From Lysobacterales bacterium (GTDB lineage: Bacteria > Pseudomonadota > Gammaproteobacteria > Xanthomonadales > SZUA-36), in assembly GCA_014238945.1 (NCBI GenBank), contig JABAAB010000023.1, positions 1 through 57,496 of the forward strand: a stretch of DNA of 57,496 nt. The letters run 5' to 3'. A model generated the notes under the pieces. The model saw only the letters and a program-made list of their open reading frames with translations, made no database searches and was not told the origin of the DNA. The number at the start of each line of letters is the position of its first letter. Positions within the stretch are counted from its first letter, which is position 1. Below, one piece after another: positions 1-57,496 of the stretch. Position numbers and translations under genes: made by a program.

Positions 1-141
1 AGGCCAAAGGGGACGGTTTGAGGCGCACCGATGACCAGTACACCGGTGGCTCGGGGACGGCAAAGGTCAAATATGCACGGGGTCAACGGTCACTGATACT
101 TTGCTGAATTGCAAATAAGGTGGTTTATACTTCCTATCCAC
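1..141. repeat. 141-bp dispersed repeat, copy 1 (window edge)
   Basis: These 141 bases recur almost exactly at 45364-45504, with a few mismatches near positions 25-29. The last 36 bases (106-141) also occur alone at 3140-3175. GGGGACGG appears twice inside, at 9-16 and 53-60. In all three copies the right boundary, ending TATCCAC, abuts unrelated DNA, as the end of an inserted or recombined element would. The minus strand of the repeat supplies the last residues (starting WIGSINHLICNSA) of the small gene at 90-386. I do not recognise the element. No transposase is linked to it in this window. Confidence 0.85.
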
Positions 142-386
142 ACAAGCACATCGGTGACTGCCTTTTTAACTTGCTTTGTCGGACCTTTTTCCCCTTCACA
201 ATCTACAATCTCAAAAATCGGTAAAGTCAGAAACTGACTTAGGGCAGTGTATGCTTCAGCAGATAGCGTATCTCTGAACTCAGCAAGGCCTGTTGCGCAC
301 TCTTGTTGTTCGGCCCAATCATCAAATCCAACCTCTAATTCGTCCAATTTTTCGTCACTAAGCATTTCATCTCTCGGATTTGTCAT
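90..386 (-). CDS. Hypothetical acidic protein, 3' end replaced by repeat
   Basis: This is a 98-residue acidic protein that I do not recognise. The ATG at 384-386 follows a good AAGGA ribosome binding site six bases upstream, so the start is credible. The last 16 or so residues, beginning WIGSINHLICNSA, are encoded by the repeat at 1-141, and the same peptide appears in the unrelated fragment at 3031-3399. The native C-terminus has therefore been lost and the gene is probably truncated. It lies 119 bases downstream of the other unknown gene on the same strand, so the two may form an operon. It has no signal peptide or membrane segment. Confidence 0.5.
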   Translation of the reverse strand: MTNPRDEMLSDEKLDELEVGFDDWAEQQECATGLAEFRDTLSAEAYTALSQFLTLPIFEIVDCEGEKGPTKQVKKAVTDVLVWIGSINHLICNSAKYQ

Positions 387-505
387 CTTTTTTCCTTAAT
401 TACAACTGCGGGTATTGGTTTTCATGGTGTGGCAAGCTCCCCCGTCCAGAGTGCGGCTTTTCCCTCAGCCCATATGTTGGGGTGGCTAATGGGAAAGATG
501 CTTTT

Positions 506-910
506 CTAAGTTGGGAAACTACCCTCCTTAATCGCCCAAGTTGGTCTTGGCTGATAACCTTCAGCGGCAGACTGTAAACCCAATTCATGCAACCAATCTA
601 AATGCTCTTGCCACGATGGTGTTGGACGGGGTGAATTGCCATTTAAGCTGACCCTCGGACAAGTGGGTTCAATCTCCTTAACGTACTGGATAGCCTTCTC
701 TAAAGTATCAAATTCATCACTTCGTACAGGTGGCAGGCTAGGTACATTTCTGTAGGTGACGAGAATAGTAGAGTTTGATCCTGCAGCATGATCTGGCCCA
801 GTGATGATCTCTTCCATGCCCCCGATAGAGCGCGTTGAACCATGTGTGATTCGCATGACAAACATGCGGTCATCACGGTATGCACCCGACCTATGCTCTT
901 GTACAGACAT
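506..910 (-). CDS. Hypothetical protein
   Basis: This is a protein of about 134 residues with no family I can name. It is polar, with no signal peptide or membrane helix, and ends in a Trp- and Pro-containing segment (SWQEHLDWLHELGL). An ATG at 908-910 lies 12 bases after AAGAAGGA; a TTG at 917-919 is an alternative start three codons earlier. It precedes the gene at 90-386 on the same strand. The two are probably co-transcribed, but nothing nearby suggests a role. Confidence 0.5.
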   Translation of the reverse strand: MSVQEHRSGAYRDDRMFVMRITHGSTRSIGGMEEIITGPDHAAGSNSTILVTYRNVPSLPPVRSDEFDTLEKAIQYVKEIEPTCPRVSLNGNSPRPTPSWQEHLDWLHELGLQSAAEGYQPRPTWAIKEGSFPT

Positions 911-1188
911 AATTTCCAAATTTCCTTCTTCTTAATGTATCAACTTGGCTTCAACCACCTTCAGTTAAAGGCCCGTCTCACTTTCCAGATACTATCCCTG
1001 CATCTTTTTACCAGAATACGGGTTTTTATTGTTGACGGCGAATACTACTGCTTGTAGTCCAAAGCAGTGAGATTTTGAGTCAGAATGCTTCCCCTACTAT
1101 CCAACCCATATGCACCTTAACCAATTTGTCCTATGGTTATGTTACGGTAACAAACCACACTGATGCACCAAATCCGTAGGAGATACTC

Positions 1189-2796
1189 ATGAAAAGCATT
1201 CAGTTCACCCGGCTGACCAAAACAATCTGTCTTACAGCTATCCTGTCGCTGTATTTTGTGACCGGCACGCAGGCGGCCGGAAAAATCGACCGTGTGCCAA
1301 GCGAACCGGCCGTCAACGGAATGGCAACCGCGGAGTACCTGGATCAACAAATACAGTTACACGAATGGCTAATGTCTGAGCTTCCTGATGGCACGATGGA
1401 TGTGCCTATTCGGGCTCCTTTAACCAAGAAAGACCGGCACGCCATTAAAAACGACAATACGCTGCAGCCACGCCCACGACGTGTTGGTATCGTCAAGCAG
1501 GTCGGGCGAACCATCAAGATATGGCGGGATCGGCCGGTTTCAAAAGCACCGGCTCGCCGGTCTGAAGGTGTCATTCGGGGAACTGATGACGGTGGCTTTG
1601 TGTGGGCGGTAGCACTGGAATCCGAAGGCGCATCCGCATTTCGTGTTCATCTGTCAAACGTCTCTCTTGCGGACAGTGCAGACGTGTATTTTTTCAACCT
1701 GGACGGGCAGGCACATGGACCTTACCGTGGCAGTGATGAATTCTGGACGAACACCCTGATCGGCTCGCAGGGCATCGTGCTGGTGCGGCAATTCGGCCCG
1801 CCTCCGACCAGAATACGTTCGATGTCTCTTTCGGTGACATCAGTCGGCAACATGGGTGAGCAATTTGTGACAGGCGCCCAGGCCACACTTTGCGAATACA
1901 ACCACCCCTGCATCGAGAATGCAGAGGGCTATGAGGGTCAACCGGTATCGGACTTACAGGCGGCAACGGCTTACATAGAATGGGTGCAGGGGAGGTGGGT
2001 CTACAGCTGCAGCGGCGGTCTCATTGCCGACAGCGATTCACAAAGCCAGATTCCGTATTTCCTGACCGCACACCACTGCCTCAAATCGAATTCGACGGCC
2101 AGAAACCTGGAGCTTTTCTGGAACTACACAACTTCCAATGGTAGTTGCGAAGGCCCGATCGGCCCAATGACGTCGGGTGCCACCGTCAAGGCGACCGGTT
2201 CCAGGGGAGATTTCACATTACTGCAGCTAAACGAGCCGCCACCGGCGCAAAGCGTTTTCATGGGCTGGAACAGTACGGACATCTCAACCGCCACCGATAT
2301 GGGCCTGCACCGTGTCCACCACCCCGCTGGTGCGCCGCAATCGTACACAACCCATGTCGTTAATCCGGATTTTGTTGCCTGCGGCAGCCTGCCTATTGGG
2401 CAGTTTATTTACAGCGTGGATACGCTCGGCTCAACCGAGGGCGGCAGCAGCGGCTCACTGGTGACCAATGATGCGGGCGAGGTTGTGGGACAGTTATATG
2501 GTGGCTGCGGGACCAACTTTGATGAATGCCTCAGCTACGACTGGCGCACGGTTGACGGGGCATTGTCTCACTACTTCGACCAGGTTTCAGGATTCCTGGC
2601 AGCAAGCTGTGACCCATTACCGGAGATATGCACTGACGGTATGGATAACGACTGCGATGCGGACGTCGATTGCAATGATGCCGATTGCAGTGGCGATTCC
2701 GCATGCGAATCCGCCTGTGAGCCGAAAAACGCCGCTTGCGATGATGCGTCTGACTGTTGCTCAGGTATTTGTAAACGAAACGGGCGTTGTAGATAA
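1189..2796 (+). CDS. Secreted trypsin-like serine protease with Cys-rich tail
   Basis: This is a 535-residue exported endopeptidase of the chymotrypsin clan, resembling the lysyl-endopeptidase branch. The start is fixed by AGGAGA six bases before the ATG. Residues 1-29 are a signal peptide ending TQA-A. The catalytic triad is visible as His296 in TAHHC, Asp341 in RGDFTLL and Ser421 in GGSSGS. A long propeptide-like region precedes the catalytic domain. The tail, from about residue 480, is acidic and Cys-rich (CTDGMDNDCDADVDC), typical of short metal- or surface-binding tails on secreted proteins, and is followed by a knottin-like Cys cluster at the end. It stands alone with no operon partner. 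The family is secure; its specificity is not. Confidence 0.88.
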   Translation: MKSIQFTRLTKTICLTAILSLYFVTGTQAAGKIDRVPSEPAVNGMATAEYLDQQIQLHEWLMSELPDGTMDVPIRAPLTKKDRHAIKNDNTLQPRPRRVGIVKQVGRTIKIWRDRPVSKAPARRSEGVIRGTDDGGFVWAVALESEGASAFRVHLSNVSLADSADVYFFNLDGQAHGPYRGSDEFWTNTLIGSQGIVLVRQFGPPPTRIRSMSLSVTSVGNMGEQFVTGAQATLCEYNHPCIENAEGYEGQPVSDLQAATAYIEWVQGRWVYSCSGGLIADSDSQSQIPYFLTAHHCLKSNSTARNLELFWNYTTSNGSCEGPIGPMTSGATVKATGSRGDFTLLQLNEPPPAQSVFMGWNSTDISTATDMGLHRVHHPAGAPQSYTTHVVNPDFVACGSLPIGQFIYSVDTLGSTEGGSSGSLVTNDAGEVVGQLYGGCGTNFDECLSYDWRTVDGALSHYFDQVSGFLAASCDPLPEICTDGMDNDCDADVDCNDADCSGDSACESACEPKNAACDDASDCCSGICKRNGRCR

Positions 2797-2827
2797 ACTG
2801 GATAACTGCGCGACTTCAATTGGCGGT

Positions 2828-2847
2828 GCCCCGGGAAACACCGGGGC
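2828..2847 (+). terminator. GC-rich hairpin after protease gene
   Basis: GCCCCGG, a six-base loop, and CCGGGGC form a perfect seven-pair stem 32 bases after the protease stop codon. There is no T-tract behind it, so it is at best a weak or Rho-assisted terminator. Confidence 0.3.
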
Positions 2848-3030
2848 AGATGCGCCTTCCGATAGTGTCCGGATTGCTGAGTGCGCTGGTGAGGGACAAG
2901 CCGACGCAGTCTCTTTGGGGGACATTGAAGGCCTGTACAGAGGTACGCTCCTTCCAGAGGTGATCGAAAAATTCGTCGATTAATCGACCTGATGGCTTTT
3001 TGGGCAGACGGAAGTTAGATTGGCTGGCAG

Positions 3031-3399
3031 TCACCTGTCTTTGCGATACCTGTCAATCAGTTCCTGCATACGTTGCCTTCCAAAGCTGGCGTAGTGACCG
3101 CAATGGAAGGTCTCTCCCGGGAGTTCGCGTAGGCGTGCAGAATTGCAAATAAGGTGGTTTATACTTCCTATCCACAGCAATTCGCTCAAATCGGCTATGC
3201 AGGGAACCAAATAGCGCAACGCTTTAACCAGATAGGGTTCCAGATAGCTGCGACCGGTTACCCCTTCTTCGGTCTCCAAATCGATTAACACTAGCGGCCA
3301 TTGCTCCATGGTCGCGATGCGGGCGACAACGGGTCGTTCAAGGGGGAGAACCACCGGGCACGCGGTAATTTTGCGCAATGTGAGTTTTTCAATTGTCAT
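3031..3399 (-). pseudogene. Spliced remnant: enolase-superfamily N-terminus, repeat, hydrolase C-terminus
   Basis: This open frame joins three unrelated pieces. Residues 1-75 look like the N-terminal lid domain of a mandelate racemase/muconate lactonizing enzyme (ITACPVVLPLERPV and EEGVTGRSYL). About 13 residues (WIGSINHLICNSA) come from the 36-bp repeat at 3140-3175. The last 34 or so (FHCGHYASFGRQRMQELID) resemble the end of a metallo-beta-lactamase-fold hydrolase, with lower certainty. The enolase barrel and its catalytic residues are absent, so no enzyme activity is expected. The ATG side lies divergent to the TetR gene, whose operator may once have controlled both. Confidence 0.6.
3140..3175. 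repeat. 36-bp short copy of the dispersed repeat
   Basis: GAATTGCAAATAAGG and the following bases, to TATCCAC, match positions 106-141 and 45469-45504 exactly. It forms the junction between two unrelated gene fragments on the minus strand, which marks it as a recombination or insertion scar. Confidence 0.8.
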
Positions 3400-3459
3400 T
3401 GGCTTGCTTTCGATGGCTTGACAAATTCAGCAAACCTGATCATTTTTTGCCCGTTAGGG

Positions 3460-3475
3460 TACTCACTAGTGAGTA
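3460..3475. promoter_or_regulatory. TetR operator overlapping -10 box
   Basis: TACTCACTAGTGAGTA is a perfect 16-base palindrome. It ends inside TATACT (3474-3479), a good -10 hexamer for the TetR gene starting at 3496. A palindrome of this length in the promoter of a TetR-family gene is the usual autoregulatory operator. It also lies between the regulator and the divergent remnant at 3031-3399. Confidence 0.7.
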
Positions 3476-3495
3476 TACTTTGTTGGGGAAAAGAA

Positions 3496-4062
3496 ATGGC
3501 CGTCAAAACGAAGGAAAAAATCTTAAAATGTGCGTATATCCTGTTTTACCGAGAAGGGTTTGCCCGTGTCAGCGTCGATGCGATTGCCGAAGCCTCAGGC
3601 GTTACCAAAAAAACGGTTTATTACCACTTCGAAAGCAAGGACCAGATCGTCGCCGACGTCCTTGATCATCAGCATGCTTATACCCTGCAACGTATCCACA
3701 GTTGGGCCGGTCCCGAAATCAAAAAACCGTTGGAATTTGTTGAAGCGTTATTTGCCAGGCTTGCATTATGGACTTCCGAACCCAATTGGCGGGGTTCAGG
3801 CTTTACCCGGATAACCATGGAATTGGCAGACCTGCCGGGGCACCCTGCGCGCGGTGCGGCCAGCCGCCATAAAGACGCCGTCGAATCCTGGCTTGAAGAA
3901 CGCTTCGTCGAATTGGATGTTTATGAAGCAAATGCAAAGGCCCGCCAGATCATGCTCCTGATCGAAGGCTGTATCTCGCTTATTCTGATCCACGGAAAGA
4001 AAGATTACGCCGACCAGGCATTGTGCGCCGCGAAAATATTAATGGGCGCAATGGACAAGTAA
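3496..4062 (+). CDS. TetR/AcrR family transcriptional regulator
   Basis: This is a 188-residue DNA-binding repressor of normal length. The N-terminal helix-turn-helix is clear at about residues 5-52 (GFARVSVDAIAEASGVTKKTVYYHF), and the rest is an all-helical ligand domain with no recognisable specificity. I chose the ATG at 3496 because it follows GGGGAAAAG at normal spacing and lies just after the palindromic operator. The frame is open further upstream, but that part would cover the promoter. It is likely autoregulated through 3460-3475. The divergent neighbour is only a remnant, so its former target may be gone. Confidence 0.85.
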   Translation: MAVKTKEKILKCAYILFYREGFARVSVDAIAEASGVTKKTVYYHFESKDQIVADVLDHQHAYTLQRIHSWAGPEIKKPLEFVEALFARLALWTSEPNWRGSGFTRITMELADLPGHPARGAASRHKDAVESWLEERFVELDVYEANAKARQIMLLIEGCISLILIHGKKDYADQALCAAKILMGAMDK

Positions 4063-4234
4063 GATAATTTTTCGCGCCGGATTTTCCATTCACAATAAAA
4101 CCTGGGATGTCATGTTTATCAACCAACTCGCTTGGTCTTTTCAACAGGACAGATTAATTTTTTAAACTCGTTTGCTGTAAGTCGTTGAATATTAATGAAA
4201 ACGGAATTCCCAGCTCCAATTCAACGAAGACGTT

Positions 4235-5776
4235 TTGGGTAAATCAGTGAGTTCGCCGGAAGATAACAAATATAAGGTTTTGTTCGAACGATCAGCCGAT
4301 GCAATGCTGATCATCGAAGGCAAAAAATTCGTTGATTGTAATCAGGCAACGTTGGACATGCTGGGCTATGCCAACCGCGACGATTTATTTTCCACTCATC
4401 CGTCGGAACTGTCGCCGGAATTCCAAGCCGACGGCCGACCGTCTTTCGATAAAGCCAACGAGATGATCGCCATCGCCATGGACCAAGGCAGCAACCGTTT
4501 TGAATGGCTTCACACACGCGCTAACGGAGAGCACTTTCCCGTTGAAGTGCTGTTGACGAGTATCTCATTCGATGGCCAGATCCTGTTGCATGTTGTCTGG
4601 CGCGATATCACGCAGCGTATCGAAACCGAGCAAGAGGTCATCGAACAACGAAATCATTTGCAGGACCTGACCAATACCCTTGAGCAACGGGTCGAAAACC
4701 GTTCGCAGGAACTTGCCGCCAAAAACAAGGAACTGGATTTTCAGAAGCTGGCGCTGGACGAGCACGCCATCGTCAGCATCACAGACGTGAACGGCGACAT
4801 CACGTACGCCAATGATAAAATCTGTCAAATCAGCGAATATAGTCGCGAGGAGTTATTGGGACAAAATCATCGGATATTTAAATCCGGAGAGCATACCACC
4901 GCATTTTATGAAGATTTGTGGCAGACCATTTCGAGCGGTAAAGTGTGGAATGGCGAAATAAAAAACAATACCAAAAATGGCGGCTCTTATTGGGTCAAAG
5001 CGACATTGGTTCCCTTTTTGGATGAACAGGGAGCGCCCTTTCAATATGCCGCGATCCGCACCGATATAACGGACCGGAAGCTAGCGGAAGCGGCTAAAAC
5101 TGAATTTGTTGCAACGGTAAGCCATGAGCTTAGAACTCCATTGACTTCGATCATCGGCGCGCTTGGCCTTTTGCGCTCGGGGTCAATGGGTGACGTTCCC
5201 GAACAACATAAAACGATGCTGGAAATCGCTAGCAACAATTCGGACCGCTTGCAGTTGTTGATTAACGACTTACTCGATATAGAAAAAATCGAAGCCGGCA
5301 AGATGACTTTCGATATGAAGCCCACACCTGTTATGGCGCTGGTCGAGGATGTGATTAAGGCGAACGCGGGGTTTGCCAACCAGCACAAAGTTACCTTCAA
5401 ATTGACGGGCATCGAAGAAGACGTGCAGGTCGAGGGCGATCCGGACCGTTTGATGCAAATCCTTTCTAATCTGATGTCCAATGCGGCTAAGTTCTCCAAT
5501 GAAGGAGATCAAATCGAAATTTCAGTGACGTATGATGAAACGAACATTCGCGTAGACGTTACCGACAGCGGCCCCGGCATCCCCGAAGAATTCCACGAAA
5601 ACCTGTTCGAAAAGTTTACCCAGGCTGATTCCTCAGATACCCGTCAGATTGGCGGTACCGGACTGGGGCTCAGCATCACGAAAGGGATTGTCAACCGGCA
5701 CGGCGGCACAATCAATTTTGAGACCCGGGAAGGCGAGGGAAGCACCTTTTACTTTACGCTGCCGATATATAAGTAA
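4235..5776 (+). CDS. PAS-PAS sensor histidine kinase
   Basis: This is a cytoplasmic two-component sensor kinase of about 513 residues with no membrane segment. PAS domain 1 spans roughly residues 10-130, a coiled coil (LEQRVENRSQELAAKNKEL) 140-170, and PAS domain 2 with its PAC motif 172-285. The HisKA domain carries the phospho-acceptor His297 in VSHELRTPL. The HATPase domain has the N box (NLMSNAAKFS), DSGPGIP and GGTGLGLSI. The start is uncertain: a TTG at 4235 or a GTG at 4247, neither with a strong ribosome binding site. No response regulator lies beside it, so it is an orphan here, and its signal is unknown (PAS domains often bind redox or small-molecule ligands). Confidence 0.85.
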   Translation: MGKSVSSPEDNKYKVLFERSADAMLIIEGKKFVDCNQATLDMLGYANRDDLFSTHPSELSPEFQADGRPSFDKANEMIAIAMDQGSNRFEWLHTRANGEHFPVEVLLTSISFDGQILLHVVWRDITQRIETEQEVIEQRNHLQDLTNTLEQRVENRSQELAAKNKELDFQKLALDEHAIVSITDVNGDITYANDKICQISEYSREELLGQNHRIFKSGEHTTAFYEDLWQTISSGKVWNGEIKNNTKNGGSYWVKATLVPFLDEQGAPFQYAAIRTDITDRKLAEAAKTEFVATVSHELRTPLTSIIGALGLLRSGSMGDVPEQHKTMLEIASNNSDRLQLLINDLLDIEKIEAGKMTFDMKPTPVMALVEDVIKANAGFANQHKVTFKLTGIEEDVQVEGDPDRLMQILSNLMSNAAKFSNEGDQIEISVTYDETNIRVDVTDSGPGIPEEFHENLFEKFTQADSSDTRQIGGTGLGLSITKGIVNRHGGTINFETREGEGSTFYFTLPIYK

Positions 5777-5844
5777 AGTGATCAACAACTGAAAAATAAA
5801 GTGCTCGGCACGAGCAACAATACTCAATAGGGCGGGGATCAAAA

Positions 5845-7632
5845 TTGAACGCTTCATTTAAGGAAATTATGGAGATCCGCGGCGGCGAATTGCCCTCGGA
5901 TTCCGAGATCAAAATTACGGGTAGTGACCCGGTCTTTTCGACTCCGTTCAAAATCAGCGAAACCTGCGCGTCGGTTTTGGCGGGCATCGGTGTCGCGGTT
6001 TCCGATATTTGTGAAATGAAAACCGGCGAGCGCCAGATTGGTTCTGTCGATGTGCGGCACGCCGCTGCCGCCTTGAATAGCACCCTTTATATGCAGCGAG
6101 CAAATTCGCAGGGCGGGTTCGACCCGATTGTAAATAGAAATCACGAGGCGATGCTGGCGATTACGCAGCCTTGGCCGACCCGGGATGGTCGGTGGTTTTT
6201 AGCACATTTCGGACTGCCCAATATGAAAGCGCGGGTGCTGGGCGTTCTTGGCTGTGAACCGACACCGGACTCCGTTCGCAATGCTGTTGCGAAATGGGAC
6301 GCGCTTGATCTGGAAAATGCGATTGACCAGGCCAGAGCTTGTGGGGCCATGGTGCGATCCAATTCGGAGTGGCTGGATCACTCGCATGGCCAGGTGCTGC
6401 AATCGAAACCACTGGTCGAGATCACGAAGATTGCAGACAGCGATCCCATTCCTTTTCCGAAGGGCGACCGCCCGTTAAGCGGAATTCGGACGCTGGATCT
6501 TACGCGTATTCTGGCCGGGCCCATCCAGGCGCGCACCTTGGCAGAGCACGGTTCTGACGTGATGATGGTTACGGCCGAACAGCTGCCGCAGATTGACGAA
6601 CATGTCATCGATACAAGCCATGGCAAACGGAGCTGTTTTACCGATCTCAAAACCACGCAAGGGACGGAGCAACTGAAGAAACTTGCCATGAGCGCCGATG
6701 TTTTTGCCCAAGGGTATCGTCCGGGAATTCTGGAAGGATTAGGTTTCGGGCCCGAAGAGCTGGCTTCAAATCGCCCCGGTATTGTTTATCTATCGATAAG
6801 CTGTTTCGGCGCCGATGGGCCGTTAAGCCACCGCGCCGGCTGGGAGCAAGTCGCCCAAACGGTCACCGGCATTTGCCATGACGGGCATGAGGACCGACCG
6901 GGCTTGAGTCCGGCCAGCTGGGAAGAAGTCGTGGTCGATCTTACTCCGATTGGTCCGCCGGACTACCGCAATCCGCGGGCCGTGACGAGAATCGCCAACG
7001 ACCGGCCACGCTTTGTCGAGCAGGTCCAGATCACGGTCGAGGGCAGCGATGATGTCGATATCGAACTGATGGAATTACTGGTGGACGGCGCGGTCGCCGA
7101 CTTCAGGGATTACACCGGCAGCAACGACCGGAACGTCTCGTTTGTGCATACGGCGCTTTATCCGGTTGGCGACCATACCTATCAGGCCCGCATTTTCGAC
7201 CACGCCGGACGCGAGACTGACTCGTTATTCAAGTCGTATCGGGTGCTGGTGGATGGTGAGCCCCCGGCGATCAGTCTGACCGTTGATCCGCCGTCGCCGG
7301 CGCGCGGTCAAACCGTCACGCTGACCGCCCGGGCGCGGGATCCGTCCGGGGTGCAGTTGATCATGCTGCGCGATGTGCCCAGAGATGCTCGCTGTACTGA
7401 CATCTGCCATGGGTATCGGTGCAGTCATCGCAGGTGTGCGAACACTGCTGTGGGGCGCGGGCAAGGGCATGGTCAATCTCGTCCTCTCCAGTACGATCAT
7501 GTCGGGCGTCAGGGTGATCCTTTTTTCATTGACCACCAACATCTGGCTGGCAGCTGTGATCCTTTGCCTGGCCGCCTACTGGGTCACGGTATGCGGAATT
7601 GTCAGCCAGACCCTGATCCAGACCTGTGTTGA
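5845..7632 (+). pseudogene. Chimeric ORF: truncated CaiB/BaiF CoA-transferase joined to Ig-like fragment
   Basis: The first 356 or so residues are a family III (CaiB/BaiF) CoA-transferase, which moves CoA between carboxylic acids. LDLTRILAGPIQARTLAEHG and the GYRPGILEGLGFGPEELA block are typical. Near base 6918 this homology stops within the C-terminal third. It continues in frame into about 150 residues of a beta-sandwich, cadherin/Ig-like sequence (SFVHTALYPVGDHTYQARI, DGEPPAISLTVDPPSPARG). After about base 7380 the frame runs out of phase across an MFS gene fragment, giving low-complexity residues until the stop. The start is a TTG behind GGCGGGG. An intact active enzyme is unlikely. The junctions could be deletion scars or assembly joins. 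Confidence 0.65.
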
Positions 7633-7789
7633 GCGCGGCAAGCGTGGCAGGGTGGTCAGTCTGTGGGCAGCTATCTATCGCGGTGTGCCCGGAGTAGGGG
7701 CATTACTGATAGGCTGGCTCGCGGGAATCTACGGTCTGGCGTGGCCGAACATAATCGCCGCATCCGCGTGTGTCATCGGCGCAATCTGA
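7373..7789 (+). pseudogene. C-terminal fragment of an MFS exporter
   Basis: About 138 residues are left, with hydrophobic helices and the loop CVERGKRGRVVSLWAAIYRGVPGVGALLIGWLAG. This matches the last four or so transmembrane helices of EntS/MFS_3-type exporters. The N-terminal eight helices are absent, and the frame begins inside the Ig-like fragment of the upstream chimera in a different phase. It is therefore a remnant, not a small transporter. Confidence 0.6.
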
Positions 7790-7893
7790 ATGTACCGTAA
7801 GCGCCGGGTGATGACCGGCTTTTTTGTTGAATGCCCGGAGAAGGATGAGCGCGGTGAGGCCTGAAATAAAGCGTAGAAATGTATTACATATAA

Positions 7894-7901
7894 TGTATAC
7901 A
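7894..7901. promoter_or_regulatory. TGTATACA operator, site 1 (cobW-hydantoinase operon)
   Basis: TGTATACA lies upstream of the 7962-13590 operon. One TATAAT (7889-7894) overlaps its left edge. A second TATAAT (7918-7923) starts 24 bases after the palindrome begins, so the palindrome occupies the -35 region of that promoter. The same arrangement is seen at the gntR and hyuA promoters. The spacing and core fit a GntR/FadR-type repressor site; the likely protein is encoded at 33435-34163. Confidence 0.6.
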
Positions 7902-7961
7902 AAATGACAAACTCGGCTATAATATTGACCTATCCTCACACGCAGAACCTGGATAAGAAGC

Positions 7962-8030
7962 ATGAATTTGCTGATCACCCAATTGATAAATACCTGGTCA
8001 GAACGCTTTTTCGGGCAGGATGAGCAGTAA
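7962..8030 (+). CDS. Possible 22-residue leader peptide ORF
   Basis: An ATG at 7962 follows GGATAAGAAG, and the frame codes for 22 residues (MNLLITQLINTWSERFF and five more) to TAA at 8028-8030. The stop lies one base before the ATG at 8032 of the GTPase gene, an arrangement that favours translational coupling. It sits about 40 bases downstream of the TATAAT at 7918. The composition is amphipathic and it has no known family. It could be a real small protein, a coupling leader or chance. Confidence 0.35.
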   Translation: MNLLITQLINTWSERFFGQDEQ

Positions 8031-8031
8031 A

Positions 8032-9072
8032 ATGCAAGAGGGACGCATTCCTGTTTCTGTAATAACCGGTTTCCTGGGCAGCGGTAAAACCACCCTGCTC
8101 AATTACCTGGTGCACCATCCGGGCATGGGTGAAACGGCCGTTATTGTTAACGAGTTCGGTGAAGTCGGACTCGACCACGAACTGATTGAAAAAAGTGATG
8201 AGAACACCATCCTTCTGGGTTCCGGCTGCCTGTGTTGCACGGTGCGGGGCGACCTGGTGGATACGCTTGGAGACCTGTCTGTGCGGCGTTTGAAAGGAGA
8301 AGTTCCACCGTTCAAGCGCGTCGTTATCGAAACCACAGGCCTTGCCGACCCCGCCCCCATCCTGCATACGCTGATGAGCGTGCCGGTGGTGGGCCGCTAC
8401 GTGTTGGACAACGTTGTCACCACGGTGGACGTGGTCAATGGCTACGACACGCTGCAAAATCATGACGAGGCAGTCAAACAGGTGGCGATTGCGGATCGTA
8501 TCCTGATGACCAAATCGGATCTGGTCGAAGCAGACAGCATGACAGGATTGTCCTCTTACCTGCGTAAATTGAACCCTGCAGCACCAACTGCCAACGTCGT
8601 TAATGGCGAGATTGACCCGTCAGGCTTGTTCGGCAGCCTGCGCTTTGATCTTGAGACCAAGTCTGACGAGGTTCGCCAGTGGTTGATGGCTGAGCGCTAT
8701 CCCGATGCCCATCACGAGAAAGAGCACCGGCACAACGTCAATCGTCACAAGGACAATATCGAGGCGTTTTGCCTGCGTTTTGACCAGCCACTGGATTGGA
8801 AAACCACCGCCCTGTGGCTGGATTCCCTGGTGGCGAACCAGGGTGAGAAACTACTGCGCGTTAAAGGGATACTCGACGTTGAAGGCATTGCAGAACCGAT
8901 CGTGATTCACGCGGTGCAACACCTGTTCCATCCCCCGGTGCGGATCGAATCCTGGCCACAGGCACAGCGAGAGAGCCGCATCGTGTTCATCACCAGGGAT
9001 TTACCCCGCAGTGCGGTGGAAGAAGCACTGCAAAAGGCCAAAAACCTTATTCGGCTGCAATCGGTAGCGTAA
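8032..9072 (+). CDS. CobW/COG0523-family GTPase (metallochaperone)
   Basis: This is a G3E-family P-loop GTPase, typically used to deliver zinc or another metal to a client enzyme. From the ATG at 8032 it has 346 residues. The Walker A motif GFLGSGKT is at 13-20, the metal-binding CLCC is at 66-69, ETTGLADP is a Walker B/switch segment near 100, and TKSD is the guanine motif. A His-rich stretch (HHEKEHRHNVNRH) precedes the C-terminal CobW_C domain. An ATG at 8020 is possible, but 8032 directly follows the stop of the leader ORF. The next two genes encode metal-dependent amidohydrolases, which are plausible clients. It is first in an operon behind a TGTATACA site. Confidence 0.85.
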   Translation: MQEGRIPVSVITGFLGSGKTTLLNYLVHHPGMGETAVIVNEFGEVGLDHELIEKSDENTILLGSGCLCCTVRGDLVDTLGDLSVRRLKGEVPPFKRVVIETTGLADPAPILHTLMSVPVVGRYVLDNVVTTVDVVNGYDTLQNHDEAVKQVAIADRILMTKSDLVEADSMTGLSSYLRKLNPAAPTANVVNGEIDPSGLFGSLRFDLETKSDEVRQWLMAERYPDAHHEKEHRHNVNRHKDNIEAFCLRFDQPLDWKTTALWLDSLVANQGEKLLRVKGILDVEGIAEPIVIHAVQHLFHPPVRIESWPQAQRESRIVFITRDLPRSAVEEALQKAKNLIRLQSVA

Positions 9073-9113
9073 TGTCGGTTATTGCCAAACTTATCAATCT
9101 ACAGGAGTGAGTA

Positions 9114-10511
9114 ATGACTGACACGGTCATCAAGAATGGAGAAATCGTTACGGCGCAAGGTCGCCGCAAAGCGTCAATCGCAATTTCGGGCGAACGCATC
9201 GAGGGAATCTTTGAACCCGGTACCGAGCCGCAAGCCAGCGAAGTGATTGACGCTGAAGGCCTGGTTATCCTGCCCGGTGGAGTCGATATGCACTCGCATC
9301 ATCGCCAGGGCGCCGAGAGTGGGGGATACGAATACAAAGAAACCATCGAGTCGGCCACCAACCAGTGCGCCGCCGGCGGAATTACCACTTCGGTCGCCAT
9401 GCCCAACGTGGTGCCTCCGCCCAATACCCTTGAACGGCTTGAGGATCTGCTGCGCGTTTACGAGAAATGCGCAGTGGTGGATTACAACGTTAACCCCGCC
9501 GGAACAGTAATGGAGGAAATCCCAAGGTTGGCAGAGACAGGGATAGGCGCATTCAAGATTTTCATGGTGGTCGATACCGGGCGCGATTATCCGCATATGC
9601 CGGGTATCGGCATGCATGATCACGGCCAGATCATGGAAGCGATGGAGCTGTGCGCCGCGGCCAATGTCCCGCTGATGATCCATCCGCACGACCAGGCCCT
9701 GATGGACCACATTGAAAAGGCATACTGGGAGCGTGGTGAGCGTGATGCACTGGCTTACGCCAAGGCTTACTCGGCACATGACGGAGTGATCTGGGATACG
9801 GCGATTGCCACCCTCTTGCGTCTGCAAAAGGCCACCGGTGTGCACTTGCATCTGTTGCACATCCAGACAGCCGGCAGCGTCAAGTTGATCAGGGAAGCCA
9901 AGGCCAACGGCCAGAAGGTCACCTGCGAGATCAATCCATGGGCCCTGTTCCTCGGGAATGACTGGTCGGCGATTGAACGGCTTGGCTCTTATGCGCTGTC
10001 CTATTACGTGCCTGAGAAAAACACACCATACCTTTGGGAAGCGCTGAACGAGGGCACCATCGATATCTTTGCCAGCGATCACGCGCCGCATACGGCGGAA
10101 GAGAAGGAGATCGGCTGGGAGGACGGCTGGAAAGCCCATACCGGTACCCCTTCTACCCAGTATTACATGCGCTTCCTGGTAGATGCGGCATCCAATGGAA
10201 AGATCTCGCTGGAGCGGGTGGCCGAAATCACATCCACCGCACCGGCGGAAATTTTCAAACTCGATAACAAGGGCCAAATTGAACCCGGCTACCACGCAGA
10301 TCTCGTGCTATATGACCTTGAAGCTGAGTCAGAGGTCAGGGACGAGGACCTGCTTGGACTGATCGGGTGGTCGCCATACGCGGGCCTGAAGACCAAGGGC
10401 GTACCCGTAAGGACCATCATCAGGGGCAGGACCGTTTTTGCAGATGGCAAGGTGATCGCAAAAGCGGGTGACGGCAGGTTTGCCAGCGCCCGGGGCGACC
10501 GGGCCGCATAA
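9114..10511 (+). CDS. Dihydropyrimidinase/hydantoinase-like amidohydrolase
   Basis: This is a 465-residue cytoplasmic cyclic-amidase of the dihydropyrimidinase/allantoinase group, which hydrolyses ring amides such as hydantoins. AGGAG lies six bases before the ATG. The binuclear metal site is complete: His60 and His62 in MHSHH, Lys148 (the residue carboxylated in this family) in AFKIF, His190 or His192 in MIHPHD, His249 in LHLLHI and Asp322 in SDHAPH. It follows a CobW-type chaperone and precedes a second amidohydrolase, pointing to sequential hydrolysis of a nitrogen-containing substrate. The exact substrate cannot be assigned; D-hydantoin, dihydropyrimidine and allantoin are all possible. 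Confidence 0.85.
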   Translation: MTDTVIKNGEIVTAQGRRKASIAISGERIEGIFEPGTEPQASEVIDAEGLVILPGGVDMHSHHRQGAESGGYEYKETIESATNQCAAGGITTSVAMPNVVPPPNTLERLEDLLRVYEKCAVVDYNVNPAGTVMEEIPRLAETGIGAFKIFMVVDTGRDYPHMPGIGMHDHGQIMEAMELCAAANVPLMIHPHDQALMDHIEKAYWERGERDALAYAKAYSAHDGVIWDTAIATLLRLQKATGVHLHLLHIQTAGSVKLIREAKANGQKVTCEINPWALFLGNDWSAIERLGSYALSYYVPEKNTPYLWEALNEGTIDIFASDHAPHTAEEKEIGWEDGWKAHTGTPSTQYYMRFLVDAASNGKISLERVAEITSTAPAEIFKLDNKGQIEPGYHADLVLYDLEAESEVRDEDLLGLIGWSPYAGLKTKGVPVRTIIRGRTVFADGKVIAKAGDGRFASARGDRAA

Positions 10512-10590
10512 ACCAACTTCAGTCTGAGACGCTATATTTAAATAATACACATACAGGAAAGCAGCCATATCAAAACGTAAATCCGATGAT

Positions 10591-12084
10591 TTGAAGAACG
10601 CCAAGCTCACGCGCAGGGAACTGGTTGGGGGCACCGCCACGCTTGGGTTGCTGGCAGCTGGAGGCGTGTTGGCTGGAAATGCGATGGCGGGGAGTGGCGA
10701 GGCCGCGTCGAAAGCGAATGGAAAACTCCCCGCACAGGGGGAATACCTGGTAAAAAATGCCTACGTTCTGAGCATGGATCCTGAAATAGGTCACCTCGAT
10801 AAAGGCAGCGTGCATATAAAGGACGGCAGGATTGTCGCGGTGGGCGCAGATGTCTCCGCACCAGGCGCCGAAGTGCTGGACGGGTATGGCATGGTCGTCA
10901 TGCCGGGCTTCATCGATACCCACTGGCACATGTGGCATGCAATTTTCCGGAATTTTCTGCGCGAAGGACTGAGCTATTTTCCTGTCAAGTATGCCTTGTC
11001 CCAGCATTTCACCCCTGAGGATGTACACAACGGCAACCGCCTGGCCCTGGCTGAAGCGATCAATGCCGGTTTTACCACCGTGCATAACTTTGCACACAAC
11101 ATCAGGAGTCCGGAATTTGCCGATGCGGAGATGAGCGCCTGGGCGGAATTCGGTATGCCCGGCAGATTCTCCTACGGATGGAAAGACGGACTCCCGTTTA
11201 CCGAGATCGATCCGTCCGATGACCTGGAGAGGTTTCAGAAAAAATGGATAGGGCCGGACTCCCCGACCCGGGGCCTGATGGAACTCGGCCGTGCAGTGCG
11301 CGGGCCGATGTACACCAAGCACGAGATTTATGCGCCCGAGATCGAAGCCGCCTACGCGATGGACCTGCCCATCACCATGCATGCCGGCATCACCCGGGCA
11401 AGAACCATTTCAGCAGCCCGGCTGCACGAGGAAGGTTGCCTTAATGGCAGGACGATGCTGGTGCATTTCCTGCTGGCCAACAGGAACGACCGTGCGGCCA
11501 TGAAGGAGGTTGGGGCTTCGCTCAGCGCGACGATCAAGTCCGAGATGCGCGGCCAAAAGGACGGCGGTTTCCGCCGCAACCTGCTGCACATGCTCAATGA
11601 CGGGATCAACGTGTGCCTTTCGGGCGTTGATGCAAACGTAACCAGCGCTTCGAGCATGTTCGACGCCATGTCCAGCGCCTGGTCAGTCGGTATTCCATGG
11701 AGTACGGACGACACGGCCGAGTTGAAGGCCGTTGAGTACAGTACCTGCCTTGAAATGGCGATTACCAACGGCGCGAAAGGACTGGGACTTGAGAATGTCA
11801 CCGGCAGCCTGACGCCCGGCAAGCGCGCAGACCTGATCCTTGTGCGCGCGAACGATCTGAATATGGCGCCCTTCCACGATGCCAATTCCGCCATTGTGAA
11901 ATCCGCCAGGGTGGCGAATGTCGATACCGTGATGATCGACGGGCGCATCAGGAAACGTGCTGGTGAACTAATTGGTGTCGATATTCCTGAAATTGTCGGC
12001 AATGCGGCGCGCTCCCTGCACAATATGCAAACCCGTGCAGGCGGTGAATGGGCGCCGAAATCTCCTACCGTGCCCAAGTTTTAG
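10591..12084 (+). CDS. Tat-type exported amidohydrolase
   Basis: This is a metal-dependent hydrolase of the TRZ/ATZ-cytosine deaminase group, about 497 residues. LTRRELVGGTATLGLLAAGG at the N-terminus looks like a twin-arginine signal, so it probably acts in the periplasm. Metal ligands appear as His111 and His113 (DTHWHMWH), MHAG and STDD. The start is unclear. The TTG at 10591 has no good ribosome binding site. The frame is open further upstream, where AGGAAAG sits seven bases before an ATA codon at 10567 that would add ISKRKSDD. The original start may have been ATG at that point. It is third in the operon, about 80 bases after the hydantoinase. Confidence 0.8.
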   Translation: MKNAKLTRRELVGGTATLGLLAAGGVLAGNAMAGSGEAASKANGKLPAQGEYLVKNAYVLSMDPEIGHLDKGSVHIKDGRIVAVGADVSAPGAEVLDGYGMVVMPGFIDTHWHMWHAIFRNFLREGLSYFPVKYALSQHFTPEDVHNGNRLALAEAINAGFTTVHNFAHNIRSPEFADAEMSAWAEFGMPGRFSYGWKDGLPFTEIDPSDDLERFQKKWIGPDSPTRGLMELGRAVRGPMYTKHEIYAPEIEAAYAMDLPITMHAGITRARTISAARLHEEGCLNGRTMLVHFLLANRNDRAAMKEVGASLSATIKSEMRGQKDGGFRRNLLHMLNDGINVCLSGVDANVTSASSMFDAMSSAWSVGIPWSTDDTAELKAVEYSTCLEMAITNGAKGLGLENVTGSLTPGKRADLILVRANDLNMAPFHDANSAIVKSARVANVDTVMIDGRIRKRAGELIGVDIPEIVGNAARSLHNMQTRAGGEWAPKSPTVPKF

Positions 12085-12120
12085 GGCGAGCTTATGCGGT
12101 TCCGGTCAATTCCGCTCTGA

Positions 12121-12708
12121 TTGGTGGTGGTATTGGCCGGTATGGCAAGCGGGGTCGCCGGACAGGAAGCCGGCGACCCCGGTGTTATTGAATTCAGGGG
12201 CCGCCTTGTCTTGATCGTCACTGCTGATGATCAGACCCGAATCGACGATTTGACCGGCGTGTCTTCCGGTGAAGCTGTTTCTGGTGAAGAAGAACAGTAC
12301 CGGCAATTGTCCGTACGCATTGACAGGCACCTGGCGTCCACCGAGTTGCAGGAAGACAGGCAGTTATCAGGAATGGAACGCCTGCACAGGGCGACCAATT
12401 ACGCGCGTAAACTCATCGAGCGGGTCGATTTGCTTAATGAGCGCGTCATGTTTCTGGGCAACGAAAAAGCACTTCACGAAAAAATTCTTGCTGCAACCGC
12501 GGCGTTCGATGTCCCCCTGATCAAATCCCTCTTGCAGGAGAAGCTTTCGCTCGAGGATGACAACCTGGCCGAGGCCGCGTTCCAGTTGGCCGGATTCCAG
12601 GAACTGGATGGCGAATACCAGGATGCCTGGGGTAACTACCAGCGCGCCAGTAACCTGGAACCGGGCAATCAGTTTTATATGGACGCCCACGGAAAAAACG
12701 AATTCTGA
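12121..12708 (+). CDS. Small exported protein, signal peptide interrupted by TGA
   Basis: This is a protein of about 195 residues, unrecognised, with a helical C-terminal half resembling a single TPR-like unit (AEAAFQLAGFQELDGEYQDAWGNYQRA). Upstream and in frame, an ATG at 12094 with AGGGCGAG seven bases before it begins MRFRSIPL. A TGA at 12118-12120 follows, and then LVVVLAGMASGVAG-QE continues, which together is a normal signal peptide cut by one stop codon. Either the gene now starts at the TTG/GTG codons at 12121-12129, or it is inactivated, or the base is an error. It is fourth in the operon, just before the rhodanese gene. Confidence 0.6.
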   Translation: MVVVLAGMASGVAGQEAGDPGVIEFRGRLVLIVTADDQTRIDDLTGVSSGEAVSGEEEQYRQLSVRIDRHLASTELQEDRQLSGMERLHRATNYARKLIERVDLLNERVMFLGNEKALHEKILAATAAFDVPLIKSLLQEKLSLEDDNLAEAAFQLAGFQELDGEYQDAWGNYQRASNLEPGNQFYMDAHGKNEF

Positions 12709-12720
12709 GTGGTAAAAAAC

Positions 12721-13590
12721 ATGAGTCAATCACCCCTGGTCAGTTCCCAATGGCTGGCCGACCGCCTCGAAGACCCCTCTGTGGCTGTTGCACACGTACT
12801 CTACGAATCCGATGTCGATGACTATACGCAGGGACATATCCCCGGTGCGCTGGCCTGGTACTGGAAAGACATTTTCTGGCATGACAGCAAGCGCGAGTTT
12901 CCCACGCCTTCAGAAATGGCTGAAAAACTGGGCCAGCAAGGCATTGATGAAAATACGACCCTGGTGCTGTACAGCGGCCGTAATCAATATGCCATTTACG
13001 GATACCGGGCCATTAAGACCATGTGCGGTCACGCAGATGTCAGGATCCTGGATGGGCATCTTAAAAAGTGGAACCTGGAAGGGCGCCAATTGCAAAAAGA
13101 AGCTCTCCGGCTCCAACCCACACCTTATACGCCGCAACAAAGCGTTCGTGACGACTCCAGCAGGGTGGACATCAGCGAAGTCAGTGCCTTGCTGAATCAT
13201 CCGGGTACGGTCATCCTTGATGCCAGGTACCAGTCGGAATACCAGTCGGAATACGACGGTGAGCGCGTCAAGCCGGGCACAGGATTCGACTACGGGGCCG
13301 AATGCTGGGGGCGGATTCCGGGCGCCAGGCACCTGATGTTCCGCAGGCTTTTTGATGAAACGGATGACAGTCTTCTCGATGCCGCAGGGCTGGAAAAGCT
13401 GTTTCGCAGCGTTGGTGCAGCACCCGACCAGGCTGAGCAAGTGATCTGTTATTGCCGGCTCGGCCACCGGGGTAGTTTGCTGTGGTTTGCGGCCTCACAA
13501 ATTTTGGGGTGGCATCATTTCAGGGTATACGACGGCTCGTGGACCGAATGGGGTTCCTCAGTGGGATACCCCGTAGAAGTATGCGATTGA
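12721..13590 (+). CDS. Tandem-domain rhodanese (sulfurtransferase)
   Basis: This is a two-domain rhodanese of about 289 residues, which moves sulfane sulfur between donors such as thiosulfate or mercaptopyruvate and thiol acceptors. The N-terminal domain lacks an active cysteine at the loop (LYSGRNQYAIYG). The C-terminal domain has the loop CYCRLGHRGS, with the second Cys in the catalytic position. The ATG at 12721 is preferred; a GTG at 12709 directly after the previous stop is possible. A 12-base tandem duplication (CAGTCGGAATAC, 13231-13254) produces YQSEYQSEY. It is the last intact gene of the operon, which raises the possibility of a sulfur-containing substrate for the pathway. Confidence 0.82.
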   Translation: MSQSPLVSSQWLADRLEDPSVAVAHVLYESDVDDYTQGHIPGALAWYWKDIFWHDSKREFPTPSEMAEKLGQQGIDENTTLVLYSGRNQYAIYGYRAIKTMCGHADVRILDGHLKKWNLEGRQLQKEALRLQPTPYTPQQSVRDDSSRVDISEVSALLNHPGTVILDARYQSEYQSEYDGERVKPGTGFDYGAECWGRIPGARHLMFRRLFDETDDSLLDAAGLEKLFRSVGAAPDQAEQVICYCRLGHRGSLLWFAASQILGWHHFRVYDGSWTEWGSSVGYPVEVCD

Positions 13591-13837
13591 CTTCGTTCAC
13601 CTGGTGCCGGTCGGGAAACCACCGGGAGAATCCTATGATTTCAGCGTTTCAGAGTTGAATTTCCAGTTACGTTACCGTTGGCAGATAGCGCCACTGTCGG
13701 ACCTGTTCGTGGTGTATACCAGGGGTGATTCACGGGAAACCGGGCTCAGGACTTTCAGTGATTTATTTCAGGATTCCTGGGACTTTCCACTGGGTGACCT
13801 GCTGGTGGTGAAGCTTCGTTACCGGATCGGTTCCTAG
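13586..13837 (+). pseudogene. C-terminal fragment of a DUF5916-type outer-membrane protein
   Basis: About 80 residues overlap the end of the rhodanese gene by a few bases and run to a TAG stop. SELNFQLRYRWQIAPLSDLF, then VVYTRG and LVVKLRYRIGS, match the final beta-strands of DUF5916 proteins. These are outer-membrane barrels with an N-terminal carbohydrate-binding domain, normally over 700 residues. Only the tail remains and there is no start signal, so it is a deletion remnant. Confidence 0.55.
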
Positions 13838-13841
13838 CGCT

Positions 13842-14266
13842 TCAGACACCTGGAATGGATCTTTTGGCGAAGTAGTGGTCAAGGTTGTATTTTCCGGCTC
13901 CATGGGCTGTAACAAACAGCAGGCCGCCGAAGATGGCTATATTTTTTGAAAAGAATAAATAAACATAGAAATTCGACTCCCAGTCCCAGTGAAAGATAAA
14001 GGACGCCAGCGCGGTAAAACCGGCCAGGCCTAATGCGGCCAGGCGGGTTTGCCAGCCCAGCGCCAGGGCAAGGCCACAACCCAGTTCAAGCACGATAACG
14101 AATGGCAGCAATTCAGCCGGAACACCATGGTCCTCGAGCATGCTTTCAAACCTGCCATATTCCAGCATCTTCCTGATTGGGAGCGGATAAAGATAAACGC
14201 GATAAACAGCCGGCCTGCCAGTTCCAGTACGTTTCCGTATTTTTCAAAGGTGTTGTTAATGTTCAC
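13842..14266 (-). pseudogene. DoxX-family membrane protein, frameshifted
   Basis: Two overlapping frames together give one DoxX protein of about 140 residues with four membrane helices. The N-terminal part, VNINNTFEKYGNVLELAGRL, begins at the GTG at 14266, which overlaps the stop of the preceding gene (TAGTG). The C-terminal part continues as MLEYGRFESMLEDHG in the other frame. Restoring one A near 14171-14174 (GGAAGATGC to GGAAAGATGC) would give the expected SGKMLEYGRF. DoxX proteins are small inner-membrane subunits tied to quinone or thiosulfate chemistry and redox stress. It is last in the operon running from 19192. Confidence 0.6.
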
Positions 14267-15333
14267 TATTCTGATCGGCCACTTTTGCAATTGCGCCGCT
14301 GTGTGGAATCCAACGCTTTCTTATAGAAGGACAGGTCGATAAAATCGTCCATGTCCGACAGGTCAGCCGGTGGTGAACCATACTCGTCGCGCAGGGAAAG
14401 TACGGTCGCGACACCATCCATATCCAATGCACCACGGGGCGTGAAACCGTAGGCTCCAGAGGTCATCTGTGCCAGGGTTTTGAGCGCAATGGCCGGGTCC
14501 ATTGACGTATGTGCACTGACAATGGCAACCACTTCATCACGACGGCTTTCGTCATAGACGATTTCCATGGCCTTGATATAGGCACGGATGAAAGCAACGA
14601 CAACCTCGGGGTTTTCGGCCGCCCAGCTTGCGTTCAGCCCGAAACTTGAGCCTTGGTAAGGCCCTATCGATGCCAGGCTGTCATCAAGGTGTTTGAAGCC
14701 TGCAGCATATGCCTGGTTGATGTAGTTGCCGACCAGCAGGGTGGCCCGGTAGTCCCCGTTTTTAAGTGCCGTGACTCGTTTGGCCGTGTTGCCGGTTTCA
14801 ACGAACCGGTAGTCGGATTCCGACAGTCCGCCCTTTTTCAACATCTCCCTCAACACGAATGCCCAGCCGGTGGTCAGTGCGTCGACGCCCAGTGGCTCGC
14901 CCCTGATATCGGAGTACTCATTCACGTCCGGCGACACGACCAGGTCAAGTTTCATGGTCGACCCGCCCATCACCACGCGCAGTTCCGGTTCACGGTCCAG
15001 TTCAGCTGCGCCCTGGCCGGACTGGTAGGCGAAAAAGTTGTCAATGGATGCCTGGGCGATGTCGTAATTCCCCTTGACCAGTTCGGTCATCAGGTAGATG
15101 GAATTGGGTGTGTCCTTGACGGATACCTCCAGATTTTCCTGCGCAAACAGGCCTGTGTCCTGTGCAACGTAAATGCCGGTAGCCATGATTCCGCCAAAAA
15201 GCACGACCCTGATTTCTGAGCCTGTGGTCTGGTCAGCATAAACAGGAAAGGTGCAGGCAATGCTGATAAGCAGAACCAGCGGAAGCAGTAAAAACGAGCG
15301 CCGCCACTGTATTCTTCCCGAATTGTGCATCAT
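14266..15333 (-). CDS. NMT1/SsuA-type ABC substrate-binding protein
   Basis: This is a 355-residue periplasmic solute receptor of the NMT1/THI5-like group, which binds small molecules such as sulfonates, nitrate analogues or pyrimidine precursors. A signal peptide (WRRSFLLLPLVLLISIACTFPVYA) is followed by the two-lobed fold, with GIMATGIYVAQDTGLFAQENL as the conserved first segment. The start ATG overlaps the stop of the cyclase gene, so translation is coupled. No ABC permease or ATPase lies nearby, so it may share a transporter elsewhere or serve as a sensor. The ligand is unknown. Confidence 0.8.
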   Translation of the reverse strand: MMHNSGRIQWRRSFLLLPLVLLISIACTFPVYADQTTGSEIRVVLFGGIMATGIYVAQDTGLFAQENLEVSVKDTPNSIYLMTELVKGNYDIAQASIDNFFAYQSGQGAAELDREPELRVVMGGSTMKLDLVVSPDVNEYSDIRGEPLGVDALTTGWAFVLREMLKKGGLSESDYRFVETGNTAKRVTALKNGDYRATLLVGNYINQAYAAGFKHLDDSLASIGPYQGSSFGLNASWAAENPEVVVAFIRAYIKAMEIVYDESRRDEVVAIVSAHTSMDPAIALKTLAQMTSGAYGFTPRGALDMDGVATVLSLRDEYGSPPADLSDMDDFIDLSFYKKALDSTQRRNCKSGRSE

Positions 15334-16577
15334 CGAATCAGGATCGGCGCGACCGGTGATCCGCCGTTGCCCCGGATGGGGATGGTCTGGATGATCAGGG
15401 TCGATATGTAACAGGATTTATCCGGTTTGCCGCTGGCTTCGATCCCGGCCAGCCGTTCCTTTTCGCAGGTTTCGGAAATAACTTCCAGGTCAAGGTCCTC
15501 CATCATGTAAATGCCGTTGTTCAACCAGCTCAGGTGACCAAAATTTTCAAATTTGAAGCGCGGCTTTTTGACCGTGGCTTCAACGCTCTTGTTGTCACCA
15601 CCCACCAGCACGGGTTGGCGGTTGACAGACCAGGTAATCGCGCGGGCATCCAGTCCGGGACCGGCGGGCCCGAAAGTGTTCTTGCCGCCGTTGAGGTAGC
15701 GCAAACGCTCATCGCGTGGGTCCCGCGGATTCGAGGTCCAGTAACGGCCGGCCCAGCCGGTGCGGAACAGGATGGCATCACCGGGCTTGATGTCGTCCGG
15801 TGTCAGCCCTTGGCGAACCATGGCCGACTCGATCTCTTCGGGGCTGAATTCATAGTCGAACGGTGGGAACTGCCCGGGGTCTCGGCCTTGCGCTGCCTCT
15901 ATTTCACGCAGGCCGGTCGCAAGATCTATCAGGATCGCCCGCGCCACCACGGTGCCGACATTTTCCATGCCCATTTTGGTATGGCCACGGAACACGTAGT
16001 CTTTCCCTGGCATGCCGTTTGGAAGCTCGCCGGGATCACCTTCGGCCAGCCGGTGATAGGCGGGGTCACGGGTGTTGAAACAGTTGTAGGTGATCCCGCT
16101 TTGCGTCGTATGGGTAAACCCGTCGAATTGCGTGCCAAGCGATGTGAGCAGGGACCCCGATGCCTTCTGGTTGTAGGTGCTGTTTCCGGTCAGCTCTTCG
16201 TTATTGAATATGGTTGTGCTGCCGTTTTTACCCGGCCATTCACCCAGGTTGCTTTTGGTATCCAGGTGGGCTGTGAAGCCCATCTGGCCGGGGTCGAGCG
16301 CATGCGACAGGTTGTAAACCTTGCCCAGCCGTATCAGGCCGAGGTTTTCGGCAATGCGCTCCGGGGTGAGGTAATTGAGATTACCCAGTTCATCGTCCGG
16401 GCCCCATTTGCGCGTGGTCGTGTTGTCGCAGGGGTCCGGTAGCTCAAGCTCAAAGGGGATTTTGTCCATCGGGGCCGGCGCATTTTCTTCCGCTGCATGG
16501 GCCAGGGACAGGGCCATTGCCATGATCCCAGCTGAAAGGACCAGGCGAAAACCGGTTGGCTGCTTAAGATTTTCCAT
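15330..16577 (-). CDS. Exported cyclase-family (kynurenine formamidase-like) hydrolase
   Basis: This is a 415-residue metal-dependent hydrolase of the cyclase superfamily, which includes kynurenine formamidase and isatin hydrolase and opens cyclic or formyl amides. AGAGGA six bases before the ATG at 16577 fixes the start and leaves a signal peptide ending AHA. The metal-site motif appears as GTQFDGFTH, the variant found in the larger members; GDAILFRTGW and the C-terminal region also fit. It overlaps the binding-protein gene by four bases. Its presence in an operon of exported proteins suggests a periplasmic ring-opening step. The substrate is unknown. Confidence 0.78.
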   Translation of the reverse strand: MENLKQPTGFRLVLSAGIMAMALSLAHAAEENAPAPMDKIPFELELPDPCDNTTTRKWGPDDELGNLNYLTPERIAENLGLIRLGKVYNLSHALDPGQMGFTAHLDTKSNLGEWPGKNGSTTIFNNEELTGNSTYNQKASGSLLTSLGTQFDGFTHTTQSGITYNCFNTRDPAYHRLAEGDPGELPNGMPGKDYVFRGHTKMGMENVGTVVARAILIDLATGLREIEAAQGRDPGQFPPFDYEFSPEEIESAMVRQGLTPDDIKPGDAILFRTGWAGRYWTSNPRDPRDERLRYLNGGKNTFGPAGPGLDARAITWSVNRQPVLVGGDNKSVEATVKKPRFKFENFGHLSWLNNGIYMMEDLDLEVISETCEKERLAGIEASGKPDKSCYISTLIIQTIPIRGNGGSPVAPILIR

Positions 16578-16625
16578 GATCAATCCTCTGCTCGGTCTGT
16601 TCGTCAACAAGCGAACGATTTTGGT

Positions 16626-17560
16626 TCAGGGTTCCAGGGAGGCCAGGTAGGCGGCAATATCAGCCATGTCTGTCTCGCTGAGCCGGTCCACCACGGGTTT
16701 CATTTGCGCGCTTAACGGACCGGCCCTGTTACCGGTTTGAAAGTCATACAACTGACGCACAACATAGGTCGGATCGATTCCACGGATTCGTGGAATGTTA
16801 CCCATGCCATTGAGATCAGCGCCGTGGCAAATATTGCATGCCAGGGTTTTGCCCGCGCCGGTGGATGACAATTCTTTGCCGCGCGCCACGCTGCCGATGG
16901 GCGCCCATACCTCAAAACCCGAATAGGGGTGCTTTGAGATAGCGTGTTCTTCATTCATCGCAAGAACAACAAGACGCTCGCCCAGGGGTTCTTCGCCTCC
17001 GTCCTGAGCACGAAGTCGCAGGCGGCTCTCACCGATATAGCTGCGAGGCACGGTATCGGACTCGATAACTTTGAACCAGCCCGGTTTCGGTTTCAGCACG
17101 GCAAAATACTCTGCTGCCTGCCGGACCTCTTGGTCAGAAATCACGACGGCAAACTTGTTCATCCACTTGGCACTGTCCTTGCGTGCGCCGCTTTTAAAAT
17201 CCGCCATCTGCGCGATGAAGTAATCAACCGGCAGGCCGGCAAGGTGCCCCGACTGGGGATGACCCATCCCCGAAGCCATGTGGCAGGCAGTACATGCTTT
17301 GACCGGTTCCTGTGAGCGGATCACCACCTCCGGCATCGCCGGGTGATCGTCCGGGAACCCGTCGGGCGGATTGAGATCATCGTCGATCTCGGCCAGCGTG
17401 TAGACCTTATCGCTGCCGGGAATGGTTCGCGGCGCATTGACATCGATACCACTGGGGGGTGGTTCGGGTTATATTTGGGGTAGGCCCAATCAGGTTCCGC
17501 TTGGACATCGCCGCTGGTAAGTATCGCCGTAGCGATGACCGGAAAGAGAATTTTCATCAT
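16626..17560 (-). pseudogene. Periplasmic c-type cytochrome, frameshifted
   Basis: A diheme cytochrome of about 310 residues is split by a frameshift. The signal peptide and first residues (MMKILFPVIATAILTSG to NPNHPP) lie at 17560-17452. The rest continues in another frame as IDVNAPRTIPG and carries two heme sites, CTACH and CNICH. The break falls in a run of six G (17454-17459); one more base would restore the frame. The mature part resembles tandem class I cytochromes of the cytochrome c553/c4 kind, which carry electrons in the periplasm. It lies between the TPR gene and the cyclase gene. It may be functional if the indel is a sequencing error. Confidence 0.7.
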
Positions 17561-17572
17561 GTGCTGTCTTGT

Positions 17573-19192
17573 CTATTCATTGGTTGCTGATTTCGTTCTG
17601 GCTTCGTTGAGTTCGGGAAAATTCGAGTCCGCCGACTTCCAGTTGTTTGCCAGTGCGGTATAGGCTCTGACCGCATCTTTGTCATTGTCGGCTGCGGCCG
17701 AGGAACGCGCCAGTCCCAGCAATGATTTCGACCGGCCCTTGGCCAGGCTCAGGCTCTTCTTGAATTGATGACGGGCGGCTTCATGTTCGCCCAGTGCCGC
17801 GAGTTGCTCCCCCAACATTTCATGGGAAGGTTTGGGCGGCCAGGGCGGGCCAAACCTCAATGGCATGGTTTCTTCCACCGCTGCCGCCTCTTTGAGCAAT
17901 GCCACAGCTTGTTCATGTTCGCCTTCGGAATTGCTGATCAGGGCCTTCAGTTCCAGTACCATGACCGGCTGAGCCTTTTCCGACCAGTTCAGGTCATCAA
18001 GCTTCATCTCAAGTCCTGTCAGCAAGCCCAGGTTTTCCCGTGCTGTTTCGGTATCTCCGGATTTTGCCGCCAGAGCACCCTTGACGAAATAGTACATTGA
18101 GGAACGCCTCGCTGGCTGACTGCCGACATCGGTTTCCCATCCGGCCACTGTTTTATCCTCGTAATCGGTTTCCACCAGGTACGAGGCCCAGGTTTCAATA
18201 AACTGGCCTTTGCGGGCCGGGTCTTTGGCTGTGATATCCTGAAATTCAGCGAGATGTTGCCTTGCATCGCGGAATTTCCCTTCCTGCATTTCACTGTAAA
18301 CGAGCCATGTCAGTGCATGCGCACCGCCACCGTTGATGCCCTTGTCATTTCGCTCGCCCCACGCCAGGCCTGCCGCGTAGCTTTTGGTATTGGTGCTTGT
18401 TGCTTCAGCCCACATACCGAGCGGAAAGAAAATGTGCGAGGGCATGTGCAGCGCATGGGTGGCTGCCGGTGCAATTTCTGCATAAACGAGGGCAGGGCGC
18501 AGGCCGAGAGGTGCGTGTACCGGGTCGTCGTATGCATGGATCAGGTAATGGATAGCACCCGGATGCAATGGGTTCTTCGCAATGATATATTCGGAAATCG
18601 CCGCTGACTTCATGTAAATGGCAAAGTTACGATCGGGTCCACTGCTGGCCAACAATGCCAACGCATAAAATGCCGCGGCATTTTCATCATCGGGATAATC
18701 CGAAGCCAGGTTTTCCATGGCCTCGGCATAGAGCAGGGTGCTTTCAGCGAGGTCTCGCTCCGCCAGCAGTATTTCAAGGGCGGCCAGGTAGTCTTTTTCA
18801 CGCTGGGTCCCGGCCCTGGCGGCCCGGCCCTGGGCAGAATTCGCCAGCTCGTTGAGTACCGCGCGGGCTTGTTCAATTTCAATTTCATTCCACAATGCAC
18901 GGTAGTGCGTCAGTGCCTCGCCCCAGTAGGCCATTGCAAATCCGGGGTCTGTTTCCCGTGCTCTTGCAAATGCCTTTCGCGCGTCTGAATATTCGAAGCT
19001 GTGCAGCATCAACAGCCCTTCCATGAAGGCATCCTGTGCCTGTTCGGATCCTGAGTTCGGGAACGTGGTTTTACCGTAGCTGGATTCACCGGCGGACACG
19101 GTCTCCTGGGCGCTCGTGAATTCGCTGAAGAAGGCGTTGCCGAACAGAAAGAGTGATAAAACTGCTGAGAAAGAAAAATGCTTTTGTAACAT
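17573..19192 (-). CDS. Exported TPR-repeat protein
   Basis: This is a protein of about 539 residues with a signal peptide (SFSAVLSLFLFGNAFFSEFTSA) and helical tetratricopeptide-like repeats over most of its length, for example ARKAFARARETDPGFAMAYW near the start and HEAARHQFKKSLSLAKGR near the end. Such proteins act as periplasmic scaffolds. The ATG at 19192 follows GAGG at 11 bases; a GTG at 19237 lacks a site and would spoil the signal peptide. It is first in the minus-strand operon that continues with cytochrome c, cyclase, binding protein and DoxX. The operator-bearing region at 19193-19454 separates it from the divergent GST operon. Confidence 0.78.
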   Translation of the reverse strand: MLQKHFSFSAVLSLFLFGNAFFSEFTSAQETVSAGESSYGKTTFPNSGSEQAQDAFMEGLLMLHSFEYSDARKAFARARETDPGFAMAYWGEALTHYRALWNEIEIEQARAVLNELANSAQGRAARAGTQREKDYLAALEILLAERDLAESTLLYAEAMENLASDYPDDENAAAFYALALLASSGPDRNFAIYMKSAAISEYIIAKNPLHPGAIHYLIHAYDDPVHAPLGLRPALVYAEIAPAATHALHMPSHIFFPLGMWAEATSTNTKSYAAGLAWGERNDKGINGGGAHALTWLVYSEMQEGKFRDARQHLAEFQDITAKDPARKGQFIETWASYLVETDYEDKTVAGWETDVGSQPARRSSMYYFVKGALAAKSGDTETARENLGLLTGLEMKLDDLNWSEKAQPVMVLELKALISNSEGEHEQAVALLKEAAAVEETMPLRFGPPWPPKPSHEMLGEQLAALGEHEAARHQFKKSLSLAKGRSKSLLGLARSSAAADNDKDAVRAYTALANNWKSADSNFPELNEARTKSATNE

Positions 19193-19317
19193 GGTCAGTG
19201 CAACCTCAATCAGGGGTCCGTATTTCAGAAAGATCACAGGAAAAATGGTTCTGGGATTTGTCGTTCATTCACCGTTTGGCACAGTGGGAAATTTACGGTA
19301 TCACGTATTAGATATAT

Positions 19318-19325
19318 TGTATACT
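19318..19325. promoter_or_regulatory. TGTATACT operator, site 2 (divergent TPR / GST operons)
   Basis: TTGTATACT at 19317-19325 matches the TGTATACA core with one mismatch. AATACT, a possible -10 hexamer for the GST operon, starts 23 bases after the core begins. The region lies between two divergent operons, so one site could serve both. Confidence 0.45.
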
Positions 19326-19454
19326 TCCTGAAAATTATCCAATACTCTCACTGGATTCAGCAGGTACACGTAATCGGAGGGACGGCCGGAAGGCGGCACC
19401 TGCCGGGTTATGTCGATGAAACCTTGAAATCTCGTTACTCATGAAGGTAGTAAA

Positions 19455-20243
19455 ATGCTAGAGCTTTATCACGATGCCGACTCCATCATGTCATTCAAAG
19501 TCAGGTTCTGCCTTGCGGAAAAAAACCTGGATTGGCAGTCACATCGCATTGTCCTGGGAAAATTTGAAAACCTGAGCCCCCAATACCTGGCGCTCAACCC
19601 AAATGGGGTGGTCCCCACGCTCGTGCACGATGGAACGGTCATCACCGAATCGACAGTCATCAATGAGTATATAGATGAAGTATTTCCCGATCCCCCGTTA
19701 AAGCCGGAACTCGCTGTTGATCGCGCCCGCATGCGTATCTGGACAAAGTACCAGGATGACGTCATACACCATTCAGTGCGGCCCGCCACGTTCCAGCTAA
19801 TGATCAAGCAGCGGTTCAAAGGACTGTCTGAGCAGGAAATGGACCGGAAAGTGGCCAGGCATCCCATGCCTGAAAGACGCAAGGCCTATAGAGAATGGAC
19901 CACGGGACCGGTTGATACGGCCGCAGTGTCCGCGGCAATCAAACAGATGCAAACGATAATTGCACGGATGGAAGCCAGCCTTTCGGTGTCACCCTGGCTG
20001 GCAGGAGGAACATTTTCACTGGCAGATGTTGCGGTTGCGACTTTTGTAGACCGGGTGGATCACCTGTTGTTCGGCTTACTCTGGGAAGAGCACCCTCACG
20101 TGCAGGACTGGATTGGACGGATCAAGAGCCGCAAGGCATTTGACGTGGCCAGTCCCGATCCACGTCTGCCCAGGCCAGACGACAATGATGTGGCGCCATT
20201 TATTCCGGGCAAGGAAAGTGGAATTCTTGAAAGTAGCACCTGA
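19455..20243 (+). CDS. Glutathione S-transferase family protein
   Basis: This is a 262-residue protein, slightly longer than usual for the family. Residues 1-80 form the thioredoxin-like domain with the cis-Pro segment NPNGVVPTLVHDG and the ITESTVINEYI glutathione-binding stretch. The rest is the helical domain (WLAGGTFSLADVAVATFVDR). AAGGTAG precedes the ATG. Such enzymes conjugate glutathione or carry out reductive dehalogenation, isomerisation or ether cleavage. It is the first gene of a short operon with an O-methyltransferase (15-base gap). The role within the pathway is open. Confidence 0.85.
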   Translation: MLELYHDADSIMSFKVRFCLAEKNLDWQSHRIVLGKFENLSPQYLALNPNGVVPTLVHDGTVITESTVINEYIDEVFPDPPLKPELAVDRARMRIWTKYQDDVIHHSVRPATFQLMIKQRFKGLSEQEMDRKVARHPMPERRKAYREWTTGPVDTAAVSAAIKQMQTIIARMEASLSVSPWLAGGTFSLADVAVATFVDRVDHLLFGLLWEEHPHVQDWIGRIKSRKAFDVASPDPRLPRPDDNDVAPFIPGKESGILESST

Positions 20244-20258
20244 AGGAAGAGGGCTTTA

Positions 20259-20921
20259 ATGAACAAGGAATATATCAGTATGAGTCCGGAGCTTTACCGA
20301 TACATGTTGTCGGTGAGTCTGAAGGAAGACGCGGCCCTGAGACAGTTGCGGGAGGAAACCGCCGCCGGGGCCATGGCCGTGTTACAGATTTTTCCCGACC
20401 AGGGCCAGTTTATGAAACTGATTGTCAGCTTGCTTGGCGCCAGAAAAATTCTCGAGATCGGTACCTTTACGGGCTATAGCGCCATGTGCATGGCGATGGC
20501 GTTACCGCCTGACGGAAATTTAGTGAGCTGTGACATTAACAAGGACTGGACAGAAGTTGCCAAACGCCACTGGCGCAATGCAGGTCTGGATCAGCTCATT
20601 GAGCTTCGGTTGGCGCCTGCGCTCGAGACGCTTGACAACTTGCTGGCTGCCGGGGAGGAGGGAAGCTATGACCTGGTGTTCATAGATGCCGATAAAGGCA
20701 ACTACATCGCTTATTATGAGGCTGCGCTGCGCCTGCTGCGATCAGGGGGCCTGGTGCTTCTTGATAACACTCTCTGGAAAGGCAAGGTGGCCGATGATCT
20801 TGAGCAGGATCCGGACACGACTGCCCTGAGGGCGGTCAACGTTCACATATACTCAGATGAGAGGGTGGATTCCAGTATCGTTCCGATCGGTGACGGGCTG
20901 ACGTTTGTGCGTAAGCATTAA
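20259..20921 (+). CDS. Class I SAM O-methyltransferase (caffeoyl-CoA OMT type)
   Basis: This is a 220-residue cation-dependent O-methyltransferase that transfers a methyl group from S-adenosylmethionine to a hydroxyl, usually a catechol. The SAM motif ILEIGTFTGYS is at 64-74. The metal ligands of the family are visible as Asp143 (FIDADKGNY) and Asp169-Asn170 (LLDNTLWKG). AAGGAAGAGG precedes the ATG. It is co-transcribed with the GST gene. In this family the substrate may be a vicinal diol or catechol; F420-linked use is not implied by sequence. Confidence 0.87.
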   Translation: MNKEYISMSPELYRYMLSVSLKEDAALRQLREETAAGAMAVLQIFPDQGQFMKLIVSLLGARKILEIGTFTGYSAMCMAMALPPDGNLVSCDINKDWTEVAKRHWRNAGLDQLIELRLAPALETLDNLLAAGEEGSYDLVFIDADKGNYIAYYEAALRLLRSGGLVLLDNTLWKGKVADDLEQDPDTTALRAVNVHIYSDERVDSSIVPIGDGLTFVRKH

Positions 20922-20985
20922 CGATTAATCCGGAAAGGGTACGAATGTAAAAATTTAGAGAATTGCAGAAGCGCTTCACGTATAA

Positions 20986-20993
20986 TGTATACA
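20986..20993. promoter_or_regulatory. TGTATACA operator, site 3 (hydrolase-LLM operon)
   Basis: TGTATACA follows directly on TATAAT (20981-20986), overlapping it by one base. It lies 170 bases upstream of the alpha/beta-hydrolase gene at 21163, in a 241-base gap with no other feature. The clear downstream -10 seen at the other sites is missing here, so the palindrome may instead cover the -10 box. Confidence 0.5.
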
Positions 20994-21162
20994 ACGATAC
21001 GGTATGCAGTTACTCACAGAGTAAAGTCGGATTAGAAACAAGCACGCTTTAGTCGTGTTTATATTGTTATTTAAAACATTGTATAACAAGTAGTTATCAG
21101 GTATATCTTATGTTAATCAAGAGGTCTGAAAGCTGCGGAAGCAATCAGGAGAGTGTTCCGTC

Positions 21163-22068
21163 ATGCGAGAAGAACACGTTACATTTTATAGTGAAGGGGT
21201 GGAAATAGCCGGGATTTTGCGCTTACCCGACGTCACGGGTGAACCTTATTCGGGAATTGTTCAGGGCCCGGGCTGGTTGGGGTTAAAGGACGCGAAACTC
21301 TATCTTCGCTATCACACTGCTTTGACAGACGCCGGGTTCGCGGTGTTGATTTTCGACTACCGTGGTTTTGGCGATTCCGGTGGAGCCAATGACATCCTGA
21401 TCCCCGCCATGCAACTGGAAGACCTGATCAACGCGGTAACCTACCTGACAACACGTGACGATATCGATGCCGACAATATTGGCGCGTTTGGATCGGGTGG
21501 CACCGGTGGTGGTAATTCAATCATGCTGGCGGCGCACGATTCCCGTGTCAGCTGCGCGGTTTCACAGGTACCGGTCGCAGATGGTGAAGACTGGTTACAT
21601 CGCATGCGCTCAGAATATGAGTGGCTCGATTTCCTTGCATCACTGGAAGCGGACAGAAAGCAGCGCGTACTGACGGGTGAAGGCAGGAAAGTGCATCCTC
21701 GCGAAGGCATCATGGTGCCGACACCGGAGCGCAAAAAGACCAATATCAAGAAGGACGTAGACGGGCGCATTCCAAGCGAAGTCCTGTTGCGCAGCGCCGA
21801 GGCGATACTGCACTACAAACCCATCGACGTGGTCCACCAGGTCGGAGCCTTGTTGGTCATCGGTGTAGAAGGGGACGCGACGACCCCGACTGACCACGCC
21901 GAGGCGCTCTACGAAGAGGCTAATGAGCCGAAAAAGCTGATTATGCAACGTCATACCACGCACTATGCCGCGTACGAGACCTATGGCGACCAGGTCACTC
22001 CGGCGATCGTGGAATGGTTCCAGACCCACATGCAGCGGGGTAATCTCGAAATAGAGTCTGAAGGCTAA
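21163..22068 (+). CDS. Alpha/beta-hydrolase-fold protein lacking a standard nucleophile elbow
   Basis: This is a 301-residue cytoplasmic alpha/beta-hydrolase of the dienelactone hydrolase/YcjY kind. AGGAGAG precedes the ATG. The oxyanion-strand segment GPGWLGLKD, the FDYRGFGDSGG strand, an acid in GVEGDATTP and a late His in HTTHYAAY fit the fold. The nucleophile elbow should read G-x-S-x-G but appears as GSGGTGGGN (110-118), placing Gly or Thr where Ser is expected. It may be catalytically altered or use Thr114. It is first of the operon with the LLM oxidoreductase and ferredoxin, 13 bases before the former. Confidence 0.8.
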   Translation: MREEHVTFYSEGVEIAGILRLPDVTGEPYSGIVQGPGWLGLKDAKLYLRYHTALTDAGFAVLIFDYRGFGDSGGANDILIPAMQLEDLINAVTYLTTRDDIDADNIGAFGSGGTGGGNSIMLAAHDSRVSCAVSQVPVADGEDWLHRMRSEYEWLDFLASLEADRKQRVLTGEGRKVHPREGIMVPTPERKKTNIKKDVDGRIPSEVLLRSAEAILHYKPIDVVHQVGALLVIGVEGDATTPTDHAEALYEEANEPKKLIMQRHTTHYAAYETYGDQVTPAIVEWFQTHMQRGNLEIESEG

Positions 22069-22081
22069 GAAGGAGAGAATC

Positions 22082-23080
22082 GTGTCGGAAAAAACAAAGA
22101 ACATGAAGTTTGGATTGCTGTTACCGCATTTTGGCGCATATGCTTCGCGCACCCGCCTGCTCGACGGCGCACGCCTGGCTGAAGCGCTCGATTTTGACTC
22201 CCTGTGGGTACGTGACCACCTGGTTTTCGAACCCCATGCGGAGATGGAAGCGGCGAACACAACTTTTTACGAAGCACTGACAACCCTGTCGGTACTGGGT
22301 GCTGTGACTGATCGAATCACGCTTGGAACGGGCTCGCTGATTCCCTTCAGGCACCCGTTGCACACGGCATTGAGCCTGGGCACCATGTCGAAATTACTCG
22401 GCAATCGGTTCATCATCGGATACGGCGCGGGCACTTTCGATCATGAATTCGAAGCGATCGGCATGGGCGGAATCTGGCGTCCTGAACTGGTGGAATCCAA
22501 TGCCAATATTTTCAAGCGGGTATTCAGGGAGAATAACGTCTCCTACAAAGACGACCATTACGAGTTCAACAACGTCAACCTGAACCCCAAGCCTGACGGT
22601 GACATTCCGTTTTGGTATTGTGGTGCGACGCCGGCGTCGGCCCGTCTGGCAGTCAAGTATGCAGACGGCTGGATGCCAGGCCGCACAACGCTCAAGACGA
22701 TAGAAAAGCGTGTTGAAAAAATGACAGAGATGTCCGCGGAAGCAGGCCGCACGGTACCAACCGTTGGCGTGATTCCACCTACTTCCATCGGTAAGACACA
22801 CGAGGCCGCCTGGGCCAACTTGAATATTGACGGATTACTGCGCTGGGCCAATGAGCGCGGCAAGTGGTGGGTCAAACCAGAATCGGGCGTATTCGAAACC
22901 GCCGAAGATATTCAGGGCTCGTTGATCGCAGGGTCTCCGGAAGAGGTTATCGAAGAAGTGGAAAAATTCGCTGAATCAGGCGTAGAACACCTGGTATTCG
23001 ATGTGCGTCTGAGTTTCGACCGGTGGTTTGAACAAATTGAATTACTCGGCGATCATGTGCTGCCCGCTTTGCGGCAATAG
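22082..23080 (+). CDS. Luciferase-like (LLM) F420/flavin-dependent oxidoreductase
   Basis: This is a 332-residue TIM-barrel protein of the bacterial luciferase-like superfamily. The GTG start follows AAGGAGAG. Characteristic segments are MKFGLLLPHFG at the first strand, FDSLWVRDHL, RITLGTGSLIPFRHP, and the late WYCGATPASARLAVKYADGW. Members use reduced FMN with oxygen, or reduced F420 for hydride transfer. The gene sits just upstream of F420 biosynthesis genes and beside an FrhB-type ferredoxin, which favours F420 here by context, not by a residue I can verify. It probably oxidises or reduces the pathway substrate. Confidence 0.85.
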   Translation: MSEKTKNMKFGLLLPHFGAYASRTRLLDGARLAEALDFDSLWVRDHLVFEPHAEMEAANTTFYEALTTLSVLGAVTDRITLGTGSLIPFRHPLHTALSLGTMSKLLGNRFIIGYGAGTFDHEFEAIGMGGIWRPELVESNANIFKRVFRENNVSYKDDHYEFNNVNLNPKPDGDIPFWYCGATPASARLAVKYADGWMPGRTTLKTIEKRVEKMTEMSAEAGRTVPTVGVIPPTSIGKTHEAAWANLNIDGLLRWANERGKWWVKPESGVFETAEDIQGSLIAGSPEEVIEEVEKFAESGVEHLVFDVRLSFDRWFEQIELLGDHVLPALRQ

Positions 23081-23126
23081 GAAATAACAGGACAGACTGG
23101 AAATCAGTATTGAAGAAACAGTAAAC

Positions 23127-23540
23127 ATGGTCAAAGAGCGGTATCGCAACCTGCTCGAGCATGCCGAGGATGACCATGAATGGGCATACGCCTGGCGACA
23201 TGAATTGAACAACGGCGGCTTTCACGCCAACGATTTTTTGATGCTTGAAGTGGTCGATCCGGGTAAATGTATCGGTTGTGCCGCCTGCGTGTCCATTTGC
23301 CCCACCAGCGTCTTTGACTACGACGATGAGATGCCGGTCAACGCCCGGCCAGACGCTTGTGTGCAATGCGTGCTCTGCGCGGATGTGTGCCCGGTTTTGC
23401 GTCCGTTGGACAAGGACATAGGCAAGTTTCTTGAGTACCGCGATGACGCAAAAGACGAGGGCTTCGGACCCTACAGTTATATGCTTTACACGCGTGCGAC
23501 CGACCCGGAACTGCTCGCTGTGGGCCAGGATGGCGGCTGA
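23127..23540 (+). pseudogene. 2[4Fe-4S] ferredoxin domain with truncated FrhB/FdhB start
   Basis: This is a 137-residue frame. The middle is a bacterial-type ferredoxin with two clusters, CIGCAACVSICP and CVQCVLCADVCP. It is followed by GPYSYMLYTRATDPELLAVGQDGG, which is how the F420 hydrogenase/dehydrogenase beta-subunit (FrhB/FdhB) domain begins. That domain should run for another 250 or so residues, but a TGA ends the frame at 23538. In the next frame AAHIDGYRKHMEMYTM (to 23622) resembles the end of such a protein, so the middle is probably deleted. The intact protein would pass electrons between ferredoxin and F420. The ferredoxin domain alone could still be made. Confidence 0.65.
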
Positions 23541-23636
23541 ACGGTCGCGGGCGGTTCAGGACATATCGGTAGCCGCCCATATCGACGGTTACCGAAAGCA
23601 CATGGAGATGTACACCATGTAGGGAGCAGGCCTCTT

Positions 23637-23657
23637 CCGGTCCCGTGACCGGTTTTT
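23637..23657 (+). terminator. Rho-independent terminator after hydrolase-LLM-ferredoxin operon
   Basis: CCGGTC, a CCGT loop and GACCGG form a perfect six-pair stem followed by TTTTT. It lies 15 bases after the out-of-frame FrhB-like tail. Confidence 0.7.
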
Positions 23658-23674
23658 GAGACCTGCATGCAATG

Positions 23675-23707
23675 GGAGCCTGAATGGCTCCTCAATGTTT
23701 TTTTAGT
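23675..23707 (+). terminator. Second terminator-like hairpin upstream of F420 genes
   Basis: GGAGCC, a TGAAT loop and GGCTCC form a six-pair stem. A run of seven T follows after a six-base gap. Together with the terminator just upstream, it isolates the F420 operon from the preceding one. Confidence 0.5.
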
Positions 23708-23790
23708 CCGCCTCAGGGCCTGGTGAAGAACTCGCAGGTTATAGGCAGGGACACTGGAGCGATTAGTGATGACCGGACTGGCAAGTGCTC

Positions 23791-24558
23791 ATGACTAAGC
23801 GCCTCGAATTGCTTGCTCCCGAGAAGTTTCCCCTGGTCGAGCCCGGCGATGACCTGCCGGCGCTGATTCGCAACACGCTCAAGCAGGAAGGTATTGAACT
23901 CCGTTCAGGGGACGTACTGGTCCTGGCGCAGAAGATCGTATCCAAGTCCGAAGGTCGATTTGCAGACCTGGCTGATGTCACCCCAACACCCGAAGCCAGC
24001 GAGCTGGCTTCGAAATGCGACAAGGACCCCCGGCTGGTGCAGTTGATCCTCGATCAGTCCGACGAAGTGCTTCGCTGTGTGCCGGGCGTCCTTATCGTGC
24101 GTCACAAACTGGGTTGCGTGATGGCCAATGCAGGGATTGATCATTCGAATCTTTCCGGCAACTCTGATGACGAATGCGTTCTGCTGTTGCCCGAAGACCC
24201 GGACCGCAGTGCGGGTAAAATCAGGCGCGCATTAGAGCGTGAAACTGGTCATGAACTCGCCGTGATCATCAATGACAGCTTTGGCCGCCCCTGGCGCATG
24301 GGTACCACGGGGGTATGTATCGGTTGTGATGGCATTGCCTCACTGGTCGATCAGCGGGGCGATACGGACCTGTTCGGCCGGGAACTGGAGGTCACGCAGG
24401 TGGCAGTGGGTGATGAATTGTCCACGGCGGCATCGGTGTTGATGGGGCAGGCCGGGGAAGCACGCCCGCTGGTGGTGATCCGAGGCGCTGACTTTCCCCG
24501 TGAGCCTTCCGCCGCCCATCACCTGTTACGTCCCGTGGCCGAGGACCTGTTTCTTTGA
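23791..24558 (+). CDS. cofE: Coenzyme F420:L-glutamate ligase
   Basis: This is a 255-residue CofE-family enzyme that adds gamma-linked glutamate to F420-0 using GTP and a divalent metal. Typical segments are EPGDDLPALI at the start, SGDVLVLAQKIVSKSEGR, and INDSFGRPWRMGTTGVCIGCDG. There is no C-terminal nitroreductase-like domain of the kind fused in actinobacterial FbiB. The ATG at 23791 is favoured over a GTG at 23785; neither has a strong ribosome binding site. It overlaps cofD by four bases. Together with the next two genes it makes the complete known core of F420 assembly from Fo and a phospho-acid donor. Confidence 0.9.
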   Translation: MTKRLELLAPEKFPLVEPGDDLPALIRNTLKQEGIELRSGDVLVLAQKIVSKSEGRFADLADVTPTPEASELASKCDKDPRLVQLILDQSDEVLRCVPGVLIVRHKLGCVMANAGIDHSNLSGNSDDECVLLLPEDPDRSAGKIRRALERETGHELAVIINDSFGRPWRMGTTGVCIGCDGIASLVDQRGDTDLFGRELEVTQVAVGDELSTAASVLMGQAGEARPLVVIRGADFPREPSAAHHLLRPVAEDLFL

Positions 24559-25523
24559 ACAATACCGGACAACCCAGGGTGCTGGCCCTGTGCGGCGGTG
24601 TCGGCGGCGCCAAGCTTGCGCTGGGACTGACCCGCGTGCTCTCACCCGGGCAACTGACGATCGTTGTAAATACCGGCGATGATTTTGAACATTTCGGACT
24701 CCCGGTCTGTCCGGACCTGGATACCGTCACCTACACCCTGGCGGGCCTGAGCAATACGGAACTGGGCTGGGGCCGGCAGGATGAGACCTGGCACTGCCTC
24801 GAAACCCTGGAGCAGCTGGGAGCGGATACCTGGTTCCGCCTGGGTGACCGGGACCTGGCCATTCACCTGTCCAGGCGGTCTTTGCTGGATAACGGTGACA
24901 CACTGTCAGATGCAACAGCTCAAATCTGTACCCGGCTTGGCATCGAACATCCGGTGATCCCCATGAGTGACGAACCCGTTCGGACCATGGTGGAAACCGA
25001 CGAAGGACTGCTGTCGTTCCAGCACTATTTCGTACGCGAACAATGCCGCCCAGAGGTTAACGGGTTTCAGTTCAACGGCGCAGCGGAAGCAACCATGTCG
25101 CAGGGCTTTCGCAAAGCGATTTCGGACCCTGGTCAGAGCGCCATTTTCATTTGTCCTTCCAATCCGTTTGTCAGCGTTGCGCCAGTCCTTGCCATGCCGG
25201 GGGTTGAATCGGCACTGCATAACAGTCCGGCTCCGGTGATTGCGGTATCTCCCATCGTGGCCAGCGAAGCCATCAAGGGCCCTGCCGCCAAGATGATGCG
25301 GGAACTCGGGCTGGAATTGTCGGCGCTCGGGGTTTATGAACACTACGGCAGTTTGCTGGACGGCTTTGTCCTGGACGAACAGGACCGCGGCCTGACGGGG
25401 GCGTTTCCGCACCCTGGGCGGTTGCACTGCTGCAACACGGTCATGCGCAGTCTTGAAGACCGGATTGCGCTGGCCCGGGAATGCCTGGCGTTTGCTTCGG
25501 CACTGTCGGGTCGTGAACACTGA
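24555..25523 (+). CDS. cofD: 2-phospho-L-lactate transferase (CofD/FbiA)
   Basis: This is a 322-residue enzyme that transfers the phospholactyl-type moiety from its GDP-activated form to Fo, giving F420-0. LALCGGVGGAKLALGL (11-26) and VNTGDDFEHFGL (38-49) are family signatures, as is PSNPFVSVAPVLAMPG later on. The TTG start overlaps the stop of cofE (TTTGA). The stop is followed, 13 bases on, by the CofC-CofG-CofH fusion. In some proteobacteria the donor is 3-phosphoglycerate-derived rather than lactate; the sequence does not tell me which applies here. Confidence 0.92.
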   Translation: MNNTGQPRVLALCGGVGGAKLALGLTRVLSPGQLTIVVNTGDDFEHFGLPVCPDLDTVTYTLAGLSNTELGWGRQDETWHCLETLEQLGADTWFRLGDRDLAIHLSRRSLLDNGDTLSDATAQICTRLGIEHPVIPMSDEPVRTMVETDEGLLSFQHYFVREQCRPEVNGFQFNGAAEATMSQGFRKAISDPGQSAIFICPSNPFVSVAPVLAMPGVESALHNSPAPVIAVSPIVASEAIKGPAAKMMRELGLELSALGVYEHYGSLLDGFVLDEQDRGLTGAFPHPGRLHCCNTVMRSLEDRIALARECLAFASALSGREH

Positions 25524-25536
25524 AAGAGAGGTTTAT

Positions 25537-28500
25537 ATGTGGGCAATACTTCCATTAAAAGCACTGAGCCCGGTTAAGTCCCGGCTGGCGCCCGTATTAT
25601 CGCCCGAGCAGCGCAAGTGCCTGATGCACGCGATGGTCGCAGATGTGCTTGGCGCCCTGAACCATTGCCCGGAAATCGAAGGCGTGTTGCTGGTCAGCAG
25701 GGACCAGGAAGCTGCTGTCCTGGCTGACAAGGCAGGCGCGGAATTGTTGAGCCTGGAACAGGACAAAGACCTCAACAGCGCGGTGCAGGCAGCGGCGGAT
25801 CACCTGGCAGGAAGGGGCGTTCAGCGCGTGCTGGTGTTGCACGGTGATATTCCATTGGCCGGCCCGGAAAACCTCAGCCGCCTGGTCGAAGACAGCACCG
25901 GGCACGACCTCGCAATCCTGCCCTGCCGACACGGCCGGGGAACCAAGGCGCTGGTCACCACGTTGCCGGCCGGCATTTCATTCCAGTTTGGCAAAGCGAG
26001 TTTCCGCCACCACCAGGATGCTGCCCAACAGGCCGGTACAGGTGCCGTCGTGCTGGAAAATCCGGACCTCTCTCTGGATATCAACAACGCCGAAGACCTC
26101 CAGGCGCTGTGCACGCGTTACCTGGACGAAAAACGGTGGGAAAACAGCCTTACATGCCAATTCGTGGAAAGTCTCGGCCTGTTGCACGATTCCCAAAAGC
26201 TGCTCGATGAGGCCATGAGCGGTAAACCGCCTGGCAGCCGGCAGGCACGTTCGCTGGCGCTGGTGACGGACACCCGGGCGCTGGTTGCCAGGGCATCCGT
26301 GTTGCGTGACCGCGCGCACGGCAACCTGGTTTCCTATTCCCGTAAAGTGTTTATTCCACTGACCAAGTTGTGCCGTGACGTGTGCCACTACTGCACGTTT
26401 GCCAAGGTGCCCAGGCAGGCCGGTAGCCCGTACATGAGCGTGGAACAGGTGCTGGACGTGGCCCGAAAAGGGGCTGAGCTGGGATGCAAGGAAGCGCTGC
26501 TGACTCTGGGTGAGAAACCCGAGCTTCGCTACAAAACCGCCCGTGACGCGTTGGCGGAAATGGGGTTCGAAACTACGCTTGAGTATGTTGCGCATGTTTC
26601 AAAGGCAATCTACGAGGAAACCGGGTTGCTTCCGCACGTCAACGCAGGTTGCATGGATGCCGAAGAGATCGCCATGCTGCGCAAGTACGCGCCTTCCATG
26701 GGCATCATGCTGGAATCGTCATCGCCGAGGCTGTGCGAAAAAGGCATGCCCCATCATGGTTCACCCGACAAGGTCCCGGAACGACGGATTGAAACCATCG
26801 CGCTTGCCGGCGAGGCTCGGGTTCCGTTTACCTCGGGCGTATTGATCGGCATCGGGGAAACCCGGATTGAGCGTATCGAGTCGCTGCTGGCCCTGCGTGA
26901 CCTGCACGAGCAGTTCGGGCATATCCAGGAGATCATTATTCAGAATTTCCGTGCCAAGGCCGATACGCTGATGGCCAACGCCAGCGAACCCGACCAGGAC
27001 GATCTGTGTTGGACCATCGCGGTGGCGCGGATTATCTTCGGCGCGGAGATGAACATCCAGGCGCCGCCCAACCTGGTGCCTGATTCGCTCGAACCGGTGA
27101 TCGAGGCCGGCATCAATGACCTGGGCGGGATTTCGCCGCTGACACCGGACTTCGTCAATCCGGAAGCGCCCTGGCCGCACCTGCAGCAACTCGAAAAGCA
27201 ACTCGAAGATTGCGGCCGGCACCTGTTGCAGCGCCTGACGGTCTACCCGGTTTACACACGTGATGCCAAAGACTGGGTCGCGCCGGAAGTGCTGCCCGGT
27301 GTGTTGCGGCTGGCAGACGGCGAGGGGTTCGGGCGAGCCGACGACTGGCTTTCGGGGCTGAGTGAGACTGCACCACCGGCGGTGGTTGAACGGATCACGC
27401 GCACGAGCCAGCACCCACGCCGCTTAACGGCCGTTACAACCCTGTTGCAGCGTTGCCAGGCCGAGGGGTCAGAATCCCTGGGTATCGATGAGATCGGCCG
27501 CCTGTTCGCGGCCCGCGGCCCGGACTTCAGCGCAGTATGCCGGTCGGCAGACCGCCTGCGCGCGGAGGTTAATGGCAACACCGTCAGCTACGTCAGCAAC
27601 CGCAACATCAATTACACCAATATCTGCTACTTCAAATGTAAATTCTGCGCATTCTCCAAGGGTAAGGTTGCCGAGGACCTGCGCGATAAGCCTTATGATC
27701 TTGGTCTGGACGAAATCCAGCGTCGTACCATAGAAGCCCGTCAGCTTGGGGCGACCGAGGTCTGCCTGCAGGGCGGCATTCACCCGAATTACACCGGCCG
27801 GCACTACATCGATATCTGTCACGCCATCAAGGAAGTGCTGCCGGACATGCACATTCATGCTTTCTCTCCGCTGGAGGTATGGCAGGGCGCCGAGACCCTT
27901 GGTGTTTCGCTGGAAGATTTTCTTTCAAAGCTGCGAGATGCCGGCCTGGGATCTCTGCCTGGGACAGCGGCGGAGATATTGCACGACGATGTGCGCAAAG
28001 ACCTCTGCGCGGACAAGATCAATACGGCCCAATGGCTGGAAGTAATGGAAACGGCTCATCGTGTGGGTCTCAAATCCACCGCCACGATCATGTTTGGCCA
28101 TATCGACCGATATGAGCATTGGGCCCATCACCTGGTGGCGGTGCGCGACCTGCAGGCGCGAAGCGGCGGGTTTACGGAATTCGTTCCCCTGCCGTTTGTT
28201 GCACAGATGGCGCCGATTTACCGGCGCGGGCAAGCACGGCGCGGCCCGACGTTTCGTGAAGCGATCCTGATGCATGTGGTGGCAAGGCTGGTGTTACACC
28301 CGCATATCACCAATATCCAGGCTTCGTGGGTCAAACTGGGCCTGGAGGGAATGCAGGCCTGTCTGAACGCCGGGGCGAACGATATTGGCGGAACTTTAAT
28401 TAATGAAAGCATTACCCGTTCCGCGGGGGCCAGCCACGGACAGTACGTCAATGCAGAACAACTACAGGACATAGCGCTCGAAGCAGGGCGCGCGCCGTGG

Positions 28501-28554
28501 CAACGAACGACCCTGTACAGTGAGCTTCCAAGAGATCTGGCGTCGTGCAGGTAG
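25537..28554 (+). CDS. CofC-CofG-CofH fusion: guanylyltransferase plus Fo synthase
   Basis: This single protein of about 1005 residues carries three F420 enzymes. Residues 1-205 are CofC, the nucleotidyltransferase that activates phospholactate or a related acid with GTP ([12 protein letters not shown] at 11-22, HGDIPL at 102-107). Residues 260-600 or so are CofG with radical SAM cysteines 279, 283 and 286 (CRDVCHYC). Residues 650-1000 are CofH with cysteines 697, 701 and 704 (CYFKCKFC). CofG and CofH together make the deazaflavin Fo from tyrosine and a ribityl-aminouracil. AGAGAGG six bases before the ATG at 25537 fixes the start. CofG-CofH fusions (FbiC) are well known; CofC at the front is unusual. 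Confidence 0.93.
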
Positions 28555-30317
28555 TTCTTGCCCTGCTGGCAATGCTGCCAATCGCTGTGGTTGCGGTTTT
28601 GCTGGTGGGCTTGCGCTGGCCAGCCCGGCGGGCAATGTCCATTACTTATTTTGTGTGCGCCGCACTTGCGCTCTGGGTCTGGCAGGTTCCACTGCCGGAG
28701 GTGGCGGCAGCAACACTTAACGGTGTCGTCATTGCGCTCTCCCTGGTATTCATCATTTTTGGCGCCATCACTTTGCTTAACACGCTGCAGGAGAGTGGAG
28801 GGCTGCATACCATACGGACAGGATTTACCAATATTTCTCCAGACCGCCGCGTGCAGGTGATTATCGTCGCGTGGCTCTTTGGATCCTTCATCGAAGGGGC
28901 TGCAGGCTTTGGCGCGCCTTCCGCAGTTGCTGTTCCGCTGCTGGTCGGGCTGGGTTTCCCGGCCATGGCTGCGGTCATGGCCGGAATGATCATTCAAAGC
29001 AGCCCGGTGTCGTTCGGCGCAGCCGGGACCCCGATCCTGGTCGGCGTCAATACGGGCTTAAGCAACGACCCTGGCGTGCTTGAATATATTCATCAGCTTG
29101 GTTACCAGGACATGACAGTCTTTCTGCACATGATCGGCCTGAAGGTCGCTTTGCTACATATGCTGGCGGGCACTTTTGTGCCGCTGATCGTGGTTTGCAT
29201 GATCACCAGGATTTACGGTCCTGAAAAGAGCTTTACCGCTGGGCTTAAGGCCTGGAAGTTTGCGTTGTTTGCGGCTTTTTCCATGACCGTTCCCTATTTA
29301 CTGGTAGCCCGGTACCTGGGCCCAGAATTTCCCTCCATGCTGGGTGGCCTGGTTGGACTGGCCATCGTTATCACCGCTGCAAGGCATCATTTTCTGACGC
29401 CGGAAACCGAATGGGATTTTGCCGGCAAGGATTCGTGGGATCCTCAATGGACGGGACTGATTGAAATAGGAGTGGACGACGTGCCTGACCGAAAAATCAG
29501 CCTCGTTCGTGCATGGATGCCCTATATGCTGGTGGCGGTGCTGCTGGTTATTACACGCCTGAATTTTTTGCCTTTCAAGGCATTCATGCAGGATTTTGCG
29601 CTGGTTATTCCGCGATTATTCGATACGCAAATTGGTATCAAGTTAGCGCCGCTGTATCTGCCGGGCACCATTTTCCTGCTGGCTGCAGGAGTGACCATTT
29701 TTTATCACCGCATGGACCGGGCAGCGGCAGTCCGCGCCTGGAGACGTTCCGGCTGGGCGGCAATGCAGGCATCGCTGGCCTTGATCTTCACAGTGCCAAT
29801 GGTGCAGGTTTTTATTAACTCCGGTGGTGGTGTGTCTGGATATGAGCGCATGCCCATTGTCCTGGCGGATGGCGTTGCGGCTTTTGCCGGTACCGCGTGA
29901 CCACTATTCTCCACGTATGTTGGCGGCATGGGCGCGTTTGTTGCCGGCAGCAATACGGTCAGCAACATGATGTTCTCTTCGTTCCAGTTTGGCGTGGGTG
30001 AACGGATTGGTGTCGACCCCACCTGGGTTGTGGCCTTGCAGGCGGTAGGCGGCGCGGCGGGTAACATGATATGCGTGCATAACGTGGTTGCAGCATCAGC
30101 CGTGGTAGGCCTGTTGGGCCGCGAAGGGCAGGTCATACGGCACACATTTTTGCCTTTTGTCTATTATGCTGGATTCACCGGGGCGATCGGGTACTGGATA
30201 TTGTTCGCCGAACAGAAGGGGTTGATTAATGCCGGGTCGCTGATTGTATTGCTGGTGCTCATTTCTGCCACGATTGGAATTTATCGCGCCAATACAAAGC
30301 AGAGAGTTACACAGTAA
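28545..30317 (+). pseudogene. LctP-type lactate/glycolate permease with in-frame TGA
   Basis: This is an L-lactate permease-family protein of about 590 residues with 12 or more membrane helices. The GTG start overlaps the end of the F420 fusion gene. [28 protein letters not shown] and FVAGSNTVSNMMF are family signatures. Codon 452 (29898-29900) is TGA within FAGTA-stop-PLFSTYVGG, where relatives have Trp (AVWPL), so one base has changed TGG to TGA. The frame continues intact to 30317. Unless the stop is read through, the last quarter is lost. Such permeases import lactate-like 2-hydroxy acids. The protein might supply the lactate-type precursor of F420 or carry a pathway product. Confidence 0.8.
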
Positions 30318-30372
30318 TGGTCCTGAGAAAAAGCGGTGATCATAGCCAGAACTTCCCGTGGAGGAATAAACA

Positions 30373-31392
30373 ATGAAATTCGGTGTCATGCTCCCCCATA
30401 CCAACAAGGTCGCCTCAACCGATGCGATTATCCGTACAGCTGAAACGGCTGAAGAGCTTGGGTTTCACGCCTTATCCGTACACGACCACATCGTGTTCAA
30501 TGGCCACTGGATTGTCTCAGGTGTGCGTGGAATTGAAGCCCCGGGCGATGACAGGAATTTGTTCGAAGCCATGGAAACCATGACTTTTGCGGCTGCCAGG
30601 ACCAGTAAAATCCGGTTGGTTGCCTCGGTCATCGTGCTGCCAATCCGCGAGCCGGTGTTGTTTGCCAAGCAGGCAGCGACACTGGACGTATTGTCCAACG
30701 GGCGCCTGACCATCGGCTTTGGAGTAGGTCCGCCACTGACGCCTTCGGACAAGGAAACCACTAAGCTGGGTAAACACCGCAGTAACGCGGGCAAGGAATA
30801 CGACGCGGTCGGTGTTTACGGTAACCGGGGGCCGCGAACCGACGAATATATCGAAGCCGTGCTGGAGATCTGGCAGAACGAATCTGCCAGTTTCCAGGGA
30901 AAGTACACTTCGTTTACCGATATCGAGGTATTTCCAAAACCCGTCCAGGACCCACACCCGCCGATATTTATTGGAGGTCGCTCAGAGTTCGCCATTCAAC
31001 GAACTGTCAAGTACGGTGACGGTTGGAACCCCAGTCAGCCCAGTGCACCTCAGATGGCCGAAAACATTCCGCGAATCAAGGCGCTTTGCCTTGAGGCGGG
31101 CAGGGAGCCCGTACGCGATTTTGGTGTGAATATCCCATCGGTGATCGCGGACAGTGATGAACAGGCAGATGCAATCGCCCGGCCCACTGTGGGTCCTATG
31201 TTCCCCGGTGAAACCGAGTACCGTGAACGGACCATTGTCGGCTCGCCGGAGACATTTATCAGGCGGGTCAGGGAATTTAAAAAAGCCGGCGTCAACTATG
31301 TCGAACTGAAGCCGCTGTATCCGGACATGGACCAGTTCATGCGACAGCTCAAATTGATTCACGACGAGGTCATGCCGGCTGTCAGCGATTGA
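30373..31392 (+). CDS. Second LLM F420/flavin-dependent oxidoreductase
   Basis: This is a 339-residue luciferase-like TIM-barrel enzyme, clearly related to the one at 22082 but divergent. MKFGVMLPHTNKVAST, FHALSVHDHIVF, RLVASVIVLPIREPV and PPIFIGGRSEFAIQRTVKYGDGW mark the fold. GTGGAGGAATAAACA precedes the ATG with good spacing. It follows the F420 genes and the permease in the same direction, so it is probably transcribed with cofactor synthesis. F420 use is inferred from this linkage. Its job may be a second hydride or oxygen transfer on the same substrate. Confidence 0.85.
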   Translation: MKFGVMLPHTNKVASTDAIIRTAETAEELGFHALSVHDHIVFNGHWIVSGVRGIEAPGDDRNLFEAMETMTFAAARTSKIRLVASVIVLPIREPVLFAKQAATLDVLSNGRLTIGFGVGPPLTPSDKETTKLGKHRSNAGKEYDAVGVYGNRGPRTDEYIEAVLEIWQNESASFQGKYTSFTDIEVFPKPVQDPHPPIFIGGRSEFAIQRTVKYGDGWNPSQPSAPQMAENIPRIKALCLEAGREPVRDFGVNIPSVIADSDEQADAIARPTVGPMFPGETEYRERTIVGSPETFIRRVREFKKAGVNYVELKPLYPDMDQFMRQLKLIHDEVMPAVSD

Positions 31393-31438
31393 TGCACGGC
31401 CACGTTCAACCGGCAAAACTGCCACACATGAGAGAACC

Positions 31439-31978
31439 ATGAGAGGACATTCCACCATGAGAAATGCAGTGACGGCTCTGGCCGCTCTGGCCATTTGTTC
31501 CGTAGCGATGGCGCATGAAGTTGACCTTCAGCGAATTGACCCGCCGACCCTGAACAAGCACCCCAAGTATGCCCAGGTGACCACGGTGTCCGGTGACATG
31601 AAAATGGTCTTCGTGGCAGGGCAGGTTGATCGCCCGCTGGTTTACACACCGCGCAGTAATTCCTGTGGGCACGATGACTGGCCGGGACAATTTGTCGGTG
31701 TCATGGACAATGTCACACGGGGCCTGGAAGCAGGTGGTGCGACCTGGGATGACGTGGTGTTCATCCGCAAGTTCACCACGGATATGAAGGGTTTCCTGGC
31801 ACTGGAGAATGTTCCTGAGTACTGGGATCCTGACAAGGCGCCTTCAAGCACATTGATCGAGGTAAAGGCCCTGTCAGAACCCTGCCAGTTGCTGGAAATT
31901 GATGTGATCGCCGTGGTACCTGCCGGGCGTCACCATAAGGCAATGGAAAAAGCGGAAGAATCCGCCGGCACGAATTAG
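31439..31978 (+). CDS. Exported RidA/YjgF-like protein lacking the catalytic Arg
   Basis: This is a protein of about 179 residues with a signal peptide (VTALAALAICSVAMA) followed by a Rid-type fold. KMVFVAGQVD, VMDNVTRGLEAGGATWDDVV and LLEIDVIAVVPAG are Rid signatures. The deaminating RidA enzymes carry Arg in P-A-R-S-T; here the site reads KAPSSTLIEV, so imine deamination of the usual kind is not expected. It may bind or hydrolyse a different small ligand in the periplasm. Two starts are possible, ATG 31439 and ATG 31457, the latter with AGAGGA nine bases upstream. It ends a (+) operon. Confidence 0.78.
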   Translation: MRGHSTMRNAVTALAALAICSVAMAHEVDLQRIDPPTLNKHPKYAQVTTVSGDMKMVFVAGQVDRPLVYTPRSNSCGHDDWPGQFVGVMDNVTRGLEAGGATWDDVVFIRKFTTDMKGFLALENVPEYWDPDKAPSSTLIEVKALSEPCQLLEIDVIAVVPAGRHHKAMEKAEESAGTN

Positions 31979-31985
31979 GGTAAGA

Positions 31986-32007
31986 CCCCGCCTGGTTACA
32001 GGCGGGG
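31986..32007. terminator. Hairpin between convergent genes
   Basis: CCCCGCCTG, a GTTA loop and CAGGCGGGG form a perfect nine-pair stem between the RidA-like gene (+) and the MFS gene (-). No T-tract lies on either side, but its position suggests bidirectional termination. Confidence 0.5.
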
Positions 32008-32014
32008 ACAATAA

Positions 32015-33328
32015 TCAGGCGTCGGCCTCGACGGGTTTGAGTTCCCGTGGTAATTCCGGATATGGACCGAGCATGGCAACCAGTACACAGCCGATCAGGA
32101 GAATGCCGGACATGGACCAGAGGATTTCGTCATACCTGCCGACGAGGTCGAAGGCGACACCCATGAACAACGGCCCGGTTGCCGCGCCCACCTTGTAGGC
32201 CGAGTAGCTGTAACCATAGACCTGACCGAATGCACGCGGGCCGAAATAGCGGCTGGTGAAGTAACCCATGACGTCAAATTCGGCGCCGATGGCCATGCCT
32301 ACCAGAGCGGCGCAGAATGCTGCCATGCCGCCGGTTGCGCCATCGGCCAGCAGGGCGAGACCAATGACCGGGCCGAGCATGAAAAAGATCACCACGCGCG
32401 GGGCAAAAAATTTGTCCATCAGATACCCGGCGAGCAGCCTTCCGCCGATCAGGGCCATACCCAGGTAAGCAAAGGTCCCGGCAGCCTCGGCGCGTGACAT
32501 ACCACGGTCGATCATCAGCGGGATCATGTGAATCAGGATGGTGGAAGTCGTTAGTCCGACAATGGCAAAGGATACGACGATCAGCCAGAAACTTTTATGC
32601 CTGATGGCCTGTCGGCCGGTGAATCCGATAAACCACTTGCCTTCGTGGCCATCCGACTCTTCATCGTGCTCGATTTCACCGTCGGGAAACAGCCCCATGG
32701 GCTTGGGCGAGTTGCGCATCACCAGTGCCACCACGGGGACAGCGAGAACGATAATGATGATTCCGAGACCCAGGTAAGCCTCGCGCCAGCTGTATGTATC
32801 CATGATCCTGGTGGCAATCACCGGCACCAGGGTCGTTCCGATACCAACGCCGGCAAGCCCAATTCCCAGCGCCAGTCCGCGCCTCTTGTCAAACCAGGCA
32901 ACAATCAATCGTGAGTAGGTCAGGGGTGCGGTGCCTGAAGCGAGGATGGGTATCAGTACACAAATTGCATAAAAATGCAGCAGGGAGTCGGTCAGGAAAT
33001 ACAGGGACATGATGGTTAGCCCGAACAGAAACGTGGACGGCACCAGTACTTTTTTAGCACCGATCTTGTCGACCACCATGCCCGCCATTGGAAAGACCAC
33101 GATCGCAGTGTATCCGATGATGGTTAACCCAAAAGAGATCTGCCCCCTGGACCAGCCGAACGCTTCCTGCAGTGGCTGGATAAAGGTGCCAAAAGACATC
33201 ACTGCGACAACACTGTAACCCAGTGCAATTCCGACAACCGTAGCCGCTACGATGTACCAGCCATAAAATATGCCCTGGCCAGGAGTACGCTGTGCTGCAG
33301 TGGTAGTTTTTTCGATTGAGCTATTCAT
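32015..33328 (-). CDS. OFA-type MFS transporter (monocarboxylate/oxalate-formate family)
   Basis: This is a 437-residue inner-membrane transporter with 12 predicted helices. YGWYIVAATVVGIALGYSV at the first helix, FGWSRGQISFGLTI and GYSYSAYKVGAATGP are typical of the OFA group, which moves oxalate, formate, pyruvate and related acids. A long charged cytoplasmic loop (FPDGEIEHDEESDGHEGK) separates the halves. It lies 106 bases downstream of gntR on the same strand and is probably under its control. It is a candidate importer for the pathway substrate or exporter of a product. Confidence 0.85.
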   Translation of the reverse strand: MNSSIEKTTTAAQRTPGQGIFYGWYIVAATVVGIALGYSVVAVMSFGTFIQPLQEAFGWSRGQISFGLTIIGYTAIVVFPMAGMVVDKIGAKKVLVPSTFLFGLTIMSLYFLTDSLLHFYAICVLIPILASGTAPLTYSRLIVAWFDKRRGLALGIGLAGVGIGTTLVPVIATRIMDTYSWREAYLGLGIIIIVLAVPVVALVMRNSPKPMGLFPDGEIEHDEESDGHEGKWFIGFTGRQAIRHKSFWLIVVSFAIVGLTTSTILIHMIPLMIDRGMSRAEAAGTFAYLGMALIGGRLLAGYLMDKFFAPRVVIFFMLGPVIGLALLADGATGGMAAFCAALVGMAIGAEFDVMGYFTSRYFGPRAFGQVYGYSYSAYKVGAATGPLFMGVAFDLVGRYDEILWSMSGILLIGCVLVAMLGPYPELPRELKPVEADA

Positions 33329-33434
33329 TGATTCGTCCGCTGGTTAGTGTTGGGTTACCTGCCTGTTTTGATGGTCATTTCAGGCCGGGTTTTGAGAGTC
33401 TTTGAACAAAATCAGCTATTTGAGACGAAGCCTT

Positions 33435-34163
33435 TCATTCTTCTTCGGCCTGAGATTCCATGTATTGCAAAAGGTCGTCACGAGCATCAGTAAGGTGACG
33501 CACCAGGACTTCGGCCGCACGCTCTGCATCCCGTTGTGCGATGGCTTCCTTGAACTTCGAATGTTCATGGTGCGCATGGTCATGATCCTTGACGAGGTGA
33601 TATCGGCTCACGTTGTCCCTTAACATCAAAATCTGTTCACGCATCATCGGTCGGCCAGCGAAAGAGTAAAACAAGGCGTAAAACTCCCGGCGTGCGGAAA
33701 AACCCCTGTTTTCAGGGTCTGCTTCGGCCTCATCCATCTTTTCGAACAAGTCAAGGACTTCGGCCATTTCCTCATCGTTCATGTTTCTGACTGCATAAAT
33801 TGTGCAGCACTCTTCCAGCATCATGCGGATTTCGTAAATCTCCCTGATGGCCTTAACGGACAGGGAGGATACCCAGGTGCCGCGTCGGCCGTTCATTCTG
33901 ACCAGGTCTTCTGCTTCAAGCCTGCGCAAGGCATCGCGCAGTGGAATACGGCTGACACCAAGTTGTTCAGCCAGGTCGGCCTGTGAAAGGCGTTGTCCGG
34001 GTTTGAGAAACCCCTGGTGGATGGCATTGCGCAATGCTTCGGTGACAGCCTCTTCGGCACTGCGCTGAGGTTGTATGGCGATCATGGGGGTAGGCATTTC
34101 TGTGCCTGCTCTTTTTTTGATTTGCGCTCTTGGTTTATCTTTGCTTGTTGGCAATGCGTTCAT
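33435..34163 (-). CDS. GntR-family (FCD type) regulator, likely master of this locus
   Basis: This is a 242-residue transcription factor. A winged helix-turn-helix (LSQADLAEQLGVSRIPLRDALRRLEAEDLV) is followed by an FCD effector domain with metal-binding residues in the EHSKFKEAIAQRD helix. The ATG at 34163 follows GGAG; a TTG or ATG at 34178/34175 is possible. It has TGTATACA in its own promoter (34309-34316), with TATAAT 24 bases further on. The same palindrome occurs at four other promoters in this window. FCD regulators are usually repressors released by a pathway acid. It is divergent from hyuA. Confidence 0.88.
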   Translation of the reverse strand: MNALPTSKDKPRAQIKKRAGTEMPTPMIAIQPQRSAEEAVTEALRNAIHQGFLKPGQRLSQADLAEQLGVSRIPLRDALRRLEAEDLVRMNGRRGTWVSSLSVKAIREIYEIRMMLEECCTIYAVRNMNDEEMAEVLDLFEKMDEAEADPENRGFSARREFYALFYSFAGRPMMREQILMLRDNVSRYHLVKDHDHAHHEHSKFKEAIAQRDAERAAEVLVRHLTDARDDLLQYMESQAEEE

Positions 34164-34308
34164 CAGGTTCTCCATCAATCCCTTATTCAGAGTTTCCCGG
34201 GTATCATCAGTCTATGAATTTCATTCAGGGTCGCGATTACTTCCGCCAATGGATACCCGTAAAAATGATTACCACCCGCGGCAAAAATTATATCACAGAT
34301 TGATATAC

Positions 34309-34316
34309 TGTATACA
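34309..34316. promoter_or_regulatory. TGTATACA operator, site 4 (gntR promoter)
   Basis: On the minus strand, TGTATACA is followed after 24 bases (start to start) by TATAAT (plus positions 34287-34292), the -10 box of gntR. The palindrome thus sits over the -35 region. This is the expected geometry for autorepression. Confidence 0.65.
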
Positions 34317-34572
34317 TAAATTCCAAAAATAGAGCGTATGTATATTTTCCGGAGGGATTCCAAACTGAATTGAGTTTGAGCGACACAATCGAAACTGAGA
34401 AAGTGGCGCCGGTTGCCGAAGATTGATCAACAACTCCAATTCAGTCCGGTAATATTGGCACAAATCCGATAGAATTCCAACTTTGCATATTCATTGTATT
34501 GCTGCATAAAAGACAATTAAAACAAGTAGATATTTGTTAAGATGTTGATGTGTTCGAAATCATTTACGTATG

Positions 34573-34582
34573 TTGTATACAA
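34573..34582. promoter_or_regulatory. TTGTATACAA operator, site 5 (hyuA operon)
   Basis: TTGTATACAA is a perfect ten-base palindrome. TTGTAT can act as the -35 hexamer, with TATAAT at 34596-34601 exactly 17 bases on, so operator and promoter coincide. It drives the hyuA-hyuB-dehydrogenase operon starting at 34736. Confidence 0.65.
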
Positions 34583-34735
34583 TATATCTAAGTGATATAA
34601 TGCCAGTGCTGACTCCGAATTCAAGATAATAACGACACAAATACGACGGCTGGGACGTTACCAACCGGGGATTTTTCAGCTTTCGTGTCAGACTTTTCCT
34701 GACCCAATGAAACAATCACCAGCCAGCGTAAGTGC

Positions 34736-36847
34736 ATGGAGAAGACCTTGTTTAATATTTGCATAGATGTTGGCGGGACCTTTACCGATTGCCTGGTTAT
34801 GGATTCGAAAGGCTCGTTACGGCAGTTCAAGTCGCCCACGACCTATCCCGATCCGTCCATTGGTTTTATGTCATCGCTTGAGAAGGCAGCACAAGGGTTT
34901 GAAATTGCCTTGCAGAGCATGCTGAGCGATGTCGACTTGCTGATTCACGGAACGACCCTGGCCACGAATACACTGATCAATCGAAATGGCGCCAAGACCG
35001 GTATGATCACCACCAGGGGATTTCGCGACGTTGTCGAAATACGCCGTGGTTACAAGAATATTCGTACATCCATGTACAACGTCTTTGTACCGCCTTATGA
35101 CCCGCTCATTCCACGTCACCTGAGAAAAGAAGCGGAGGAGCGCGTGCTGTTCGACGGCTCCGTGCACACGGAACTGAACGAAGATGATGTCCGAAAGGCG
35201 GCTGCCGAACTGAAGGAAAAGGGATGCCAGTCCCTTGCGGTGTGTTTTCTCCACTCCTATGCCAACGATGACCATGAAAAGCGGGCAGCTGCGATTGCGC
35301 GCGAAGTGATGGGAGACGATGTGTACATCACGACATCCGCCGACATACTGTCTGTCTGGCGTGAATGGGAGCGGTTTTCAACCACATCGGTTTCGGCCTA
35401 TACCGGTCCGGAAGTGAAAAGATACATGGAGAACCTGGTCAGCCGGCTGGATGAAAATCAGTTTGGTGGAACCCTCCTGATGATGTTATCCGACGGCCTG
35501 GTTGAAACGGTTGAATACTGCAAGCCAAGGGTGGTCAACCTGATTGGCTCCGGTCCGGCAGCCGCGCCGGCCGCTGCGATCTATATGGGTAATGCAGCCG
35601 GTCAGAAAAACCTCCTGTCCTTTGATATGGGTGGAACATCGATAGACATTGGCCTGATCCAGGATGGGCGTATCCCGACCACGACAGATGCCTGGGTACA
35701 GGATGAGCGGGTTGCGATCAAGATGGTCGATGTGAAGTCAGCCGGCGCAGGCGGCGGTTCCATTGCGTGGATCGATTCACTGGGATTGCTGCGCGTCGGG
35801 CCCCAATCGGCAGGCAGTACGCCGGGACCGGCCTGTTATGGCAACGGCGGCGAAGACCCGACCGTGACCGACCTGGATATCGCCCTTGGCTACATGGATC
35901 CGGATTTCTTTCTCGGCGGTGAAATACCCCTTGATCCGGAGCTGTCGCGTAATGCCATTCAAGACAAGATCGGCGACCCCCTGGGAATGAACGTGAATGA
36001 GGCTGCACAGGCCGCCATGACCACGGTGGTCTCCTACATGGCCGACCAGATAACGGAAATTTCGACCACGGTCGGATTCGATGTGCGTGACATGGCGATC
36101 GTTGCCGGCGGCGGCGCCGGACCCATGCATGCGCCATTCATCGCTGAGCGCCTGGGTGTCCCGAACGTGATTGTGCCCACTATCGCTGCCACGTATTCCG
36201 CGTTTGGCATGTTTGCGATGGATGTCGGACGCAACTATGCGCGATCTTACATCGTGCGGGCGGACAATCTCGAACTCGACCGTGTCAATGCACACTACGA
36301 TGATATGCGCGAAGAGGCGGTTGATGGATTCGCCTCGCAGGGTGTAAAACCTGAAGATGGTGTTTTTCACCGAACCTGCGAAATCCGCTACATAGGCCAG
36401 TACCACGAAGTGGAAGTGGATATGCCCGACGGACATCTCACGGATGCGCACATTCAGACCGCTATCGAAGCCTTTCATGACCGGCACAAGGAACTGTACA
36501 CCTTTAATATGCATTGGAAAGGCGTTGAGTTTCTGACATTCCGCCTGCGTGCAACCGCGCCAAAGAAACCCATTCACATGCAAAGCAATGAATTGGCTGG
36601 TCCGGACGCATCCGGTGCGATCAAGGGCCATCGCGATGCCTGGTTCGATGGCAAAATATTCGACACGCCCGTTTACGATGGGGGCAAGCTGGGCGCCGGC
36701 AATGAAATACAGGGGCCTGCTATCATCGAGGAGCCCACCACGACCGTCGTGGTGCCAGCTTCCTATCGGTGTACGGTCGACAACCTTCACGGATATCAGC
36801 TTGAACTGAAAACAAAGAGCCAGGCTGATGCAGGAGTGACATTATGA
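34736..36847 (+). CDS. hyuA: Hydantoinase/5-oxoprolinase A subunit (HyuA)
   Basis: This is a 703-residue subunit of an ATP-dependent hydrolase or carboxylase of the HyuA/5-oxoprolinase/acetone carboxylase family. IDVGGTFTDCLVMD near the N-terminus is the phosphate-binding motif of its actin-like ATPase fold. IHGTTLATNTLINRNGAKTG, LSFDMGGTSIDIGLI and VAGGGAGPMHA are further signatures. Its stop overlaps the start of hyuB (ATGA). The pair uses ATP to open a lactam or hydantoin ring or to carboxylate a ketone; the subtype cannot be fixed from sequence alone. No strong ribosome binding site precedes the ATG. The operon begins behind operator site 5. Confidence 0.9.
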   Translation: MEKTLFNICIDVGGTFTDCLVMDSKGSLRQFKSPTTYPDPSIGFMSSLEKAAQGFEIALQSMLSDVDLLIHGTTLATNTLINRNGAKTGMITTRGFRDVVEIRRGYKNIRTSMYNVFVPPYDPLIPRHLRKEAEERVLFDGSVHTELNEDDVRKAAAELKEKGCQSLAVCFLHSYANDDHEKRAAAIAREVMGDDVYITTSADILSVWREWERFSTTSVSAYTGPEVKRYMENLVSRLDENQFGGTLLMMLSDGLVETVEYCKPRVVNLIGSGPAAAPAAAIYMGNAAGQKNLLSFDMGGTSIDIGLIQDGRIPTTTDAWVQDERVAIKMVDVKSAGAGGGSIAWIDSLGLLRVGPQSAGSTPGPACYGNGGEDPTVTDLDIALGYMDPDFFLGGEIPLDPELSRNAIQDKIGDPLGMNVNEAAQAAMTTVVSYMADQITEISTTVGFDVRDMAIVAGGGAGPMHAPFIAERLGVPNVIVPTIAATYSAFGMFAMDVGRNYARSYIVRADNLELDRVNAHYDDMREEAVDGFASQGVKPEDGVFHRTCEIRYIGQYHEVEVDMPDGHLTDAHIQTAIEAFHDRHKELYTFNMHWKGVEFLTFRLRATAPKKPIHMQSNELAGPDASGAIKGHRDAWFDGKIFDTPVYDGGKLGAGNEIQGPAIIEEPTTTVVVPASYRCTVDNLHGYQLELKTKSQADAGVTL

Positions 36848-38589
36848 GCAGAAATGTAGATCCAATCACTTTGTCCACGACCTGGCACGCTTTCCAGAGT
36901 ATTGCGCGCGAAATGCGCCACGTGATCGACCGTACGGCGCAAAGTTACCTGCTGGCGCAGCTGCATGACATGGCGGCCGGTATCTGGGATGCACAGGGCC
37001 GCACCATTGCGGTTCCCGAGGGCCCGACCTCGATGTTCCTGTCACAGCATTTTTGTGTCGAGTATATTCTTGAGCATTTCGGCGACGATCTCCATCCGGG
37101 CGATGTGTTCTGTACCAACGACCCCTACCACAGCCAATGTAATCACCTGCCTGACTGGGGGTTTATCCGGCCGATCTTTTACGATGGTGAATTGGTTTTC
37201 ATGGCCCTGACCCGGGGTCACATGATGGACACTGGCGGGTCTTTTCCAGGGGGCTATTTTCCCAATGGGTATGACATTCATGCGGAGGGCCTGATCATTC
37301 CGCCCATCAAGGTATTTTCCAAGGGCCGCGAGCGCACCGATGTGCTGCAACTACTTTGGAACAACGTGCGCTTCCCCGAAGGTGTGAAGATCGATAATTT
37401 CTCACTGATGGCTGCATTGCAGGTATGTGAAAACCGCATCACCGCGATGCTGGACAAGTACGGAAAAGACACGGTTCTCGATTGCGTCGAGGAAATGATC
37501 GATCGCATGGAGACCAGCGTTCGCTCGCAGATTCGAGATATGCCAGATGGCACCTATTATGGTGAATCAGCCACCGATGACGATGGCACCACGCTGGACG
37601 AGCAGGTCTGGGTGCGCCTGGATGCCACGGTAAAAGGCGAAGAACTGACCCTGGATTTCTCAAAATCTGACGATCAACGCAAAGGCTTCGTCAATTGCGT
37701 GGAAGCCTCCACATTCAGCCGTGCGGTCGCAGGCGCATTTTTGTATTTCGACCCGGAACTCGCACCGTTCCATAATGCCGGCAGTATGCGCCCTGTTAAC
37801 GTCATCTGCCGACCGGGCAGCGTCTGCAATGCGCAGTATCCGGCCACGGTTGGTGGTTCACCTGTGAATGTCGGTACACAGATCCTGGAAGCCACCGTCA
37901 TGGCCCTGTCCAAGGCGCGGCCGGACAAGGCCATTGCCGGGTGGGGCAGGCGTCGCGGTCATTACCTTTCCGCCATCGATCCACGTACCAATGAGCGTTA
38001 TGTCCAGACCACGACGGATGCCGACGGAGGCGCCGGGGCAGTCAGTGGTTATGACGGGTTTGAGGGTGCCATGGGCATGTCGGGCCTGGGCGCAATTCAG
38101 CGCGGCAGTGTCGAGGAGATTGAAATCAAGTTCCCCTGGCGAACCGTGAACTATCATTTCGTGCCGGATATGTCCGGTGCAGGTCAGTATCGCGGCGGTT
38201 CCGGAATGTTGTGGGAAGTTGAAAACCTCGGGACCGACGCGCCGGTGGCCACGGGCAGCTCTGACGGTGACCTGACGCAACCCCCCGGCGTACAGGGGGG
38301 TGACAACGGACCCTTGTCACGCATGTATATCCGCAAGGGAGACAAGAAAACGCCGGCCCGTACGCATCGCATGATCGAGGTGAAGACCGGCGAAATTCTG
38401 GGCAAAGTGAGTGGTGGCGGCGGTGGTGTAGGTGATCCTTTTAAACGCGACCCCTCGGCGGTCCTCAAAGATGTGATCAATGATTTCGTCACGCTTGAGG
38501 GTGCCCGGAACACCTACGGTGTGGTGATTGACACGGATACCATGACCGTCGATGAAGAAGCCACCGACGCATTGCGCGCGAGCGCTTAG
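36844..38589 (+). CDS. hyuB: Hydantoinase B subunit (HyuB)
   Basis: This is a 581-residue partner of HyuA. The HyuB fold shows MAAGIWDAQGRTIAVPEGPTSMF, CTNDPYHSQCNHLPDW (an HxxDxx-type metal-site stretch) and YRGGSGMLWEVENLG toward the C-terminus. HyuA and HyuB form a complex in which HyuB carries the hydrolytic or transfer site. The start overlaps hyuA by four bases, indicating coupled translation and equal dosage. It is followed by the first dehydrogenase E1 gene after 24 bases. Confidence 0.9.
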   Translation: MSRNVDPITLSTTWHAFQSIAREMRHVIDRTAQSYLLAQLHDMAAGIWDAQGRTIAVPEGPTSMFLSQHFCVEYILEHFGDDLHPGDVFCTNDPYHSQCNHLPDWGFIRPIFYDGELVFMALTRGHMMDTGGSFPGGYFPNGYDIHAEGLIIPPIKVFSKGRERTDVLQLLWNNVRFPEGVKIDNFSLMAALQVCENRITAMLDKYGKDTVLDCVEEMIDRMETSVRSQIRDMPDGTYYGESATDDDGTTLDEQVWVRLDATVKGEELTLDFSKSDDQRKGFVNCVEASTFSRAVAGAFLYFDPELAPFHNAGSMRPVNVICRPGSVCNAQYPATVGGSPVNVGTQILEATVMALSKARPDKAIAGWGRRRGHYLSAIDPRTNERYVQTTTDADGGAGAVSGYDGFEGAMGMSGLGAIQRGSVEEIEIKFPWRTVNYHFVPDMSGAGQYRGGSGMLWEVENLGTDAPVATGSSDGDLTQPPGVQGGDNGPLSRMYIRKGDKKTPARTHRMIEVKTGEILGKVSGGGGGVGDPFKRDPSAVLKDVINDFVTLEGARNTYGVVIDTDTMTVDEEATDALRASA

Positions 38590-38613
38590 ACGGAACCCGG
38601 AGTTCATACAGGG

Positions 38614-39573
38614 ATGACTACCTCCGAGGTAAGCAGGGACGATCTCAGGTCGTTCCTGGAAAGCATGTGGTTGATCCGGGCCTTTGAAGAGAAGGCGGCG
38701 GAAATCTATGCGCGCGGCAAGATTAATGGCTTGTTGCACCTTGGTATGGGGCTCGAGGGTGTCGCCTCAGGCGCTGCCAGCGCCATGCGCAGGGACGACT
38801 ATGTATTTGGCGGGCACCGTGCCCACGCGCATGCCATTGCCCGCGGCGCGGATATCACCTCGATGATGGCCGAACTGGCAGGCCGCAGCACGGGCCTGTG
38901 CGGGGGCAAGGGCGGAACCATGCACCTGTCGGCGCCGGATGTCGGCTTTGTCACGGCAACCGGCGTTGTGGCCGGAAATATTCCACTGGCCCTTGGCGCG
39001 GCATTATCGGCCCGTGAAGCGGGTCGTGAGCAGGTATCCGCCGCCGTATTCGGCGACGGAGCAGGCCAGGCCGGAGTTTTTCACGAATCCCTGAATATTG
39101 CGTCCCTGTGGAAGTTACCGATGCTGTTCATCTGCGAGAATAACGGCTATGCAGAGTTCTCTCCGCTGTCTGACCATACACTGGTCGAGCGACTGTCCGA
39201 GTATGCCAAAACCTATGGCGTTCCCAGGGTTACGGTTGACGGAAATGACGTGCTGGCGGTTCGGGACGCCATAGCCGAGGCGGTTCAACGGGCACGCGCC
39301 GGAAAAGGCCCTTCATTTGTCGAGTGCCTGACGCACCGCTTGCGAGGCCACTACGAAGGCAAGAAAAGCGAATACGAGCGCAGTGAGATTGACAGCAAGG
39401 ATGTGGTCAGAATTTTTGAACGGAAGCTGATCGAAAGCGGCGATATCCTCCGCGATGAAGCGACAGAGATCGCCAGGCTCGCACGCGAGCGCGTGGAGCA
39501 GGCAGCAAAGGCCGCACTCGATGCGCCCTGGCCGCAGGCCGATCAGGTCACCACACAGGTATTGAGCACATAA
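38614..39573 (+). CDS. 2-oxoacid dehydrogenase E1 alpha subunit, set 1
   Basis: This is a 319-residue thiamine-diphosphate enzyme subunit of the pyruvate/acetoin dehydrogenase E1 alpha kind. The ThDP-Mg motif runs from FGDGAGQAG to CENNGY. GGKGGTMHL and HRLRGHYEG are conserved segments near the active site. It pairs with the beta subunit starting four bases after its stop. E1 decarboxylates a 2-oxoacid (or cleaves acetoin) and passes the acyl group to lipoate. The start ATG at 38614 has a weak, distant GGAG. Confidence 0.88.
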   Translation: MTTSEVSRDDLRSFLESMWLIRAFEEKAAEIYARGKINGLLHLGMGLEGVASGAASAMRRDDYVFGGHRAHAHAIARGADITSMMAELAGRSTGLCGGKGGTMHLSAPDVGFVTATGVVAGNIPLALGAALSAREAGREQVSAAVFGDGAGQAGVFHESLNIASLWKLPMLFICENNGYAEFSPLSDHTLVERLSEYAKTYGVPRVTVDGNDVLAVRDAIAEAVQRARAGKGPSFVECLTHRLRGHYEGKKSEYERSEIDSKDVVRIFERKLIESGDILRDEATEIARLARERVEQAAKAALDAPWPQADQVTTQVLST

Positions 39574-39576
39574 GCC

Positions 39577-40563
39577 ATGGCTGAAACCAGGTACATCAAC
39601 GGTATACAGCAGGCGCTGCTCGAAGAGATGGCTGACGACAGCACCATCAGGGTCATGGGTGAGGATGTGACCTTCGGCGGCCCTTTTGGCGCGACCAAGG
39701 GCCTGGTCGAGGCCTATGGCGAATCACGAGTAATCAATACACCCATTTCGGAAGCCACCATTGTCGGCATGGCCGTAGGCGCAGCCATTACCGGCTTGCG
39801 TCCCGTACTCGAGATCATGTTTGTCGATTTCATCACGCTGGGTATGGACCAGCTGGTGAATCACGCGGCCAAGTTGCATTACATGACCGGTGGACAGCTT
39901 GAAGTTCCATTGACGATTCGCGCAACCTGTGGAGTAGGTGGTGGCTACGGGGCGCATCATTCGCAGAGCCTGGAGGCCTGGTTTTCCCATGTGCCCGGGC
40001 TCAAGGTGGTCGCGCCATACACACCCGCAGATGCCAAAGCGCTACTGAAATCATCCATTCGCGACAACAACACGGTCTTGTTCCTTGAGCACCGGGGTTT
40101 GTATTGGACCAGGGGCGAAGAACTGGCGGAACATGAACAGGTAGCGCTGGGCGAGGCAGTGGTTCGGAGAGCCGGCAAAGATATCACCATCCTGGGTGTT
40201 TCAAAGATGGTGGGTACCGCTTTGAAGGCGGCAGAACAACTGGCCGAACACGGAATCGAAGCGGAAGTCATCGATCCCCGTACGCTGGCGCCGCTGGACC
40301 TCGACACCATCGTGTCGTCGGTCAAGCGTACAGGCCACCTCGTCATTGCGCACGAAGCGGTGGAAACCGGGGGTATCGGCGCCGAAATAGCAGCCCGGGT
40401 ACAGGAAGCGGCGTTTAATGAGCTTGCTGCGCCCGTCATGCGCGTTGGCGCGCCATTTTCGCCCGTCCCGACCAGCATTGCGCTTGAAAAGGAGTTCGTT
40501 CCGGGACCCGAACAGGTGATCGAGGCCGTGCGACGGTCCATCGCCTATAACCGCGTGGCCTGA
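39577..40563 (+). CDS. 2-oxoacid dehydrogenase E1 beta subunit, set 1
   Basis: This is a 328-residue partner of the preceding alpha subunit. GEDVTFGGPFGATKGL, TPISEATIVGMAVGAAITGLRPV, GGGYGAHHSQSLEAWF and EVIDPRTLAPLDLDTI are hallmark E1 beta segments, including the Glu that activates ThDP (SEATI). Size and order are as in acetoin and branched-chain complexes. The two E1 pairs in this operon are distinct in sequence, so this is not a recent duplication. Confidence 0.88.
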   Translation: MAETRYINGIQQALLEEMADDSTIRVMGEDVTFGGPFGATKGLVEAYGESRVINTPISEATIVGMAVGAAITGLRPVLEIMFVDFITLGMDQLVNHAAKLHYMTGGQLEVPLTIRATCGVGGGYGAHHSQSLEAWFSHVPGLKVVAPYTPADAKALLKSSIRDNNTVLFLEHRGLYWTRGEELAEHEQVALGEAVVRRAGKDITILGVSKMVGTALKAAEQLAEHGIEAEVIDPRTLAPLDLDTIVSSVKRTGHLVIAHEAVETGGIGAEIAARVQEAAFNELAAPVMRVGAPFSPVPTSIALEKEFVPGPEQVIEAVRRSIAYNRVA

Positions 40564-40598
40564 AAACAAGTCACACGGCACCAAAACAGGAGTATTGC

Positions 40599-41618
40599 AT
40601 GTTACCCAAGCTATCCGGCGAACAGGTGCTGGAACAACTGCGGTTGGCGATCGTGATCAGGCGTTTTGAAGAGGAGTTGATCAAGCTTGCCGGTTCCAGG
40701 GACATAGGCCATTTCCACGTCTATATTGGTCAGGAAATGACCGGCGTGCCGGCGCTGTACCTGTTGGAGAGAGGCGATTTGTCGTTCACAACCCATCGAA
40801 ACCACGGCCACCTGCTGGCCAGGGGTGTTCCTGCCAGCCAGATGTACGCCGAGATCCTGGGTAAGGAGACCGGGATGATGGGCGGGCGCGGCGGAACCCT
40901 CCATCTATGTTCCATGGAGCACGGTTTTCCCACCACCTCATCGGCCGTAGGCGGCGCAACCCCATTGGCCACTGGCGCGGCATTTGGTTTTCAAAGGCTG
41001 GGTCAGGACCGTGTCAGTGTCTGTCTTTTCGGTGATGGGGCATTGGAAGAGGGGTCCTGGCACGAGTCGATCAACATTGCAGCTATGGAAAAATTACCAG
41101 TAATTTATCTGTGTGAAAACAATAGTTTGGAAGCATTAGGTCAGAAAGCAGGTGAATATCCGTCCTCAACGCTGGCAGCCGTTGATCTGATTGATCTGGT
41201 TACGCCATTCGGTGTGCCGACCATCCAGATTGATGGCTGTGATGCCGGAGCCGTACACGCGGCCATGGGCGAAGCCCTGCACCGGGCACGTAGCGGTGGT
41301 GGCGCGACATTCATAGAGGCGCGCACGGTGCGCTGGCCCGGCAACCGCCCGATTTGGCCGGAACTGTCGACCGGTGAAACGAACTTCGCCATGGCGTGGG
41401 ACAGTTCACTGGTCCCCACGGAATATCGCGAATGGCATGCTGAACAGGACGCCGTTCTTCGTTTCATACGGGAAATTCTTGCTGAAGGACTGATTGAACC
41501 CGAAGCCATCCTGGCCATGGACGCAGAAGTCAGCGCCGAGATGAAAGAGGCCGTCGAATTTGCGCTCGCCAGCAATTATCCGCCCGCGGCGGCGGCCATG
41601 GAAAAGGTCCTTGCCTAG
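40599..41618 (+). CDS. 2-oxoacid dehydrogenase E1 alpha subunit, set 2
   Basis: This is a 339-residue second E1 alpha. The ThDP motif runs FGDGALEEGSWHESINIAAMEKLPV to CENN. GGRGGTLHL and HVYIGQEMTGVPA at the N-terminus are conserved. AGGAG lies seven bases before the ATG. It differs clearly from set 1, so it may handle a different 2-oxoacid, or a homologue may have lost specificity. It pairs with the beta gene at 41646. Confidence 0.88.
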   Translation: MLPKLSGEQVLEQLRLAIVIRRFEEELIKLAGSRDIGHFHVYIGQEMTGVPALYLLERGDLSFTTHRNHGHLLARGVPASQMYAEILGKETGMMGGRGGTLHLCSMEHGFPTTSSAVGGATPLATGAAFGFQRLGQDRVSVCLFGDGALEEGSWHESINIAAMEKLPVIYLCENNSLEALGQKAGEYPSSTLAAVDLIDLVTPFGVPTIQIDGCDAGAVHAAMGEALHRARSGGGATFIEARTVRWPGNRPIWPELSTGETNFAMAWDSSLVPTEYREWHAEQDAVLRFIREILAEGLIEPEAILAMDAEVSAEMKEAVEFALASNYPPAAAAMEKVLA

Positions 41619-41645
41619 GCTGGTGCTGAAAATGAGAATACAAAT

Positions 41646-42617
41646 ATGAGAACATTGACTTATGGACAGGCCATGGTGGAGGGTTTGCGCGAGCTGCTCG
41701 AATCCGATGACCGTATTCACATCATGGGACAGTACTTCCTCGGGCTGACACCGCAAAGGGCGCTGGTGGGAGAACTGGCCGCCGAGCATCCCGATCGGTT
41801 CTACTATCCGCCGATCGCTGAACTGGGCTACCTGGGCACCGCCATCGGTGCAGCGATGACCGGTATGCGGCCCATTGTTGATCTTGCCACTGCGAGCTTC
41901 ATGTTCCAGGCCTGGGCGCAGATTACAGAGGAGATGGCCAATATCCACTACATGTCCGACGGGCAGACAAAAGTACCGATGGTGTTCCACTTTAATCACG
42001 GTATACGCGGCGGCGGTGCGGCACAGCATTCGCACAGCCCGCAGGCCATGCTCTGGAATACACCCGGCATGGAAATCATGCTGCCTTCAACGCCGTATGA
42101 CGTCAAAGGGTTGTTGAAAACAGCCGCGTCCACCGATAATCCAACGGCCTGGGGCGATCACGTCAAGCTGTTCATGATGGAAGGTGAAGTACCGGAAGAG
42201 GACTACGCCATTCCGTTCGGTGTTGCCGATATCAAGCGGGAGGGCAGTGATGTGACCATCGTAGCCACATCCCTGATGGTGCAGCGCTCACTGGCGGCAG
42301 CCGGGAAACTGGCATCAGAAGGTATCAGCGTCGAGATTGTTGATCCGCGCACTATTGTCCCGCTGGATGAGGCTGCTATCCTTGAGTCAGTAGCCAAGAC
42401 CGGACGGTTGGTCGTGGTGGACGAATGCCATCGAAGTTGCGGTGTGGGTGCGGAGTTTTCCGCCATCGTTGCAGAAAAGGCTTTTGGCTACCTGAAGTCG
42501 CCGATCAGGCGCGTGGTCACGGAGGACGTACCGATTCCATTCAGCCCGCCAATGGAGGAATACGTAGAGCCGACCGAGGCAAAAATCATCCAGGCAGTGA
42601 AAGAGGTAATCGACTGA
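41646..42617 (+). CDS. 2-oxoacid dehydrogenase E1 beta subunit, set 2
   Basis: This is a 323-residue E1 beta subunit. YPPIAELGYLGTAIGAAMTGMRPI corresponds to the ThDP-activating Glu region, and IRGGGAAQHSHSPQAML and EIVDPRTIVPLDE are family segments. Its TGA stop overlaps the ATG of the lipoyl protein (TGATG), which indicates coupled translation and links this E1 pair, at least, to the carrier domain that follows. Confidence 0.88.
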   Translation: MRTLTYGQAMVEGLRELLESDDRIHIMGQYFLGLTPQRALVGELAAEHPDRFYYPPIAELGYLGTAIGAAMTGMRPIVDLATASFMFQAWAQITEEMANIHYMSDGQTKVPMVFHFNHGIRGGGAAQHSHSPQAMLWNTPGMEIMLPSTPYDVKGLLKTAASTDNPTAWGDHVKLFMMEGEVPEEDYAIPFGVADIKREGSDVTIVATSLMVQRSLAAAGKLASEGISVEIVDPRTIVPLDEAAILESVAKTGRLVVVDECHRSCGVGAEFSAIVAEKAFGYLKSPIRRVVTEDVPIPFSPPMEEYVEPTEAKIIQAVKEVID

Positions 42618-42859
42618 TGGCCAGAATTGCAATAGAAATGCCCAACCTGGGGCATGACATTGAAGAAGGAAAAATCACCGAATGGGTCAAGAAAGTCGGC
42701 GATACCGTCGAGCGCGGTGACGTGATCGCGGAGGTTGAAACAGAAAAGGTGACCATGGAGGTTGAGGCTTTCGATACGGGAGTGCTCGCCGAGATCGTGC
42801 GCGACGTGGATTCTGAGGTTGCAACGGGTGAGGTCATTGCATACCTCGAGAGCCCGTAA
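42617..42859 (+). CDS. Stand-alone lipoyl-domain carrier protein
   Basis: This is an 80-residue protein that is a single biotinyl/lipoyl domain. Lys44 in EVETEKVTMEV is the expected lipoylation site. GAGG nine bases before the ATG and overlap with the E1 beta stop support the short start; a longer in-frame extension upstream lies entirely within the E1 gene. In typical complexes this domain is the N-terminal arm of E2. Here it is separate, so the swinging arm must bind E1 and E2 non-covalently. Confidence 0.85.
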   Translation: MARIAIEMPNLGHDIEEGKITEWVKKVGDTVERGDVIAEVETEKVTMEVEAFDTGVLAEIVRDVDSEVATGEVIAYLESP

Positions 42860-42867
42860 TAAAAACG

Positions 42868-43569
42868 ATGTCTGATCCGGAAGATAACGGCCGCCGGTTA
42901 GTCCAATCCACACCGATGCGCAAGGCCATAGCCCGGCGTATGAGCGAAAGTAAACAACAGGCTCCGCATTTTTACGTCAGTTGCGAAATCTCGATGGACG
43001 CAGCCAATGCAGCCATCGAAGCCCTGAACGAGAGCCGGGCGCCGGAATCGCGTATTACATTGACGGTTCTGTTGCTCAAGGCGGTTGCGCTGACATTGGC
43101 TGATTACCCTGAGTTCAATGCGCATTGGACCCCCGAAGGCCATGAAATCATCGACGACATCAACCTCGGTGTTGCGATCAGTTTGCCTGCCGGTCTGATT
43201 GCGCCAGCGATACTGGATTGCGGCGACTTTGGAATTGAGGAATTCTCTCACCGCCTGGCGGACCTCGCCGCCAGGGCAGGCAAAGGCAAGTTACGCGCTG
43301 CTGAGCTGAACGACACGACTTTTACCCTGAGCAACCTGGGCATGTTCGACGTCAGCTCTTTTACCGCCATTATCACGCCCCCCCAGGTAGCCATCCTGGC
43401 CGCCGGCCGGGCCTACCCATTGCCGAGGGTGGTGGACGGTGAAGTGGCTGTCCAGTCCATCATGAACGTGACGATGAGCTCGGACCACCGAGCGGTTGAC
43501 GGCACCGGCGCGGCACGCTTCCTGGGTGCGCTGAAAGAAAGGCTGGAAGCACCCCAAAACTGGCTTTAA
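42868..43569 (+). CDS. Stand-alone E2 acyltransferase catalytic domain
   Basis: This is a 233-residue protein that holds only the catalytic domain of a dihydrolipoamide acyltransferase. The active-site motif SSDHRAVDG contains His207 and Asp211. There is no lipoyl domain or peripheral-subunit-binding domain; the lipoyl domain is the protein just upstream. It passes the acyl group from lipoate to CoA. No E3 dihydrolipoamide dehydrogenase gene lies in the window, so that subunit must come from elsewhere. The gene overlaps the end of the convergent TRAP gene by four bases. Confidence 0.87.
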   Translation: MSDPEDNGRRLVQSTPMRKAIARRMSESKQQAPHFYVSCEISMDAANAAIEALNESRAPESRITLTVLLLKAVALTLADYPEFNAHWTPEGHEIIDDINLGVAISLPAGLIAPAILDCGDFGIEEFSHRLADLAARAGKGKLRAAELNDTTFTLSNLGMFDVSSFTAIITPPQVAILAAGRAYPLPRVVDGEVAVQSIMNVTMSSDHRAVDGTGAARFLGALKERLEAPQNWL

Positions 43570-44837
43570 GCCGTTTGCAGGAAAAAAGTGACCAGTCCCG
43601 GCTGCCAGCTCAGCAGCACCAGCAGTGCCAGCACCACGACAAAGAATGGCAGGATGGCAGCGAATACCCGGCCAGGCCGCACCTCGGCAATGTGCGAGGC
43701 GATATAGAGCCCCGTACCGACAGGTGGCGTCAGAAGACCCAGCACCAGGTTGATCGAGATGACAACGCCAAAGTGGTAGGGATCGATGTCGTAAAGCCTC
43801 TGCGCGATCGGCAGCAGGATGGGCACGATCATGATCATGGCCGCGATACCATCGATCACTGCCCCGACCAGTAGCAAAACCAGGTTGACGATCAGCATGA
43901 AAACCAGGGGATCGGTGGTGAGTCCAGTGATCCAGTTCGACACCAATTGGGGTATCTGCTCGAAGATCAGCATCCAGCCGAACAGGCTTGCCATCGCCAC
44001 CAGGAACAGCACCACGGCAGTGTTGGTGCCTGCGTTCAGGCAGGCTTTCCAGGCATCGCCAGGCGTCAATTCCCGGTTAATCCATTTTCCAATCAGAAAG
44101 GCTGCCACTGCGGCCACGACAGCCGACTCTGTTGGAGTGGCGATTCCCAGCAGTATGGAAGCTACAATAATGGCGGGAATGGACATCGAGGGCACTGCAT
44201 CGACCAGGGCCTGAATTTTTTCTGCACGGTCTTTTTCCTCAAGCGCAGGAAACTCGTAGAACATGCCCAGGACCGTCACCGCGCCAAGAAACCCCAGGGC
44301 CATCAGCAGGCCGGGAATGATTCCGGAAAGGAACATGTCGCCGATCGCGACCTGGGCCAGCACGCCGTAAATAATGAAGATCATTGACGGTGGGATAATG
44401 GGTGACATCAGTCCGCCAGCCGCCGTGGTGGCAGCGGCCAGTGCGGGATCGTATCCCTTTTTAACCATTTCCGGGACCATGGTTTTCGACATGATCGCAA
44501 TTTGGGCATTGGCCGAGCCCATGATGGACGCCATCATCATGTTCGCCAGTAAATTGATGTAGGCCAGACTTCCGCGCAGTGAACCCACCAGCACCGTTGC
44601 CGCGTTGACGAGTCTGCGTGTCGAACCGCCGAACCCCATCAGCTCACCGACCAGCAGAAACAGGGGAATCGCCAGCAGCCCATATTTTTCCATCGACGAG
44701 AATATCTGCTGGGCGAAGGAATAAAAAAGCAGGTAATTGTCCGAAATCACGGCGTAGGAAATCGCTGACACCAACAATACCAGTGCAACCGGCATACCGA
44801 TGAACAGCAACACTGCGAAAATGACGGCCGTTAACAT
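43566..44837 (-). CDS. dctM: TRAP transporter large permease (DctM)
   Basis: This is a 423-residue inner-membrane protein with about 12 helices, the ion-coupled subunit of a tripartite ATP-independent periplasmic transporter, commonly for dicarboxylates or other carboxylates. IPLFLLVGELMGFGG, MGSANAQIAIMSKTM and ATTAAGGLMSPIIPPSM are DctM signatures. It lies two bases downstream of the small permease gene. No DctP binding protein lies nearby. The opposite orientation to the dehydrogenase operon leaves its role in the pathway open. Confidence 0.9.
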   Translation of the reverse strand: MLTAVIFAVLLFIGMPVALVLLVSAISYAVISDNYLLFYSFAQQIFSSMEKYGLLAIPLFLLVGELMGFGGSTRRLVNAATVLVGSLRGSLAYINLLANMMMASIMGSANAQIAIMSKTMVPEMVKKGYDPALAAATTAAGGLMSPIIPPSMIFIIYGVLAQVAIGDMFLSGIIPGLLMALGFLGAVTVLGMFYEFPALEEKDRAEKIQALVDAVPSMSIPAIIVASILLGIATPTESAVVAAVAAFLIGKWINRELTPGDAWKACLNAGTNTAVVLFLVAMASLFGWMLIFEQIPQLVSNWITGLTTDPLVFMLIVNLVLLLVGAVIDGIAAMIMIVPILLPIAQRLYDIDPYHFGVVISINLVLGLLTPPVGTGLYIASHIAEVRPGRVFAAILPFFVVVLALLVLLSWQPGLVTFFLQTA

Positions 44838-44839
44838 CC

Positions 44840-45433
44840 TTAATCCTTCAGAGTGATGTGCAGGGCTTCACCGGCCAGGGCCTGGAGCAAGTTCGAGACT
44901 GAGTGGATCGTCATGGTCACCGAAATGACCGGCATGATGAGCCATAGCCAGAACTTGCGGATTCCCAGCGTGACCGTGGGTTCGTGATAGATGAAATTAT
45001 ACGAGGCGGTTTTGAAGGCCCCGATATCGAATCCGCTGGCAATAAGCAATGCCGGGTCATACCAGATCCAGCTGAATACCAGCAGGCTGAGCGCACAGGC
45101 CAGCACCAGCGTGTCAACCATCATGTCCACCAACCGGGTCCCGCGCTCCGGCAGAAAGTCATGCAACAATCGAACGGCGATGCCGGTACGCAGCTTGACC
45201 GATATCGAGGCTCCAACCAGCACCGCCCAGATCATCAGGTAAATGGCCAGTTCATCGGCCCAGTAGAGCGCCCACCCCAGTGACCTGCTCAAGCTGGTTT
45301 GATGTTGGGGGGCGGTTGCGCCCAGGGCCGATATCGGCTGCGCTACGGGAATGGAGTCATTAGAGGCCAAAGGGGACGGTTTGAGGCACACGGATGACCA
45401 GTACACCGGTGGCTCGGGGACGGCAAAGGTCAA
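44840..45433 (-). CDS. dctQ: TRAP small permease (DctQ), N-terminus replaced by repeat
   Basis: This is a 197-residue reading frame. From about residue 55 it is a DctQ subunit: WADELAIYLMIWAVLVGASISVKL is the second helix, and two or three helices follow. The first helix that normally precedes it is missing. Residues 1-24 (MTFAVPEPPVYWSSVCLKP and five more) are encoded by the 141-bp repeat at 45364-45504. The gene has therefore been cut at its 5' end by the repeat, and the transporter is probably broken, as the dctP gene is also absent. Confidence 0.65.
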   Translation of the reverse strand: MTFAVPEPPVYWSSVCLKPSPLASNDSIPVAQPISALGATAPQHQTSLSRSLGWALYWADELAIYLMIWAVLVGASISVKLRTGIAVRLLHDFLPERGTRLVDMMVDTLVLACALSLLVFSWIWYDPALLIASGFDIGAFKTASYNFIYHEPTVTLGIRKFWLWLIMPVISVTMTIHSVSNLLQALAGEALHITLKD

Positions 45434-45504
45434 ATATGCACGGGGTCAACGGTCACTGATACTTTGCTGAATTGCAAATAAGGTGGTTTATACTTCCTAT
45501 CCAC
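45364..45504. repeat. 141-bp dispersed repeat, copy 2
   Basis: It matches positions 1-141 in the same orientation. On its left is a DctQ gene that has lost its N-terminus; on its right is the frame-broken DUF4124 remnant. Both neighbours end at the repeat, consistent with insertion plus deletion. Confidence 0.88.
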
Positions 45505-45529
45505 CAAATCAGCCCGCACGTTTGTTCAT

Positions 45530-46123
45530 TCAATCGGACTGGAAAACCGGACGCGCCAGAAGACTTTCGGAAGTCGGCGGGGCTGGGTTTCTCGTCCGCG
45601 GGCGTCGAATGCCAGGACACTGATTGGCGCGTTCGAAACAGGAATTGGAAGCTGAAAACCTGATTAGGAGCGTGATCGGACGTGCAATCAAGTCAGCGGC
45701 ATCTTCACCACTCCGAATATCGATCTTTCTGATATCCTCCGCATTCCGCCGTAGCGATTTGCGCGAGCGGGAGTTCGAGAGGGATTGAAATCCGGCGGGC
45801 AAGGAAGGCTCAGTAAGGACGTTGACGGTTTCTTCCAGGGTCAATTCAACCTCGGCCGGACCCCATGAATCGTTGAACAAGATATAGACCGGGCTTTCCT
45901 TTTTTCCATCCTGGCGCAAACGGATGCGCGGATCCGGTTCCCTTTCCATGTATACGGTAGAAAACTCGACATCCTCATCAGGCGCCTGGTCGGTGAAGTG
46001 CCAGATGCCGTTTTTATCCTGGAACTTGTATAAGTTTTTCGCCGATACGCTGGCAGGTAGCAGGGCCGCGACACCACCGCCAACGGGATTGTTTGCCTGA
46101 AGGGGTCCAATCATTCCACCCAC
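45530..46123 (-). pseudogene. DUF4124-type exported protein remnant (peptidase N-terminus)
   Basis: About 115 residues at the N-terminal end are recognisable. A short signal-like stretch is followed by NLYKFQDKNGIWHFTDQAPDEDV, a DUF4124 domain, and VYILFNDSWGPAEVEL, the sequence that follows it in envelope-associated M23 peptidases. After about 45790 the reading frame becomes unlike any protein (serine- and arginine-rich), which suggests a frameshift, and it then reaches the repeat. The peptidase domain itself is absent. It is non-functional. Confidence 0.55.
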
Positions 46124-46274
46124 TTGCCCCTCTATATACTGTTACTGATCCGCGAGCAGCACGGTATTTTTTGGCCGCAGCTCAGGAATGGGCGTGCAAC
46201 AGCTTAGTCCGTGGCTGGAATTCAATCCTGGACACTCGTACAGGGTCGGATTTCGCGATGATCTGGCTGCTGGC

Positions 46275-46377
46275 CTATTTTGATGCCGGAATGGATGGAG
46301 CCGTCGGCAAACCCCTGCAATTACCGGAGCTGGTTGCCACGATCAAAAAGCTTCGTGATGGGGAAGCGGCTGAGTAA
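46275..46377 (+). pseudogene. C-terminal scrap of a response-regulator receiver domain
   Basis: The last 30 or so residues of a frame ending at 46377 read DAGMDGAVGKPLQLPELV, which matches the final helix and conserved Lys-Pro of receiver domains in hybrid kinases. Nothing upstream of it continues the domain. This is a remnant only. Confidence 0.45.
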
Positions 46378-46476
46378 GCGATTGCAGCGGTGGTGAGTTC
46401 ATGCCGGCATGGTTTGCCTCTATCGCTTACGATACACGGGGTTTTTAGCAGCGCATAGCCGCCGCCTTGCAATGTG

Positions 46477-47679
46477 TTAGACGCAGGCGGCCACCTGGTG
46501 GGCCGTGGCGCAGGCCAGGGTCCAGCCCAACATACCATGGCCGGTGTTGACGAATAAGCCTTCCAACCGACATGGGCCGACGATTGGACGAGAGTCTGGT
46601 GTCATGGGACGGAAACCGCCCCAGGAATTGATGGGTTGGGCGCTGTAGTCAGCGATTCCTGGCGCCAGGTTTTTTGTCTGGACGAGCAGTTGTTCAATCC
46701 TGGCCTCGTCATGTCGTGCTCGATAGCCACAAAAGTCAGCAAATCCGGCCACGCGAATCTGCTGATCCAGCCGACTGAAGACCAGTTTCCCTTGCAGATC
46801 CGTCACGCTGACCCGGTTGGGGTAGCTGCCACAAGGTAAAGTCAGGCTGTAGCCCCTGACCGGATAGATGGAAGCGGATTGAAAACGCGATTTCAGTAGA
46901 CTGTCGCTCCAGGCGCCGAGGCACACCACTACGGCGTCTGCTTCCAGCGGACCCCGGTCGGTTTGCACCGCTCGTTGTCGGTTACCTTGTGCTGTAATTT
47001 CCTGGATGGTGGTATTAAACATGAACTCCGTGGGTGTGTGCTTTGCCAGCCAGGTGGCCAGCTCAATGGTGAATCGATGGGTGTCGCCTACCGCATCATG
47101 CTCGGCATAAATGGCGCCGGCGTAAAATTTCTTGATGTGCTCGAGCGCGGGTTCAATTTTCAGTGCCTCCTGTGCCGTCAGCAACTCAACCTCGCAGCCT
47201 AATTGCCGTTTCTGTGCAGAAATCTTTTCCGCCTCTGCACAGGCTGCGGGTGTGTCCAGCATGACGAGCTTGCCGGCTTTTTTATGGGCAAAATAAAAAC
47301 CGGTATCCTGGCGTAATTCCTCCATCAGATCTGCCGATCGGAGCGCCAGTTTCAATACGTGTTCCGTGTTTGCCTTGTATCGACGGCGAGTGCACTGCAA
47401 CAGGAAATTGGCACCCCAACTCAACCATTGCCAGTTGATGTCAGGACGCAGCCGAAACGCGGGTTCACGGTTGGCAATGATTCCCGGTAGTTTGTACAGC
47501 AGCGTGGGGCTGCCCATGGCGTCGGTAAAACTGTACGAGAGTTGGCCACCGTTGTGACCGCTGGCCCCTTCTGCGACGCTACTGCACCGGTCAACGACGG
47601 TGACCTGGTGGCCGCGTTGAGTGAGATAGTATGCTGTCGTGACACCGGCCACGCCGGCGCCAAGTACCATTACATGCAT
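46477..47679 (-). CDS. dadA: D-amino-acid dehydrogenase-like FAD oxidoreductase
   Basis: This is a flavoprotein of about 400 residues of the DadA family, which oxidises D-amino acids to 2-oxoacids and passes electrons to the respiratory chain. The FAD-binding GAGVAG is at residues 7-12 after the ATG at 47679. SVAEGASGHNGGQLSYSF, WGGFRPMTPDSRPIVG and NTGHGMLGWTLACATAHQV are family segments. It lies downstream of, and on the same strand as, the LysR gene (126-base gap). With the D-aminoacylase and gamma-glutamyltransferase nearby it suggests use of D-amino acids from peptidoglycan or modified peptides. Confidence 0.86.
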   Translation of the reverse strand: MHVMVLGAGVAGVTTAYYLTQRGHQVTVVDRCSSVAEGASGHNGGQLSYSFTDAMGSPTLLYKLPGIIANREPAFRLRPDINWQWLSWGANFLLQCTRRRYKANTEHVLKLALRSADLMEELRQDTGFYFAHKKAGKLVMLDTPAACAEAEKISAQKRQLGCEVELLTAQEALKIEPALEHIKKFYAGAIYAEHDAVGDTHRFTIELATWLAKHTPTEFMFNTTIQEITAQGNRQRAVQTDRGPLEADAVVVCLGAWSDSLLKSRFQSASIYPVRGYSLTLPCGSYPNRVSVTDLQGKLVFSRLDQQIRVAGFADFCGYRARHDEARIEQLLVQTKNLAPGIADYSAQPINSWGGFRPMTPDSRPIVGPCRLEGLFVNTGHGMLGWTLACATAHQVAACV

Positions 47680-47804
47680 GACCAAGAGTTTCTGATCCTA
47701 GGGCCGATTCAGTGTAACGGTCACATGACCTTGCCTGCCAATAAGTAGTTTTACGGAGGTCATAGCATTTATCTATGGGCCAGCGAGATGCGCCGCGGCA
47801 AAAT

Positions 47805-48695
47805 TCAGTTCAGGAAATGGTCGACTTCCACTGCGAGTCGTTGGTAGAAGCGCTGGACAATGATGGGCAGCGAAACGGAAGCCAAGCGCATCCCCATGAT
47901 ATCGAATTTTAATTCAGGCTCCAATGGCCAGGACCGGGTCTGGTCATGCTTGCTCGAGCGTGCCGTGACCTCATCTAACAGGCACACGCCCACGCCATGA
48001 GCAACCAGGGTTTCCGCCATTTGATAGGTTTCTACAGTGGCAACCGTGTGCAGATCGAGTTCGAGCGAATTGAGCTTGCTGGCCAATAATCGACCCAGCG
48101 GCCCCCGTTCGCTGAGCGCGATGAAAGGGTGGCCGGAAAAATCGGCAAAAGACAGTCGTTTTTTATCTCCAAAATCGATCGACTCATGGGTCAGTGCAAC
48201 GAATTTTGCGCTCGCCAACCGGTCCAGTTGAATCTCGGCTGCCGGCGGTGGATCAAACGCCAGGCCCAGGTCGATCCGATGCTCCCGGATGGCACGTGAA
48301 ATCTGTCGATGGTGGAGGGTTTCGATTTCAAACTGGTTGGAGGGGTACTCCGCCAGGTAGGCCGCAATAACGGCGGGCACCAGTTCCACGCCAAAAGCCG
48401 GGGTTGAGGCAAACCGGATAAGACCGGCATTCATGTCTCCCAGATTCCTGGCAATCCGCCGCACCTCTCCAATATGCGAATAGGCACCCATCACGTTACT
48501 GATCAGGATTTCCGCCTCGCGCGTTGGCACTACCTTGCCTTTCTCACGGTCAAACAAGCGGTAACCCAATTGTGATTCCGCATGGGCGAGCACCTTGCTC
48601 ACCGAGGGCTGGGAGACGTTTAGAGACCGGGCAGCGGAAGTAATTGAACCACGAGTGTAGATCGCGTGAAAGATCTCAATGTGTCTTAAACGCAT
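47805..48695 (-). CDS. LysR-family transcriptional regulator
   Basis: This is a LysR-type activator of about 296 residues. MRLRHIEIFHAIYTRGSITSAARSLNVSQPSVS is the N-terminal helix-turn-helix, and the remainder is a periplasmic-binding-like effector domain. I chose the ATG at 48695 because it gives the normal LysR N-terminus; a longer form to 48791 would add 32 unrelated residues. It probably controls dadA on its own strand and may control the divergent TonB-receptor operon. LysR-like sites were not resolved in the gap. Confidence 0.85.
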   Translation of the reverse strand: MRLRHIEIFHAIYTRGSITSAARSLNVSQPSVSKVLAHAESQLGYRLFDREKGKVVPTREAEILISNVMGAYSHIGEVRRIARNLGDMNAGLIRFASTPAFGVELVPAVIAAYLAEYPSNQFEIETLHHRQISRAIREHRIDLGLAFDPPPAAEIQLDRLASAKFVALTHESIDFGDKKRLSFADFSGHPFIALSERGPLGRLLASKLNSLELDLHTVATVETYQMAETLVAHGVGVCLLDEVTARSSKHDQTRSWPLEPELKFDIMGMRLASVSLPIIVQRFYQRLAVEVDHFLN

Positions 48696-49145
48696 GGTCT
48701 TGTTATTTTGCAATCCACGGCCCGAGTATAACCTTAGGTTATCAAGCCTGTCGAAGGTATTATTTGCCATCGATGGTTCACGGCTGGACAATGGGGCGTG
48801 GGATTGAGCCTGATAACGTGTGGCGGCGAATCAAAAAAAACATGGTTCTGCCACCAGAGCGCGAATCGGCTAGCGACCACCTGTCCAAATTGCATACCAG
48901 GCAGGTGGGGAAGCGCATACGATGCGGCGGCCATACCGGCCAAAAGTTTCGGCAGTTCGAAAAGACTCATCCACGAAAGGTAACTGATTTCTTCACAGAA
49001 GGACTGGTAAAATTACGAATACGGGGCAACGTTAGCGGTGGTTATCTCCACAACAGCGAATGGACAACAAGCCATTCGGGGGGCGCCATGAATAACGGAA
49101 CTTCTCCAGCATAAAAGGTCTGAAAAATCAGACGGGAGCGCAGAA
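48696..49145. other. Gap between lysR and TonB-receptor gene
   Basis: These 450 bases separate the divergent lysR and TonB-dependent-receptor genes. An open frame on the plus strand (48644-49114) starts inside lysR and shows no family features, so I reject it. The gap must hold the promoters of both genes, but I cannot point to clear -35/-10 pairs. GGGAG seven bases before the receptor ATG is the ribosome binding site. Confidence 0.5.
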
Positions 49146-52100
49146 ATGAAATCCTCAATTGCTTCTTTATTTATTCGCGAAATCCATCGCATCGCGGTTC
49201 GCGGTCTGGTGATCGTTTTCGCCTGTGTCGCTTCGCTTTCGGGGCTGGCCGATACGGTGGCTGCTGGCAGCGCAGCCAGTCGCCAGGCGAACGCGGTTGC
49301 CGAGCCAGCGGAAACCCGCGTAACACAGGTCGCACAGGCCGAAAGTGAACAAGCGAAGGACGATGACAACGAGTTGGAGGAAATCGTCGTTACCGGTAGC
49401 CAGATCAGGGGTGCCGCCATTTCCGACGCGTTGGCCGTTTCTGTCTTCACCCAGGCGAAAATCGAAGCGTTGGGCGTGTCATCAGGCGATGAATTGCTTG
49501 ATTTCATTCCCGAGCAAGGGCAGAACTTTTTCAATGAGGCGGAGAACATCAGCGGTGGGGTAAACTCGGCGCGTGGTGACATCGGTGCCTTCAATCTGCG
49601 CAATATGGGCACTGGCAACACGCTGGTCCTGGTCAACGGTCGACGCATGGTCGCGGCAGCCGGTTACCAGACCGAGGTTGTGGGTGGCAGCTTTGTTCCG
49701 GTGACGACATACAACTCCAATGCGCTACCCGTGTTTGGGGTTGATCGGGTTGAAATACTTCGTGACGGTGCTTCGGCAATTTACGGTGCAGATGCGGTTG
49801 CAGGCGTGGTCAACACGGTCCTGAAGAATGACTTCGAAGGGTTTTCCCTGCGCTTGCGCTACGACGAGTATGATCATTTGCCCCGCAATGACCAACGGAT
49901 AAACATCGAGTGGGGCAGGTTTTTCAACGGTGGGCGCACCAATCTTGGAATTTACGCCGACTTTTATCATCGTGACCGGATTAACTCACAGGATGATGAC
50001 AAATGGTCCGACTCCGATTACCGGCGATTGATTCCGGCGGGTTCGCCCTGGGAGGGAAACACCCGTTTTCGGAACACCAGCGCCAACTCCAATTTTGGTC
50101 AATTCGACATGAGTGGGTCTGTCTCGGGTATTACCGATGGCAGCGGCGAATTCGAGACCTACCCAATGGGTGACGCGCGCTGCGACGGCGGGTGGCAGCT
50201 CAATGAGGTGATGTGCGGCCATGCCGATGGCCAGGGTACCTACCGGTACAATCTGTGGGGCAATAACGTTGACCTGGCGTCCGAACTCGACCGCTACAAT
50301 TTCTTTGGCTATCTCAATCACGATTTCGACAATGGGGTGCAGGCTTATAGCGAATTTTCCTATTACCAGGCAAAAACCAATCTGAATCGCCATCCTTCGG
50401 CATCATTTAGCAGTGTAAAGTTAGTTGTCGGTGCCGAAAATTATTACAACCCGTTTGGCCCCTGCGGTTCACCCAATCGTTTACCGGATGAAATCATCGG
50501 TGCAGATTTCCCCTGCGAGGGTAAAAGCCTGCTGATCGATAACTACCGGTATACCGAGGTGCCGAGGATTGTCGATACGAAAAATGAAACGTGGCGGTTG
50601 CTGCAAGGCTTTCGTGGCACCATGGGTGAGTGGGACTGGGATGCGGCGCTGCTGTACTCCAAGGCCGAACGCAATGATGTGACCCACAACCGAATTTCCA
50701 ACACGCTGATGCAGGAAGCTCTGAATGATCCCACACCGGCAGCTTACAATCCGTTCAATGGCGGAGTTCTGCCTTCCAACATTGATCGTGCCCTGGTTGA
50801 TGTTTACCGCAATAACCAGACCGACCTGAAACTGATCGACTTCAAAGTGAGTCGACCTGATCTGTTCAATCTCTGGGCTGGGCCGGTCGGTTTCCTGGCG
50901 GGCGTGGAATATCGTGAAGAATCGTTCAAGGATAACCGTGACCCGCGACTAGACGGTACCATCGTGTTTACCGATAACGATGGCGACACCTTCCCGCTCG
51001 TTGGTGACGTGGTTAATTCAAGCCCCTCCTCAGACAGTCGCGGTGGTCGGGATGTCACCTCGGTATTTGCTGAGCTGGCCATTCCGTTGCATTCGACCCT
51101 CAACGTGCAGGCTGCCTTGCGCTATGAGAACTTTTCGGACACCAAGAGCACCACCGTCGGCAAGGTGGCTTTCGGTTGGCGGCCGGTTGAGCCTCTGCTG
51201 ATCAGAGGGTCATGGTCGCAGGCGTTCAGAGCGCCTAATCTCGTGACCATTAATGAGAACCTGGTTGTTCGCAACAACACACGCAACGATTATGCCTGTT
51301 TCTTTGTCGATCCCGATGAAGATATCCTGGATTGTCGCTACGCCATGCAGCGGCGGGCTCAGGGCAGCCAGAATCTCGATCCGGAAGAATCCACCAACAC
51401 GTCGATCGGAGCGGTTTGGAATATCACCGAGGGCCTGACCGTCAGCCTCGATTTCTGGACGATTGAAAAGGAAGACACCATCGGCCTGTTCGGGGAAGAA
51501 AATCACACCATCCTTGATCTTCTGCTCCGAATTGAGGCAGGGCTCGGCAATTGTGACCAGGTGTTTAATCCGGCGGTTTCCCGGAACGCGCCTGACGATG
51601 ACCAGATTGCAATCTACACTGCAGCGGGGATCTGCCCGGGTGGTGACATTGAATTCATCGACGACCGGTATGCCAACCTCGACACGCGCACGGTCGAAGG
51701 GTATGACATTGGCATTTATTGGGATGTGGATACGCGGGTCGGTGATTTCAGCTTCAGCTACAACGGCAGCTTCTACGAAACCTACGAGCAGGAACCCGGT
51801 GGCGCAGCCAAGGTTTTGCTCGCAGCCTCCGAAGCGGGCACGATTCCGCCGACCATCCCGGTGGCAGGTTTTGATGATTTGCTCGGTCTCGATGGTAACC
51901 AGGACGAAAAACACACCGCCAGCATCACGTGGCGCAATGACAACTGGGCCGCTCGGGTATCGGGTAACAAGTTGGGCAGCTTCTATCAAAGCTCTCTGAC
52001 CTTGAGTGATGGCACCAAATACATCATTCCGTCCATGACCACTTTCAACCTCAGCGCGGACTACAACTTCGATCTCTGGAAGAGTCGTTCCCGCGTCCGG

Positions 52101-52226
52101 CTTGGCGTCAACAATTTCACCGATGAACGGGCGCCGCTGGCCGACCGATACTTTGGTTATTTTGCTGATGCCCATCGCGATTTCGGTCGTTATTACTACC
52201 TGGATCTGAGGTTCAGGTTTGACTGA
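49146..52226 (+). CDS. TonB-dependent outer-membrane receptor
   Basis: This is a 1026-residue receptor of normal length for the class, with a signal sequence over residues 1-40. The TonB box is EEIVVTGS at 78-85. The plug domain spans about residues 85-220 (NTLVLVNGRRM, VDRVEILRDGASAIYGADAVAGVVN). The remainder is a beta-barrel ending in YYLDLRFRFD, with the C-terminal aromatic motif for outer-membrane insertion. It takes up a large or scarce ligand with energy from TonB. Being first of a run with a D-aminoacylase and a gamma-glutamyltransferase, it probably imports a peptide-like substrate. Confidence 0.92.
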   Translation: MKSSIASLFIREIHRIAVRGLVIVFACVASLSGLADTVAAGSAASRQANAVAEPAETRVTQVAQAESEQAKDDDNELEEIVVTGSQIRGAAISDALAVSVFTQAKIEALGVSSGDELLDFIPEQGQNFFNEAENISGGVNSARGDIGAFNLRNMGTGNTLVLVNGRRMVAAAGYQTEVVGGSFVPVTTYNSNALPVFGVDRVEILRDGASAIYGADAVAGVVNTVLKNDFEGFSLRLRYDEYDHLPRNDQRINIEWGRFFNGGRTNLGIYADFYHRDRINSQDDDKWSDSDYRRLIPAGSPWEGNTRFRNTSANSNFGQFDMSGSVSGITDGSGEFETYPMGDARCDGGWQLNEVMCGHADGQGTYRYNLWGNNVDLASELDRYNFFGYLNHDFDNGVQAYSEFSYYQAKTNLNRHPSASFSSVKLVVGAENYYNPFGPCGSPNRLPDEIIGADFPCEGKSLLIDNYRYTEVPRIVDTKNETWRLLQGFRGTMGEWDWDAALLYSKAERNDVTHNRISNTLMQEALNDPTPAAYNPFNGGVLPSNIDRALVDVYRNNQTDLKLIDFKVSRPDLFNLWAGPVGFLAGVEYREESFKDNRDPRLDGTIVFTDNDGDTFPLVGDVVNSSPSSDSRGGRDVTSVFAELAIPLHSTLNVQAALRYENFSDTKSTTVGKVAFGWRPVEPLLIRGSWSQAFRAPNLVTINENLVVRNNTRNDYACFFVDPDEDILDCRYAMQRRAQGSQNLDPEESTNTSIGAVWNITEGLTVSLDFWTIEKEDTIGLFGEENHTILDLLLRIEAGLGNCDQVFNPAVSRNAPDDDQIAIYTAAGICPGGDIEFIDDRYANLDTRTVEGYDIGIYWDVDTRVGDFSFSYNGSFYETYEQEPGGAAKVLLAASEAGTIPPTIPVAGFDDLLGLDGNQDEKHTASITWRNDNWAARVSGNKLGSFYQSSLTLSDGTKYIIPSMTTFNLSADYNFDLWKSRSRVRLGVNNFTDERAPLADRYFGYFADAHRDFGRYYYLDLRFRFD

Positions 52227-52251
52227 TGCCAACGTGACGTGGGGACAAGAC

Positions 52252-52271
52252 AGGGGAGCTGCGGCTCCCCT
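52252..52271 (+). terminator. Hairpin between receptor and D-aminoacylase genes
   Basis: AGGGGAGC, a TGCG loop and GCTCCCCT form a perfect eight-pair stem, followed by TCTTGT. It lies 26 bases after the receptor stop and before the next gene, so it may attenuate readthrough and give the receptor a higher dose than the enzymes. Confidence 0.6.
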
Positions 52272-52352
52272 TCTTGTATGGCCAAGTGGTTTAACCGGGC
52301 CGGTGTAGAGCTGTTGCTGAGTCCAGGCTGCCGGCATGATGCGAGGCTCCGG

Positions 52353-53996
52353 GTGAGTTACCGATCCCGGCCAGTCGTGGCCACGCTGTTGTGCAGCCTG
52401 CTACTGTGTGCGGGAGTGGCTACTGACGAAAGCCACGCCGGGGACCGATCTGGTGAGGTTATCCGGCTACAAGGTGGCCGGGTCTTCAGCGGTGTCGACG
52501 TGCCTCCTTCGGTGAGTGATGTATGGTTGATCGAAGACCGCATCGTCGCGCTCGGAGCAAGCGAAGCGTTCCAGGCGAGCCGCGTGATCGACGTCAGCGG
52601 CCTGGCGGTGGCGCCCGGATTTATTGATCTGCATTCCCACGCCATCAGGGCAGATCCTGAGCGCAGTGGTCTGCTGCGCTGGCCGGACGCGGAAAACCAG
52701 GTGCGCCAGGGCGTGACGAGCGTGATCGGCGGGCCGGATGGCTGGTCGCCACTGCCGCTGGAACCGAGCTTCAAGCGTCTGCAAACCCAGGGCATTGCGA
52801 TAAATTTCGGCAGCTTCGTCGGCCATGGCGCGGTCCGCCAGAAGGTTATTGGGCTGGATGACCGCTTGGCGACCCACGATGAGCTAGCGACCATGCGAAC
52901 GCTGGTTGATGTTGCCATGCGTCAGGGTGCATTCGGGCTTTCATCAGGCCTGGTGTACACGCCGGGCAGCTTCAGCAATACCGCTGAGCTGATCGAGTTG
53001 GCGAGCGTGGCAGGCCGTCACGGGGGCATTTACATCAGCCACATTCGTAACGAGGCTCTCGCTGTGCTCGACAGTGTCGCAGAACTGATCGACATTGCCG
53101 AGCAGGGCGGTTTACCGGCGCAGATCACGCATGCCAAGGCAATGGGCACTGCCATGCAGGGGCGCTCCGCAGACCTGTTGGCGATGGTCGATGAAGCGGT
53201 TTCGCGTGGTCTCGACATCACCCTGGATCAATATCCGTACACAGCCGGGCACACGGGCCTGACGGTGCAGTTTCCACGCTGGAGTCGGGACGGCGGCGAG
53301 ACGCGCCTGAGCGAGCGCCTCGGTGACCCTGAACTGAGGCTCAATATTCGGGACTACCTGGTCGATCAACTGAGCGAAGTCCGTGCGCGCAATGATCCGG
53401 CCAATGTTCAGCTCAGTTGGTGCGCTTTTGATCATACTCTGGATGGTCTGAACCTGAGTCAGGTTCTTAGGCAGCAAGGCCGCGCGGTAACCCTGGTCAA
53501 TGCGGCTGAATTGATCATCGAGTTGCAGGAAGCGGGCGGTTGCCAGGCGGTTTATCATGCCATGCACGAGGAGGATGTTGAAAACATCATGCGCCATCCA
53601 AGAACCATGATCGCCGCCGATGGGGGTATCGAGGTTCCGGGTAACGGGCACCCACATCCGCGTAATTATGGCAGCTTTGCCCGTGTGCTGGGCTATTATG
53701 TGCGTCAACTGGAGGTGCTGCCATTGCATACCGCAATCCACAAAATGACGCGCATGCCCGCCGACCGGATCGGCCTGAAACGGCGCGGTCGAATTGCCGT
53801 GGGTGCGGTCGCTGATCTGGTGGTGTTCGATCCTGAAACCATCATCGATCGCGCCAGTTTTATCGATCCGCATCAATATGCCCTGGGCGTGACGCATGTT
53901 TTTGTTGCGGGCGAAGCGGTGCTGTTCGACGGGCGCATGACCGGCGCCCGTCCAGGTAGGATTCTCCGCTCGGATGCATCCGGGCAAGGCCATTAA
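52353..53996 (+). CDS. Exported D-aminoacylase-family amidohydrolase
   Basis: This is a metal-dependent hydrolase of about 547 residues of the N-acyl-D-amino-acid deacylase group. The GTG at 52353 follows GCGAGG at seven bases and leaves a signal peptide (PVVATLLCSLLLCAGVA). FIDLHSHAIRADP is the HxH site. GAFGLSSGLVYTPGSFSNTAELIEL, YISHIRNEA and QITHAKAMG are family-specific metal and substrate segments. It would release free D-amino acids from N-acyl forms, giving substrates for the dehydrogenase at 46477. It ends at TAA, which overlaps the start region of the next gene (TAAATG). Confidence 0.82.
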   Translation: MSYRSRPVVATLLCSLLLCAGVATDESHAGDRSGEVIRLQGGRVFSGVDVPPSVSDVWLIEDRIVALGASEAFQASRVIDVSGLAVAPGFIDLHSHAIRADPERSGLLRWPDAENQVRQGVTSVIGGPDGWSPLPLEPSFKRLQTQGIAINFGSFVGHGAVRQKVIGLDDRLATHDELATMRTLVDVAMRQGAFGLSSGLVYTPGSFSNTAELIELASVAGRHGGIYISHIRNEALAVLDSVAELIDIAEQGGLPAQITHAKAMGTAMQGRSADLLAMVDEAVSRGLDITLDQYPYTAGHTGLTVQFPRWSRDGGETRLSERLGDPELRLNIRDYLVDQLSEVRARNDPANVQLSWCAFDHTLDGLNLSQVLRQQGRAVTLVNAAELIIELQEAGGCQAVYHAMHEEDVENIMRHPRTMIAADGGIEVPGNGHPHPRNYGSFARVLGYYVRQLEVLPLHTAIHKMTRMPADRIGLKRRGRIAVGAVADLVVFDPETIIDRASFIDPHQYALGVTHVFVAGEAVLFDGRMTGARPGRILRSDASGQGH

Positions 53997-55766
53997 ATGA
54001 AGGTGTGCACGGCGAGATCCGTTCGGATCATTCTGCTCGCCCTGGCGGGCTCGTTGTTGCTGGGTGCCACTGCGGGGCTTGCACAAACCCGCCAGGCGAT
54101 TATCCGCTATGACTCGGTGCACCACCCGGTGGTGGCCGCGCATGGCATGGTCGTGTCACAAAATGAACTGGCCTCGCGGGTCGGTCGCGACATACTGGGC
54201 CAGGGTGGTAATGCGGTCGATGCAGCCGTGGCCACGGGATTTGCCCTTGCGGTGACCCTGCCGCGGGCCGGTAACCTGGGTGGCAGTGGGTTCATGCTGG
54301 TTCACGTGGCGGAGGAATCCAAAACCTATGCCCTGGATTATCGATCGATGGCGCCGTTGACTGCCGACGCAGCGCTGTTTCGCGGGGATGGTGGGCAGGT
54401 GGACTGGGACGCGCTCACCCATGGCGCCCGGGCCGCCGCAGTGCCCGGAACCGTGGCCGGGTTGTTCGAAGCGTGGCAGCGCTGGGGCTCAATGCCCTGG
54501 GGTGAATTGGTGGCCCCGGCCCAGGCGTTGGCAAGCGCGGGTATCGTGGTGAGCCACGATCTCAGTTTTGCACTGACCGAGGCGGCCCAGACTCTGGGCA
54601 ACTTCGGCTCCAGCGCGGCCATTTACCTGCGCCCTGACGGCCAGGCCTGGCGGCCAGGTGAGCGGTTGATGCAGCCGGACCTGGCCTGGTCGCTTGGGCA
54701 GATTGGGCAGGGCGGTGCAGACGCCTTCTATCGCGGTGAACTGGCCGACAGGATCGCCGCGGCATTTGCGGCGGCGGGTGGCTTGATTACGCGCGATGAC
54801 CTGGCCGCTTACCGGGTCCGAGAGCGCGCAGTGGTGGCCACAGACTATCGTGGCTACCGGGTGGTTTCGATGCCACCCGTCAGCGCCGGTGGTGTCACGC
54901 TGATCCAGATGCTGAACATGCTGTCTGAATTCGACCTCGCCGCAATCGGGGCAGGTTCGGTGCAGCACCTGCACCTGCTGGCCGAGGTTATGAAACGGGC
55001 TGCTGCCAATCGGCGCACCTGGCTGGGCGATCCGGATTTTGTCAAGATCCCCCTGGCTGAATACATCAGCCCGGCCATCGGCAAGGCCATGGCGGGCGAC
55101 ATTTCGTTGGATCGCATGACCGAGGTCGAGTCAGTGCGGCCATGGCCGATGCTGCCGCCGGAAAGTCATGATACGACCCATTTCTCCGCGGTCGATGGGG
55201 CAGGGAATGCCGTCTCCAATACCTATACGCTCGGCCATTCGTTTGGCGGCAGTTGGGTAGCGCCTGGCACCGGCATCCTGTTTGACAACCAGATGCGTAA
55301 TTTCAGCTATCGTGACGAGCCCGGCCATCCCAATGCCCTGGTGCCAAAAAAACGGATGCTTTCGACCATGACACCGACCATCGTGCTGGATGCTGAGGGG
55401 GAAGTGTTTCTCGTGACGGGAACACCTGGTGGCAGTTATATTATCAACGTAATTCTTCAAATTATTGTCAATCTAATTGATTTTAATATGAATATATCCG
55501 AAGCGACTCATCGTCCCCGGATTTACCAGGGCTGGAATCGACCGCAATTGGGGTTGGAGCCGGGTTTTAGCCCGGACCTCATCAGGCAGCTGGAGCAGTT
55601 GGGGCATGAAACCCGCATTGAGCAAACCATGGGCAGCGTGCAATCCATCAGCCGGCACAGTGGGCGCCTCCATGGGGCTGCCGATCCGCGCCGTCCCGGT
55701 GCCATGGCACTGGGCTTGATGGCGCCGCCGCCGGTGCGTGCAGCGACCGGCTTGCGGCGCGATTGA
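53997..55766 (+). CDS. ggt: Gamma-glutamyltransferase
   Basis: This is a 589-residue periplasmic enzyme with a signal peptide (IILLALAGSLLLGATAGLAQ). It is made as a precursor that cleaves itself; the nucleophile at the start of the small subunit is Thr393 in DTTHFSAVD. NAVDAAVATGFALAVT and TPGGSYIINVILQII are conserved segments. It transfers or hydrolyses gamma-glutamyl groups of glutathione and related peptides. The start directly follows the D-aminoacylase stop. A short stretch near 55437-55505 is far richer in A and T than the rest, although it encodes a conserved region. F420 tails also carry gamma-glutamyl links, but no connection is shown. Confidence 0.9.
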   Translation: MKVCTARSVRIILLALAGSLLLGATAGLAQTRQAIIRYDSVHHPVVAAHGMVVSQNELASRVGRDILGQGGNAVDAAVATGFALAVTLPRAGNLGGSGFMLVHVAEESKTYALDYRSMAPLTADAALFRGDGGQVDWDALTHGARAAAVPGTVAGLFEAWQRWGSMPWGELVAPAQALASAGIVVSHDLSFALTEAAQTLGNFGSSAAIYLRPDGQAWRPGERLMQPDLAWSLGQIGQGGADAFYRGELADRIAAAFAAAGGLITRDDLAAYRVRERAVVATDYRGYRVVSMPPVSAGGVTLIQMLNMLSEFDLAAIGAGSVQHLHLLAEVMKRAAANRRTWLGDPDFVKIPLAEYISPAIGKAMAGDISLDRMTEVESVRPWPMLPPESHDTTHFSAVDGAGNAVSNTYTLGHSFGGSWVAPGTGILFDNQMRNFSYRDEPGHPNALVPKKRMLSTMTPTIVLDAEGEVFLVTGTPGGSYIINVILQIIVNLIDFNMNISEATHRPRIYQGWNRPQLGLEPGFSPDLIRQLEQLGHETRIEQTMGSVQSISRHSGRLHGAADPRRPGAMALGLMAPPPVRAATGLRRD

Positions 55767-55820
55767 GCCGCGCACGAGAAACCCGGCACCCTTCGCATGG
55801 GTCGGCGATGCCGTTCCCAT

Positions 55821-55877
55821 CGCCTGGACGGCCCCTACGATGTCGTGGTGGTGGGCAAGGCGGCGGGGATGGCTTGA
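55821..55877 (+). pseudogene. Possible FAD-binding N-terminal scrap
   Basis: A 19-codon frame reads LDGPYDVVVVGKAAGMA and then a TGA. It recalls the first strand and glycine loop of FAD-dependent reductases, but the loop is short of a Gly and nothing follows. It may be debris or chance. The remainder of 55767-55971 shows nothing. Confidence 0.25.
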
Positions 55878-55971
55878 GAGGCAGGGGTGACCAGGGCGCT
55901 GGTGGATCAGGGGCTGCCAGGGTCAAAAATGGGGCCAGTGCGCAGCCACCGAACCTTTGTTAAATTCAATA

Positions 55972-56124
55972 ATGATGACCCTGTTGGATATGGCAAATGA
56001 GCTCGGATACAAAGTTAGCGCTTTCCACCATGGTGTCGAAGCCTACAAAGTTGCCGCTGACTTTGAGAACTGGCATCAGGAACTACCAGGAACCGAGTAC
56101 ATTGAGCTCCTGAAATACATATAG
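55972..56124 (+). pseudogene. Amidohydrolase fragment
   Basis: A 50-residue frame contains ANELGYKVSAFHHGVEAYKVA, which matches the helix with the conserved His-x-x-Glu-x-x-Lys pattern of imidazolonepropionase-like amidohydrolases. The rest of the enzyme is absent. It overlaps the start of the convergent membrane-protein gene's 3' end. Confidence 0.45.
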
Positions 56125-56667
56125 CAACTGTGCGGAAAATGCGACGATTGCTGTTCCCAGTTGTATGGCTCGTCGTTCTGAGATAATGCCAGTGATTACC
56201 ACAGCAAAGTTAATGGAGTAGTTCATTAATACTGCTGGTCGCAAACCCCACTCGGTGCCTTTTAAAAAGGTGTCTGCAACATCGAATGCTATCACGAGAA
56301 ATAATGCACCAAAGAACCACTTTCGTCCTTCCATGAAATAGGCATAGCTGTCTGTAACCCCCTGCATGCGATGAGGCACCAGAATCTGTGAAACCATGAA
56401 GAGAATAATTGAGTAGCCGAGTACAAAGAGGTACAGACCGTATGACCATTTGACCTGAAATTCCTGAAATTTAAATTCCCACCACCAAAATGAAACAAGC
56501 CAGATCAGAACAAAGATGATCCATAGTAAGAAAACAGAGTCCACCTTTATTGGTTCGCCGTGTCCTCGAAATCGGTGAACGCCCGCAGCGAGTGCGGTAA
56601 GCAAATGCGCGATTGCCAAGGCAACTACGATTGAAACCAATACCATTACATATTCAAATTCACTCAT
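56083..56667 (-). CDS. Hypothetical multi-pass membrane protein
   Basis: This is a 194-residue protein with about six hydrophobic helices (VMVLVSIVVALAIAHLL at the start, GLYLFVLGYSIILFMVSQIL in the middle). I do not recognise the family. An ATG start follows the divergent non-coding gap. It has no operon partners, and nearby DNA is remnants. Conserved-looking charged residues such as HRFRGHGEPIKVD follow the first helix. Confidence 0.6.
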   Translation of the reverse strand: MSEFEYVMVLVSIVVALAIAHLLTALAAGVHRFRGHGEPIKVDSVFLLWIIFVLIWLVSFWWWEFKFQEFQVKWSYGLYLFVLGYSIILFMVSQILVPHRMQGVTDSYAYFMEGRKWFFGALFLVIAFDVADTFLKGTEWGLRPAVLMNYSINFAVVITGIISERRAIQLGTAIVAFSAQLLYVFQELNVLGSW

Positions 56668-57011
56668 AGCGTCTGTTTTACTCAGTTGCCACCAGTCGCC
56701 ATCGTAGCACGCGGTGGTCCGTTGCTGACCGATTCCCGCTACTCGTACCGGTCAAACTCAGTAGACAGGTTCCGGTCGCAAAGCGGCCAATGAAAGCCGA
56801 CCTGGAGGGGAATGCTGCGGGGGTTATCAGCGACCAGATCGGCATGGATTTGGTGGCATAGGTATGGGTTGGATGGTGTAGGCAATCTGCTCGGATAGCT
56901 GTGGGGGCTGTCGCTATTGCCAGTAGCATTCTGAACCACAACGACTATGCTTAGTGGTGACCCGAATGGTGGGCGGGGCATATGATGGTTGTCAGAATAG
57001 GAGGGGGTCCC
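56668..57011. other. Gap with no supported gene
   Basis: I see no convincing gene, RNA or repeat in these 344 bases. Short frames on the minus strand read as Ser/Arg-rich strings typical of non-coding DNA. The right end holds the AGGAGGGGG ribosome binding site of the next gene. Confidence 0.5.
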
Positions 57012-57290
57012 ATGCAAAGAATAATCTCATTTTTTAAAGCTGTTTTTTTTACCTTTAGCGTGATCAGTCTCACATTTTTTTCATTTCAACTTCTATATGT
57101 CGTTGTCGCATTAAGCAATAGATCAGATTTTGGACGTATCAGGACAGATGATCTGGTTTTGTGGTTCATAATCTCTGTTATTTTTTTTGCAATGTTTTTA
57201 TTGTTAAAGCGGGTTGAAAACGCCAAACATAAAACAACGACCTTGGCACACCGAAGTAACGGCAGGTCTTGGCGATATTACCTGATTTAA
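57012..57290 (+). CDS. Small membrane protein, C-terminus replaced by IS remnant
   Basis: This is a 92-residue protein. AGGAGGGGG five bases before the ATG at 57012 is an excellent ribosome binding site. Two hydrophobic helices (FTFSVISLTFFSFQLLYVVV and LWFIISVIFFAMFLLL) are followed by a polar tail. The tail from about 57217 is encoded on the reverse strand of the IS481-type remnant, so the native C-terminus was lost. The family is unknown. The coding DNA is more AT-rich than the genes further left, which hints at acquisition by transfer. Confidence 0.55.
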   Translation: MQRIISFFKAVFFTFSVISLTFFSFQLLYVVVALSNRSDFGRIRTDDLVLWFIISVIFFAMFLLLKRVENAKHKTTTLAHRSNGRSWRYYLI

Positions 57291-57345
57291 TTGCGTGATC
57301 TAAGATTCGTCGCTTACGCCTTATTTCTCTTTCTTCTGCTTTCAT
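57178..57345 (-). mobile_element. N-terminal remnant of an IS481-like transposase
   Basis: A frame begins at the ATG at 57345 behind GGAGGG and reads MKAEEREIRRKRRILDHAI, then KTCRYFGVPRSLFYVWR. This is the helix-turn-helix that opens IS481/IS3-type transposases. After Trp-Arg (about 57217) the transposase homology stops, and the catalytic DDE core is absent. It is an inactive fragment. Confidence 0.6.
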
Positions 57346-57394
57346 TACTGAGCCCTCCATGTGATTCAAAATACATGAAGTGTCCAAAAGGGTC

Positions 57395-57496
57395 CTACAT
57401 TCTTACACTGGCCATGATCCTGACCTCACCACCGCATTGATCACAGGTTTCGATCTCAATATTGAACACACGTATATGGACTCCTCCTGGTTTGCA
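57395..57496 (-). mobile_element. C-terminal remnant of an IS91-like transposase (runs off window)
   Basis: Read on the minus strand, the last 33 codons end RVFNIEIETCDQCGGEVRIM and six more residues, then TAG. IS91-family transposases finish with this kind of Cys-x-x-Cys-Gly-Gly zinc segment. The remainder lies beyond the window edge. Directly downstream on the same strand is the IS481-like start, so two elements are nested or adjacent. Confidence 0.6.

Follow-up and report, generated by a model that had tools for sequence, protein, structure and literature searches.

A candidate GntR/FCD catabolic regulon with a second F420 operon alongside in a Lysobacterales genome

Reductive pyrimidine catabolism proceeds through dihydropyrimidine dehydrogenase, dihydropyrimidinase and beta-ureidopropionase, that is, by ring reduction and then ring-amide hydrolysis. 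The same order of reduction before hydrolysis is proposed here for a locus in a Lysobacterales genome, carried on a 57,496-nucleotide stretch of DNA that was analysed as a whole (the window), and a Leisingera plasmid likewise pairs F420 genes and an LLM (luciferase-like oxidoreductase) gene with a dihydropyrimidinase. In the window, however, F420H2 would supply the hydride, and the hydrolases belong to other subfamilies. In the Rut pathway, RutA is an LLM protein and RutC a Rid protein. LLM and Rid genes are also adjacent in the window, but neither product comes near the profile cut-off of its Rut counterpart (LLM2 for RutA, Rid for RutC).

In Actinobacteria, the catabolism of picrate and 2,4-dinitrophenol involves F420H2-dependent hydride transfer of the LLM type, as described in the accessible part of a 2021 review (PMC8498797). 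The window would share with that system an F420H2-using reductase of the LLM superfamily in catabolism. It differs in being proteobacterial rather than actinobacterial and in carrying ring-amide hydrolases with an F420 synthesis operon alongside, whereas the known substrates are nitroaromatic. The same review states that, as of 2021, experiments on F420-producing bacteria outside Actinobacteria had not covered any F420H2-dependent reductase or F420-reducing dehydrogenase, and it calls for work on the function of F420 in them. Further, the caprolactamase CapAB of Pseudomonas jessenii (PMC8453981) represents the HyuA/HyuB family, to which a gene pair in the window belongs with ATP and metal sites retained; however, the window pair falls well under the CapA/CapB cut-offs, and the accessible part of PMC8453981 does not tie CapAB to F420. 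The predicted regulon, with six sites, takes in ring-amide hydrolases and uptake genes as well as an F420-type LLM and adjoins a second F420 operon; this makes the question of F420 function experimentally approachable. The spare F420 gene set, next to uptake, reductase and ring-opening genes apparently under one switch, gives a testable lead to the role of the cofactor in such bacteria.

Our leading explanation, held tentatively and with the scales nearly level, is an accessory GntR/FCD catabolic regulon next to an additional F420 operon copy, in which F420H2-dependent LLM reduction precedes ring-amide hydrolysis. An unsaturated N-heterocycle or cyclic amide would be taken up by a TonB-receptor/MFS pair; in the periplasm, it may be a substrate of a Tat-like amidohydrolase. 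The ring would be reduced by an F420H2-dependent LLM (LLM1, perhaps LLM2), and its amide hydrolysed by a hydantoinase-family enzyme and the ATP-dependent HyuAB. The opened product would then be carried to a 2-oxoacid, from which a lipoyl dehydrogenase would form an acyl-CoA. We infer both this order of steps and the substrate class.

Pfam and NCBIfam profiles were matched to the main non-overlapping ORFs, of 120 ORFs in the window, and all gene classes named in a sequence-only reading of this DNA were found at or near the positions given there. An Rfam search of the whole window at gathering thresholds returned no match. The genes outside the F420 and HyuAB regions are:

8020..9072, + strand: CobW-type GTPase (PF02492, 5e-46)
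9114..10511, + strand: cyclic amidohydrolase of the dihydroorotase/allantoinase/hydantoinase family (TIGR00857, 266.8 bits, cut-off 279; TIGR02033, 228 bits, cut-off 393)
10591..12084, + strand: ATZ/TRZ-type amidohydrolase (PF01979; NF006056, 378 bits against a cut-off of 391)
12121..12708, + strand: unassigned protein of the cobW-hydantoinase run, without a Pfam match at 1e-3 or an NCBIfam match at 0.01
12709..13590, + strand: rhodanese, 3-mercaptopyruvate sulfurtransferase-like (PF00581; NF008557, 79 bits against a cut-off of 250)
15330..16610, - strand: putative cyclase (PF04199), sharing its run with genes for an NMT1-like protein and a cytochrome c
19455-20243, + strand: glutathione S-transferase (PF13409)
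20259-20921, + strand: O-methyltransferase (PF01596)
32015..33328, - strand: MFS transporter (PF07690)
43566..45433, - strand: TRAP transporter, DctM and DctQ (PF06808, PF04290)

The ATZ/TRZ-type amidohydrolase bears a twin-arginine-like leader (by eye), and the CobW GTPase is a possible metal chaperone for the amidohydrolases.

Several runs in the window share a 13-mer operator, RTATAHTGTATAC, with six exact matches in the 4.85 Mb genome, five of them within the window; the reversed pattern, as a control, has no exact match in the genome. With up to two mismatches, the window holds six matches (one overlapping another on the opposite strand), where 100 shuffles give 0.30 on average (sd 0.56). 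The recurrence of the operator is more than chance, and since the pattern was derived from the window sites, only the sixth site, on contig C31, is independent. The regulator and the window sites are:

33435..34178, - strand: GntR/FCD-type regulator (PF00392, PF07729)
7888..7900, + strand: operator site 1, exact RTATAHTGTATAC match, 119 bp before the cobW-hydantoinase run
19312..19324, + strand: operator site 2, exact match, 130 bp before gst-omt
20980..20992, + strand: operator site 3, exact match, 170 bp before the alpha/beta hydrolase-LLM1 run
34303..34315, + strand: operator site 4, exact match, upstream of gntR
34575..34587, - strand: operator site 5, exact match, 148 bp before hyuA

All five lie between genes, each upstream of a run. 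At sites 1 and 4 the operator overlaps the -35-like hexamer of a promoter-like site (7896-7923 and 34314-34287, respectively), in each case the best in its scan. The sixth site precedes the mechanical start of a TonB-receptor ORF by 46 bp, with an MFS gene next in line. It cannot be called cleanly intergenic, since it sits within the final codons of a mechanical ORF that matches glutathione peroxidase (L108 2838-3392). The GntR/FCD protein is the presumed reader of the operator, judging from its family and its own upstream site, and the whole is likely a GntR-controlled set of uptake and breakdown genes. The earlier proposal that the locus is partly under one predicted operator is supported for the units that encode HyuAB with the 2-oxoacid dehydrogenase, LLM1 and the hydantoinase-family enzyme. 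No exact operator match precedes the minus-strand NMT1/cyclase/cytochrome unit (14266-17336), which is therefore counted as a neighbour and not as a demonstrated regulon member.

Downstream of operator site 3, the reductase and F420 genes are arranged as follows:

21163..22068, + strand: alpha/beta hydrolase, weakly UilS-lactonase-like (PF00326; NF047920, 142 bits against a cut-off of 400)
22082..23080, + strand: LLM1, luciferase-like oxidoreductase (TIGR03619, 148.2 bits, under the cut-off of 166.9)
23127..23540, + strand: truncated FrhB, iron-sulfur (ferredoxin) part only (Pfam; same-genus alignment)
23637-23652 and 23674-23692, + strand: two tandem terminator-like hairpins in the gap between truncated frhB and cofE (z -3.5 and -2.3)
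23785..24558, + strand: cofE, F420-0:glutamate ligase (PF01996, 8e-78)
24555..25523, + strand: cofD (PF01933, 5e-44)
25453..28554, + strand: cofC-cofG-cofH triple fusion (Pfam matches over cut-off)
28545..30317, + strand: lactate-permease gene lctP, interrupted by an in-frame stop (TGA, 29898-29900)
30373..31392, + strand: LLM2, TIGR03619-family LLM (190.9 bits, over the cut-off of 166.9)
31439..31978, + strand: Rid/L-PSP family protein (PF01042), with an apparent signal peptide (by eye)

The F420 biosynthesis set is complete, with CofC, CofD, CofE, CofG and CofH domains in open frames by Pfam and radical-SAM Cys motifs seen by eye in the products. The type made in Mycetohabitans, 3PG-F420, was considered and rejected: its diagnostic residue is a Ser (S162 in M. 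rhizoxinica CofC, as given in the accessible part of PMC8764529), which is replaced by Gly in the window CofC (by eye, alignments to 7p97 and 6bwg) and likewise, by eye, in the copy on contig C79.

Contig C79 of the same genome carries a second complete, intact F420 operon, 68% identical to the window copy, so the window copy need not be dedicated. This bears on an account that we regard as doubtful but serious, in which the regulon is real and F420 has no dedicated role in it: the cof genes would be a redundant neighbour copy with its own promoter, left behind when a rearrangement truncated frhB, with C79 as the main source of F420. The intact C79 operon fits this account, as do the age of the two copies, which are old sisters (100/100), the truncation of frhB just before the hairpin junction, and the hairpins themselves, together with the lack of an operator site directly before cofE in the window pattern search. 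Because hairpins, and no operator, separate cofE from the LLM1 unit, F420 synthesis as part of the regulon is unproven, and the window cof genes may form a separate, unregulated unit. On the other side, LLM1, by solved relatives the more F420-like of the two LLMs, is encoded in an operator-bearing run, LLM2 and rid follow cof in the same run, and the scan found no promoter-like site before cofE. In addition, the two F420 copies have diverged to 68% identity without either losing its integrity, which points to selection on each. Of the earlier claim that cofactor synthesis had been placed inside a catabolic regulon, the regulon itself stands, while membership of the cof genes is weakened by the missing cofE site, the hairpins and the duplication of the F420 set.

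The FrhB remnant aligns over 137 aa, at 59% identity, with a full-length FrhB from a same-genus genome and then meets a stop. An FrhB-type F420 oxidoreductase has N- and C-terminal domains; the window copy has the ferredoxin part alone, and the C-terminal domain PF04432 has no match in its own genome. Continuation of FrhB in another frame was rejected, as the full-length relative aligns only up to the stop. Apart from the window's own copies, a 28-aa reading past that stop matches nothing of weight in the comparison loci, and the plasmid collection gave no match for it.

In the preferred reading, F420H2-dependent reduction followed by hydrolysis, the reductive step is assigned to LLM1, perhaps with LLM2. 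The closest solved relative of LLM1 is the F420-dependent FGD1 (66 bits), followed by a luciferase-like monooxygenase (63.6). Across 39 genomes of the family, its own included, the only match to LLM1 at 1e-20 or better besides LLM2 is an LLM in genome G011 that sits 40 bp before cofE. LLM1 is thus probably of the F420 type.

LLM2 is ambiguous between F420 and FMN. It belongs by score to TIGR03619, a family that carries F420-dependent in its name, and its top-listed plasmid match (31% identical), in Novosphingobium pSA2, begins where cofC ends. Among the best 50 of 221 Foldseek matches at E up to 0.001, its closest folds by E-value are the FMN monooxygenases SfnG and MsuD, RutA is also present, and TM-scores to the F420-dependent Mer are similar to those for FMN monooxygenases; fold therefore does not settle the cofactor, as both kinds match. 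An oxidative pathway, in which LLM2 and Rid would open the ring with FMNH2 in the manner of RutA and RutC and without F420 reduction, would accommodate these SfnG, MsuD and RutA folds and the start of rid 46 bp after LLM2. We consider it unlikely: LLM2 scores 44 bits on the RutA profile (cut-off 498) against 190.9 on TIGR03619, no flavin reductase was recognised among the window ORFs scanned, and the Rid protein has its apparent signal peptide.

The hydrolytic half of the preferred reading would be carried in part by the run behind operator site 5:

34736-36847, + strand: HyuA (nearest NCBIfam, caprolactamase CapA/CapB, below cut-off)
36844-38589, + strand: HyuB (nearest NCBIfam, caprolactamase CapA/CapB, below cut-off)
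38614..43569, + strand: 2-oxoacid dehydrogenase, with two E1 alpha/beta pairs (38614-42617), lipoyl protein (42617-42859) and E2 core (42868-43569)

TPP, lipoyl and HxxxDG motifs are visible by eye in the dehydrogenase, and no E3 was found among the window ORFs scanned. By profile and motif, HyuAB is assigned to the ATP-dependent cyclic-amide hydrolase family. Caprolactamase proper was rejected, with 627 and 372 bits on NF050156/NF050157 against a cut-off of 1000. The metal ligands named for CapB in the accessible part of PMC8453981 (Asp41, His99, Asp102, His124) are retained in HyuB (by eye, alignment to 6yra_B), and the actin-like ATP motifs DxGGTFTD and DMGGT, also named there, are present in the alignment to 6yra_A. 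A family shared with oxoprolinases also allows a quite different role, in which HyuAB and PxpABC-like neighbours would be 5-oxoprolinases that recycle pyroglutamate shed from the F420 glutamate tail, a matter of cofactor turnover and not catabolism. Agrobacterium rubi and Pusillimonas caeni do have PxpABC-like genes adjoining their F420 genes. However, the window HyuAB is nearest to caprolactamase and shares one operator-bearing run with the 2-oxoacid dehydrogenase, and no HyuAB match lies near the C79 F420 operon (L003, L004), which makes this role highly improbable.

The sequence-only reading had proposed a search of genomes for co-occurrence of these genes. The whole set recurs in no other genome searched, and some F420 operons elsewhere do adjoin amide hydrolases. 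The same cluster in relatives was rejected, with LLM2 absent from all 38 other family genomes at 1e-40 and, among the matches listed with up to five first-look candidates scored per genome, from 397 other genomes of the phylum at 1e-60. A description of this gene set was likewise not found in the titles and abstract starts of openly accessible literature, which is no proof of absence.

Some proteobacterial F420 operons stand beside amide or cyclic-amide hydrolases, in few independent arrangements. HyuB lies near F420 genes in 7 of 47 genomes against 0.81 expected; these seven represent three arrangements, or two without the window (P 0.19, not significant), and a significant HyuB-F420 link was not reached after collapsing related arrangements. 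Seven plasmid F420 regions, chosen for variety from 76 matching records and thus examples rather than a sample, were inspected, and four had no such hydrolase annotated. Where neighbours do occur, F420 operons elsewhere adjoin HyuAB (in some cases with LLM, TRAP and Fno-like genes) or ArgE-type and LLM genes, and the Leisingera plasmid has a Zn hydrolase as well as the dihydropyrimidinase beside its F420 genes and LLM. These neighbours suggest a common chemistry to test. We suggest, as a speculation that falls short of being probable, that Proteobacteria saturate rings by F420H2 and LLM and then open them with whichever amide hydrolase the cluster holds (HyuAB, hydantoinase, PxpABC, ArgE-type or dihydropyrimidinase), the window being one such case, regulated and with an additional F420 supply of its own.

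Other proteobacterial F420 operons resemble that of the window in carrying cofE, cofD, cofC and cofGH, often with LLM and Fno/npdG-like genes, and differ in the build of the fusion. A common triple fusion was rejected; ORF lengths suggested one in Pusillimonas caeni (L046), but a frame check places CofC in a different frame there. CofC-CofG-CofH is a single protein in only 3 of the 41 judgeable loci, namely the window, C79 and G025.

The reading best supported is that the window carries a substrate-specific regulon through which a nitrogen heterocycle or cyclic amide is taken up and broken down; the predicted regulon includes an F420-type luciferase-like oxidoreductase (LLM), and a second F420 operon adjoins it. 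In the chemistry we infer, the ring substrate would be reduced with F420H2 first and hydrolysed afterwards. F420H2-dependent catabolism is known in actinobacteria, for example of picrate (PMC8498797); for F420 producers outside that group, a 2021 review reports no experimentally studied F420 enzyme (PMC8498797). The window is a complete contig (C119; 57,496 bases) of a 4.85 Mb assembly, and the closest named relatives of its F420 genes point to a gammaproteobacterium. The sequence-only reading had proposed an F420-dependent catabolic system with cofactor synthesis inside the catabolic regulon. Its gene content, re-identified with Pfam and NCBIfam profiles, and its shared operator are borne out; the placing of cofactor synthesis within the regulon was overstated.

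Genes, predicted operator sites and hairpins of the window
8020-13590: cobW, dihydroorotase/allantoinase/hydantoinase-family enzyme, amidohydrolase with twin-arginine-like leader, unassigned protein, rhodanese (in that order)
14266-17336, minus strand: NMT1-like, cyclase and cytochrome c genes
19455-20921: gst-omt
21163-23540: alpha/beta hydrolase, LLM1, truncated frhB (frhB')
23785-31978: cofE, cofD, cofC-cofG-cofH, broken lactate permease, LLM2, Rid protein
32015-34178: MFS gene and GntR/FCD regulator
34736-43569: hyuA, hyuB, two E1 pairs, lipoyl protein, E2
43566-45433, minus strand: TRAP genes
7888, 19312, 20980, 34303, 34575: exact operator matches
23637-23652: hairpin 1, TTTTT immediately after
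23674-23692: hairpin 2, T7 five bases further on

Comparison of 24 intergenic stretches of the window yielded a dispersed repeat and one element common to several stretches, from which the operator RTATAHTGTATAC was derived. It has six exact matches genome-wide, five of them in the window, against 0.38 expected from base composition and none for a reversed-pattern control; a 15-base form with at most two mismatches has six window matches (two overlapping, on opposite strands) versus 0.30 in shuffles. All five window sites are intergenic, each ahead of a gene run. In the scans around sites 1 and 4 (7888 and 34303), the top promoter-like site has a -35-like hexamer that overlaps the operator, the placement expected of a repressor site; promoter-like sites overall are no more frequent than in shuffles. 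Because the pattern was drawn from the five window sites, the sixth is the independent result. It lies on another contig of the genome (C31:3361-3373), 46 bp upstream of the point where a mechanically called TonB-dependent receptor ORF starts; an MFS gene comes next after that ORF. The site is not cleanly intergenic, since it falls in the final codons of another mechanically called ORF, one that matches glutathione peroxidase (L108 2838-3392). The GntR protein at 33435-34178 is the presumed reader of the operator, given the family it belongs to and the operator site ahead of its own gene.

The junction between frhB' and cofE is the spot where a terminator counts most. An operator site stands ahead of the alpha/beta hydrolase-LLM1-frhB' run; the operator matches in the window include none at cofE, and a promoter scan of that stretch found no promoter-like site ahead of it. 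Two hairpins with T runs lie between frhB' and cofE, both more stable than shuffles (z of -3.5 for 23637-23652 and -2.3 for 23674-23692), but terminator-like sites number 23 over the scanned stretch against 16.6 in shuffles, so that a single one carries little weight. Membership of the regulon is thus predicted for the LLM1 run, which has a site; for cofactor synthesis the claim was too strong, as cofE has none and the hairpins intervene.

LLM1 likely uses F420, judging from sequence comparison. Its nearest solved structure is the F420-dependent FGD1 (66 bits), followed by a luciferase-like monooxygenase (63.6 bits), with named FMN enzymes scoring lower; against TIGR03619 it reaches 148.2 bits, under the cut-off of 166.9. 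At 1e-20 or better, 39 family genomes including its own hold only itself, LLM2 (31% identity) and one LLM of genome G011, 40 bp upstream of cofE. For LLM2 the evidence points both ways: membership of TIGR03619 (190.9 bits, over the cut-off) favours F420, whereas the best E-values among the matches listed for its AlphaFold model (mean pLDDT 85.6) belong to SfnG and MsuD, both FMN monooxygenases. Query TM-scores are about 0.71-0.77 for SfnG, MsuD and 3rao, 0.79 for the monooxygenase RslO1 and about 0.74-0.78 for the F420-dependent Mer. The best of the plasmid matches listed for LLM2 (31% identity) starts at the end of cofC on Novosphingobium pSA2. F420 enzymes of this fold descended from FMN ancestors, and the passages on the fold give no residue diagnostic for F420 versus FMN (PMC6279831).

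Ring-amide hydrolysis is the best-grounded chemistry of the window, given the conserved HyuAB sites and the family scores of the amidohydrolase at 9114-10511. HyuA and HyuB are nearest to the caprolactamase subunits CapA and CapB, yet under those NCBIfam cut-offs; in alignments, HyuB keeps four of four CapB metal ligands and HyuA both CapA phosphate motifs. The amidohydrolase falls slightly under a dihydroorotase-subfamily cut-off, and hydantoinase models score lower.

Forty-five CofGH-bearing genome loci were compared, 38 of them labelled proteobacterial. HyuAB lies beside F420 genes in five of the 38 (L058, L060, L063, L067, L068), which form a single clade of the CofGH tree (100/100); an ArgE-type amidase with an LLM occurs in another five (L053, L056, L071, L075, L077), sharing one clade with Sinorhizobium pSymA (99/93), and PxpABC-like genes in one (L046). 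The remaining 27, some with short flanks, show none of these. L060 reads hyuA, hyuB, LLM, AMP-ligase, LLM, thioesterase, Fno-like, cofE, cofD, cofC, cofGH, with TRAP genes opposite. In G014, a genome of the family, some 4.5 kb separates hyuA from cofGH, and an LLM, a FAH-family and an M20 gene occupy the interval. Among seven plasmid regions picked for variety, Agrobacterium rubi has PxpA, apparent PxpB/PxpC (our reading) and an LLM beside F420 genes, and pSymA has LLM and ArgE-type genes; those of Novosphingobium, Aromatoleum, Paraburkholderia and Sphingobium carry other catabolic genes, and their incomplete annotation shows no such hydrolase. Against a background of 202 HyuB copies in 190 Mb (47 genomes), seven loci have HyuB near F420 genes versus 0.81 expected (P 2e-5 if loci are independent); with the window excluded and the five related loci counted as one, two arrangements are left (P 0.19). 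The link of F420 operons to amide hydrolases is suggestive but unproven.

The last of the seven plasmid regions, from Leisingera caerulea (L115 4987-20445), has dihydropyrimidinase, Zn hydrolase and aminotransferase genes by an F420 operon with npdG, plus a TIGR03842-annotated LLM and an NCS1 symporter, possibly an F420-dependent reductive pyrimidine or hydantoin route. In the two cases with PxpABC-like 5-oxoprolinase genes given above, one an alpha- and one a betaproteobacterium (L112 8694-19895, L046 4890-8200), these genes adjoin npdG-like and F420 genes. Five LLM genes in a row directly adjoin the F420 operon in two Rhodospirillaceae bins (L055 13171-18388, L057).

A PF01996 search found two F420 ligases in the genome. 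The one outside the window belongs to an F420 operon on contig C79 that likewise includes a cofD and a fused cofC-cofG-cofH; every F420 gene there is 68% identical to its window counterpart, and nearby genes include dnaX and aminotransferase, amino-acid dehydrogenase and 2-oxoacid dehydrogenase-like genes. The two copies group as sisters (100/100) in a CofGH tree of 58 rows, and the pair is sister (95/84) to a six-row same-family clade (G003, G011, G017, G023, G024, G025). Both groups sit on long stems, and G014 is placed elsewhere. The same-genus G003 groups with other genera rather than with this pair, indicating a history of duplication, transfer or loss. Distribution is patchy: strong CofGH matches occur in 8 of 36 other family genomes and, within the genus, only in G003 (one of nine). 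Few loci have the triple fusion (3 of 41 judged), which by parsimony on this tree would have been gained twice. Ser162 is diagnostic of 3PG-activating CofC (PMC8764529); both CofC copies have Gly at the equivalent position in alignments read by eye, so the expected product is ordinary F420, made through either PEP or phospholactate.

In G003:C41 (L103 2657-17370), F420 genes lie beside full-length FrhB, fused KorA-like, KorB-like and further 2-oxoacid:ferredoxin oxidoreductase genes, a set that suggests F420 reduction driven by oxidation of 2-oxoacids. A bin labelled Klebsiella pneumoniae (L062) carries F420 genes, its CofGH being a close sister of that of a Betaproteobacteria bin (L064), and the label is probably wrong.

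An in-frame TGA at 29898-29900 splits the lactate-permease family gene, which is either a pseudogene or an assembly error; together, the broken frhB and permease genes show decay of parts of the cluster, or errors in the assembly. A single open frame at 5845-7632, which matches CoA-transferase III in part and contains a weakly Ig-like stretch, looks like gene debris. A 33-bp sequence at 109-141, 3143-3175 and 45472-45504 has 24 copies in the genome at up to three mismatches, six of them no more than 300 bases from where a contig begins. The cluster lies between two copies that have the same orientation. Among the copies compared, most have a longer left part in common, the copy at 3143 sharing the end only, and the sequence resembles the terminus of a dispersed element.
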